IMG/VR virus record: IMGVR_UViG_3300032087_002866
Coordinates: 1-32,451 of that record
DNA length: 32,451 nt
Source: a virus
Reading direction: 5' to 3' (one strand)
In this document: piece after piece, positions 1-32,451 of the stretch
Layout: each line of letters begins with the position of its first letter
Position numbering within the stretch: position 1 is the first letter of the stretch
Notes under the pieces: generated by a model
Told to the model about the DNA's origin: nothing
What the model saw: only the letters and a program-made list of their open reading frames with translations
The model's database searches: none
Translations under genes and position numbers: made by a program

Positions 1-91
1 TCAATTGGCACAAATGGTGGTGCAGATGCAACTACTACAAATCCAGTTGGATATATAGAAGTAAAAGTAAACGGACAAGAATACATTATGC
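1..91. repeat. Left copy of 91-bp terminal direct repeat (assembly overlap of a circular genome)
   Basis: Bases 1-91 match 32361-32451 exactly, and the repeat lies inside one coding sequence that reads through the junction. This is the pattern left when a circular or circularly permuted genome is linearised by a de Bruijn assembler. A genuine short terminal repeat of the virion DNA is less likely because it would fall inside a fibre gene. Confidence 0.9.
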
Positions 92-111
92 CATACTATC
101 GTAAGGCATAG
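1..111 (+). CDS. 3' end of tail fibre protein (continues from 31449 across the circle junction)
   Basis: This is the last 36 codons and stop (TAG 109-111) of the fibre gene that starts at 31449. The first 91 bases are identical to the last 91 of the window and the reading frame is continuous across the junction, so the two pieces make one 340-residue protein. The C-terminal segment ends with a polar stretch (NGQEYIMPYYRKA), a common way for trimeric phage fibre or appendage proteins to finish. It has no start in this piece because the window was cut inside the gene. The frame and closure are certain; the exact role is inferred from the other part of the gene. Confidence 0.85.
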   Translation, partial: SIGTNGGADATTTNPVGYIEVKVNGQEYIMPYYRKA

Positions 112-165
112 ATGGTGTCTTAGAAGCAATATAAGGTCTTTTTAGCATAGGTAAAATAGAAAGAC

Positions 166-173
166 GGTAAATA
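166..173 (+). promoter_or_regulatory. T4-late-like promoter box (GGTAAATA)
   Basis: GGTAAATA lies 18 bases before the start at 192, ahead of the Shine-Dalgarno sequence AAAGGAG. The same variant is found at 21511, and full ATAAATA forms precede other operons. With so short a leader it is one of the weaker members of the set. Confidence 0.35.
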
Positions 174-191
174 TAACAAAGGAGCAACAAT

Positions 192-626
192 ATGGCTTGG
201 GCAACAAGTTCAAACGTAATAACAACAAACTTAGACGCAGGAACAGACTCACCAGCGGCCGCACGTCCAAACCTAAAAGCGGCTCTTGATGAATTAATAC
301 TTGTAATTGATGGCAGAAACACAGCAAACGGTGTAGCAGGCCTAAATGCAAGTTCAAAATTAGACGCAACACAGTTTCCAGATGAAATCAATTCAAGTTC
401 AGGAAATGCACTTACATTAGATCCAGACACGGGCAAGGTTAAGATCGAAGATGTAATCAATCTAAATCCACAAACCAAAGCGGCACTGAATGCAAGAACA
501 GACAAAGCCACAGGCGACGTTGCATACTGTTCAGATGGTGGAGATGATAGTGCAGGCGTAGGCTGTATTGCTGTTTTTGATGGCACAGATTGGCGTGCTG
601 TTCAATTAGCAGGAGTGTTGTCATAA
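192..626 (+). CDS. Short fibre/appendage-like virion protein
   Basis: A 144-residue protein with Shine-Dalgarno AAAGGAG about 7 bases before the ATG. Its first ~40 residues (MAW start, then a DAGTDSPAAARP segment and LKAALDELILVID) match the N-terminal module of the proteins at 12966 and 31449. All three are therefore probably attached to the particle through a common module. The middle contains LDPDTGKV, a typical beta-turn of phage fibres, and the C-terminus (YCSDGGDDSAGVGC, then FDGTDWRAV) resembles the end of collar or fibre proteins that describe a surface patch. It carries one DSAG motif at residue 119. It follows the long fibre gene that ends at 111 and is coupled to the next gene by TAATG. 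The virion role is inferred from module sharing. Confidence 0.7.
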   Translation: MAWATSSNVITTNLDAGTDSPAAARPNLKAALDELILVIDGRNTANGVAGLNASSKLDATQFPDEINSSSGNALTLDPDTGKVKIEDVINLNPQTKAALNARTDKATGDVAYCSDGGDDSAGVGCIAVFDGTDWRAVQLAGVLS

Positions 627-820
627 TGAAAGACATCAATGACGCATACGCAAGTTTAGACAAACGCATGGCTCTTTTAGAGCAAAGATTAGACATCATA
701 CAAAATAATCATTTGGCACACATACAAGCAGACATAGATGCTATCAAAAAGTATTTCTTATGGGGCGTGGGGGTTGTGTTCGTTCAATTGATTGCCGTTA
801 TTGCGGTTATGATGCAGTAA
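626..820 (+). CDS. Small coiled-coil plus membrane-anchor protein, XhlA/holin-like
   Basis: 64 residues. The start ATG overlaps the previous stop in TAATG, so I chose it over an upstream in-frame start inside the fibre-like gene. Residues 1-40 are a heptad-rich amphipathic helix (ASLDKRMALLEQRLDIIQ, then HIQADIDAIKKY). Residues 41-63 form one hydrophobic segment (FLWGVGVVFVQLIAVIAVMM). This layout, coiled coil followed by a C-terminal membrane helix in under 80 residues, is that of the XhlA family of phage lysis-associated proteins. It may assist holin function or anchor another component at the inner membrane. No endolysin is recognised nearby, so the lysis role is tentative. Confidence 0.6.
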   Translation: MKDINDAYASLDKRMALLEQRLDIIQNNHLAHIQADIDAIKKYFLWGVGVVFVQLIAVIAVMMQ

Positions 821-1035
821 TGCCCTATCTAAAACTAAAACCAGACACCTACATACTACAGAAACATCAAGTTTTCAAATTTGATACCTGCCAATTTTGT
901 GGCAGTAAAGCAGGGCACGACTTTCAACGTCTACAGAGTATGCAATTTGAAAGACAAGGTATAACCTGGAAAAGAACCTGCAAATCCTGTAGGAAAACCA
1001 CTGCCATTGTGAAAAAAGACGGTTTTATTGATTGA
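820..1035 (+). CDS. Small zinc-ribbon protein
   Basis: 71 residues, starting in a TAATG overlap with the previous stop. Two CxxC knuckles, C24-C27 (CQFC) and C54-C57 (CKSC), are spaced 26 residues apart as in a treble-clef or zinc-ribbon fold that binds one zinc. The rest is basic (KRTCKSCRKT, KKDG), which would fit nucleic-acid binding. Its 3' end overlaps the -35 box of the promoter at 1032. The gene is the last of the unit that begins at 192. Function is unknown; binding of DNA, RNA or RNA polymerase are the obvious possibilities. Confidence 0.65.
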   Translation: MPYLKLKPDTYILQKHQVFKFDTCQFCGSKAGHDFQRLQSMQFERQGITWKRTCKSCRKTTAIVKKDGFID

Positions 1036-1060
1036 CAAAACCACTTTTTTGCTGTATTAT
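1032..1060 (+). promoter_or_regulatory. Near-consensus sigma70 promoter, TTGACA-17-TATTAT
   Basis: The -35 box TTGACA (1032-1037) and -10 box TATTAT (1055-1060) are separated by exactly 17 bases. Transcription would begin near 1067 and read into the two small genes at 1100 and 1320. The -35 box lies across the stop codon of the zinc-ribbon gene. It is one of six promoters of this type, all confined to the first 4.8 kb. Confidence 0.75.
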
Positions 1061-1070
1061 AACGATATTA

Positions 1071-1078
1071 GATAAATA
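1071..1078 (+). promoter_or_regulatory. T4-late-like promoter box (GATAAATA)
   Basis: GATAAATA sits just downstream of the sigma70 promoter and 21 bases before the start at 1100. The same genes may thus be read early (sigma70) and again late. It is a short AT-rich match, so chance is possible. Confidence 0.4.
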
Positions 1079-1099
1079 AAGTTATAAGGCAAACATAAA

Positions 1100-1330
1100 A
1101 TGGCAAAACTTAATTGGAATAAACCCGAATTACGAAGCGGTGGCAAGGCCTATGGAACAGGTATTGTTGCTGGCACCAATACCACTTGGCGTAGTCCAGG
1201 CAAATACCAATGGCAACACGTTAGAAAAATACCAACAGATTATTTGCTTTGGGTAGCAAAACAATGGAGTCCCGGCAAAAGCAGAGACATGGCAGACAAA
1301 GAATTACTAAGGCGTTTTGATGGCAAATAA
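1100..1330 (+). CDS. Small protein with an IPxDYLLWVAKQ motif (resembles DUF3820-type proteins)
   Basis: 76 residues. The segment SPGKYQWQHVRKIPTDYLLW (residues 32-51) resembles the GKYKG...IPxDYLxWL signature of small DUF3820-like proteins found alone or fused to nucleases. The first 30 residues are glycine-rich and basic. An AAGG about 12 bases upstream is a modest ribosome binding site. It is the first gene after the promoter at 1032 and overlaps the next gene by 11 bases. The family assignment rests on one motif; no biochemical role can be read. Confidence 0.6.
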   Translation: MAKLNWNKPELRSGGKAYGTGIVAGTNTTWRSPGKYQWQHVRKIPTDYLLWVAKQWSPGKSRDMADKELLRRFDGK

Positions 1331-1538
1331 ATTAACAGCAAAACAAAGAGAAGAGAATTATCTATCCCAACAAAGGCAATACAAACAAGAACGTAAAGTA
1401 GATGAATGGGCAAGTTACTACCCATTTGATCCGTTCAAAAAAACTATTACAGGCAAAGACTGGAAAGCATATAAACAGGCACGTAGGCAAGCAAAGGACC
1501 AGTTGAAGTCCCTAAATTCAGTAAAACGTGGGTTGTAA
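1320..1538 (+). CDS. Small basic helical protein of unknown function
   Basis: 72 residues beginning at ATG 1320, preceded by AAGG at 1309-1312. A TTG one codon earlier is an unlikely start. The protein is dominated by K, R, Q and E (AKQREENYLSQQRQYKQERK) with an aromatic patch (WASYYPFDPFKK) and a basic helical tail. No cysteine, membrane segment or known motif is visible. It overlaps the previous gene by 11 bases and is followed by the 511-bp gene-free interval. With its neighbour it forms a two-gene, probably early unit under the sigma70 promoter. Small basic proteins in this position are often host-takeover factors, but that is only inference. Confidence 0.55.
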   Translation: MANKLTAKQREENYLSQQRQYKQERKVDEWASYYPFDPFKKTITGKDWKAYKQARRQAKDQLKSLNSVKRGL

Positions 1539-1892
1539 TATGACGGCTAATGACCCCACTCTGTTGTGATGTCGCTTAACAGGCACACAATGTATAGGGC
1601 CGCAGGTTGCTGTGTAAACAGTTGGAAGTTTCAATACATCCGTCTTCCGTAAAACCTTGTTATGTCGCGTGGTGAGACGCCAAGCGAGACGGCAGTAGTA
1701 GTGAGACGCTTTTTTTTGTGTCAGAAACTACTATTGCCGTCGTGTGACTTCAACGCCAAGTGTAAAAGACTTCGTCTTAAAAAATTGTGTTAAAAAGAAA
1801 TTGTGTTTGAGCGATAGCGAAAACAAGATGTCTGTAAGACATCTCTAAATGTAAACAAAAAGCCACGTAATAGACCTCTTTGTGATGATCTA
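1539..1892 (+). other. Gene-free interval with inverted repeats
   Basis: No open frame longer than about 40 codons with a credible start was found on either strand. GAGACG occurs three times between 1672 and 1709. Three inverted repeats are visible: the large hairpin 1688-1741 (separate entry), AAGAC-TTC-GTCTT at 1766-1778, and AGATGTC-TGTAA-GACATCT at 1826-1844. On the minus strand TTTACA-16-TATACA (about 1589-1616) is a weak promoter candidate. A replication origin, a non-coding RNA or a decayed gene could each account for it. Confidence 0.5.
1688..1741 (+). other. Long hairpin with T8 apical loop
   Basis: GACGGCAGTAGTAGT (1688-1702) pairs with ACTACTATTGCCGTC (1727-1741) over 15 positions, one of them a G-U in RNA. 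Inside it, GACGC (1705-1709) can pair with GTGTC (1718-1722), closing a loop of eight T residues. The T run is in the loop, not after the stem, so this is not a standard intrinsic terminator. Confidence 0.6.
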
Positions 1893-1900
1893 AATAAATA
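1893..1900 (+). promoter_or_regulatory. T4-late-like promoter box (AATAAATA)
   Basis: AATAAATA lies about 150 bases before the methyltransferase gene at 2050. Transcription from here would produce the structured leader described at 1901-2052. Confidence 0.4.
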
Positions 1901-2052
1901 CTTGTAAGCGAGCATGGGTCATTACACCACCTCCTGCGTGTTTGGTAAGGCTATCTTACGTGCAGTTCTTTCTATGTTTGTGGTGGACATCAATATAAAT
2001 GCCATTTTATATCCTATGTGACTCATGTTCGCCCACTTAAAGGATATAAATG
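1901..2052 (+). promoter_or_regulatory. Structured leader with a potential RBS-sequestering switch
   Basis: Three nested stems can form: CACCAC (1925-1930) with GTGGTG (1980-1985), then CTGC with GCAG, then GTAAG with CTTAC. Downstream, TTTATATCCT (2006-2015) is a perfect 10-base complement of AGGATATAAA (2041-2050), which holds the Shine-Dalgarno sequence and the first base of the start codon at 2050. The same segment can instead pair with ATATAAA (1993-1999). The two pairings exclude each other, as in the expression platform of a translational riboswitch or RNA thermometer. No known riboswitch class is recognised. Confidence 0.5.
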
Positions 2053-2655
2053 GACAACCACTACACAGATTGGCACAAGCAGTTTCCCAAGAGTGGCGTG
2101 GGCAAACAGTATCCTTTCCTACTTGAACAGATCACCCTCAACAGAAAAACACAAACACAACATCGTAATCTAACTGGCAGACCCCTCGCAGATAAGAAAA
2201 AATGGGAATGGCGTCGTGGCTTAGACTATGGCTGTGGCAAAGGTGGCACAATAGCGTGGCTTGAAGGCCTATGCCCATGGATCGCTATTGAAGGTTATGA
2301 CCCAGGCAATGAACAATTTAACACACTACCAGAAGGTGACTTTGACTTCTTATACACAGCAGACGTGCTTGAACACATAGATATACAAGACATACCCCAG
2401 ACTTTAGAGCATTGCGAAAGCATAAGCAAGATCAACATACATATAATAGACCTTACACCTGCTAAGAAGACGCTACCAGATGGCAGAAATGCACACATTA
2501 CACTACTGACCAAAGAAGCATGGATTGAACTGTTTGAACAGCATGAATATCGCGTAACACACATATCACAATACTCAACCCCTGATCCTAACTACACCAC
2601 GAGAGATAGACTATGCATAATAACCAAACACCCAACAATAGCACCCTTGTCATAA
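2050..2655 (+). CDS. Class I SAM-dependent methyltransferase
   Basis: 201 residues. The SAM-binding motif I is LDYGCGKGG at residues 58-66, the acidic residue after strand 2 is in GYDPG (D84), and FLYTADVLEHI at 100-110 is the motif IV/post-IV region typical of small-molecule or sugar methyltransferases. Shine-Dalgarno AAAGGA lies 6-11 bases before the ATG, inside the potential switch described for 1901-2052. The gene overlaps the following glycosyltransferase by 43 bases, which suggests the two act on the same glycan or surface structure. Substrate cannot be read; a DNA methyltransferase is unlikely because no DPPY-type motif is present. Confidence 0.85.
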   Translation: MDNHYTDWHKQFPKSGVGKQYPFLLEQITLNRKTQTQHRNLTGRPLADKKKWEWRRGLDYGCGKGGTIAWLEGLCPWIAIEGYDPGNEQFNTLPEGDFDFLYTADVLEHIDIQDIPQTLEHCESISKINIHIIDLTPAKKTLPDGRNAHITLLTKEAWIELFEQHEYRVTHISQYSTPDPNYTTRDRLCIITKHPTIAPLS

Positions 2656-3326
2656 CAGCACTTAATCAACGTCTATTAACGGCATATGGCTACCGATTCC
2701 TTGACACATTCCCCGAGACATTAGACTTGATGGTGTGGAGCGAAGATGAACTTGACATACCCCACCGAAGACTAAGCCACGCATTTGTTGAAAGAAACAA
2801 GCATAGACCTCAGCCAAGAAGTTATAAGCAAGATGCAATACGTTTTCATTGGAAACCTCAAGCAGTTTATCTAACATACAACACCGTAGATAGAAACAAA
2901 TATACGAGCATCCTTTGGATAGATGCAGACACACAGTTCCTCAAACAGATAGATCAAACATGGATTGACGAACACATAGCAACAGAACACATAATGAGTT
3001 ATATGGGCAGACCCGACTATTACAGTGAAACAGGCGTGCTATACTTTAATCTCAAGCACAAGCACACAGAACAATATATAAAAGACGTGTGGGAATACTA
3101 TGTTACAGGAGACATATGGGACTTACAAGAACAGCATGATAGTTATGTTTGGGACTATGTAAGACTTCGTCAAGAGCATGATAATAATAGAAAGTTTAGA
3201 AACTTAGGCGTAGATCATAAAGTGCCAGGAGGACATATACAAGCATACCTATATGGAGAATGGTTTGATCATGCTAAAGGACCACGCAAAAAGTCAGGAA
3301 AATCACCCGAAAATAAGCACAATTAG
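2613..3326 (+). CDS. GT-A-type glycosyltransferase with DxD motif
   Basis: 237 residues. After an N-terminal strand STLVITALNQ and helix LTAYGYRFLDTFP comes SILWIDADTQFL (residues 99-110), where D104-A-D106 is the metal-binding DxD of a GT-A fold. SETGVLYFNLKH (about 138-149) matches the acceptor-side region of the same fold. The tail (KGPRKKSGKSPENK) is very basic. The 43-base overlap with the methyltransferase gene implies coupled expression. It probably transfers a sugar from a nucleotide-sugar to a phage or cell-surface acceptor. The donor and acceptor are unknown. Confidence 0.75.
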   Translation: MHNNQTPNNSTLVITALNQRLLTAYGYRFLDTFPETLDLMVWSEDELDIPHRRLSHAFVERNKHRPQPRSYKQDAIRFHWKPQAVYLTYNTVDRNKYTSILWIDADTQFLKQIDQTWIDEHIATEHIMSYMGRPDYYSETGVLYFNLKHKHTEQYIKDVWEYYVTGDIWDLQEQHDSYVWDYVRLRQEHDNNRKFRNLGVDHKVPGGHIQAYLYGEWFDHAKGPRKKSGKSPENKHN

Positions 3327-3518
3327 ACACAGTTAGAGAACTGAAAGGCCTTGTTGTAGACCCTGAGAACAGAGGTGGAAGATGATTTATGTGAGATAGG
3401 CCCCACCGCCTAAGCCTTTGAAAACCTTAGATTTTCACGGTTATCAAGGCGAGAGACGGCTGTATAGCATCAATTTACCACAATGTCAATGGCTTTCTGA
3501 CCAAATCAATTGTGAAAA
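3327..3518 (-). ncRNA. Putative leftward structured small RNA region
   Basis: No credible gene lies here. A near-perfect leftward promoter (3461-3489) would start an RNA near 3454. On the minus strand that RNA can fold into TGAAAA-7-TTTTCA (3437 to 3419), an outer pair AAAGGC/GCCTTT (3419-3414 with 3349-3344) enclosing GGTGG/CCACC, and CAGTT-CTCT-AACTG near 3343-3330. No run of T marks a terminator. The stems are short, so an unstructured leader or trailer remains possible. Confidence 0.4.
3461..3489 (-). promoter_or_regulatory. Near-consensus sigma70 promoter, TTGACA-17-TATACA, leftward
   Basis: On the minus strand TTGACA (3489-3484) and TATACA (3466-3461) are separated by 17 bases. No protein gene follows on that strand before the end of the glycosyltransferase gene, so the product would be a non-coding or antisense RNA. 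Confidence 0.65.
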
Positions 3519-3692
3519 TCACCGTATCTTATAGAGTTTTTCACCTTTTTGAATGTATTTTGGCCCATGACGGTCTAAGAATTCATCAGAGGCTCCCTCA
3601 AAGCCTTGCAAGAATGGTCCCACCGAAGCACAGCCTGATAACACTCCGAGGATCAGCCACATGGATAATATGAATGTAAAGGTTCTTACCAT
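3519..3692 (-). CDS. Small lipoprotein, possible outer-membrane spanin or exclusion lipoprotein
   Basis: 57 residues on the minus strand, ATG at 3692, stop TGA at 3521-3519. A positive N-region (MVRTF), a hydrophobic core (ILSMWLILGV) and the lipobox L-S-G-C with Cys21 form a textbook lipoprotein signal peptide. The mature part is about 37 polar residues (GPFLQGFEGASDEFLDRHG). Small phage lipoproteins with this design are outer-membrane spanins (Rz1-like) or superinfection-exclusion proteins. The low proline content is unlike typical Rz1. No Shine-Dalgarno sequence precedes the ATG, and the -10 box of its promoter ends only 9 bases upstream, so the message may be nearly leaderless. Base composition is more GC-rich than the flanking late genes. 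Confidence 0.7.
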   Translation of the reverse strand: MVRTFTFILSMWLILGVLSGCASVGPFLQGFEGASDEFLDRHGPKYIQKGEKLYKIR

Positions 3693-3701
3693 TGTATCTA
3701 T

Positions 3702-3730
3702 AGTATAGCACCACTCTTAGAGAAAGTCAA
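3702..3730 (-). promoter_or_regulatory. Sigma70 promoter of the lipoprotein gene, TTGACT-17-TATACT
   Basis: Minus strand: TTGACT (3730-3725), 17-base spacer, TATACT (3707-3702). The expected transcription start near 3695 is about 3 bases from the ATG at 3692. Confidence 0.75.
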
Positions 3731-3786
3731 CCCCAGACTTTACCAAAATCTCTCTGAGGCTACGGTTGAATACCTTACGAAAAAGG

Positions 3787-3815
3787 TTGACACCGTGACT
3801 CTATGGTGTTATACT
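3787..3815 (+). promoter_or_regulatory. Near-consensus sigma70 promoter, TTGACA-17-TATACT, rightward
   Basis: TTGACA (3787-3792), 17-base spacer, TATACT (3810-3815). It faces into the 3' half of the leftward gene 3801-3995, so its transcript would be antisense to that gene. Confidence 0.75.
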
Positions 3816-3995
3816 TTTTATACAGTTCGAGGGGCGTCCTACTGTGAGGCGACGACATTTGGGCGGAGTCGCGTTGTCACTCATCTCGCCAAAACTGGTT
3901 TTATCCTCTTTACCTTTCGCCAGCACCTGTGAAGCCTTGCTCATTGCTCGAGCACTTTCAATGGTTGCACGCCATGGGTTGTTGTCTGCGGTCAT
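3801..3995 (-). CDS. Small hydrophilic protein of unknown function
   Basis: 64 residues on the minus strand with a good ribosome binding site (AGGAG, 7 bases before the ATG at 3995) and its own promoter at 4021-4049. It has an amphipathic helical N-terminal half (ATIESARAMSKASQVLAKGK) and a cysteine- and arginine-containing tail (PKCRRLTVGRPSNC). No known family is recognised. The C-terminal codons run into the opposing promoter at 3787-3815. Codon usage is clearly GC-richer than in the structural genes (CGC, CTG, GCG, CCC codons), hinting at a different origin. I prefer it to the overlapping rightward frame because only this one has start signals and a soluble-protein composition. Confidence 0.55.
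   Translation of the reverse strand: MTADNNPWRATIESARAMSKASQVLAKGKEDKTSFGEMSDNATPPKCRRLTVGRPSNCIKSITP
3822..3925 (+). ncRNA. Putative antisense RNA to the 3801-3995 gene
   Basis: The promoter at 3787-3815 would start a rightward RNA near 3822. The RNA can form ACAGT/ACTGT, an outer GGCGA/TCGCC pair enclosing GCGAC/GTCGC, and a small AAAAC-TG-GTTTT hairpin close to 3893-3904. The 3' end is a guess. No Shine-Dalgarno-preceded frame follows. Confidence 0.35.
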
Positions 3996-4020
3996 AGTAT
4001 TCTCCTATTGTTATACTACT

Positions 4021-4051
4021 AATATACAGTCATCTACTTTGAATGTCAAAG
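4021..4051 (-). promoter_or_regulatory. Sigma70 promoter with palindromic operator-like -35 region
   Basis: Minus strand: TTGACA (4049-4044), 17-base spacer, TATATT (4026-4021). The -35 box lies in a perfect inverted repeat CTTTGA-ATG-TCAAAG (4037-4051, read on the plus strand), a plausible repressor site. The promoter serves the gene starting at 3995. Confidence 0.7.
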
Positions 4052-4058
4052 GTTTTGG

Positions 4059-4080
4059 TAAATTTTGTTTAACCGTTTTT
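4059..4080. repeat. 22-bp direct repeat, copy 1
   Basis: TAAATTTTGTTTAACCGTTTTT is identical to 4403-4424. Copy 1 lies just downstream of the stop of the leftward gene 4083-4403; copy 2 overlaps the first base of that gene and lies in its upstream gap. The pair therefore brackets the gene exactly. Confidence 0.85.
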
Positions 4081-4082
4081 TG

Positions 4083-4403
4083 CTACCGCAACTGGGGGTG
4101 CTTTAGACCATATATCTCATCATATTCACTTTGGGTCAACCATTGAACAAACGGTCCACCCATACGTTTGATTGCTTCAACACCCTCGTCATCCAATTTT
4201 ACCCATGCCAACCAATCTCTTGCACCAAAATGTAGGGTTTCTTCACAGGCACACACATTGTCCGCTCCCACAATAGTTTCTATCTTGTAAAATGGTATGT
4301 CTATGACGTCTAATGCTGTGCGACTACCCAATTCATCCTGTGTGAGGTCATATGCTATACTGTCATTGTCAAAAGTTTCATATCGTAAGTAATAATATTT
4401 CAT
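4083..4403 (-). CDS. Protein of unknown function bracketed by 22-bp repeats
   Basis: 106 residues on the minus strand, start ATG at 4403. It is acidic and aromatic (MKYYYLRYETFDNDSIAYDL, later DDEGVEAIKRMGGPFVQWLT and EYDEIYGL), with two cysteines (CAC) near residue 52. No known domain is recognised. No Shine-Dalgarno sequence precedes the ATG; the upstream sequence is the AT-rich 22-bp repeat, so translation may depend on an unstructured leader or on coupling to the upstream gene. It is probably co-transcribed from the promoter at 4702-4730. Confidence 0.6.
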   Translation of the reverse strand: MKYYYLRYETFDNDSIAYDLTQDELGSRTALDVIDIPFYKIETIVGADNVCACEETLHFGARDWLAWVKLDDEGVEAIKRMGGPFVQWLTQSEYDEIYGLKHPQLR

Positions 4404-4424
4404 AAATTTTGTTTAACCGTTTTT
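4403..4424. repeat. 22-bp direct repeat, copy 2
   Basis: Identical to 4059-4080. It occupies the short gap between the stop of the 4444-4671 gene and the start of the 4083-4403 gene, where a ribosome binding site would normally be. Confidence 0.85.
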
Positions 4425-4443
4425 CTGGCGAACCTTGCAGGCT

Positions 4444-4671
4444 CTATTTTGATTGCTGTTGAATCAATTCCACGTAAGTGTTTACCATACGAGTGTTAGT
4501 TTGCACCGCAAATTCAGCCTGGTTCCTGCATAGTGCAAGTGTATCGTTAAATTGACCCATTTGCGGATTATCACTAATAAACTGTGCCAATGCGTCTCTT
4601 TGCTTGGTTGCTATTGCGAGGTCGTTTTGTGTTTTTTGTAACCAACCTTGTAATTCTTCAAGTTTTGCCAT
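4444..4671 (-). CDS. Small coiled-coil protein
   Basis: 75 residues on the minus strand with Shine-Dalgarno AAAGGAG about 7 bases before the ATG. Heptads run through most of the protein (LEELQGWLQKTQNDLAIATK, then NQAEFAVQTNTRMVNTYVEL), predicting one or two long helices. There is no membrane segment or known motif. It is the first gene after the sigma70-type promoter at 4702-4730, so it is likely made early. The function is unknown; a small dimeric regulator or adaptor would fit. Confidence 0.6.
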   Translation of the reverse strand: MAKLEELQGWLQKTQNDLAIATKQRDALAQFISDNPQMGQFNDTLALCRNQAEFAVQTNTRMVNTYVELIQQQSK

Positions 4672-4701
4672 TTTAGTTCTCCTTTGTTTAACTATACTTA
4701 C

Positions 4702-4730
4702 ACTATACTATCATTGGGTTACGAAGTCAA
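4702..4730 (-). promoter_or_regulatory. Sigma70 promoter, TTGACT-17-TATAGT, leftward
   Basis: Minus strand: TTGACT (4730-4725), 17-base spacer, TATAGT (4707-4702). The start site near 4695 leaves a leader of about 24 bases before the ATG at 4671. Confidence 0.75.
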
Positions 4731-4762
4731 CGTGTTGGGTGTTCAAATTATCTATTTTGGAA

Positions 4763-4834
4763 GGGCAGTTTTGCTCATGCCCAGGAGCATTCAACACCAG
4801 TAATTTTAGGGTTACACCCTGCACCTGGTTACTG
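4763..4834 (-). other. Inverted repeats after the FkbM gene, possible terminator region
   Basis: GGGCA (4763-4767) pairs with TGCCC (4778-4782), or TGCTC (4772-4776) pairs with GAGCA (4785-4789); these two exclude each other. Nearer the gene, AGGGT-TAC-ACCCT lies inside a CAGTAA/TTACTG pair. Any of these could end transcription of the leftward operon 6243-4835, but none is followed by a long T tract. Confidence 0.35.
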
Positions 4835-5647
4835 TTAAATTTCTTCAAAGAGTGTGTCATATGTGTTCGAGTATAAATTTGTGTGCCATTCACGAGGCAC
4901 AAAGAACAAGTCAATTTCTCTGCGTAGTGCCACGCCGTTGTGCAGTAGTGTTTGACGTTGATTTGTGAACTCTCCATCAAGCCAACCCTGTTTTTTTGAA
5001 CAGACTCTATAGTCTCGCTGTCGCATCCAGTCAATCATAGCCTGTGCAGTATAACCAAATTTTTGACTGAAAGCAGGATTTACTTCTGCCTGCACCAGTG
5101 GACGATTCTGTTGTAGTGTGTGTTCTGCACCCTGTAACACGTAGAGTTCATATCCTTCAACGTCTATTTTTACAAAATCCACCTCGTCAAAACCGTATGA
5201 GTCAAGTGTTTGCACGTTCACTGTGTGTCGCTGTTTTTCTGATCCTTTTGCACGTGGATTGTAGGGTGTGTGATCTATAAAATTATGTCCATTGCATTGA
5301 GGCACTACCATGATGTCTGCGGTGCCTGGTCTATCTCCAAGTGCTTCTTTGTATAGTGTGGTGTTGGTGACACCGTTGTCTCTTACTGTGTTGTGCCATA
5401 GTGTTTGTGTGGTTGGTGTTGGTTCCCAGCAGTGAACATGATCAAAACGTTCTGCATAGTGTATGGCATTCAGTGCATTGTTTGATCCAATGTCCAAACA
5501 CACACGCCACGTGGGTAGTATTTTCTGCACAAAGTCCCAATTGGTTGATTGATACTGTCCATACTGTAATCTATTCTTAAGGATGTTGTCACCCTCTTCA
5601 ACCCAGTATGTTTTTCCATTCTTTGAGTGTATTGCTTCGATATTCAT
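4835..5647 (-). CDS. FkbM-family SAM-dependent methyltransferase
   Basis: 270 residues on the minus strand. CLDIGSNNALNAIHYAERF is the SAM-binding motif I, and VHCWEPTPTT carries the acidic residue of motif II. DEVDFVKIDVEGYELYVLQG matches the FkbM signature (VDFxKIDVEGxExxVLxGA) closely. FkbM enzymes methylate hydroxyl groups of sugars or polyketides. A C-terminal extension of about 60 residues follows the core. Its ATG overlaps the stop of the upstream gene by one base (TAATG), so the two are coupled. In this glycosyltransferase-rich genome O-methylation of a phage-added or surface sugar is the most likely task. Confidence 0.85.
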   Translation of the reverse strand: MNIEAIHSKNGKTYWVEEGDNILKNRLQYGQYQSTNWDFVQKILPTWRVCLDIGSNNALNAIHYAERFDHVHCWEPTPTTQTLWHNTVRDNGVTNTTLYKEALGDRPGTADIMVVPQCNGHNFIDHTPYNPRAKGSEKQRHTVNVQTLDSYGFDEVDFVKIDVEGYELYVLQGAEHTLQQNRPLVQAEVNPAFSQKFGYTAQAMIDWMRQRDYRVCSKKQGWLDGEFTNQRQTLLHNGVALRREIDLFFVPREWHTNLYSNTYDTLFEEI

Positions 5648-5997
5648 TATTCAAACAGTTTCCCAAATGTGCCTTGCGACTTCCAATATTCAGCCAAGCA
5701 TTCTGCTAATTCTTCTTTGGTCACAACATAGTTGATTTGAACTTCTGAATCAGCATTTACCAAACCTTCGTCTTTGAGTTTGAGGTTGCTTACCACAACA
5801 CCTTTGCGTTGACCCATGTTTACGATGTGTTCCCAACGACGCCAATTCATCATGCCTGGATCTATATATGATTTGTAATCCGCTTGTGACTTTATGCCTT
5901 TGAAGTGAACTTCGTATATGTGTCCACCGTGCATTGAACCACGTTCAACAACAGCAGTGATAAACACTGGTTCATCTATTTTCTTGTATTTTGCCAT
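5647..5997 (-). CDS. Conserved-looking phage protein of unknown function
   Basis: 116 residues on the minus strand with Shine-Dalgarno AAAGGAG 6 bases before the ATG. It has mixed alpha/beta character: N-terminal strands (EPVFITAVVERGSM, GGHIYEVHFKGI), a loop with aromatic residues (MMNWRRWEHIV) and a C-terminal helix (VTKEELAECLAEYWKSQ). The N-terminal half resembles a small beta-barrel, but a single-strand DNA-binding role cannot be supported. It is translationally coupled to the FkbM gene through TAATG. Confidence 0.6.
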   Translation of the reverse strand: MAKYKKIDEPVFITAVVERGSMHGGHIYEVHFKGIKSQADYKSYIDPGMMNWRRWEHIVNMGQRKGVVVSNLKLKDEGLVNADSEVQINYVVTKEELAECLAEYWKSQGTFGKLFE

Positions 5998-6015
5998 TTT
6001 TGCTCCTTTTGTTTA

Positions 6016-6243
6016 TTATACAGTCTTTTGGAGAGGTTTGCAAGAGCCACGATAACCATTTCTTGTTTTCCATCCGCCAAATTCACTTTCTTTTACTGTG
6101 TTGACCACAATTTCTGCGTCATACATCAATTCAAGTCTAAGAATCTCATAACCTAAATCTTGGTGGTCAGTGCATACCCAATGCACATTTGCATTTTGAT
6201 TAGATGCTTTGGGCACACGTGGTTGTAGTTTATAAAATGCCAT
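6016..6243 (-). CDS. Small protein of unknown function, first gene of the leftward operon
   Basis: 75 residues on the minus strand with Shine-Dalgarno AAAGGAG before the ATG at 6243. It contains a HWVCTDHQDLGYEILRLEL segment with two histidines and a cysteine, a later GGWKTRNGYRGSCKP, and no recognised domain. The divergent late-type promoter box at 6279-6286 lies about 35 bases upstream. It is followed closely by the 5647-5997 gene on the same strand. Confidence 0.6.
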   Translation of the reverse strand: MAFYKLQPRVPKASNQNANVHWVCTDHQDLGYEILRLELMYDAEIVVNTVKESEFGGWKTRNGYRGSCKPLQKTV

Positions 6244-6267
6244 TTGTTTCTCCTTTTCTTAACTTTA

Positions 6268-6288
6268 TTTATAAATATTATTTATAAA
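6268..6288. promoter_or_regulatory. Palindrome holding two divergent TATAAATA boxes
   Basis: TTTATAAAT-ATT-ATTTATAAA is a perfect 9-bp inverted repeat. It contains TATAAATA rightward (6270-6277) and leftward (6286-6279). The first serves the glycosyltransferase operon starting at 6304, the second the leftward operon starting at 6243. Both match the T4 late promoter consensus exactly. Confidence 0.6.
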
Positions 6289-6303
6289 GGGGAGATAAAA
6301 CTG

Positions 6304-6897
6304 ATGCGAATAGTAACAACAAGATGGGGAACCAAGTATTCAGCATTTGATGTTGAAAGGCTCTACAGCCAATGCCGTGCATGGTGTGACTTTGACAAAT
6401 TTGTGTGCATAACAGATCAACCAGAACAGTTACATCCTGAGATTGAACGAATTGACTTTCCATCAGTGCCCAAGTATACCACTTGGTGGAGCAAGATTAT
6501 TCAATTTTCACTGTTTACACAAGGGCAAAGTGTAAGCATGGACATTGACATACACATTAGAGATCGAGCAGAGTTTCAATTTAGCACAAATAAACTGTTG
6601 ATGCAGTTAGATCCACTTGCACAGTATCATCCACACAAAAACATCAAATATGTGAATTCAAGTGTTATCACATACCAAGGTGATTGGAGTTGGATCACAG
6701 AAAAATACAATGCAAGTTGGCAAGACATACAAGCACGTTATAGAGGTGACCAAGAATGGTTATGGGGTGATCACCAAGACCGTATTGCATATCACAAACC
6801 CATATTTGAATCATACAAATGGAGTGCAAAACAGCGAGGTTATTCTGTAATGCCTATTGTAAACTATCATGGCCAAGATGTAAAGGACAAAGCATGA
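6304..6897 (+). CDS. GT-A-like glycosyltransferase
   Basis: 197 residues starting at ATG 6304 after GGGGAG (6289-6294); an upstream in-frame start at 6244 would read through the promoter palindrome and was rejected. The N-terminus (MRIVTTRWGTKYSAFDVERL) is the first strand and loop of a nucleotide-sugar-binding fold, CRAWCDFDKFVCITDQ is the second, and SVSMDIDIHI holds the DxD metal site (D80, D82). The order matches small phage and capsule-locus glycosyltransferases. The gene overlaps the next in ATGA and leads an operon of at least ten coupled genes. Confidence 0.7.
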   Translation: MRIVTTRWGTKYSAFDVERLYSQCRAWCDFDKFVCITDQPEQLHPEIERIDFPSVPKYTTWWSKIIQFSLFTQGQSVSMDIDIHIRDRAEFQFSTNKLLMQLDPLAQYHPHKNIKYVNSSVITYQGDWSWITEKYNASWQDIQARYRGDQEWLWGDHQDRIAYHKPIFESYKWSAKQRGYSVMPIVNYHGQDVKDKA

Positions 6898-7796
6898 CAG
6901 ACGCACTAAGAACACATGGTTGGGGATACTTTCCTATAGATCCAAAATATAAGGGCGAAGACTTTCGCAAAGGTGTAACACCTTTGTTCTACAAAGACCG
7001 GTTTGATTTTACAAAAAGTTATGTTCTTGTAGGTGTAGAAACTAATCGTATGTTTCAACCTGGATCAGAGCCTAAGGAGTTAGACTTCTTTCATTGGGAT
7101 AATTCAATGCAACCTTGGTTAAGACACATAACACCTGCAAATGGATCAGGACACAAACTATGGAGTAGACTAACCTATCGTGGTTGGTGTATGCCCAAGG
7201 ATTCACCTGCACTTGAAACACATAGACAAAGAATAAACAAACGCCTTAGAGAAGATTCACAAGGTAAAATAAGAGACATTGCAGAACTATGGGGAGGCAA
7301 CCGTCCTACTCGAGTGCCTGTTCGCAAACACGCATTAGTTTGTCCCTCATCTCATCGAAACCATCAACATTTTTTCAAGCAATCACAGGAACAATGGTTG
7401 ACTATGGTAAAAAGAGGATTACGTGAACAAGGATACACCTATTCAATAAGACAAAAAGTAGGTGTCAATGCAAGAAAAACAAATCAAACAACTGATCAAC
7501 TAAAACGTGAAGACTGTGATCTATTGGTTGCAAATTATAGTGCCTGTGCCTCAGAAGCAGTGGTGTTAGGTTATCCTATTGTAACAACAACTGATCAGAA
7601 TCCAGCAAGAGCAGTATCAACACCTTGGGAAGATTTTTGTCAAGGCACAATAAAAGAATACACAGCAGAACAAATAGATCATTGGACTACAAGAATATGT
7701 GCATACACTTGGCATAGACATGACCTTGATCGTTTGGCATGGATTGATACACATCCACAAGCAGAACATTTAAGGAAAGCAAGATATGAGTCATAG
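6894..7796 (+). CDS. GT-B-like glycosyl- or glycerophosphotransferase
   Basis: 300 residues; the ATG at 6894 overlaps the previous stop in ATGA. The first half has a VLVGVETNR strand and WSRLTYRGWCMPKDSPALET. The second half begins at VCPSSHRNHQHFF (149-161) and contains DLLVANYSACASEAVVLGYPIV (209-230 region), the pattern in which GT-B enzymes bind the nucleotide-sugar: a strand, a serine-rich turn and an EA...G.P step. CDP-glycerol glycerophosphotransferases and capsule enzymes share it. Catalytic residues cannot be assigned with certainty. It follows a GT-A protein and precedes a methyltransferase, consistent with stepwise glycan building. Confidence 0.6.
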   Translation: MTDALRTHGWGYFPIDPKYKGEDFRKGVTPLFYKDRFDFTKSYVLVGVETNRMFQPGSEPKELDFFHWDNSMQPWLRHITPANGSGHKLWSRLTYRGWCMPKDSPALETHRQRINKRLREDSQGKIRDIAELWGGNRPTRVPVRKHALVCPSSHRNHQHFFKQSQEQWLTMVKRGLREQGYTYSIRQKVGVNARKTNQTTDQLKREDCDLLVANYSACASEAVVLGYPIVTTTDQNPARAVSTPWEDFCQGTIKEYTAEQIDHWTTRICAYTWHRHDLDRLAWIDTHPQAEHLRKARYES

Positions 7797-8268
7797 AAAA
7801 ACCGCATTAGAAAAATTTATACGAGAACACAACCTGTTGCGTGGTGCAGAAATAGGTGTGTGGCAAGGAGAAACATCAGAACATTTATTAAGAAACACAG
7901 ATTGTTTTTTATATCTTGTGGACCTATGGAGTGCAAGTCCTAAGTATGAAACTTGGGATCATGATGCAAATAAAAAACGTGCAACAGACAGAATTAAAGA
8001 TTTACAAAATTACAAAATACTACAAGGTGTAAGTTGGCAAGTAGCAGAACAAATACAAGACAATGAATTAGATTTTGTTTTCATAGATGGCGACCATTCA
8101 ACTGAAGGTGTTGTAAGTGATATACAAGCATACACGCCAAAAGTAAAAACAGGTGGTTACATTATGGGACATGATTGGGATTGGACTACTGTTCAAACAG
8201 CAGTAAGACAGTTCTGTGAACCACAAACACTAACAAATGGTATTTGGTATTACAAAAAGGAGAACTAA
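7786..8268 (+). CDS. Class I methyltransferase, Methyltransf_24/macrocin-type
   Basis: 160 residues overlapping the previous gene by 11 bases. RGAEIGVWQGETSEHLL (19-35) is motif I; FLYLVDLWSASP holds the acidic motif II; DFVFIDGDHSTEGVVSDI (96-113) is the metal-associated motif of Methyltransf_24 and TylF-like enzymes; GGYIMGHDW (123-131) follows on the next strand. These enzymes methylate sugar hydroxyls and often need Mg2+. The family length is about 180-220, so this is a compact form. Substrate is probably the sugar handled by the neighbouring transferases. Confidence 0.8.
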   Translation: MSHRKTALEKFIREHNLLRGAEIGVWQGETSEHLLRNTDCFLYLVDLWSASPKYETWDHDANKKRATDRIKDLQNYKILQGVSWQVAEQIQDNELDFVFIDGDHSTEGVVSDIQAYTPKVKTGGYIMGHDWDWTTVQTAVRQFCEPQTLTNGIWYYKKEN

Positions 8269-8619
8269 ATGAAAGCAGGTAAAATTTGGGGGCAAACAGA
8301 ATTAATTCATGCAAACGGTGTTCTTGAATTTCATCGCATTGAATTTAAAAAAGGTTTCAAGTGTTCAGAACATGAACATCAATTTAAATGGAATGGTTTC
8401 TATGTAGAGTCAGGCGAAATGATTGTTCGTGTATGGCAAGACGGAGACCAAAAAGGTTTGGTAGATGAAACTGTTCTTAGAGCAGGCGACTTTACACAGG
8501 TAAAGCCAGGTAAGATACATCAATTTGAAGGCGTCAAAGATGGTGTTGCATTTGAACTGTATTGGGCAGAATTCAATCACAGCGATATAGTAAGACGCAC
8601 AGTAGGGAGTAAGACATAA
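8269..8619 (+). CDS. Cupin-domain protein, possibly sugar-modifying
   Basis: 116 residues starting directly after the methyltransferase stop, with AAGGAG 6 bases upstream. Cupin motif 1 is seen in CSEHEHQFKWNGFYVESGE (32-50) with metal ligands H35 and H37, and motif 2 in RAGDFTQVKPGKIHQFEG (71-88) with H84. The single-domain size and WNGFYVESGEM resemble the C-terminal cupin of mannose-6-phosphate isomerases and related sugar-binding cupins. An epimerase or isomerase role in the glycan pathway is plausible, but a purely binding role cannot be excluded. Coupled to the next gene by TAATG. Confidence 0.75.
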   Translation: MKAGKIWGQTELIHANGVLEFHRIEFKKGFKCSEHEHQFKWNGFYVESGEMIVRVWQDGDQKGLVDETVLRAGDFTQVKPGKIHQFEGVKDGVAFELYWAEFNHSDIVRRTVGSKT

Positions 8620-8990
8620 TGGTTTTCAAAAAAGGAGAAATAACCAATCCAAAAGGAGGACCTAAAAAATATGATATTCCTTCTGATTGGAGCAAAAAAT
8701 ATTCAATGGCCAAAGCACAAGCAAAATATAGACGTGAAGAATGGGCCTTTGATGAACACAGTTGGTATAAGGTATGGTTAGACAGTGGTGTTATTGATCA
8801 TATGGGCAAACACATTCACAGTTATTGTATGACACGCAAGGATAAAATTGAAGCATGGGGTCCACACAACTGCATAATCATTCCAAGACGCAAACATTTT
8901 AGAAAAATGGCCTATGTTGGGTTTCATAAATTTCCAAACGCAGATTGGAGACCACAAGACGGAGTTAAAAATGCCAAAGAGTCAGAATAG
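8619..8990 (+). CDS. Divergent HNH-like protein
   Basis: 123 residues, TAATG-coupled, Shine-Dalgarno GGGAG. The N-terminus is basic (FKKGEITNPKGGPKKYD). The core HSYCMTRKDKIEAWGPHNCI (residues 67-86) parallels the LDRIDNxGxYxPxNCRW segment of HNH nucleases and of the gene that follows: a basic-acidic pair, WGPHNC, then a strand and basic helix (IIIPRRKHFRKM). The first catalytic histidine is not obvious, so it may be an inactive or DNA-binding relative. It overlaps the next gene by 20 bases. Confidence 0.5.
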   Translation: MVFKKGEITNPKGGPKKYDIPSDWSKKYSMAKAQAKYRREEWAFDEHSWYKVWLDSGVIDHMGKHIHSYCMTRKDKIEAWGPHNCIIIPRRKHFRKMAYVGFHKFPNADWRPQDGVKNAKESE

Positions 8991-9423
8991 TTATTATACA
9001 AGTCTACGCAAAGAATATCCACGCACTTGGCGTATTTGGTATCGCATGAACAAAAGATGTGAAGACAATCAAAAAGGATATTTTGAAGTTGAAGTTTGTG
9101 ATGAATGGAGCAGAGAATTTTCACAAGAAGAAGGCTTTATCAACTTTGTAGATGACATGGGTCCAAGTGAAAAAGATCTTGAAATAGATAGAATAGATCC
9201 TTGGGGCAATTACGAACCAAACAACTGCCGTTGGGTAACAAGAAAGGTGCAAAACAATAATTACAGATTTCATCATTCAGAAAGAGGTAAAATACTTGCA
9301 CGAGCAAAAGCAAATGGTCTCAGTAAAGGCACAGTTTACAGTAGATTGCAAAGAGGTTGGGCAATCGAAGATGCAGTATCATTACCGCCATCGCAGATCA
9401 ATTACAAGGACAGAATATGTTAA
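8971..9423 (+). CDS. HNH endonuclease-like protein with C-terminal HTH module
   Basis: 150 residues beginning at ATG 8971 after GGAG; a longer upstream start would run deep inside the previous gene. TWRIWYRMNKRCED (19-32), VCDEWS (42-47) and EIDRIDPWGNYEPNNCRWVT (71-90) form the classical sequence pattern of phage HNH proteins. Residues about 105-140 (RAKANGLSKGTVYSRLQRGW then AIEDAVSLPP) form the helix-turn-helix module often found behind HNH domains of homing endonucleases. It is placed in an operon, not inside an interrupted gene, so it may act on competing DNA, in packaging, or be a free-standing homing enzyme. Confidence 0.7.
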   Translation: MPKSQNSYYTSLRKEYPRTWRIWYRMNKRCEDNQKGYFEVEVCDEWSREFSQEEGFINFVDDMGPSEKDLEIDRIDPWGNYEPNNCRWVTRKVQNNNYRFHHSERGKILARAKANGLSKGTVYSRLQRGWAIEDAVSLPPSQINYKDRIC

Positions 9424-9638
9424 ATGAAGACTTTGATCCTCTAAAAGAATTAGAAGAACTAAAAAAATTTGCCACAGCGGCAGACAAACATATTGCACAA
9501 CTGCATAAGAATCAAGGTCAAATCCTTATTGCTGTTAATCAATTGTCTCAAACAATAGAAGAACAAGCACAAAGAATTACAGAACTTACAAACACACTCG
9601 TGGAGACAAAAAATGAAACTACCAGAAAGAAACGATAG
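9417..9638 (+). CDS. Small coiled-coil protein
   Basis: 73 residues from ATG 9417 with AAGGA upstream; it overlaps the HNH gene by 7 bases. Heptads extend nearly end to end (PLKELEELKKFATAADKHIA, IAVNQLSQTIEEQAQRITEL) and the C-terminus is basic (TRKKR). It overlaps by 26 bases with the next gene, which codes for a small membrane protein. A lysis accessory or structural adaptor would fit that pairing. No family recognised. Confidence 0.6.
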   Translation: MLNEDFDPLKELEELKKFATAADKHIAQLHKNQGQILIAVNQLSQTIEEQAQRITELTNTLVETKNETTRKKR

Positions 9639-9792
9639 ATACTTGGTGCCAACATCAACTGTTGTTGGTTCTATATTATTAATTGCACACCTTACAGGCA
9701 CTATTAGTGGTTGGTGGGCAATCCTATATGTGCCATTGTTGTTTATGGGACACAGCATTGAATATAAGAGTATGTTACTATGGCCCAAATAG
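9613..9792 (+). CDS. Small two-helix membrane protein, holin candidate
   Basis: 59 residues, ATG 9613, stop TAG 9790-9792, Shine-Dalgarno GGAG (9602-9605) 7 bases upstream. After a basic N-terminus (MKLPERNDRYLVP) come two hydrophobic segments, TVVGSILLIAHLTGTISGWW and AILYVPLLFMG, with a short polar tail. It overlaps the coiled-coil gene before it by 26 bases and the gene after it by 13 bases, typical of tightly packed real genes. The size and two membrane helices fit a small class II holin, but other membrane roles are possible. Confidence 0.6.
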   Translation: MKLPERNDRYLVPTSTVVGSILLIAHLTGTISGWWAILYVPLLFMGHSIEYKSMLLWPK

Positions 9793-10316
9793 CAATCGTT
9801 GGCAACGGACCTGCAAGAGAACTGTATGATGATTTTGACGGCACAATCATCGCCTGCAATATTCCGCAGATTAAAAAATATGATTACATAGCAATGGTAG
9901 ATAGAAAAGCCTTGGACTATGTAATACACAACAAACTAACATTCAAAAAACCTATCCTCATACCTACAGAATTAAAAGGTAGAGCACAAGAATATCAAGA
10001 CACAAAAATTATCACAACATTTCAAAATAAATTAATGAATTGTGCGGCAACCGCCGCTTTCCATTTTGCACAAGAATATGATACAATATGGTTATACGGT
10101 TGCAACGCATTATGGAGTGAAGAAACAAAAAGTTCACAAGACGAATTCATTCCAAGACCCTATAGAGCAAACAATTTGCATTTACAGTGGAGAGAAAGGT
10201 GGAAACAGGTGTGGCAAACAGGCAAGCATTTTGTTATTGTTCATCCGCATGGAGTTACACCACAAGATTATGGCGAAAATGTTCAATGGTATAGTGTTAC
10301 GCGAGCAAATCCTTAA
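9780..10316 (+). CDS. Protein with N-terminal GNGP nucleotide-binding-like motif (MptE/GT29-like)
   Basis: 178 residues. It opens with AQIAIVGNGPARELYDDFDG, a strand-turn-helix with GNGP seen in MptE-like (DUF115) proteins and in bacterial glycosyltransferases related to sialyltransferases. TIIACNIPQIKKYDYIAMVD follows as the second alpha-beta unit. A helical middle (MNCAATAAFHFAQEYDTIWL) precedes YGCNALWSEE. The order fits a small Rossmann-like enzyme acting on a nucleotide-linked substrate. Its position in the glycan operon favours a transferase, but the class is uncertain. It overlaps the next gene by 38 bases. Confidence 0.5.
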   Translation: MAQIAIVGNGPARELYDDFDGTIIACNIPQIKKYDYIAMVDRKALDYVIHNKLTFKKPILIPTELKGRAQEYQDTKIITTFQNKLMNCAATAAFHFAQEYDTIWLYGCNALWSEETKSSQDEFIPRPYRANNLHLQWRERWKQVWQTGKHFVIVHPHGVTPQDYGENVQWYSVTRANP

Positions 10317-10728
10317 GTTTGTAAGGCATTATATAACAAAACCTCAGAAGAAAATAGGTGGCATGGCTATATGTCCATTTGCCAAACAGTATCTAAGTGA
10401 CATAGAAGTCATAGTAGTTGAAGACTATGCAAAACACATAGATACCGTGTGTCAACTTATACATCCACTGCACGTTGAAGCGGTTGTTATAGGTGGACCT
10501 ATGCAAGACTATGATGAAATGTATAGCATGGTTGCACGTTTTAACAAACGATACCACAAACGTGATATTGAAATACTGTTGATGCACCCTGACACAGAAG
10601 AACCACCATTGCCTTTGAACTACAACTTCAAATATTCACCATTGGTTATAGTGCAAAAAAGAAGCACACTACAAAAGGCTCGTAATATCCTGGAAAAGAG
10701 CGGCAGATACTACAAATATTATAAATAA
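10279..10728 (+). CDS. Conserved-looking phage protein with CPFAK motif
   Basis: 149 residues if ATG 10279 is used (MFNGIVLREQILKFVRHY); starts at 10267 or GTG 10294 are alternatives because no strong ribosome binding site distinguishes them. GGMAICPFAKQYLSDIEVIV resembles the NxCPFA region of DUF1415-like proteins, and VEAVVIGGP with a downstream EILLMHPDTEEPP forms an alternating strand pattern. The function is unknown. The last codons overlap the TATAAATA box of the next unit (10720-10727). Confidence 0.55.
   Translation: MFNGIVLREQILKFVRHYITKPQKKIGGMAICPFAKQYLSDIEVIVVEDYAKHIDTVCQLIHPLHVEAVVIGGPMQDYDEMYSMVARFNKRYHKRDIEILLMHPDTEEPPLPLNYNFKYSPLVIVQKRSTLQKARNILEKSGRYYKYYK
10720..10727 (+). 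promoter_or_regulatory. T4-late-like promoter box (TATAAATA, exact)
   Basis: An exact match to the T4 late consensus, 34 bases before the start at 10762, at the boundary between the glycan operon and the fibre genes. Confidence 0.55.
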
Positions 10729-10761
10729 TAGTAGGTGCAATAAAAACCAAAGGAGCAATCG

Positions 10762-11580
10762 ATGACAATCACACTAAGACAAGAGTCCGATGCAAGAGCA
10801 ACCACGAAAGGTTCTGCCTTAACATTCGCAGAATTAGATAACAACTTCAAAGACGTTTTAAACAGGGCAACTCTTGTAGTAGAAGACTCATCTAACACAC
10901 AAGCAACATTAGGTAATGATGGTGCCAAAACAGCAGAATTAAAATTTGCAGGTGCTGGCGGATTAACCACAGCAGTAACAACAGATTCAACAGGACAAGT
11001 AATCCTAACACTTACACAAGCGGCCTCATCAGGTGGCATTTCAGAAGTAGTAGGTGGAACCAACATAACAGTTTCAAGTCCAGACTCAGCAGGAGCAGTA
11101 ACTATTGATGCAGATGTTCCTGTTACAGATATTGTAGCAGGTGATTCAAATATCAGCATTAGTAATGCAGATGATTCAGCAGGTGCATATTCTATTTCAC
11201 TTGCAGGCTCATTATCAAATCTTGTTTTAAATCAACCAACCTTTAAAGGATTCGCAGAAAACATTCAAACAATTACAGCAGATTCAACTGGTGCAATAAA
11301 CATTGATGTAGCAGATGGAAATGTTTGCGAAATTACTTTAACAGACAACGTGACATTTACAGGTTTCACAAACGCAACAAACGGACAAAGTGCTACACTG
11401 ATTCTTAAACAAGATACAAACGGAAACAGAACATTTACAGAAAGTTTAGATTCTGCTCAGTCGATGGTTTTTGCTGGGGGCACAAGCACACTTTCAACAA
11501 CAAGTAATGCAATAGATATAATGACTATTGTGTATGTTGGGGGCATTTATTACGCAAGTTTGTCAACAAACTTTAGTTAA
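10762..11580 (+). CDS. Virion appendage/fibre protein with TFAELDNNF motif
   Basis: 272 residues with Shine-Dalgarno AAAGGAG. The N-terminus MTITLRQESDARATTKGSAL followed by TFAELDNNF is a recognisable module at the start of structural proteins of marine T4-like and other phages. The rest is threonine-, serine- and glycine-rich beta sequence: GGTNITVSSPDSAGAVTIDA, then TFTGFTNATNGQSATLILKQ near the C-terminus, as in fibre tips. It carries two DSAG and two DSTG motifs. It is first in the fibre cluster after the late-type box at 10720. Confidence 0.75.
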   Translation: MTITLRQESDARATTKGSALTFAELDNNFKDVLNRATLVVEDSSNTQATLGNDGAKTAELKFAGAGGLTTAVTTDSTGQVILTLTQAASSGGISEVVGGTNITVSSPDSAGAVTIDADVPVTDIVAGDSNISISNADDSAGAYSISLAGSLSNLVLNQPTFKGFAENIQTITADSTGAINIDVADGNVCEITLTDNVTFTGFTNATNGQSATLILKQDTNGNRTFTESLDSAQSMVFAGGTSTLSTTSNAIDIMTIVYVGGIYYASLSTNFS

Positions 11581-11590
11581 GGAGTAGAAT

Positions 11591-12805
11591 ATGCCTTTAG
11601 GTGCATTTAGAATAAATTCAATTGCAAAAGTATTAGATACTGGTGGTGCAAGTGTGTCAGCAGATAAAAGTTATGACATCACTAATTACAATTATGTGAA
11701 TACCACCTATCAAATGCAGAGAATAAGTTATGTTGGTGATGATTCAAGTGGACAACCAGTTTGGTTTGTAGGAACCAAAGACGGCAATGGCAATTTTGCG
11801 TGTATCTTAATCAAGAGAAAAAATGATGACACTATTGAAGAAAGTTCATTAAGAACTCTTAAGAATACTGATGAAAGATTTGCCGCACAGAGTTGTGCCG
11901 CAAAAGACACCAGCGGCAATGATGTAGGTGCTGTAGCCTATACCTACAGAACTGCAGGTGTTATTCACACAAGTCTAAAAGTTATGCAAATTGACAAAGA
12001 TAATCTTACACTTGGCACAACATATGGTATAGATGATTTTGAAGATTTACAACCAAATGCAGGCTTGGCGTATGTAACAAATCCTGGCAATGGCAGAGTA
12101 ATTGCTGGTTTTAGAAAGTCAGGCATAAGAACAGATGTATTTGAAATTGGCACTTCAAGTGTAACACAGAAAAACACTCCAAGTTCAATGCCATTTGGTG
12201 ATGGTGTATACCAACATATAGAAGGTTATCCTTATGCAGGTAGCAGTAATTTAAGATACGCAGGTTATAATGGTAATGCAAGCACCTTTGGTCTTGGACA
12301 CTATACAAGTGACACAACACACGGAGGTTATTCAGCAACCGACAGTGATGTCAACGTGGGCAGTTTAGCACCTGGTGTAGCCTTTCCAGCAAATTCAACT
12401 TCAATGATTGGTGTCGCAGGACAAAATGGTGGTTTAGAAGCCATTGCATTTACAAGCATTAATTGGAGCGGAACTCCAACTTACACAGATTCTGGACCAT
12501 TAATAATGAGTGATGACAGCACAAACCAAAGTCACGTAGCCGCGGCATTAGATCCAAGTAGTGAAAAAGTTTATGCTCTATACAGAGACGGAGCATCAAC
12601 TTGGACATTTACAAGTCTATCTTTAGTTGGCGGAACACTTACAGAAGGCACACCAGCGGCTATAGGTGCAACAACTACAAATTGGAGCACATCAGGTTTA
12701 GCCACAGGTGATGTTGCTAATTCATCACAAGGCAACTTGTTCTGCACAATGATTCCTGCTACAAGTGGCAATTCACAACTTTATATTAAGGACGTAGACG
12801 CATAA
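11591..12805 (+). CDS. Virion surface protein, possibly beta-propeller-like
   Basis: 404 residues with Shine-Dalgarno AAGGAG. The first 20 residues (MPLGAFRINSIAKVLDTGGA) probably attach it to the particle. The rest is a series of strand pairs with repeated patterns of the type x-V-x-F-V-G-T-x-D-x-x-G, AxAYTYRTAG and RVIAGFRKSG, which suggests a propeller or beta-sandwich array. No catalytic motif is visible. It sits among fibre genes and is coupled to a 53-residue gene by TAATG. Receptor binding is an inference from position and composition. Confidence 0.6.
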   Translation: MPLGAFRINSIAKVLDTGGASVSADKSYDITNYNYVNTTYQMQRISYVGDDSSGQPVWFVGTKDGNGNFACILIKRKNDDTIEESSLRTLKNTDERFAAQSCAAKDTSGNDVGAVAYTYRTAGVIHTSLKVMQIDKDNLTLGTTYGIDDFEDLQPNAGLAYVTNPGNGRVIAGFRKSGIRTDVFEIGTSSVTQKNTPSSMPFGDGVYQHIEGYPYAGSSNLRYAGYNGNASTFGLGHYTSDTTHGGYSATDSDVNVGSLAPGVAFPANSTSMIGVAGQNGGLEAIAFTSINWSGTPTYTDSGPLIMSDDSTNQSHVAAALDPSSEKVYALYRDGASTWTFTSLSLVGGTLTEGTPAAIGATTTNWSTSGLATGDVANSSQGNLFCTMIPATSGNSQLYIKDVDA

Positions 12806-12966
12806 TGAAAACAATAAGATTTACATTCAATGACGACTCAACACTTGAATTAGATTTTCCTAACAGTCAATCTGATAGTGATATTAGAACACAATTAGAC
12901 AAAGAATTAGAACTTGGTTATCACAGTCAAACAAGTGATCAAACCTATACATTGGAGGAAATTTAA
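12805..12966 (+). CDS. 53-residue acidic protein between two fibre genes
   Basis: It starts in TAATG with the previous stop and ends in TAATG with the next start. It reads MKTIRFTFNDDSTLELDFPN followed by an acidic helix (SDSDIRTQLDKELELGYHSQ). The N-terminal strand pair and the exact one-base overlaps on both sides support it as a real gene. A chaperone or small fibre subunit is possible. Ribosome re-initiation at each TAATG would keep its production tied to its neighbours. Confidence 0.65.
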   Translation: MKTIRFTFNDDSTLELDFPNSQSDSDIRTQLDKELELGYHSQTSDQTYTLEEI

Positions 12967-14174
12967 TGGCTTGGCCTAAAAACACAAAAGCATCAACAGC
13001 CAATGTAGACGCTGGCACTGATTTAATCTCTAATGCAAGAGGTGACATCAAACAAAACATTGACAATGTAAATGATATTATTGATACATTTGACATTGGT
13101 GGTGATAGTGCTGGACAAATTGCAGACGGCGATATTCTACAATACAGTTCAAGTGCAAATGCATTCCAACCTACTGGCAGTGATGGCATAGGTGGTAGCA
13201 ATCAAATGCTAATACCTTTTACTGGTTGGGTTGTAAACAACTGGAGTGGTGTTACAACAGGTTTTAGAGCAGGTGATAGTGCAAACGCAAAACACAGTTT
13301 TGATAGAATGGCACTTTTAGGTGGTGCTTATTACAGAAGAAATTCACAACATTCAGGAGACCTTGATCTTACTGCTTCTGAAGGCACAGTTTTCAACAGC
13401 ATAAGTGGAGCAAGTGTAACCACAGCAACACCTTCATTGGTTAAACCAACAGGTTATTCAACTACAGGAACCAATGTAAACATTTCTATTACAAATGGTG
13501 TTGCATCCAATAGTCTAAGCGTGTTCGCAACACTTAACGGAGGTGGGTCAAATGATAAAATAGATTCTATCTTAGGAGGCACAGTCAACGTAATGTATGG
13601 TGAAGGTTATGAAAGTTACATAACACTTCCAGCAGGTAATTATTTCTTAAAAATGTTTGGTCGTTATGATGCAGAATACACTGATAGTGTAAACCACATT
13701 AGACAAACACCAGGCACAGTAAGTGTTTTAGAACAGCAATGTGAAGACTTTATACAGAGTGTTAGTGAAACTGACAGTGATGTGTTCATTTATAACAAAA
13801 CAGATGACACGTTTATAACTGATCCTATTTTTGATCCTAACAATCAAGGTTATGTGACTAATACATTTACAGAATTAGATCAAATAACAACAGGTTCACA
13901 AGGCCAAAGATTTACATTGACAGGCACAAAACAAATTATGATATGGACACCTGCAAACAAAACTTTCAATAATACACCATTTGGTGATGCAACTTCACCA
14001 GATACAAATCATGATTTCTTAGGCTTTAGGCTCGCCCAATCAACAACAATGTCTGGTGATAGCACAGGCACTGGAACAAATTACGCATTTAGTAAAAGCA
14101 ATGTAGGCATACCAGCAAGGTATGGTTGGGTCACAAGGGTGCCTAACACTTGGATATCTATCACCAAATACTAA
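12966..14174 (+). CDS. Tail fibre/appendage protein with shared N-terminal module
   Basis: 402 residues, TAATG-coupled with GGAGG upstream. The N-terminal module (MAWPKNTKASTANVDAGTDL, then ARGDIKQNIDNVNDIID) is shared with the proteins at 192 and 31449. It is followed by DGDILQYSSSANAFQPTG, a repeat unit common in phage fibres. The central part is glycine- and serine-rich beta structure, and the C-terminal 100 residues (GQRFTLTGTKQIMIWTPANK and beyond) may form a globular tip. It has one DSAG and one DSTG. No transcription terminator is obvious after it; the next unit has its own late-type box at 14206. Confidence 0.75.
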   Translation: MAWPKNTKASTANVDAGTDLISNARGDIKQNIDNVNDIIDTFDIGGDSAGQIADGDILQYSSSANAFQPTGSDGIGGSNQMLIPFTGWVVNNWSGVTTGFRAGDSANAKHSFDRMALLGGAYYRRNSQHSGDLDLTASEGTVFNSISGASVTTATPSLVKPTGYSTTGTNVNISITNGVASNSLSVFATLNGGGSNDKIDSILGGTVNVMYGEGYESYITLPAGNYFLKMFGRYDAEYTDSVNHIRQTPGTVSVLEQQCEDFIQSVSETDSDVFIYNKTDDTFITDPIFDPNNQGYVTNTFTELDQITTGSQGQRFTLTGTKQIMIWTPANKTFNNTPFGDATSPDTNHDFLGFRLAQSTTMSGDSTGTGTNYAFSKSNVGIPARYGWVTRVPNTWISITKY

Positions 14175-14205
14175 AAAGTGGTAGTTATATAGGCTCAATT
14201 CTATT

Positions 14206-14213
14206 AATAAATA
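14206..14213 (+). promoter_or_regulatory. T4-late-like promoter box (AATAAATA)
   Basis: The box lies in the 78-bp gap between 14174 and 14253, 39 bases before the next start. This is the only sizeable gap in the fibre cluster. Confidence 0.5.
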
Positions 14214-14252
14214 CAACTGTTATAACAAACAAACCTTATAAGGAGAAATAAT

Positions 14253-14696
14253 ATGTCAGCGGCATCAAACTACGTTGAGGATAGAACTTTAGACTTTTGG
14301 CTTAAAGCAAATTCTCAAACAACGTCTGCTCCTGCAACTGTTTATGTAGCACTTTTCACAAGTGCTGATTCGGCAGGCGGAACAGCAGAAAATTTAGAAG
14401 CAGGTATTCTAACAAACGAAGTAACAACGTCAGGCACAGCCTACGCAAGACAGGCAGTAACATTTGGAACTATTTCAAATGGTTCAGTAAGTAATTCAGG
14501 TAACATAACATTTCCAACAGCAACAGCAACCTACGGCACAGTAACACACGTGGCGGTTATGGATGCTAATTCAACTGATGATTCAGCAGGTGCAGGTAAT
14601 GTTCTTTATTATGGTGCATTAACAACTGCTCGTGAAATTTTAACTGACGATACTTTTCAGATTACAACAGGCAACTTGACTATTTCTTTGGCATAA
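14253..14696 (+). CDS. Virion protein resembling mycobacteriophage Gp80-type tail/fibre proteins
   Basis: 147 residues with AAGGAG upstream. The layout SNYVEDRTLDFWLKAN, VYVALFTSAD, AYARQAVTFGTIS, HVAVMDAN, VLYYGALTTAREILTDDTFQ, NLTISLA matches the pattern of small phage proteins (YxxxLLD, YVALFTxxP, YxRxxVTF, and a final NLTISL strand) annotated as tail-fibre or head-decoration proteins. It has two DSAG motifs, both in loops between strands. The gene starts the third late unit. Confidence 0.7.
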   Translation: MSAASNYVEDRTLDFWLKANSQTTSAPATVYVALFTSADSAGGTAENLEAGILTNEVTTSGTAYARQAVTFGTISNGSVSNSGNITFPTATATYGTVTHVAVMDANSTDDSAGAGNVLYYGALTTAREILTDDTFQITTGNLTISLA

Positions 14697-14720
14697 GTCA
14701 CTGAGTAGGGAGAATCCCAA

Positions 14721-15887
14721 GTGACCAAGTATGTTGTAGATCCAAGTTATATTGCTGATGATTACATAGCAACAGACTATGTGGGCACCACTAATGATGC
14801 TTATGTAGAATCTGGTTATGTGATTGGTGTCACCGATTTTGGTGAAGCAAGCCTAAGTTCAACAGCAACACTATCAGCCACAGCAGGTATTTTACATTCT
14901 GCAGACGCAACCCTTACATCTACAGCATCAATGTCAGTGGACGCATCACGTTCAGTTGGTGCAACAGCAACACTTGAAAGCAACAGTGGAGGAACAGCAT
15001 GGCAGGATATGAATACCTGGGACAATCCTACACAAGAGTATTGGCAAGCATTTGTTGTAGAAGGTATAAGAGTCAAAGGTGGTAGTGCAGACCTTAACAC
15101 CAACAACACACTAACAGCAAGTAGTAGAGTTGATTTCAAAGGCACAGCAACACTATCAACAACAGCAAGTCTAAGTGTAGATGCAATAAGAACTATCAGT
15201 GGTAGCATCACAGCGTCATCAACTGTTTCATTGGTTGTTGATGCAGTTAGAACAAGACAGGGCATAGTATTAAAAGCAACTGCTGGCACAATGTCAGTGG
15301 ATGCTGTTAGAACAAGAAATGCTGACCTAAGCATAACAGCATTGAATGCCACTGTTATTGCCGCAACAAGAATACGTGATGGTGTTGTATTACAAGCAAG
15401 TGAGGCAACACTTTCTGCAACAGCCAGAGTTCTTGTTCTTGGTAGTGCAAATTTAACTTCTACAGCAACACTTGAAGCATCAACTGTTATTAATGGCGAA
15501 GCAGATCTTTCAAGTTCATTTACAGTTAGTTCAACTGCTAATAGAATAACAGCCGCACAGGGCACACTACAATCTACAGCAACAATGTCTGTAAGTGGTG
15601 GATTGCAAATAAGAGCAAGTGCAAGTTTGTCAGCATTTAACACGGTTCTAAGTGCTCTTACAATTTACATTATTGATCCTTATAGGGTTTACACGGTTCC
15701 AAATGAGTCAAGAATACTTCAAATTGATTCAGAAAGCCGCAAAAAATCAGTAAAATCAGAAAATCGTGTAAATACTGTTATTAACGAGGACCGGTCTTTC
15801 GCAGTTAAAAGCGAGACAAGACAATTAACTGTCCAACATTTAACTTTGGTTGAAACTTCAGGATCAGCCTTGGACACAAGGAAATAA
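14721..15887 (+). CDS. Repetitive beta-solenoid-like fibre protein with 20- and 9-residue repeats
   Basis: 388 residues starting with GTG 14721 after GGGAG (14708-14712). The N-terminus (SYIADDYIATDYVG) resembles the YVxxGYV segment of the protein at 30604. Residues about 45-310 consist of repeats in strict 20-residue phase; VDAxR recurs at D74, D154, D174 and D194, giving a fibrous beta-solenoid or triple-stranded helix. Residues 328-371 contain five repeats of nine residues, (S/N)ExRxxxVx, with E at 329, 338, 347, 356 and 365. Such ETR-type repeats occur in other phage head or fibre proteins. It contains no DSAG. Confidence 0.7.
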   Translation: MTKYVVDPSYIADDYIATDYVGTTNDAYVESGYVIGVTDFGEASLSSTATLSATAGILHSADATLTSTASMSVDASRSVGATATLESNSGGTAWQDMNTWDNPTQEYWQAFVVEGIRVKGGSADLNTNNTLTASSRVDFKGTATLSTTASLSVDAIRTISGSITASSTVSLVVDAVRTRQGIVLKATAGTMSVDAVRTRNADLSITALNATVIAATRIRDGVVLQASEATLSATARVLVLGSANLTSTATLEASTVINGEADLSSSFTVSSTANRITAAQGTLQSTATMSVSGGLQIRASASLSAFNTVLSALTIYIIDPYRVYTVPNESRILQIDSESRKKSVKSENRVNTVINEDRSFAVKSETRQLTVQHLTLVETSGSALDTRK

Positions 15888-15890
15888 CAA

Positions 15891-16229
15891 ATGGCGAATG
15901 CAAACACTTTAACAGGATTTCAAGAAGATAGAGTTGGTGCTTTTATTGAAAAAGATCCTTATGCTGTCTTGGATTATTCATTAGATTGGCACAATTGGAT
16001 GCCATCAGGCGATCATATAAGTTCAATCACTGTAACAGCACAAACAATTTCAGGAGACGCGGCACCTCTTGCAATTGATTCATCAACCAACACAAATTTT
16101 ATCGTAACAGCAACTATCTCAGGCGGCACAGCAGGCAACATCTACAATGTAGAATTTAAAATTATAACCGATAACGGTTTACGTGATTCACGTAACTTTA
16201 GAATTAAAGTAGTAGAGAGACAGGTATAA
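15891..16229 (+). CDS. Small virion protein with Ig-like beta fold
   Basis: 112 residues following the previous stop by 3 bases. FIEKDPYAVLDYSLDWHNWM (about 18-37) followed by GDHISSITVTAQTISGDAAP and a final GGTAGNIYNVEFKIITDNGL matches a family of short proteins encoded just upstream of terminases in many phages, whose second half is an immunoglobulin-like sandwich. It may decorate the particle or link fibre parts. TAATG-coupled to the small terminase gene. Confidence 0.65.
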   Translation: MANANTLTGFQEDRVGAFIEKDPYAVLDYSLDWHNWMPSGDHISSITVTAQTISGDAAPLAIDSSTNTNFIVTATISGGTAGNIYNVEFKIITDNGLRDSRNFRIKVVERQV

Positions 16230-16552
16230 TGACTGACAATAATAATCAACAGGCAGGTAAAAAATACAAAACAGTTGATAGAGATTTGATCTATAAATTG
16301 GCTTGTATCCAATGCACACCTGAAGAAATCGCTGAAGTAGTTGGTATCAGTGCCAGTGCCTTGAAAAAAAGATTTACGCCTTTGTTAGAAAAAGGTAGAG
16401 AGACAGGCAAGCAAAGTCTTAGACGGTCTATGTGGGAAAAGGCAATGAATGGTGATACCAGAGTGCAGATTTTCTTATCTAAACAATACTTAGGTATGAA
16501 AGACGCACCAGAAGACACACAAAATTCACAACCTTTACCTTGGGAAGATTAA
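16229..16552 (+). CDS. terS: Terminase small subunit
   Basis: 107 residues. A helix-turn-helix is visible in CTPEEIAEVVGISASALKKR (residues 30-49), followed by a helical segment for oligomerisation (SLRRSMWEKAMNGDTRVQIF) and the LSKQYLGMKD motif common to small terminases. It would recognise the packaging site and feed DNA to TerL. It lies directly before TerL with one base between the stop and the next ATG. Confidence 0.85.
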   Translation: MTDNNNQQAGKKYKTVDRDLIYKLACIQCTPEEIAEVVGISASALKKRFTPLLEKGRETGKQSLRRSMWEKAMNGDTRVQIFLSKQYLGMKDAPEDTQNSQPLPWED

Positions 16553-16553
16553 T

Positions 16554-17807
16554 ATGCCATTAAGTGTTGCACAAAAAACAATATGCGATGATGACAACAG
16601 ATTCCGTGTTGCGGTTACTGGACGTCGTTTTGGCAAAACGCATTGTGCAATGAGAGAACTTGCAAAAGCGGCCAGTGAACCAAACAGTCAAGTTTGGTAT
16701 GTTGCACCAAGTTATAGAATGGCCAAAGGCATTGTATGGGATCAACTCAAAGGCAAATTAAAAGAATTACGTTGGATTGAAGCAAGTAACGAAGCAGAAT
16801 TAAAATTAAGATTAAAGAATGGATCTGTTATACACCTAAAAGGTGCAGATAATCCAGATTCACTTAGAGGTGTAGGTTTGAACTTTATTGTATTAGATGA
16901 ATTCCAAGACATTGATAAAAGAACTTGGACTGAAGTTCTACGCCCCACTTTATCTGACAAAGGTGGACACGCTATGTTTTTAGGCACACCCAGGGGCGTA
17001 GGATCTTTTAGCCATGAGATGTTTGTAATGGCACAATCAACAGATGGTTGGGGTGCTCATACATTTACAACACTTGATGGTGGTAATGTGCCTGAGTCAG
17101 AAATTGAAGAAGCAAAAAGAGATATGGATCAAAGAACATTTGAACAAGAATATCTTGCAACATTCAACACATATTCAGGACAGGTATATTATGCGTTTAG
17201 CAGAGATTATACTGTTAAGCCATGCAAAGGTTTTGACACAAGAGAAATACATTGTGGTATTGACTTCAACGTAGATCCAATGAGTGTTTGTGTTAGTGTA
17301 ATTGAAAACAATGTAATTTATTTTATTGATGAAATTGTTATGAAAGGTTCTAACACAGATGAAGTATGTGACGAATTAAAAAGACGTTATTCTAATTCAA
17401 GAATCATAATGTATCCAGACCCTGCAGGTAGACAAAGAAAAACATCAGCAGGTGGTAAAACAGATATTTCAATCCTACAAAATGCAGGATTTAGGGTGCA
17501 GGTTAGAAATTCACATACACCTATTAGAGACAGAGTAAATGCTGTCAATTCAAAATTAAAAAATTCAAACGATGTTAGCAGTTTGTTTGTTGATCCAAAA
17601 TGCAAACAAATTATTAACAGTTTAGAAAGAATGGTATATAAACCAAACACATCAATTATAGAAAAAGATGGAGAATTGGATCATATGGCAGATGCTGTAG
17701 GTTACTTGGTAGACTTCCTATATCCACTTCGCACTGACTATGAACACAGCGAACCGCAAAGATGGTCATTTTCAGGAAACAATAACACAGCAAGGAGATG
17801 GAACTAA
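16554..17807 (+). CDS. terL: Terminase large subunit (ATPase and nuclease)
   Basis: 417 residues. Walker A VTGRRFGKT (21-29), Walker B FIVLDE (111-116), and coupling motif FLGTPRG (142-148) define the packaging ATPase. The nuclease domain shows GIDFNVDP with D237, YPDPAG with D289, and LDHMADAVGYL with D376 or D380, the acidic triad of the RNase H-like fold. The length is typical of compact terminases. All expected motifs are intact, so DNA packaging should not need an outside motor. Confidence 0.95.
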   Translation: MPLSVAQKTICDDDNRFRVAVTGRRFGKTHCAMRELAKAASEPNSQVWYVAPSYRMAKGIVWDQLKGKLKELRWIEASNEAELKLRLKNGSVIHLKGADNPDSLRGVGLNFIVLDEFQDIDKRTWTEVLRPTLSDKGGHAMFLGTPRGVGSFSHEMFVMAQSTDGWGAHTFTTLDGGNVPESEIEEAKRDMDQRTFEQEYLATFNTYSGQVYYAFSRDYTVKPCKGFDTREIHCGIDFNVDPMSVCVSVIENNVIYFIDEIVMKGSNTDEVCDELKRRYSNSRIIMYPDPAGRQRKTSAGGKTDISILQNAGFRVQVRNSHTPIRDRVNAVNSKLKNSNDVSSLFVDPKCKQIINSLERMVYKPNTSIIEKDGELDHMADAVGYLVDFLYPLRTDYEHSEPQRWSFSGNNNTARRWN

Positions 17808-19348
17808 TGCCCGCTATCAGAGATAGAGTAGAAAAGGGTGATCCGAGACTCGCTTTAGATTATATTACTGAGGCACACGATGCCTACAAGCATTATCTAA
17901 ATCGTTGGTTGTTTCTTGGAGACTCATATCAAGGTGGCTATGAATATTTCTTAGGGAGATATTTAGAGCCTTATCATTACGAATCAAGAGACGATTATGA
18001 AAAACGTCTAAGAATGATTGGTTTAGACAATCATGTTAAATCAATTGTAGGAATATACAATTCATTCCTATATCGTAGACCTGTAAAAAGAATGTATGGC
18101 AGTATTGAAAATGATCCTGGATTAGAGCCTTTCCTTGCAGACGCTGATCTTGATGGCAGAAGTTTCAATAGTTTCATGCGTGAATTAAGTTCGCTAACAA
18201 TGGTATATGGTAATTGTTGGGTTATTATTGACAAGCCAAATACTAATGCAGTTACAAGAGCAGATGAATTGAATCAAGGTGTTAGACCTTACATCAGTTT
18301 GTTTACTCCTGACAATGTTTTAGATTGGGAATACACAAGACAACCAAACGGATTATACACACTATCATATCTAAAAATTAAAGAAGAAATTGTTAATGAC
18401 AGGCAGTATATAAGAGAATACACGCCAGAAGAAATTAATGTTTATGTAATTGATGGTGGTGACAAAACAGCATCTTTAGATATGACAATGCCTAATGAAT
18501 TAGGTAGAGTGCCTGCTGTTTGTGTGTATGCAAACAGAAGTCAAATAAGAGGTATTGGACACAGCACAATTGGTGATATTGCAGATATACAAAAAGAACT
18601 ATTTGAGTATTCATCGGAAATAGAACAGATTGTGAGACTTACAAATCATCCCACACTTGTTAAAACAAGAGACACAGAAGCAAGTGCTGGTGCAGGTTCA
18701 ATTGTTCAACTACCAGACAACTTAGACCCAGGACTTAAACCATACATGATGCAACCAGATGGTGCTTCAATTGATTCAGTTCTTAATGCAATACAAAGAA
18801 AAGTAGATTCAATTGATAGAATGGCATCACTGGGTGGTATTAGAAGCATAGAGTCAAGACGTTTATCAGGAATTGGTTTACAAACAGAATTCCAAATGTT
18901 AAATGCTAAATTGGCAGACTTTGCCGCAAACTTAGAACACGCAGAAGAACAAATTTGGCGTTGTTGGGCAATGTATCAAGGACAAGTATGGGATGGAGAA
19001 ATTGTTTATCCAAGAACATTCTCAATCCAAGATAGAGCCAATGATGTTGCACTATTGAAAATGGCAAAAGAGTCAAATCCAAAAGATCCTATGCTTAATG
19101 ACAAGATTGAAAAATTGATGTTAGAAGCAATTACAGAAATGCCATATGAAGATGTAAAAGAATGGTATGTTGATTGGAAGGCTGAAAACAAACCTACAAA
19201 AGATATGGTAGAACACGCTCCTGTTACAGGATTAGATGACATGGTTGCACATCTACGTCAAATGGTAGAAGCAGGTTACACAGATGAAGAAATTAAATCA
19301 CTACATCCTGAACTTGCATCATTATTTAGAGGACCACAGGGTGAGTAA
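17807..19348 (+). CDS. Portal protein
   Basis: 513 residues from ATG 17807 (TAATG with the terL stop, AAGGAG 9 bases upstream); an in-frame ATG at 17798 sits directly on that ribosome binding site and was rejected. The order DYEKRLRMIGLDNHVKSIVG, YGNCWVIIDKP, LFTPDNVLDWEY, a central wing, and the helical crown HAEEQIWRCWAMYQGQVWDG matches portal proteins of the DUF4055-like type. Position between TerL and scaffold/capsid is standard. It forms the 12-subunit ring through which DNA passes. Confidence 0.9.
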   Translation: MPAIRDRVEKGDPRLALDYITEAHDAYKHYLNRWLFLGDSYQGGYEYFLGRYLEPYHYESRDDYEKRLRMIGLDNHVKSIVGIYNSFLYRRPVKRMYGSIENDPGLEPFLADADLDGRSFNSFMRELSSLTMVYGNCWVIIDKPNTNAVTRADELNQGVRPYISLFTPDNVLDWEYTRQPNGLYTLSYLKIKEEIVNDRQYIREYTPEEINVYVIDGGDKTASLDMTMPNELGRVPAVCVYANRSQIRGIGHSTIGDIADIQKELFEYSSEIEQIVRLTNHPTLVKTRDTEASAGAGSIVQLPDNLDPGLKPYMMQPDGASIDSVLNAIQRKVDSIDRMASLGGIRSIESRRLSGIGLQTEFQMLNAKLADFAANLEHAEEQIWRCWAMYQGQVWDGEIVYPRTFSIQDRANDVALLKMAKESNPKDPMLNDKIEKLMLEAITEMPYEDVKEWYVDWKAENKPTKDMVEHAPVTGLDDMVAHLRQMVEAGYTDEEIKSLHPELASLFRGPQGE

Positions 19349-19591
19349 ATGGGTAAATTTATTCCAGACAGGGATTTCATTAACGAAGAACCTACTGAAA
19401 AAAGGATTAGAGAAATTTTGGCAGATTATAAAGAAAATATCTGGCGTTTCGAAATAAAAGACAGCAAAGCGGCCGGGGTGAGGGCAAGAAACAATCTGTT
19501 AGAATTGTATAAACTTTGCAGGGTAAGACGTAAAGAAATATTAGACCGTAGCAAAGAAATTGTAAAGTATACATACGAGGACGAACAATGA
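19349..19591 (+). CDS. Small basic helical protein
   Basis: 80 residues immediately after the portal stop. It is strongly helical and rich in K, R and E (EKRIREILADYKENIWRF, ARNNLLELYKLCRVRRKEIL). A similar small charged protein follows the portal gene in many marine phages, sometimes labelled histone-like. It may bind DNA or help capsid assembly. Its stop overlaps the start of the next gene in ATGA. Confidence 0.6.
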   Translation: MGKFIPDRDFINEEPTEKRIREILADYKENIWRFEIKDSKAAGVRARNNLLELYKLCRVRRKEILDRSKEIVKYTYEDEQ

Positions 19592-19743
19592 GTGTTACAG
19601 GTGTAAGTGGCAACTCAGCAATTATAGGCAGTCGCACAAGAAAACGTGCAACTGGACCTAAACTCAAGGAGGGTATTATCATGGCAATGCGTGGTGGTAA
19701 AAAGAAGAAGAAAAAAACTCGCGGCGGAAAACGTCGTAAATAA
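19588..19743 (+). CDS. 51-residue basic protein with nested 20-residue polycation
   Basis: The long form begins in ATGA overlap at 19588 and has 51 residues ending in a run of lysines and arginines. Inside it, AAGGAGG (19666-19672) stands 8 bases before an in-frame ATG at 19681, which would yield a 20-residue peptide, MAMRGGKKKKKKTRGGKRRK, with 12 basic residues. That Shine-Dalgarno is better than any other in the genome, so the short form is probably made in quantity. A DNA-condensing or scaffold-interacting role next to the capsid genes is plausible. Confidence 0.6.
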   Translation: MSVTGVSGNSAIIGSRTRKRATGPKLKEGIIMAMRGGKKKKKKTRGGKRRK

Positions 19744-19762
19744 ACGATTTTGTGCTCAAGGG

Positions 19763-19770
19763 CATAAATA
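19763..19770 (+). promoter_or_regulatory. T4-late-like promoter box (CATAAATA)
   Basis: The box lies in the 87-bp gap before the scaffold gene, 60 bases upstream of its start, where strong late transcription of scaffold and capsid is expected. Confidence 0.5.
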
Positions 19771-19830
19771 CTAACATACTACCGTTAGAGGGTAGGTGGT
19801 AGAACTCAACCAATTAGAAAGAGGTAAATT

Positions 19831-20538
19831 ATGGACGCAGAAAATACAGCGGTTAATGATACTGAGCAAACTGTTGCTCAACCACAAGGTGAAAAACAGG
19901 TAGCAACACAGGAAACTGTTAAGGAAAATAATACACTTTCACAAGATGATGTGAATCGCATTGTTGCAGAGAGAGTGGCAAGAGAAAAGGCAAAATTTGA
20001 AAAGAAATATTCAAATGTTGACTTGGATCTTTATAATCAATTAGTAGAAGAAAAAGAAACGGCACGCCAAACAGAAATGGAAAAGCGTGGCGAGTTTGAA
20101 AAACTATTGAAAGAGCAGGCGGAGAAATTCAACGGCAAAATTCAACAGTATGAAAGCGAACTTACTTCTATCAAAGTTGACGGTGCTTTGTTAAATGAAG
20201 CAAGTGCTAATAAGGCTGTTAATCCACAACAAGTGGTGCAACTACTTAAAGGCCAAGTAAGACTTAATGAAGCAGGAACTGTTGATGTAATTGATGCAAA
20301 CGGACAAGTGAAATATGATGATAATGGTTCGCCATTACAAGTAAAACACTTGGTAAATGAATTCCTTACAGCAAACCCACATTTTGTTTCAGCAGGACCA
20401 AGTGGTTCTGGAACTGGACAAGGTATAGGTAAGCAAAACCCTGTGGTAGATAACGATGTGACTAAACTTAATATGCAAAATCCTGAACATCGTGCTCGTT
20501 ATAGAGAAATAATGAATGCTAAAGGGATTCGCGTATAA
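19831..20538 (+). CDS. Capsid scaffolding protein
   Basis: 235 residues, acidic and glutamine-rich at the N-terminus, then a long coiled coil (DDVNRIVAERVAREKAKFEK, TARQTEMEKRGEFEKLLKEQ, EKFNGKIQQYESELTSIK). The C-terminal part has a glycine-rich hinge (GPSGSGTGQGIGKQN) and ends in a helix (PEHRARYREIMNAKGIRV), the usual capsid-binding end of scaffolds. Its position directly before the major capsid gene supports the call. No protease domain is visible, so a separate or host protease, or release without cleavage, must be assumed. Confidence 0.85.
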   Translation: MDAENTAVNDTEQTVAQPQGEKQVATQETVKENNTLSQDDVNRIVAERVAREKAKFEKKYSNVDLDLYNQLVEEKETARQTEMEKRGEFEKLLKEQAEKFNGKIQQYESELTSIKVDGALLNEASANKAVNPQQVVQLLKGQVRLNEAGTVDVIDANGQVKYDDNGSPLQVKHLVNEFLTANPHFVSAGPSGSGTGQGIGKQNPVVDNDVTKLNMQNPEHRARYREIMNAKGIRV

Positions 20539-20567
20539 ATTTGCTATCTAATTAAAGGAGACATAAC

Positions 20568-21419
20568 ATGGCGAATGAATTTGATACAGGTGTAAGCGGA
20601 GCAGATGCTCTTTACGCCAACATTATGCAGTCTGCTTTATTCAACTTGAATGAGCAGTCTATTATAAGACCACTCGTAAGAAATTACGATATGACAGGAA
20701 CTCCAGGCTTAACTGCACAGGTTCCAATTTACCCAACAGTAAGTGCGGCAGGTGTTGCAGATGGAACAGATCTATCTAATACTGCTTTCGCAACTACTAA
20801 GAAAGAAATCACTGCTTCAGAAGTAGGTGTAATGGTAACATTAACTGACCTATTAGAAGAAGCATCTAACGATGACACAGCGGCGGCTGTTGGACGTCAA
20901 TTAGGTGCGGCAATGGCTGAGAAAGTTGACACTGACTTAGCAGGCTTGTTCAGCGGTTTCTCAAACACAGTAGGTGCGGCTAACACTGAACTTACAGTAG
21001 ACGACTTCTTCAAAGCGGCGGCTACATTAAGAAACAACAAGGCTCCTGGCCCATATGTTGCAGTAATTCACCCATACCAAGCATTCCAACTTAAAAAGTT
21101 ACTTGCTGGTAATGGCAATACTCCAATGAACAACCACGATCTTGCTAACGAGGCTCTAAGAACTGGCTACGTTGGTCAAATCGCTGGTATCCAGATCTTT
21201 GAATCAACTGTTGTAACAGGTGCTGATTCGGCTGGAACATTTGTTGGTGCGGCAATGAGTTCAGACGCTCTTGGCTACATGGTTAAGAGAACTATGAGAA
21301 TTGAAACACAAAGAGATGCTTCTTTAAGAGCAACAGAAATTGTTGGTTCAATGGCTTATGGTATTTCAGAACTATTTGATGCATATGGCGTTGGTATCAT
21401 TGGTGACGCACAATTATAA
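20568..21419 (+). CDS. Major capsid protein, HK97 fold
   Basis: 283 residues with AAGGAG upstream. The sequence has an N-arm, PIYPTVSAAGVADGTDLSNT leading to the E-loop region, a long helix (EEASNDDTAAAVGRQLGAAM), and the P- and A-domain pattern APGPYVAVIHPYQAFQLKKL and GIQIFESTVV with GAAMSSDALGYMVKR. This order is that of short HK97-like coat proteins. A DSAG motif at residue 220 falls in the loop between two A-domain strands, expected to be exposed. The following terminator ends this unit. Confidence 0.9.
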   Translation: MANEFDTGVSGADALYANIMQSALFNLNEQSIIRPLVRNYDMTGTPGLTAQVPIYPTVSAAGVADGTDLSNTAFATTKKEITASEVGVMVTLTDLLEEASNDDTAAAVGRQLGAAMAEKVDTDLAGLFSGFSNTVGAANTELTVDDFFKAAATLRNNKAPGPYVAVIHPYQAFQLKKLLAGNGNTPMNNHDLANEALRTGYVGQIAGIQIFESTVVTGADSAGTFVGAAMSSDALGYMVKRTMRIETQRDASLRATEIVGSMAYGISELFDAYGVGIIGDAQL

Positions 21420-21449
21420 TTCTAAATTATAATTACTTGGCATAACATT

Positions 21450-21479
21450 AAGGGCGGTAGGCAACTATCGCCCTTTTTT
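21450..21479 (+). terminator. Intrinsic terminator after the capsid gene
   Basis: AAGGGCGGTAG (21450-21460) and CTATCGCCCTT (21465-21475) form an 11-bp stem with one G-U pair closed by the GNRA tetraloop GCAA, directly followed by a T6 tract. It is the clearest terminator in the genome and divides head from connector/tail genes. Confidence 0.9.
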
Positions 21480-21510
21480 CTTCAATTATTACCATGATTC
21501 TTCAGAAGAT

Positions 21511-21518
21511 GGTAAATA
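21511..21518 (+). promoter_or_regulatory. T4-late-like promoter box (GGTAAATA)
   Basis: This box is the same variant as at 166. It lies between the capsid terminator and the connector gene at 21580, where a new promoter is needed. Confidence 0.4.
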
Positions 21519-21579
21519 CATATGAAAGCAATTTAGCGGTTTTGGAAGGACCAAAAGCGTATTAAAAGGACAGTATCCT

Positions 21580-22035
21580 ATGGCAATAACACTCGCAACA
21601 ATTTCTGATATTCAGGAATATGAACCAGACATTACAGATTTTGGTATCCCTGACTTTTCAGCAGAAATCTCAAAAGCACAAAACGATGTATTTCGCGACC
21701 TACGTATTCGTTGGTGGCCTGCATACAGCGTCGGTCTATATGACCTATCCAAACTGAACACAGGACAAACAGAACCAGACGAAGACTTATACACAGCCAG
21801 TCAATTGACTCGTGCAACGTGTTATCAAGCACTTGGTTTTCATATCTTTCCTAAACTTGCTAAATTCGATGTTGATCAAGATTTATTTGAGCGTAAAATG
21901 GAATTCTATAGAAAAGAATATGCTCGTGAATTAGATTTAATTTTAAGAGACGGGGTAGAATATGACTTTGACAGTTCAGGCACAGTAGACGCTGGCGAAC
22001 GTGAAGCAACTCATTATCTACGCCTCAAAAGGTAG
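21580..22035 (+). CDS. Head-tail connector protein with EF-hand-like loop
   Basis: 151 residues. The helical body (SAEISKAQNDVFRDLRIRWW, then ASQLTRATCYQALGFHIFPK and FERKMEFYRKEYARELDLIL) is typical of gp6-like connectors that sit under the portal. Residues 129-140, DFDSSGTVDAGE, match a canonical 12-residue EF-hand calcium loop (D1, D3, S5, G6, T7, D9, E12). Calcium may stiffen the connector or its contact to the tail in seawater. It is the first gene after the terminator. Confidence 0.8.
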   Translation: MAITLATISDIQEYEPDITDFGIPDFSAEISKAQNDVFRDLRIRWWPAYSVGLYDLSKLNTGQTEPDEDLYTASQLTRATCYQALGFHIFPKLAKFDVDQDLFERKMEFYRKEYARELDLILRDGVEYDFDSSGTVDAGEREATHYLRLKR

Positions 22036-22041
22036 TAGTTA

Positions 22042-22494
22042 ATGTCATCTAATAGAGAACACGCAGTCAAAGACATTATTGAAATACTCACAGACATGAG
22101 TCCTCCAAGACCTGTGTTTGTAAGCAGAGAGCCTTTTGACTTAGACAAATTAGCACTTACACAATTTCCTGCACTACTTGTTACAGCAGGCAATGAAACA
22201 CGTGAAGACCATGCCATGGGAGGTAGTAGACGTGGTATCATTGAAATTAATATTAGAGGTTTTGTCCGTTCAGACGGACGCAAAGGTTTCGTTCAAAGTG
22301 TTGACGAAAAACGCAATAATCTAATAGAACGAATAGAAGAAGCACTCAACACTAATAGAAATAGAAAACTCGATGATGCACAAGCGGCAACTACTCATGT
22401 TACTTCAATTGAAGTCATAGATAGAACACCGCCATTAGGAGAGTTTTTATTGATTGCAGAAGTGCATTATTCTTTCACTAAAGGAGAACTATAA
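22042..22494 (+). CDS. Tail completion/terminator protein (gpU-like)
   Basis: 150 residues with AAAAGG upstream. REHAVKDIIEILTDMSPPRP, DLDKLALTQFPALLVTAGNE and a core of RRGIIEINIRGFVRS strands with a C-terminal LGEFLLIAEVHYSFTKGEL match minor tail proteins that cap the tail tube. Its place between connector and tube genes is standard. TAATG-coupled to the next gene. Confidence 0.75.
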   Translation: MSSNREHAVKDIIEILTDMSPPRPVFVSREPFDLDKLALTQFPALLVTAGNETREDHAMGGSRRGIIEINIRGFVRSDGRKGFVQSVDEKRNNLIERIEEALNTNRNRKLDDAQAATTHVTSIEVIDRTPPLGEFLLIAEVHYSFTKGEL

Positions 22495-22847
22495 TGGGTG
22501 TTACACAATACACACAAATGATAGACAACAACGGCGAAATTCAATACATTGAACAGGACCGTGTTAAACGATTTCTTGGAGAGGGTTGGACTCTATTTGG
22601 CGAACAACCTAAACCAGAAAAAAAAGTTACTAAAAGCAAAAGTAAAGATAAAATAACTGCTGATGCTCAAGTAACTTCAAAAACATCTGACGAAGAAGAA
22701 GTAGTTAGTGCCGAACCCACAGAAGCAGAATTAAATGCTGTTCCATGTATTTCATGTAACAGTGAAGACCATGCTTACAAAGACTGTGAAGAGGACAACT
22801 GGACTTTTTCAGAAGATGATTTTCAAACTGCCAAAAAGGAGAACTAA
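22494..22847 (+). CDS. Tail-region protein with CCHC zinc knuckle
   Basis: 117 residues. The N-terminal 40 residues form a small beta domain (YIEQDRVKRFLGEGWTLFG), linked by a low-complexity lysine- and acid-rich spacer (EKKVTKSKSKDKITADAQV) to C85-ISC88-NSED-H93-AYKD-C98. This is an exact CX2CX4HX4C zinc knuckle, the spacing used by retroviral nucleocapsid and related RNA/DNA-binding knuckles. Zinc knuckles are rare in tailed-phage tail modules. It could bind DNA near the portal, bind RNA, or act in tail assembly. It ends 3 bases before the tail-tube gene. Confidence 0.7.
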   Translation: MGVTQYTQMIDNNGEIQYIEQDRVKRFLGEGWTLFGEQPKPEKKVTKSKSKDKITADAQVTSKTSDEEEVVSAEPTEAELNAVPCISCNSEDHAYKDCEEDNWTFSEDDFQTAKKEN

Positions 22848-22850
22848 ACT

Positions 22851-23261
22851 ATGGCTACATTTACTGGAGAAAACGGAAAAGTAGAAATCACTGCTGAAGA
22901 TTCAGCGGGAACTACTACCGTTGCTGAAGTTCGTTCATGGACAGTAGAACATACGAAAGATGTTATTGAAGATACTGTAATGGGCGACGCGGCAAGAACA
23001 TACAAAAACGGTCTGCATCAGTTTACTGGTTCAATGGAAGTAATCTATGAATCAGGACATACTGCGGCGACTAACGCATTTGATCCGGCACAAGATGGTG
23101 CATTAACTGTTGAATTCCACACTGGTGAAACTTCACCAGCACAGAAATTCTCAGGTTCTGTCCTTGTAACTTCTGTTTCAAGAACAGCATCATTTGATGA
23201 TTTGATCACTGCAACTGTGAACTTCCAAGGATCTGGTGCATTAACTATTGCATCTGTGTAA
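22851..23261 (+). CDS. Major tail tube protein
   Basis: 136 residues with AAGGAG upstream. GKVEITAEDSAGTTTVAEVR, SWTVEHTKDVIEDTVMGDAA, the LHQFTGSMEVIYE strand and the closing VLVTSVSRTASFDDLITATV are the features of tube proteins of siphophages (gpV/TTP family). It assembles into hexameric rings along the tape measure. The DSAG at D17 lies in the loop between the first two strands, at the outer surface in related tubes. Confidence 0.85.
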   Translation: MATFTGENGKVEITAEDSAGTTTVAEVRSWTVEHTKDVIEDTVMGDAARTYKNGLHQFTGSMEVIYESGHTAATNAFDPAQDGALTVEFHTGETSPAQKFSGSVLVTSVSRTASFDDLITATVNFQGSGALTIASV

Positions 23262-23266
23262 TTGGA

Positions 23267-23560
23267 ATGTTGAAGATTAGTGTAACAGGCACTAACAAGG
23301 TTATGCGGAATCTTGAAAGAGAAAAAGATTCATTGCATACCCGAGTGGCACAGGATATATTGGAGGTTGCAAGATCCAAGACCCCAATTGACCAAGGTCA
23401 AGCAAGACGTGGTTGGCGATTAGAAAATAGATCTCGATCTAAACATATCGTCAACCGTGTCCCCTACATTGACTTATTGGAGAATGGCCGCTCAAAACAA
23501 GCACCTAATGGTATACTTGGACCTACTGTTAGGGAGATAACAAATAGGAGTTATAAATGA
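23267..23560 (+). CDS. HK97 gp10-like minor tail/tail-completion protein
   Basis: 97 residues. ARSKTPIDQGQARRGWRLEN and RVPYIDLLENGRSKQAPNGI are the signature of the HK97 gp10 family: a P-(x)-D-(x)-G-(x)-R-x-G-W step and a Y-(x)-LENG-xS-x-QAP turn. Members sit at the head-tail joint. It usually precedes the tube gene; here it follows it, a common local rearrangement. It overlaps the next gene by four bases (ATGA). Confidence 0.8.
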   Translation: MLKISVTGTNKVMRNLEREKDSLHTRVAQDILEVARSKTPIDQGQARRGWRLENRSRSKHIVNRVPYIDLLENGRSKQAPNGILGPTVREITNRSYK

Positions 23561-23895
23561 GCGTTTTAGAAAATGTAAAATCGCACTACAAAAGCAAACT
23601 TTCAGGTGAACTGCAAAAGATTTCAGTGCCTGAATGGCAAACAGATATCTACTACAAAGGAGCACATCCTTTTAGTGTAGAATCTAAAATTATTGAATTG
23701 CAACAAGCAGGTAAAACTGTTGAAGCATTAGTTGAGTCAATTATTTTGAAAGCATTGGACCCAGAAGGTAAGCAATTATTTCACAAGTTTGACAAAGTAA
23801 CGCTAATGAATGAAGCAGACCCAAGTGTTTTAATGAGGGTTGCGGCTGTGTTGAATTCAACAACAAGTGAATACGAGCAAGTTGAAAAAAACTAA
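23557..23895 (+). CDS. Tail assembly chaperone, gpG-like (zero-frame product)
   Basis: 112 residues. ISVPEWQTDIYYKGAHPFSV then VESIILKALDPEGKQLFHKF and a helical C-terminus fit phage tail chaperones that coat the tape-measure protein. It ends at AAC TAA right after the slippery site at 23886-23892, so that a fraction of ribosomes will go on in the -1 frame. See the separate entry for the fusion. Confidence 0.8.
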   Translation: MSVLENVKSHYKSKLSGELQKISVPEWQTDIYYKGAHPFSVESKIIELQQAGKTVEALVESIILKALDPEGKQLFHKFDKVTLMNEADPSVLMRVAAVLNSTTSEYEQVEKN

Positions 23896-24080
23896 AAGAG
23901 GACACTGAACTTCAACTGATCGTTAAAATTGCCAAAGAACTTGGCAAGAGTATTGAAGAAGTAATGCAACTCAGTGTCCTGGAAATAAACATTTGGGCCG
24001 CATGGTTCAAGATGGAAACGGAGGCTATAAAGAAAGCACATGGCAACACAACAGCAAATACAAATCGTCGCCGTAGATAA
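23557..24080 (+). CDS. Frameshifted tail assembly chaperone, gpGT-like fusion (-1 at 23892)
   Basis: After A AAA AAC (23886-23892) a -1 shift continues with CTA AAA GAG for 62 more residues, ending at TAA 24078-24080. The added part reads KEDTELQLIVKIAKELGKSI and VLEINIWAAWFKMETEAIKK, with the helix and tryptophan pattern of the T segment of lambda-type chaperones. The total is 174 residues. There is no independent start for this segment. It overlaps the tape-measure start by 41 bases, as is usual. Confidence 0.85.
23886..23980 (+). promoter_or_regulatory. Programmed -1 frameshift site with downstream stem
   Basis: The heptamer A AAA AAC (23886-23892) is in the correct phase. Six bases later AGGACACTGA (23899-23908) begins a perfect 10-bp pair with TCAGTGTCCT (23971-23980). 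Inside it, TTGCCAA (23929-23935) pairs perfectly with TTGGCAA (23941-23947) around a 5-base loop. Spacer length and stem position are those of a stimulatory structure. Confidence 0.85.
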
Positions 24081-26418
24081 GACTGCTCGTGTCTTAGGCA
24101 ATGTAAGTAACCGCTTAAAAGGTATTGGTCGTAGCACTAAAAGTCTGGAAACAGGCTTTGGTAGTTTACAGACTAAAATACTGGCAGTGGGTGCGGCTTT
24201 AGGAACTACCTTTGGTATAAGAAAAATACTACAGGTAAGCAGTGAAGTCGAACAATTAGGCCTACGTTTTCAATTCTTGTTTGGATCAGTTGAAGAAGGC
24301 AACAAGGCGTTTGAAACACTACTTGATTTTGCAAGTAAGGTTCCATTTACTCTACAAGAAATACAACAAGGTGCAGGAAACCTTGCTGTTATTTCTAAGA
24401 ACGCAGAAGAACTTGGCGAAAACCTACAGATTGTGGGTAATGTTGCCGCTGTTACTGGACTTGATTTCAAAACAGTATCTGAACAGATACAGAGATCATT
24501 TAGTGGTGGTATAGCGGCCGCTGAAATCTTCCGTGAAAGAGGTGTGAGGGCACTACTTGGTTTTTCTAATGGTGCAAAGGTTAGTGCCGCAGAAACAGAA
24601 GCAAGATTCAATGAAGTATTTGGACCAAATGGACCGTTTGGTCAAGCAACAACAGTTTTAGCAAACACATATGAAGGTGTCTTGAGTATGATTCAAGACA
24701 AAATCTTTAAGTTCACGTTGGCACTTGGAAGGCAAGGTGGATTGTTCGACTTCGCCAAAGGCATACTTGGTGCAATAGATCAAACACTAAATGAAAGTTT
24801 TGGATCTATAGAAGAGTTTGCGGCGAATGTTGGACAAAAACTGATAGAAGTCACAAAAAATATTGCTGTAGGCACAGCACAACTATTAGATGCTCTACAA
24901 CCAGTATTCAGTTTTATCAAGAATGGTGTTAATAATCTTATTGACTTTGCAAATCAACTACCATCAGGTATTAAAGCACTTGGTATTGTTGGTTTCCTTG
25001 CATTAGGTATAAAAGGCAAACTTATTGTTGTTGCCATATCCTCAGTGTTTGACAAAGTTATACAAATTATTAATGGCTTCCTTGATATAATGGAAGATTC
25101 AATAAACTTTATCGTTGAGGGCATTAACGATATGATTCGCAGTATTAATGCTGTGAGTGGTAAAGTCAAAATACCACCTATTCCTCTAATGGAACAGATT
25201 GCATTTGGTGACGTAAGTGCAGAAGGTATAAAGAAAAAGTTTGAAGATGTATTAGGTGTATTTTCAGACGATACCCAAATTAAAAAGATGGGTGAAATTG
25301 AAGCCGCAACTGTTAGATTCTTAGAACTTACAGACAAAGTTATTGAAGGCAACAAAAAAGCCAAAGAAGAACAAGAAAAGATTCTTAAAACATTAGGATT
25401 ATCTAATCAAGCAGAATTACAATTTGCTGGCAATGTAGAAAAAGTTCTTGAAGGCATTAGAAAACAAGGTCAACAGATCAAAGGACTTACTGTAGATCAA
25501 CAGGTAAGTTTAGAATTAGAAAGATTAAAATTAGATGAAATGTTTGCACAGGCAGGCGTTGCAAAAGAATTAGTTGATGCCAAAAAAGCAGAAATAGAAC
25601 AAGCAATTAGACAAAATGTTTTGTTAAAAGAACGTAAAGCATTAGAAACAGAATTACGTTCATTAAGTGGACAATTAGGAACAAAAGTGTTAAAAGAATT
25701 TGATCCTGAAAAAGCAAGAATGGACAAAGCACTTGACACTCTTGAAAAAGCAAAAGATCAAAAAATTATTTCAGAAGAAGAATATCTAAAAGCAAGAGAG
25801 GCACTATATGCACAGTATGATAAAAAACGTGCAGAGTCACAAAAGCAACAGGTAGAAGACACACTAAAATCAATCAAAGACGGCACAATAAAAGTTGAGC
25901 AGATTGAACAGTTAAGTGGTAAGCAAAGAGTTCAATTGTTGGGCTCAATTGGTAAAGATCTATTGTCAACACTTGGACAAACAAATGAAAAAGCATTTAA
26001 ACTTGCCAAAGCGGTTGCAATAGCAGAAGCGATTGTTAATGTTGCAAGAGGTATTTCAGCGGCATTGGCATTACCGTTCCCATTCAACTTAGGTGCGGCG
26101 GCTCTTGTAGCGGCACAAGGTTATGCACAGATTGCCGCAATCAAAAGTTCACAATACACAGGACCAAGAGAAAAAGGTGGACCAGTTGGTGCTGGCCAAA
26201 CATTCCTTGTAGGTGAAAAAGGACCAGAATTGTTTACACCTAATGCAGGTGGACAAATTACACCTAACAATCAATTAGGTGGAGAAGTAAATGTAAACTT
26301 TAATATTCAAACAGTAGATGCAAGTGACTTTGATACACTACTTGTTGAAAGACGAGGCACTATTGTTGGTATTATTAATTCGGCTATGGAACGCCGAGGT
26401 AAGATGGGAGTAGCATAA
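24040..26418 (+). CDS. Tape measure protein
   Basis: 792 residues. N-terminal VLGNVSNRLKGIGRSTKSLE, hydrophobic IRKILQVSSEVEQLGLRFQF and AAVTGLDFKTVSEQIQRSFS form the tape-measure N-domain. Residues about 300-365 contain membrane-active helices (LGIVGFLALGIKGKLIVVAI). A long charged coiled coil follows (EEQEKILKTLGLSNQAELQF, KAEIEQAIRQNVLLKERKAL), then a second hydrophobic segment (GISAALALPFPFNLGAAALV). The C-terminal VGEKGPELFTPNAGGQI is characteristic of tape measures. At about 0.15 nm per residue the tail would be roughly 120 nm long. Confidence 0.95.
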   Translation: MATQQQIQIVAVDKTARVLGNVSNRLKGIGRSTKSLETGFGSLQTKILAVGAALGTTFGIRKILQVSSEVEQLGLRFQFLFGSVEEGNKAFETLLDFASKVPFTLQEIQQGAGNLAVISKNAEELGENLQIVGNVAAVTGLDFKTVSEQIQRSFSGGIAAAEIFRERGVRALLGFSNGAKVSAAETEARFNEVFGPNGPFGQATTVLANTYEGVLSMIQDKIFKFTLALGRQGGLFDFAKGILGAIDQTLNESFGSIEEFAANVGQKLIEVTKNIAVGTAQLLDALQPVFSFIKNGVNNLIDFANQLPSGIKALGIVGFLALGIKGKLIVVAISSVFDKVIQIINGFLDIMEDSINFIVEGINDMIRSINAVSGKVKIPPIPLMEQIAFGDVSAEGIKKKFEDVLGVFSDDTQIKKMGEIEAATVRFLELTDKVIEGNKKAKEEQEKILKTLGLSNQAELQFAGNVEKVLEGIRKQGQQIKGLTVDQQVSLELERLKLDEMFAQAGVAKELVDAKKAEIEQAIRQNVLLKERKALETELRSLSGQLGTKVLKEFDPEKARMDKALDTLEKAKDQKIISEEEYLKAREALYAQYDKKRAESQKQQVEDTLKSIKDGTIKVEQIEQLSGKQRVQLLGSIGKDLLSTLGQTNEKAFKLAKAVAIAEAIVNVARGISAALALPFPFNLGAAALVAAQGYAQIAAIKSSQYTGPREKGGPVGAGQTFLVGEKGPELFTPNAGGQITPNNQLGGEVNVNFNIQTVDASDFDTLLVERRGTIVGIINSAMERRGKMGVA

Positions 26419-27050
26419 TGGCATATATAGGAAATTTTCCAACATCCCCAGGCTTTACTGCCATCAATTTTAAGATGAACAATCAAATTAAAAAAACAGT
26501 AACAGCAAGTGGTAGAACAATCAGAGCAACAAACTCTACAACGCTATGGAGTGGTATACTAAAATATCCTCCAATGACACTGAGTGAGTTTTTGCCAATC
26601 CAAGGTTTTCTTTCAAGATGCCAAGGTGGATTAAATGAATTTGATGTAACAATGCCTACAGTATCTCAAAATAGTTTAGGTTTAACTGGTCTAAACATTC
26701 AGGTAAATTCAACTGTAAGTGCAGGTGCAACCAGTGTGTCAATTACAAACGGACCAAACTCAACACTTATACTAAATCCAGGTGATGTTATACGTTTTCC
26801 TAATCATAGTAAAGTGTATATGGTTACAGACGATGCAGGTGTTACAACAGATGGCACAGGCAATGCAACTATTAATTTTGAACCTGCGGCATTGGTTGAA
26901 ATACCGCCAGCAAGTGCAAGTAGTTCTGGTGATACTATTATTACAGATGAAGTGCCGTTTAGAATGATCCTAAGCAATGATGTGCAAGAGATGGGATATA
27001 GAACAGATGGACTTGTAGGTTACGAATTAGATGTGCAAGAGGTTATTTAA
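26418..27050 (+). CDS. Distal tail/tail tip protein (gpM-like)
   Basis: 210 residues, TAATG-coupled to the tape measure gene. The N-terminal YIGNFPTSPGFTAINFKMNN, LWSGILKYPPMTLSEFLPIQ and the GDVIRFPNHSKVYMVTDDAG segment fit a beta-rich distal tail protein located just after the tape measure in siphophage tail modules. The order tape measure, this gene, hub-like, J-like is that of lambda and gene-transfer-agent tails. Confidence 0.7.
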   Translation: MAYIGNFPTSPGFTAINFKMNNQIKKTVTASGRTIRATNSTTLWSGILKYPPMTLSEFLPIQGFLSRCQGGLNEFDVTMPTVSQNSLGLTGLNIQVNSTVSAGATSVSITNGPNSTLILNPGDVIRFPNHSKVYMVTDDAGVTTDGTGNATINFEPAALVEIPPASASSSGDTIITDEVPFRMILSNDVQEMGYRTDGLVGYELDVQEVI

Positions 27051-27613
27051 TGTCAAGAGGATTAGGCTCAGTTACGCAGACTACGTTGGCAAGAGACGCT
27101 ATTGTTTCTTACCTACTGTTGAACATCGCAGGTTACCGTTATACAGATGCACCATTTGATATTGTTAATGGTGTAGAAGGTAGCAGTAATACCTATGATG
27201 CTCAAGGTGAATTTCTGGGCATTGCAGAGATTGATGAAAACTCAGAACTTGCTATTTCAAGCATTCAAATTGATCTAAGTGCATTATCACCAAATGTAAT
27301 TTCACAGTATGCAACATCAAGCATTGTAAACCAAGACGTAAAAATTTATAGAATACTTTTTGACCAAGGCACAGGATCTAACATATCAGATGATCCAGTT
27401 TTAATTTTCCAAGGTAGAATTGCAGGTTACAGATTACAAGATGCTGATGAAACTGCAACACTATCAATCCAAGTAGACAGTCAATTTACAAACTTTGAAA
27501 AAATTACCTGTCGTAGAACCAACAACAATAACTTTCAACGAGAATTTCCAAATGACCATTCAATGGAGTTTAGTCATGAAACTCTTGCTGATTTAAAATG
27601 GGGTAAGAAATAA
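27050..27613 (+). CDS. Tail tip/hub adaptor protein (gpL-like)
   Basis: 187 residues, TAATG-coupled. DAIVSYLLLNIAGYRYTDAP, EIDENSELAISSIQIDLSAL and the C-terminal FQREFPNDHSMEFSHETLAD ending in LKWGKK match tail proteins that close the tip (the FPxDxxFxYxxxxxxxKWG ending). Only one cysteine (C166) is present in the C-terminal part, so an iron-sulphur cluster as in lambda gpL is not expected. Confidence 0.75.
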   Translation: MSRGLGSVTQTTLARDAIVSYLLLNIAGYRYTDAPFDIVNGVEGSSNTYDAQGEFLGIAEIDENSELAISSIQIDLSALSPNVISQYATSSIVNQDVKIYRILFDQGTGSNISDDPVLIFQGRIAGYRLQDADETATLSIQVDSQFTNFEKITCRRTNNNNFQREFPNDHSMEFSHETLADLKWGKK

Positions 27614-28089
27614 TGATTAGAAAATTTACACCAGCAGACATGAACCAAGTTATTAGATTAGTAAGAGAACACGCCGCAGAAGCACAGGTGTTTCAAAACT
27701 TACCTGTTGATGATATCTACGCAAAAGACAATATTAGGAACGCACTGATAGATGAAGGCAATCAATGTTTCGTAGTAGAAAAGGGCGGCGAAATAGTAGG
27801 ATACAGTCTTGTTGGACTTGCAACTAAAATTTGGAATCCTACGTTGTATGCAGAAGTTTATTTCTTTTATGTTCACAGTGGCATGAGAAATAAATTTCTT
27901 GCAGACAGTTTATATGAAGCAACTTGTAGTTGGGCATATGAAAACGGTGCAAATTGGATTGAATTTTCAGTAAGTTTATTTGATGAAATGTTCAAAGGCA
28001 AAGAAGAATACATTGACAGAGCATCAACTTATTTTGAACACAAAGGCAGTAGTCATTGCGGTAATATCTTTGTGCAGGAGTTAGGCTAA
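27613..28089 (+). CDS. GNAT-family N-acetyltransferase in the tail operon
   Basis: 158 residues, TAATG-coupled on both sides. MIRKFTPADMNQVIRLVREH, GNQCFVVEKGGEIVGYSLVG, YAEVYFFYVHSGMRNKFLAD and LYEATCSWAYENGANWIEFS follow the GNAT fold: N-terminal helix, strands 2-4, acetyl-CoA loop and the C-terminal strand. The V-x-S-G-M-R-N-K-F loop replaces the usual Q/RxxGxG/A. The place between hub-adaptor and J-like genes is usually held by a NlpC/P60-type peptidase (gp14/gpK). It may acetylate a tail-tip protein, or act on a host amine. Confidence 0.75.
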   Translation: MIRKFTPADMNQVIRLVREHAAEAQVFQNLPVDDIYAKDNIRNALIDEGNQCFVVEKGGEIVGYSLVGLATKIWNPTLYAEVYFFYVHSGMRNKFLADSLYEATCSWAYENGANWIEFSVSLFDEMFKGKEEYIDRASTYFEHKGSSHCGNIFVQELG

Positions 28090-30602
28090 TGGGCGGATCA
28101 AATCCAATTAAAAAAATTGTCAAAGGCATTGGTAAAATCATCAAAGGTATCACCAAAATTGTAAAAGGTGTTATTGGTTTTATTGGCGATGTTGTAGGCT
28201 TTCTTGTTAATCCATTTGGCACATTTGATATGCCAAGTGCACCACAACAAGCAGATGCGGCCGCACAAGGTGTTACAGTTACAAAAAACGGAACCAATAT
28301 TGCACTACCTGTTGTATATGGTTATAGACGTGTAGGTGGTGCTCTTATACACGCAGAAACAGGTTCTACAAACAATCAATACCTATGGTGTGTGTTTGCT
28401 GTTGCAGAAGGTGAAATACAAGGTTTCAAAAGAATCTATGTAGACGACACAGCATTACCTTTGCCTAATAATTTCTATACACATGGAGAACAGGTAAACG
28501 TAACATCAGGCAAATACAAAGACAGAATTAGACTACAGGTGTTTAATGGTTCACCAGGTCAAGGACAAAGTGGTTTAGCAAATGGCTCACCAAGTTGGGG
28601 CAAGAAAAATAGAAAACTACCAGATGTTGCTTATGTGGTAATGCGTTTCTATTGGAAAGAAATTAAAACACAAGCAGATCAGGACAATAATCCATTTAGT
28701 GGTGGCATACCGCAAGTTAAGTTTGACATTTGTGGTAAGAAAGTTTATGACGTTAGAAAACACTCAGCAGGAACACCATTAATCAGTTACACAGGACAAC
28801 CTAAAAATTACAGTTTCAATCCTGCTTCTTGTTTGTTAGATTATATGATGAATCCACGTTATGGTGCTGGTTTAACATATGATCAAATCGATGGAGACAG
28901 TTTTAGAACAGCGGCTCTTAAATTTGAACAGCAGGTAACATACAACAGCACCTATAATGGTAGAGCATTGACTATGAATGCTGTTGTTGATACTAATCAA
29001 AAAGTATTAGACAACATGAAGATCTTACTTGCAGGTTGTAGAAGTTTAATGCCATATTCACAAGGCAAATACAAAATAAAAGTAGAAGATGGTGGTAATG
29101 ACACTGATATCACATCAACAACAATTAATGTTGCTATGGACATTGACAAAGACAAAGTCATTGGTGGTATCACTATGGACGGTGAACGTAAGAAAACAAA
29201 ATACAACCAAGTGGTAGTAAACTATGTTGATCCTGACAGAGAATTTACAAACCAACAGCAGATCTATCAAGTTAGCAGTGATAAAACAACTGACAACGAT
29301 GAAGAACTAAAAGGCGAATTTACATTCCACACAATTACAAATCCTGCTATTGCTTATGAATTTGCACGTATGATCTATTTGAAATCAAGGGTGCAAAGAA
29401 CAATAGGGTTTGCTGGCACACAGGAATTATTAAACTTAGAAGTAGGTGATATCATTCGTGTGACAGATAGTGTTCTAAATCTAAGTGCTGTGACATTTAG
29501 GGTAATTGGTATTCAATTAAATCCAGACATGACTGTTAGCATCAATGCTTCAGAACATGATGCAACACTCTATCCTGCAACAGGTGGTGTTGGACAGGTA
29601 GAAATACCACCACAAATATTCACACCTGATCCTATTGCAATTAGACCAAGACAAAGAAAAACTACGTTAGCACCAATTGGCATACTACCGCCAAACGATC
29701 CTGATGTGCCTGTAGATAGTGCAGGAACACCAATTGTTGATAGTGCTGGTATACCAATTGTTGATAGTGCAGGTGAAACAACACCAGGTGATCCACCAGA
29801 AGTAAATCCATTACCAGAAGAACCGGAAGAAATTTTTGGCACAGCAATTGAAGATTTCCAAACATTTGAAACTTTGGATCCATTACCAAATGATATTGAA
29901 ATAAATCCATTAAGAATACAATTGGTTGATCCAACTTTTGAAGGTGATGTAATATATTGGGACAGAGCACCAGGCAGTCGTTATGTATCTTTTTCAGGCA
30001 ATAGTGGCTTTTGCCAAGTGCCATCAATCAACAGATTTACAGGCAACAGAGGTATTCCAGGCAGTAATGACACAGATACTGTAAATGGTATAACCTATCT
30101 ATACAATGACACAAGAAGTTTTGGCGGCGATTTCCATTTTACTGCCAACACAAGAGCATTGGCAAGTGGTGCACAGAATGTTGCATTGGTATTATTGATT
30201 AACTTGCCACAGGATACAAGCATAAACGAATTTGAATATACACTATATCATGCAGATGGTATAGAATACACCAAACGTGTTGAACTAACACAAAGCATGA
30301 ATTATTGGCAATTTAATTCAAGCGAAGGTTTGGGTAGAGTTACTGGTGCAAGACAGATAAAATTTTATTGGATCAAAAAAACTGCAGATGGTGAAATAAA
30401 ATGTCCTGATGCAAGTCAATTAGGAAATAGCAGTTATTTTGATTATAATGACACACAAACAAACAAAAACGGAACTAATATTGAAGCATATCTAAACTTT
30501 TATATGCAGAATAACTCTTCATTACCATTCCCTGCAAGTTTATCACCAATATCACCTGCAGGTGGAGATGATAAATTTACGTTCCACGACTTAGGAGCAT
30601 AA
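28089..30602 (+). CDS. Central tail tip/host-specificity protein, J-like
   Basis: 837 residues, TAATG-coupled. It opens with an amphipathic basic-hydrophobic stretch (NPIKKIVKGIGKIIKGITKI, then VKGVIGFIGDVVGFLVNPFG), usual for tail hub proteins. VVYGYRRVGGALIHAETGST, RIYVDDTALPL, ARMIYLKSRVQRTIGFAGTQ and LNLEVGDIIRVTDSVLNLSA are conserved features of the gpJ/phage-tail family. From about residue 543 a linker carries three DSAG motifs in tandem octapeptides (DSAGTPIV, DSAGIPIV, DSAGETTP). The C-terminal 230 residues form a separate beta-rich carbohydrate-binding-like domain. Confidence 0.85.
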   Translation: MGGSNPIKKIVKGIGKIIKGITKIVKGVIGFIGDVVGFLVNPFGTFDMPSAPQQADAAAQGVTVTKNGTNIALPVVYGYRRVGGALIHAETGSTNNQYLWCVFAVAEGEIQGFKRIYVDDTALPLPNNFYTHGEQVNVTSGKYKDRIRLQVFNGSPGQGQSGLANGSPSWGKKNRKLPDVAYVVMRFYWKEIKTQADQDNNPFSGGIPQVKFDICGKKVYDVRKHSAGTPLISYTGQPKNYSFNPASCLLDYMMNPRYGAGLTYDQIDGDSFRTAALKFEQQVTYNSTYNGRALTMNAVVDTNQKVLDNMKILLAGCRSLMPYSQGKYKIKVEDGGNDTDITSTTINVAMDIDKDKVIGGITMDGERKKTKYNQVVVNYVDPDREFTNQQQIYQVSSDKTTDNDEELKGEFTFHTITNPAIAYEFARMIYLKSRVQRTIGFAGTQELLNLEVGDIIRVTDSVLNLSAVTFRVIGIQLNPDMTVSINASEHDATLYPATGGVGQVEIPPQIFTPDPIAIRPRQRKTTLAPIGILPPNDPDVPVDSAGTPIVDSAGIPIVDSAGETTPGDPPEVNPLPEEPEEIFGTAIEDFQTFETLDPLPNDIEINPLRIQLVDPTFEGDVIYWDRAPGSRYVSFSGNSGFCQVPSINRFTGNRGIPGSNDTDTVNGITYLYNDTRSFGGDFHFTANTRALASGAQNVALVLLINLPQDTSINEFEYTLYHADGIEYTKRVELTQSMNYWQFNSSEGLGRVTGARQIKFYWIKKTADGEIKCPDASQLGNSSYFDYNDTQTNKNGTNIEAYLNFYMQNNSSLPFPASLSPISPAGGDDKFTFHDLGA
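29715..29774 (+). repeat. 24-bp tandem repeat coding three DSAG octapeptides
   Basis: GATAGTGC(A/T)GG begins at 29715, 29739 and 29763, exactly 24 bases apart, each followed by related codons (ACACCAATTGTT, ATACCAATTGTT, GAAACAACACCA). The repeat sits in the linker of the J-like protein and could expand or contract by slippage. Confidence 0.8.
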
Positions 30603-30603
30603 G

Positions 30604-31446
30604 ATGCCAGGTAACGGAATATACACAGGAGGCATTTACCGACCCACAAGCATAGAAACATGGGACGGTGATAGTGCTGGTTACCAATGGGATGATCTAA
30701 CCAATTGGAATCAGACACCTTTGTTGCCACTAACATTTACAACTGCTATTGTAGATGGTGGTAGAATAGACAAATGGTTACCTCTTACCAACATAACTGC
30801 AACTGGTCGTGTAACAACTACAATACAATATGGCAACACAGTAGACAGCACAGGTGGTGCAATTGATTCACCGTCAAGTGTTACATATAATCCTGGTGAT
30901 AGTGTTACACCAATCAAAGCAAGATATTTTAAATTTACATTTAGTCTTGATTACAATGATAGTGCAGGTGCAGAAGAAACACCTACGCTTTCAAGTGTAA
31001 CAACAAACTTAAATGCAGAAAAAGTAATGGCAACATTTGATTCAATTGATTCAAGCACCCTAAGTGGTTCTGCAGGTCTAAGGACATTGGTTGTTGATCA
31101 ACCTATTTCACCTACAGTAGTTACTATTCAACCACACCTACCATCAAGTGTTTTAGATAGTGCTGGTGCAAGTGATTTAGCCTCAAGTTTTGTCACTGAT
31201 GGTTATGTTGCAGAAGGTTATGTTGACACAGACTTTGTAATAGATGCATCAAGTGGTGGTGGCAGTGGTGGATCTACAAGCAGACCGGTTGTCTACATTG
31301 ACAAGAGCGGTGCAAACATTGTGTTAAATATATTTGAATTTGATACATTTGGTAAAACAAAATTAGTTGATTGCACATTTGACGCAATCATACAAGGACT
31401 ACCTAATGCAAATGTAATTGCAAACGGTAGTATCGCAAGGAGTTAG
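30604..31446 (+). CDS. Tail fibre/receptor-binding candidate
   Basis: 280 residues beginning 2 bases after the previous stop. It has an N-terminal GNGIYTGGIYRPTSIETWDG, a long beta-rich middle with two strand-loop units (VTTTIQYGNTVDSTGG, ARYFKFTFSLDYNDSAGAEE), then a DGYVAEGYVDTDFVID segment similar to the start of the protein at 14721, and a glycine-serine linker before a C-terminal domain. Three DSAG and one DSTG are present. It is located directly after the J-like gene, as expected for a fibre bound to the tail tip. Confidence 0.7.
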   Translation: MPGNGIYTGGIYRPTSIETWDGDSAGYQWDDLTNWNQTPLLPLTFTTAIVDGGRIDKWLPLTNITATGRVTTTIQYGNTVDSTGGAIDSPSSVTYNPGDSVTPIKARYFKFTFSLDYNDSAGAEETPTLSSVTTNLNAEKVMATFDSIDSSTLSGSAGLRTLVVDQPISPTVVTIQPHLPSSVLDSAGASDLASSFVTDGYVAEGYVDTDFVIDASSGGGSGGSTSRPVVYIDKSGANIVLNIFEFDTFGKTKLVDCTFDAIIQGLPNANVIANGSIARS

Positions 31447-31448
31447 AT

Positions 31449-32451
31449 ATGGTATGGCCAACAGGTAAACCTTTAACATCAGCATTTGACAGTGACGACG
31501 ATCCAATATCAACTGCAAGACCAGAACTACAAACAATGGCTACAACTGTAGGTTCAATGGTAGATGCAATTGATACAAGTGGTATTACAGACGGACAAAT
31601 TTTAATTTATAACGCATCACAAAGCAAATTTATTGCTGGTGCGGCTTCAAGTGGTTCAGGAAACGTAACTGCATCAACAGGAGACAATATTGCAATTTAC
31701 AGTGGTGATAGTGCAGGAGGTTTAAGTTCAACTGTAGAAGGTTCACCAAGCAGAGAATTAACTTATGATCCTGCTATTGCAGGTATGAGAGCAGGAGGAT
31801 ATGCAGGTATTTCAGGCCAAGTTGGCGTAATGTATAGTGGTGACGGTATCGGTGGTGCAAAATTACAAATTAATCTAAATTCAACTTCACCAGACGTTTC
31901 ACCTCATTGTGATTTTCTTACAGTTAATCCTCTAACAGGCTCTGTTGCAAAAATTACAACACCTAACACATCAACAAGTTTAGAATTAAGCACTGGCAAG
32001 AATACAAACAGTGGCGAAATACAAATTAATCCAGGTGTTACAGGAGACATAAATGTTTACAGTCGAAAAAACATTGAATTAAATCCAACAGGTTCTACAA
32101 GTTCAACTGGTTATGTAAACGTCAGTGGTAAACTTTCTGGCACAAGTAGTTCTGCAGGTTATACTAATACTTTTGTTATAAGTGCAGAAAATCTTACAGA
32201 TGGTAAGGTAAGAATTTACAACGACAGAAGTGAAACTGGTGCAATGCTTGAAGTAGGACAAGCAGACATTATCCTTAAACCAGGTCCAAATGATAGTGCA
32301 GGTCTTGGAGGAGATAGTGCAGGTAATGGGTATATTGATTTTCAAACTTTAACAACAACTTCAATTGGCACAAATGGTGGTGCAGATGCAACTACTACAA
32401 ATCCAGTTGGATATATAGAAGTAAAAGTAAACGGACAAGAATACATTATGC
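31449..32451 (+). CDS. Tail fibre protein with shared N-terminal module (5' part; ends at 111 across the junction)
   Basis: The first 334 residues of a 340-residue protein; the frame continues at position 1 and stops at 111. The start (ATG 31449) follows AAGGAG by 7 bases. The N-terminal module MVWPTGKPLTSAFDSDDDPI, with ARPELQTMATTVGSMVDAID, matches those at 192 and 12966. DGQILIYNASQSKFIAGAA is the fibre repeat also seen in 12966. Serine-, threonine- and glycine-rich beta repeats follow, as in trimeric fibre shafts (SGEIQINPGVTGDINVYSRK). It has three DSAG motifs, two of them ten bases apart near the C-terminus (NDSAGLGGDSAGNG). Confidence 0.8.
   Translation, partial: MVWPTGKPLTSAFDSDDDPISTARPELQTMATTVGSMVDAIDTSGITDGQILIYNASQSKFIAGAASSGSGNVTASTGDNIAIYSGDSAGGLSSTVEGSPSRELTYDPAIAGMRAGGYAGISGQVGVMYSGDGIGGAKLQINLNSTSPDVSPHCDFLTVNPLTGSVAKITTPNTSTSLELSTGKNTNSGEIQINPGVTGDINVYSRKNIELNPTGSTSSTGYVNVSGKLSGTSSSAGYTNTFVISAENLTDGKVRIYNDRSETGAMLEVGQADIILKPGPNDSAGLGGDSAGNGYIDFQTLTTTSIGTNGGADATTTNPVGYIEVKVNGQEYIM
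32361..32451. repeat. Right copy of 91-bp terminal direct repeat
   Basis: Exactly equal to 1-91 (see the left copy). It marks closure of the circle, so 32,360 bp are unique. Confidence 0.9.

Follow-up and report, generated by a model that had tools for sequence, protein, structure and literature searches.

The window, that is, the whole 32,451-nucleotide stretch of viral DNA that was analysed, encodes a major capsid protein, a tail tube protein, a J-like central fibre and further fibre-like proteins, together with putative transferases and methyltransferases (Table 1). One tetrapeptide, DSAG, recurs across the virion proteins. A preliminary description had counted 17 copies of DSAG and four of DSTG in nine genes, and a six-frame scan returned the same numbers gene by gene. 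All copies lie on the plus strand and within virion-type proteins, and the other frames and the opposite strand of the window contain no DSAG. The predicted enzymes, terminase, portal, scaffold and tape measure are also free of the word, as that description had stated.

Table 1. Motif copies and putative modifying enzymes in the window
Feature	Position	Strand	Protein and remarks
DSAG	546..557	+	small fibre-like protein 192-626; Ser AGT; p192 family has clade sites
DSTG	10984..10995	+	protein 10762-11580
DSAG	11083..11094	+	protein 10762-11580; Ser TCA; DSAG at this site 4 times among 6 relatives
DSAG	11173..11184	+	protein 10762-11580; Ser TCA
DSTG	11281..11292	+	protein 10762-11580
DSAG	13104..13115	+	protein 12966-14174; Ser AGT
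DSTG	14058..14069	+	protein 12966-14174
DSAG	14367..14378	+	gp80-like fibre protein 14253-14696 (Pfam PF23140 Gp80 match, 7.8e-27); Ser TCG
DSAG	14580..14591	+	gp80-like fibre protein 14253-14696; Ser TCA
DSAG	21225..21236	+	major capsid protein 20568-21419, residues 220-223; Ser TCG
DSAG	22899..22910	+	tail tube protein 22851-23261, residues 17-20; Ser TCA
three DSAG (29715, 29739, 29763)	29715..29774	+	Pro-rich linker of J-like central fibre 28089-30602
DSAG	30670..30681	+	protein 30604-31446
DSTG	30844..30855	+	protein 30604-31446
DSAG	30958..30969	+	protein 30604-31446
DSAG	31156..31167	+	protein 30604-31446
DSAG	31707..31718	+	fibre-like protein 31449-32451, which runs past the window end
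DSAG	32292..32303	+	fibre-like protein 31449-32451
DSAG	32313..32324	+	fibre-like protein 31449-32451
methyltransferase (Methyltransf_23)	2050..2655	+
putative GT-A-like transferase, WIDADT motif	2613..3326	+	homologues in clade and phage Mosig
FkbM methyltransferase	4835..5647	-	PF05050 1.8e-17; TIGR01444 1.8e-24
putative glycosyltransferase	6304..6897	+	DSL-LC06 homologue so annotated; no Pfam match
candidate writer B, conserved putative transferase	6819..7796	+	DSL-LC06 homologue annotated capsule KpsC-like
methyltransferase (Methyltransf_24)	7786..8268	+	weak RMNT_CmcI sugar O-methyltransferase match
candidate writer A, small conserved protein, GNGPS-type motif	9780..10316	+	DSL-LC06 homologue annotated sialyltransferase

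Fewer than one copy had been said to be expected, and the composition of the 9,831 predicted residues gives 0.25; within-protein shuffling (2,000 runs) averaged 0.30 copies and never gave more than 4, against the 17 observed. The Poisson probability of at least 17 copies at 0.301 is 3e-24, which becomes 5e-19 when multiplied by 160,000 words. DSAG is also the commonest tetrapeptide of the window, present in nine proteins, and the next non-overlapping word reaches five copies. The three J-like copies are not independent events, since they form a short repeat with a spacing of 24 nt.

DSAG enrichment extends beyond this window and is a property of a whole clade of small aquatic phages. The outer-virion proteins of non-redundant relatives contain 237 copies versus 4.2 expected, in 12 families, and the terminase, portal, scaffold, tape-measure and head-completion proteins contain 3 versus 3.3 expected, the division into outer and core families having been drawn partly after the DSAG locations were seen; the enzymes of these relatives contain none. 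The preliminary description had named an equal frequency in non-virion proteins of related phages as a finding that would speak against it, and these counts show no such equality. Individual proteins carry several copies, up to four, and no flanking consensus was found around the clade's sites. Altogether DSAG stands at 50 separate alignment sites in the 12 families, and words that are not shifted forms of it reach at most 19. Variable positions in homologues had been named as a sign against a maintained motif; the positions do vary, but they do so as repeated gain in variable loops, DSAG having been acquired repeatedly and independently at non-homologous sites of unrelated proteins. When 2.9 million viral contigs were screened for paired DSAG codons without guidance from homology, this clade alone showed strong enrichment across several proteins, and a literature search limited to one library of papers found none on DSAG in phages.

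What is kept at these sites is the peptide and not a DNA word, as had been proposed from the serine codons of the window, whose tally (AGT 11, TCA 4, TCG 2) was reproduced. Across the clade DSAG is encoded by 47 different 12-mers, and at 15 sites homologues differ in serine codon class, some using AGY and others TCN, which argues for selection on the peptide. Permutations of the word that do not overlap DSAG occur 0-15 times. An explanation by chance, by composition or by a DNA repeat that spreads could appeal to the local duplication in the J-like protein, but the shuffles, the permutation control and the codon diversity reject it, and it retains next to no probability.

All four positions are needed. 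Only DSAG is enriched in the clade, plus DSTG and DSSG more weakly, and DSA lacking a following G occurs 52 times versus 43 expected and DTAG 3 times versus 5.4. Among related words, DSI, DSL, DSV and DTV are near expectation, DTA is found 70 times versus 60 and DTL lies below expectation; in outer proteins, DPAG, NPDG, DSDG and DSNG do not exceed expectation.

The word has also been lost, and unrelated proteins lost it in concert. In one nested subclade it is gone from almost every surface protein, and only the site in p27050 is kept; the surface families with DSAG number one of eight in G012, one of six in G007 and none of four in G028, versus eight of ten in G015. In the capsid tree, the DSAG-poor subclade nests inside DSAG-rich lineages. 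It retains both candidate writers (the 9780 and 6819 proteins) along with the one conserved DSAG, and a search for a replacement tetrapeptide in it found none. In syntenic phages outside the clade, the same virion families contain no DSAG in 56,029 residues, where 2.1 are expected, and 10 long contigs outside the clade carry none of its transferase and methyltransferase families. A comparable word was not found in more distant phages, the best being SSGT with 13 sites of low complexity.

Could DSAG be simply a preferred beta-turn of this lineage, a type I turn with G1 bulge (DxxG) that needs no reader? The capsid copy falls in a loop of the predicted HK97 A-domain, with DSAG at the same site in 52 of 80 relatives, and the tube copy at the tip of the first predicted beta-hairpin, with DSAG at the same site in 36 of 62. 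The capsid structure model (pLDDT 52) is too poor to prove exposure, and the tube model (pLDDT 71, below 50 at residues 15-19) only places DSAG at the hairpin tip. These placements suit a turn, as do the other DxxG turns that stand in its place in tube homologues and the mild enrichment of DSTG and DSSG. However, a turn preference would have to accommodate the zero count in the same families of more distant phages, the ordinary frequencies of NPDG, DSDG, DPAG and DSNG, the near-expected count in core proteins, the position of the J-like copies in a Pro-rich linker and the coordinated loss, and we consider it quite unlikely.

Neither a beta-turn preference nor a DNA word explains the pattern, whereas a trans-acting recogniser would. 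Our best explanation is that DSAG is an acceptor motif, most likely one at which a phage sugar transferase O-links a glycan to the serine, and we give this about an even chance. It is favoured by the restriction to exposed virion proteins, the many sites per protein and the missing flanking consensus, and also by the coordinated loss and the co-distribution with putative sugar-transferase genes. Of the meanings first offered for the word, a modification sequon stands as the best, if provisional, reading, and the beta-turn is disfavoured. In outline, DSAG (weakly also D-S-T/S-G) would be a self-contained acceptor motif in exposed loops of outer virion proteins, and a phage trans-acting factor would recognise it post-translationally in the host cytoplasm. 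This factor would most likely be a phage-encoded sugar transferase O-linking a glycan to the DSAG serine, and the glycan itself may be built by other transferases and by methyltransferases that the same phage encodes. The outcome would be a glycan coat on head, tube, hub and fibres, plausibly serving as a shield or adhesion layer; alternatively, phage enzymes might place another modification on the serine instead of an O-glycan. Against modification by the candidate enzymes stand the retention of both candidate writers in the DSAG-poor subclade, the distant 9780 homologues in phages without DSAG enrichment and the 2613 transferase in phage Mosig, which has no DSAG.

A different trans-acting reader might be a non-catalytic phage or host protein, such as a decoration protein, a lectin-like coat or a host surface, for which DSAG would be a docking tag with at least one copy on each outer protein. 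The enrichment data suit any trans-acting reader equally, and the word is present in capsid, tube, hub and fibres alike. Yet multiple copies per protein at variable positions better suit many-site modification, the clade-specific conserved non-structural genes resemble enzymes, and docking to the host would not require DSAG on capsid and tube; we judge docking unlikely.

Candidates for the writer of an acceptor motif come from the putative enzyme set. The profile HMM of the 9780 family matches 18 of 19 clade records and none of 22 other records, 17 of which lie outside the clade, and among named phages the family occurs in DSL-LC06 only. Its reading as a sialyltransferase draws on the GNGPS-type motif and on the annotation that the depositors gave the DSL-LC06 homologue; the family has no Pfam match, Maf_flag10 and CST-I included, and none among PDB sequences, solved sialyltransferases included. 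Distant homologues (21-31% identity) were found in 56 unrelated phage contigs, all without DSAG enrichment, and horizontal transfer of the family consequently provided no independent support. For the 6819 family, one member gives a weak PF20471 match, and an IMG/VR scan with the 6819 protein found no relative, the single-sequence patterns being too specific. Searches of Pfam, NCBIfam and PDB did not confirm either family as transferases, and PDB sequence and profile searches with the candidate transferases returned nothing usable. DSL-LC06 has a GT9 protein above the Pfam cut-off, and no curated family matched any of the putative transferases in the window. The 2613 transferase is also present in phage Mosig, which has no DSAG. 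The GNAT acetyltransferase at 27613 was rejected as the writer because G016, with 12 DSAG, and G049, with 11, lack it. DSAG and the putative enzyme set co-distribute at the level of one clade, a single phylogenetic contrast that any gene shared by the clade would show.

The writer might instead belong to the host, with the clade following hosts that carry it. Coordinated loss in a subclade that retains the phage candidates could then reflect a host change, but the clade's conserved cluster of sugar enzymes would be left unexplained, and we hold a host enzyme to be very unlikely. As to the host itself, that of DSL-LC06 is predicted to be a member of Pseudomonadota (PMC10611076), and one capsid match lies in a Porticoccaceae MAG contig.

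Taken at its fullest, the acceptor reading tentatively points to a clade that may encode its own sequence-specific cytoplasmic O-glycosylation, with the sequon D-S-A-G, about 50 acceptor sites and a sugar-coated virion surface. We know of no earlier sequence-defined O-glycosylation sequon in a phage, and DSAG would be the first. It would also be the second among bacteria and their viruses (cf. PMC12871550). A four-residue tag would then mark the modified surfaces of a tailed phage, and for an uncultured aquatic clade the sequence alone would suffice to predict where whole virions are glycosylated. Protein engineering could profit from such a short O-sequon, independent of context and served by a cytoplasmic writer, because most bacterial O-glycosylation has no sequon. 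Virion glycosylation, known from a handful of mycobacteriophages, would become open to direct testing in another, unrelated lineage. Were the reader a binding protein instead, the convergent appearance of the same word at 50 sites in a dozen virion proteins would still be an unusual signature, and other phages could be searched for it.

How does such a system compare with those already described? In mycobacteriophages Che8 and Rita, virions are glycosylated by phage-encoded glycosyltransferases; to our knowledge no tetrapeptide sequon is known there, whereas DSAG is repeated across a dozen outer proteins here, hub and fibres included. Chlorovirus PBCV-1 glycosylates its capsid with viral enzymes, the glycans being Asn-linked at an atypical sequon. 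The machinery proposed here would likewise be virus-encoded and act on the capsid in an unusual sequence context, but PBCV-1 differs in its N-linkage, its eukaryotic host and its restriction mainly to one capsid protein. Flagellin O-glycosylation by Maf and FlmG involves direct cytoplasmic transfer to Ser/Thr in exposed loops of a secreted structure, much as we propose for DSAG. Maf substrates have no known conserved sequon, and the core of Maf is similar to sialyltransferases (PMC11339370). The 9780 protein may share this similarity; in Pfam its family matches neither Maf nor CST-I. Bacteroidota were described in a 2025 review as the sole known exception to sequon-less bacterial O-glycosylation (PMC12871550), and their general system uses D-(S/T)-(A/I/L/V/M/T) (PMC12871550, PMC8550257). 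That system modifies noncytoplasmic proteins in the periplasm from lipid-linked glycans, whereas phages have their virion proteins synthesised in the cytoplasm. Identity of the two sequons was rejected by the residue preferences, including the near-expected count of DSA without G: DSAG needs Gly at +2, and neither acceptor Thr nor I, L, V or M at +1 is enriched. Both sequons have Asp immediately ahead of the Ser and a small residue following, and DSA and DST fit the Bacteroidota sequon.

The most frequent tetrapeptide in the window is Asp-Ser-Ala-Gly (DSAG), with 17 copies against 0.25 expected among 9,831 predicted residues; the runner-up not overlapping it has five. A six-frame scan placed these 17 copies and four of DSTG on the plus strand, in nine genes, in agreement with the copy totals, carrier genes, per-gene numbers and serine codons of a preliminary description. 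Within-protein shuffling, a comparison which that description had proposed, yielded a mean of 0.30 copies and a maximum of 4 (2,000 shuffles). Since three copies in the J-like central fibre protein are spaced 24 nt apart inside one Pro-rich linker, the 17 amount to about 15 independent occurrences. PHROGs matches back the identities of capsid, tail tube and central fibre, and the 14253 protein (carriers are named by start position) matches Pfam Gp80. The remaining carriers (192, 10762, 12966, 30604 and 31449) appear fibre- or tail-like from position and composition; the only matches among them are a weak tail match for 10762 and a family of unknown function for 31449.

In IMG/VR the window stands as a near-complete record with a length of 32,451 bases. 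Its closest named relative, phage DSL-LC06 (OR003941, circular, 29,811 bases), was assigned by its authors to a host in Pseudomonadota (PMC10611076) and carries eight DSAG spread over six proteins. The sole bacterial-genome match, phage-like contig L271 (NZEU01000001.1) binned in a Porticoccaceae MAG (MED754), gives a weak hint of a marine gammaproteobacterial host.

More than 200 related contigs were collected with capsid, terminase and J queries, and counts for the clade that the window forms with its DSAG-bearing aquatic relatives were taken from 1,317 non-redundant proteins. Twelve outer-virion families contain 237 DSAG (4.2 expected), core families (terminase, portal, scaffold, tape measure, head-completion and related) contain 3 (3.3 expected), and enzyme-like families contain none. 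The proposed restriction to virion proteins thus extends to the relatives, with no sign of an equal frequency in non-virion proteins. All three core copies fall in the p14721 family (1.0 expected in 19,008 residues), a useful internal control that is nearly DSAG-free despite its composition. DSTG (34 against 5.1 expected) and DSSG (29 against 4.0) are mildly enriched, and DSGG, DTAG, NSAG, DPAG, DSNG, DSDG and NPDG are not enriched in clade proteins. A homology-free IMG/VR scan for two DSAG codon runs at most 30 nt apart returned 43 contigs, and all ten with strong multi-protein enrichment belong to the clade; one further contig with several DSAG, L146, is dominated by low-complexity repeats. 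Several genomes (G018, G044, G047, G049 and G051) have an optional protein of 236-250 aa encoded between the genes for small and large terminase; it may be an additional head protein, and most copies carry DSAG.

Coordinates of features in the window and related contigs
Feature	Record	Position
Methyltransferase (2050)	window	2050-2655
Putative GT-A-like transferase (2613)	window	2613-3326
Candidate writer B (6819)	window	6819-7796
Candidate writer A (9780)	window	9780-10316
Fast-evolving Ser/Thr/Ala-rich repeat protein (LSATA/TSTATL), p14721 family	window	14721-15887
Capsid	window	20568-21419
Tail tube	window	22851-23261
GNAT acetyltransferase in tail operon, ahead of J	window	27613-28089
Gene at the place corresponding to the GNAT gene	L090	21239-21646
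J-like central fibre	window	28089-30602
Optional terminase-adjacent protein	G018	13142-13861
540-aa protein resembling glutamine-dependent asparagine synthetase	G045	670-2292
540-aa protein resembling glutamine-dependent asparagine synthetase	G046	1816-3441

Alignments resolve 50 separate DSAG sites across 12 families. Other words, with shifted DSAG copies excluded, reach 14-19 sites (19 for DSSG, 16 for DSTG), and the remaining permutations of the four letters, not overlapping DSAG, occur 0-15 times each. The flanks show no consensus apart from a mild P at -1 and a mild G at +1. DSAG is encoded by 47 different 12-mers, and both AGY and TCN serine codons are found among homologues at 15 sites. 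It is thus the peptide that is selected, and it was gained independently many times, which bears out the earlier view that no DNA word is being kept.

The preliminary description also placed the capsid and tube copies in loops likely to be exposed. In a poor capsid model (pLDDT 52; about 50-80 in part of the A-domain), whose structural matches are HK97-type capsids at middling scores, residues 220-223 lie in a loop joining two strands; in the tube model (pLDDT 71, below 50 at residues 15-19), whose matches include tail tube proteins, residues 17-20 form the tip of the first hairpin. These placements, together with the variable loop length at both sites, make outward exposure likely.

Syntenic phages outside the clade, with capsids about 35-42% identical to those of the clade, contain no DSAG in the corresponding virion families, which total 56,029 residues (2.1 expected), and pelagiphages HTVC111P and HTVC026P have none; in the capsid tree the DSAG clade is monophyletic (98/97), with all of these outside. 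Many DSAG-free relatives outside the clade, among them contigs L320, L321, L326, L334 and L349, have two tandem tube-like genes in place of one. Within the clade, one subclade comprises G012, G007, G028 and numerous fragments; the three named contigs carry DSAG in 1/8, 1/6 and 0/4 surface families, respectively, and the supported sister lineage of the subclade, G015, in 8/10. The equivalent sites in the subclade read ASAG in the capsid and AAGT, ASGS or ASDS in the tube loop. That unrelated proteins lost the word together is not easily accounted for by what each needs for its own folding, and points to one reader common to all. Nearly all subclade members retain a single DSAG, in the distal-tail family p27050, as if that site were under a separate need; it is kept in G012, G007, G043, L275-L277, L282-L284, L286 and L288-L290, and has the sequence LQIIGTDSAGGVAAIN in those that were read.

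The data call for a trans-acting reader of DSAG in outer virion proteins. DSAG as a docking site for non-catalytic binding is a live alternative, and a modifying enzyme best accounts for three features: single proteins tend to hold several copies at shifting loop positions, the acceptor has to be Ser rather than Thr, and the clade retains a sugar-type gene set. Such an enzyme would transfer an activated sugar to the Ser in the cytoplasm; the sugar would then be extended and methylated, and the modified proteins assembled into a coated virion.

Methyltransferases, a cupin and putative transferases occupy 2.0-10.7 kb, about a quarter of the window genome. The Pfam-supported methyltransferases include FkbM and Methyltransf_24, the latter with a weak rhamnosyl O-methyltransferase match; the putative transferases match no curated family. 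Their DSL-LC06 homologues are annotated by the depositors as glycosyltransferase, sialyltransferase and KpsC, and its GT9 exceeds the Pfam cut-off. Of 19 clade records, 18 contain the 9780 family (the other contig starts past the locus), and no copy turned up in 22 additional records (17 outside the clade, 5 short clade fragments). The 6819 family is distributed similarly, and among 50,697 named phage records both are found only in DSL-LC06. This co-distribution with DSAG is only suggestive, because it is a single contrast of one clade with its relatives. Both families are retained in the DSAG-poor subclade, although it also retains one DSAG, and distant 9780 homologues occur in 56 unrelated contigs where DSAG is not enriched, which speaks against a simple writer-DSAG rule. 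Phage Mosig has the 2613 transferase and no DSAG in 45,444 residues. Modification of the Ser by a host enzyme is likewise a live alternative.

In G045 and G046, the synthetase-like gene and an adjoining GT9-like gene occupy the place of the 2050/2613 pair of other members. No DNA polymerase, primase or helicase is annotated in either the window (1-32451) or the complete circular DSL-LC06 (L089, 1-29811); their non-structural coding space is mostly methyltransferases, putative transferases and HNH-like proteins. Near the equivalent place of the GNAT gene, HTVC111P and HTVC026P have a gene annotated as a toxin-activating lysine acyltransferase (HlyC-like).

Bacterial O-glycosylation generally proceeds without a sequon; a 2025 review names Bacteroidota, and no other group, as departing from this (PMC12871550). 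Their motif resembles DSA/DST, but DSAG lacks its defining breadth; the Bacteroidota sequon was rejected here, as counts of DSA lacking the following G stay close to expectation and there is no enrichment of DSI, DSL, DSV or DTA. Maf flagellin transferases are cytoplasmic and act on exposed loops with no known sequon (PMC11339370). Capsids of mycobacteriophages Che8 and Rita are reported to bear glycans (PMC11256854), and the proposed DSAG system would work like such phage virion glycosylation; if it does, the sequon is its new element.

Follow-up and report, generated by a model that had tools for sequence, protein, structure and literature searches.

A recurrent candidate RNA element behind a putative late-type promoter at accessory genes of small aquatic phages

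The methyltransferase locus and its relatives

The window, by which we mean the whole stretch of DNA that was analysed (32,451 nucleotides), is a virus record of 32 kb. It carries genes for a terminase, a portal, a tape measure and tail proteins, and is syntenic with the lake phage DSL-LC06. Its portal protein shares 62% identity with that of DSL-LC06 and ~42% with those of the Pelagibacter phages HTVC111P, 026P, 202P and 112P. A noncoding stretch at 1539-2049, which holds the leader under study, precedes a forward-strand methyltransferase gene (2050-2655; Pfam Methyltransf_23, 2.9e-10) for which orthologs were aligned; its protein, when started at the codon at 2050, opens with MDNHYTDWH, which lines up with the N-terminal ends of most of them. 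The positions given in the initial annotation of this DNA were exact for the complementary segments 2006-2015 and 2041-2050 and for an ATATAAA at 1993-1999, which are taken up below; the ATG is at 2050.

Neither the methyltransferase nor the glycosyltransferase of the window retrieved relatives when used directly as a protein query, and a DNA search of the noncoding region among phage records gave chance matches only. Relatives were instead reached via the adjacent tail gene and via methyltransferase alignments. The four Pelagibacter phages held no convincing copy of the leader element, and in other contigs with the glycosyltransferase the element was absent outside the same phage group. One of the related loci (L110) is filed under a Porticoccaceae MAG (MED754); because its methyltransferase match equals that of the phage contig L031 in identity and coverage, it is probably a phage contig as well. 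Two further noncoding segments of the window recur among relatives. The stretch past the glycosyltransferase gene (3380-3445) is 80-84% identical to L326 and L020, and at 1790-1844 the sequence GTGTTTGAGCGATAGCGAAAACAAGATGTCTGTAAGACATCT is 93% identical in L005 and also shared with L020, with a small hairpin after a conserved box.

Promoter, fold and conservation of the leader

At T4 late promoters, transcription starts 11 nt downstream. An element with T4-late-like geometry, TAAATA, occupies 1895-1900 on the forward strand of the window, from which we infer a transcription start near 1906 (the T of TAAATA + 11) and its direction. Among 32 relatives, 25 have the same hexamer 22-45 nt upstream of the start of the tail gene. 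It also precedes several other window genes, and the distance from its T to the ATG is sharply bimodal, with one class at 11 nt (16 genes) and another at 22-28 nt. Leaderless mRNAs would give a TAAATA-ATG distance of exactly 11 with a start 11 nt past the T. The 16 genes with that spacing, among them L016 7699, L295 6390, L321 6020, L324 5771 and L326 5874, suggest a class of leaderless late phage mRNAs. The stem leader described here would be tied to a putative promoter class from which transcripts begin in one of three ways: without a leader, with a short SD leader, or with a stem leader. Elsewhere in the window, at 6266-6289, TAAATA motifs overlap on both strands between divergent genes and likely form a divergent promoter.

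In the predicted fold of 1906-2075, a 15-bp stem (P1, 1908-1922/2018-2032) has its 5′ end 2 nt past the putative transcription start and encloses the whole leader, including the nested stems P2 and P3 and the hairpin P4. Both arms, GCGAGCATGGGTCAT on the 5′ side and GTGACTCATGTTCGC on the 3′ side of the forward strand, lie at the same offset in orthologs; 13 of the 15 pairs have a predicted probability of ~0.99, and the 3′ arm ends 17 nt before the ATG. Inside P1, the nested stems that had been proposed for 1925-1985 are predicted in the MFE structure as P2 (1925-1930/1980-1985) and P3 (1934-1941/1958-1965), with an ambiguous register for P2 (0.66 versus 0.32); in the short members of the family, neither stood out as a conserved helix. 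The ATATAAA at 1993-1999, previously pointed out as a partner of the same bases that complement the start region, pairs with 2006-2012 in a predicted hairpin (P4, ATATAAA-TGCCAT-TTTATAT, 1993-2012, forward strand; pair probability 0.84-0.98) with UGCCAU (2000-2005) as its loop. The folding energy of the whole leader is unremarkable (z -1.23), and the case for the leader rests on comparison with relatives.

For this comparison, 16 methyltransferase loci were chosen by the protein N-terminal motif alone, with the upstream DNA disregarded; the set includes related sequences (L011/L013/L033 and L015/L337). Directly before the methyltransferase gene, 14 of the 16 loci carry TAAATA and then a strong stem, and at the other two (L314 and L315) the module sits ahead of the preceding gene of the same cluster. 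The P1 sequences differ between loci, yet each arm matches its own partner, with a mean pairing score of 28.8 in the 14 loci compared with 14.6 for arms taken from other loci, where scores of 20 or more occur mostly between close relatives. This pattern indicates that P1 has been kept by compensatory base changes across orthologs. The pair types across 39 elements (427 Watson-Crick, 48 G-U and 17 A-C, with G-U and A-C scored alike) show an excess of G-U over A-C that favours an RNA of the promoter strand, as supporting evidence only, these elements having been partly selected with G-U allowed. The folded domain advanced in the initial annotation thereby stands as a structured, conserved and covarying leader before the methyltransferase RBS, but the stem that encloses it had been overlooked.

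The position of the stem is constrained as well. Among 321 TAAATA sites in ~110 related loci, stems with a score of at least 24 begin at offsets 9-13 after the T at 22 sites, compared with mostly 0-2 per offset elsewhere, and permuted motifs gave fewer matches per site than the real motif. By the T+11 rule, P1 begins between -2 and +3 across members. Members beyond the methyltransferase set passed a filter that already required a stem, TAAATA or TGCCAT; some of the loci overlap one another on a single contig, and unique elements were counted by sequence and not by phylogeny. The family is at least as large as the matches listed in the viral scan indicate. The stem-loop spans 43-178 nt in total across members, with an interior that varies in length and sequence beyond MAFFT alignment. 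Only P1 and the short UGCCAU and UCCU motifs are held in common.

In most gene-proximal members, the stem ends 10-25 nt before the start codon. The module precedes genes for a methyltransferase, for a glycosyltransferase (L005) and for an asparagine synthase (L307), as well as genes whose products belong to no recognised family, and this variety speaks against the shared theme of SAM or a sugar nucleotide that had been drawn from the methyltransferase gene. In several cases, the element comes immediately after an upstream stop codon. In L296 (at 5371), L300, L303 and L449, the next feature is a sigma-70-like promoter and not a gene, an arrangement that fits better with a free-standing RNA or a boundary element, and part of the family may be free-standing RNA with a possible trans role.

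The two loop motifs were conserved beyond expectation. TGCCAT is present in 10 of the 14 methyltransferase leaders (0.53 expected) and TGCCA in 12 (1.5 expected). TCCT was found in 24 leaders from a list of 28, itself chosen partly by the TGCCAT motif, with 31 copies compared with 9.9 in shuffles (maximum 22); the window copy of this second motif is UCCUA at 2012-2016 on the forward strand, predicted unpaired. Both are predicted to be unpaired more than the interior around them, TGCCAT in 27 of the 28 leaders and TCCT in 23 of 24, and they are found in either order.

Accessibility of the ribosome-binding site

The Shine-Dalgarno AGGA and the ATG (2050) of the methyltransferase gene lie at 2041-2052 on the forward strand, with an SD duplex of -5.4 kcal/mol. 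As the initial annotation had observed, TTTATATCCT (2006-2015) is a perfect 10-base complement of AGGATATAAA (2041-2050). None of 2000 dinucleotide-preserving shuffles reaches a 10-nt complement to the last 15 nt of the leader, and the pairing exceeds chance for the window's single sequence, in which it had been chosen after looking. Upon this complement, the initial annotation had built an exclusive switch between SD and anti-SD pairing. The anti-SD helix, however, has a predicted probability of at most 0.008, below 1%; when forced, it lies 4.5 kcal/mol above the MFE and crosses P1. In the MFE structure, the SD is open at 37 °C, and the gap to the anti-SD state remains at 4.5-6.2 kcal/mol throughout 10 to 42 °C, roughly constant in the model, contrary to the behaviour expected from the RNA thermometer that had been suggested.

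Nor is the switch a property of the family. The window leader pairs strongly with the start region that it precedes (-20.6 kcal/mol, z -2.4), as does, by another region, that of L005 (z -2.8), and L319 has a z of -2.3; in most other leaders z is near 0, around or below one standard deviation, and in L006 a 6-bp remnant of the anti-SD pairing is readable. We therefore rejected cis pairing of the motif with its own start region as a general rule, since it is strong in a few leaders only. The covariation in related leaders that had been named as a check on the switch is found in P1, a helix absent from the initial annotation, while the SD pairing itself is not conserved. A coding explanation for the motifs, in which they would read on the reverse strand as SD-like TAGGA-ATGGCA, was judged by eye and also set aside, the frames stopping after a few to ~30 codons and differing from one another.

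P1 itself appears to leave the start region accessible in the window. Opening the RBS costs 2.5 kcal/mol with P1 formed and 11.6 kcal/mol without the P1 5′ arm, and in 14 of 19 leaders the RBS is cheaper to open with P1 than without that arm; we take this as weak support, because losing an arm of any hairpin tends to close neighbouring sequence. The genes behind the element mostly have weak SDs (a mean of ~-2 kcal/mol, with ATG starts), compared with ~-7 kcal/mol for the structural genes of the window.

Three leaders (L015, L009 and L337) are arranged differently from the window and most others in that the RBS is sequestered in the hairpin. An SD-like GGAG and a TTG start, the latter assigned from the reading frame, sit within the P1 3′ arm and take ~20 kcal/mol to open. 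Because both lie inside the arm, P1 would repress in this subset instead. The stem that contains them, GCAAGGGC, is common to the three leaders (L015 5051, L009 8625, L337 7287), whereas the protein family of L009 differs from that of L015 and L337. Leader and start seem, for this reason, to have been exchanged as one unit.

Proposed role and alternative explanations

The computed features, namely the module, its position relative to the promoter, the covariation of P1, the conserved motifs and an RBS that is open in most members, lead us to propose, at about even chances, that the element is the structured 5′ leader of a late-type accessory mRNA, in which the start site is kept open, the 5′ end is protected and a loop motif is offered to a trans factor. 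Transcription would begin ~11 nt past the T of TAAATA, near 1906, and the nascent RNA at or within two to three bases of P1, so that its 5′ end would adjoin or enter the helix. P1 would close ahead of the emergence of the start region and confine P2-P4 to a separate domain, and because the SD and AUG stretch would then stay open, translation would be on by default. The paired 5′ end may slow 5′-end-dependent decay, and slower decay would suit accessory genes that are mostly weak in SD. The conserved, unpaired UGCCAU loop, together with UCCU, is where an RNA-binding factor of phage or host would most likely make contact to tune the open state; a single metabolite ligand is argued against by the unrelated downstream genes. 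More tentatively, we entertain a phage regulatory RNA of a new class: UGCCAU/UCCU, carried on the +1 stem of a late promoter, would be read by a dedicated factor of phage or host and switch an entire set of accessory genes together.

Leaders of the ompA type carry 5′-terminal stabilising stem-loops, and share with the present element a stem at the 5′ end closely ahead of the ribosome site. They differ in that the loop motif is here conserved across loci and coupled to a phage promoter class, and a stability role is here conjectural. One alternative is an element purely for mRNA stability or RNase III processing, in which P1 would do no more than shield or set the 5′ end and the loop motif would have arisen for other reasons. 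It accounts for the length of P1, for its fixed position at the start site and its freedom in sequence, and for the copies found right after an upstream stop codon. We nevertheless regard it as unlikely, as a stability stem alone has no need of UGCCAU and UCCU motifs that are conserved and predicted to be unpaired.

Rather unlikely, too, is a timing device like those of T4 e, soc, I-TevI and mobE, where a hairpin hides the RBS on some transcripts and the accessory gene is translated only late. In the T4 late-gene leaders (e, soc, I-TevI, segB, mobE), the late start removes the 5′ arm of the inhibitory hairpin (PMC3014915; PMC2988022). The likeness to T4 e, soc, I-TevI and segB and to Aeh1 mobE lies in the coupling of a late promoter (TATAAATA in T4; PMC3014915) to a hairpin in the leaders of accessory or late genes (PMC3014915; PMC2988022), and L015, L009 and L337, with SD and TTG start buried in P1 at ~20 kcal/mol, would suit such a device. 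In leaders of the T4 e and I-TevI type, however, the hairpin hides the RBS and the late start drops the 5′ arm, whereas in the listed members of the present family TAAATA precedes the 5′ arm, so late transcripts would keep the full stem, and in the window and most relatives P1 does not include the RBS, which is predicted to be open. In most members, the element is thus unlike the T4 late leaders and resembles instead the hairpin of seg43(25) in Aeromonas phage 25, a very stable structure just upstream of an open RBS, the function of which is undetermined according to a review (PMC2988022). In both, the stem stops directly before the RBS of an accessory gene and does not include it; seg43(25) is a single described case in a T4-like myophage, whereas the present module is recurrent, has a conserved loop motif and belongs to unrelated small siphophages. 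No description of the element was found in the papers searched, most subscription papers being outside reach. The role of hairpins that stop just short of the ribosome site, without covering it, could be examined with this element, and so could the way in which small aquatic phages set the expression of late accessory genes.

The motifs themselves raise the possibility of a trans-acting small RNA, with UGCCAU and UCCUA pairing with the AUGGCA starts and UAGGA SDs of other phage mRNAs. UGCCAU-N4-9-UCCUA is indeed the complement of SD-spacer-AUGGCA, several window start regions rank within the top 1% of targets for this core, and some elements have no gene directly behind them. The motifs, however, come in the opposite order in short members (L275, L297), no one target is clearly ahead of the rest, and the element is found in cis at 16 of 16 methyltransferase loci, all of which makes this reading improbable. 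We consider less probable still an antitermination leader, resembling put or EAR RNA and acting on the RNA polymerase that made it. The element would lie at the extreme 5′ end of the transcript with a conserved loop, and some members occupy operon boundaries; against this, no terminator array was shown downstream in the window, and the likeness to put RNA is one of general position only.

That this leader is a translational riboswitch or thermometer responding to SAM or a nucleotide sugar, as first suggested, has become very unlikely. A structured leader does stand ahead of a SAM-dependent gene, as with the SAM, manA and wcaG RNAs of Rfam, which in aquatic phages or metagenomes are found ahead of genes that use SAM or act on sugars, and the anti-SD state of the window is just 4.5 kcal/mol over the MFE. 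Yet the anti-SD pairing is not conserved, the energy gap lacks temperature dependence, the downstream genes are unrelated, and the variable interior of a 43-178 nt stem-loop holds no conserved aptamer core. Rfam covariance models, including those of SAM, manA, wcaG and RNA thermometers, gave no match at the gathering threshold in the window or in 18 related loci, and permissive E-value scans gave chance matches or none. The element is thus a recurrent candidate RNA, absent from Rfam, of an orphan aquatic phage group related to DSL-LC06. An element acting as DNA, for instance a site at which accessory genes insert or recombine, is highly improbable: inverted repeats do flank variable sequence beside exchangeable accessory genes, and L015 and L009 share a stem sequence while carrying different genes, but the strand asymmetry of G-U over A-C, the exact spacing to the promoter and the single orientation of the loop motifs relative to it all argue otherwise.

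A second, separate candidate noncoding RNA of ~240 nt lies at 1530-1775 of the window (GGTTGTAATATGACGGCTAATGACCC ... CTACTATTGCCGTC), and is conserved in L321, L020, L265, L412 and L379. It has no Rfam match. RNAalifold predicts 53 pairs for it, 14 of them changed on both sides, and a GCCGTC within it is able to pair with either of two GACGGC copies.
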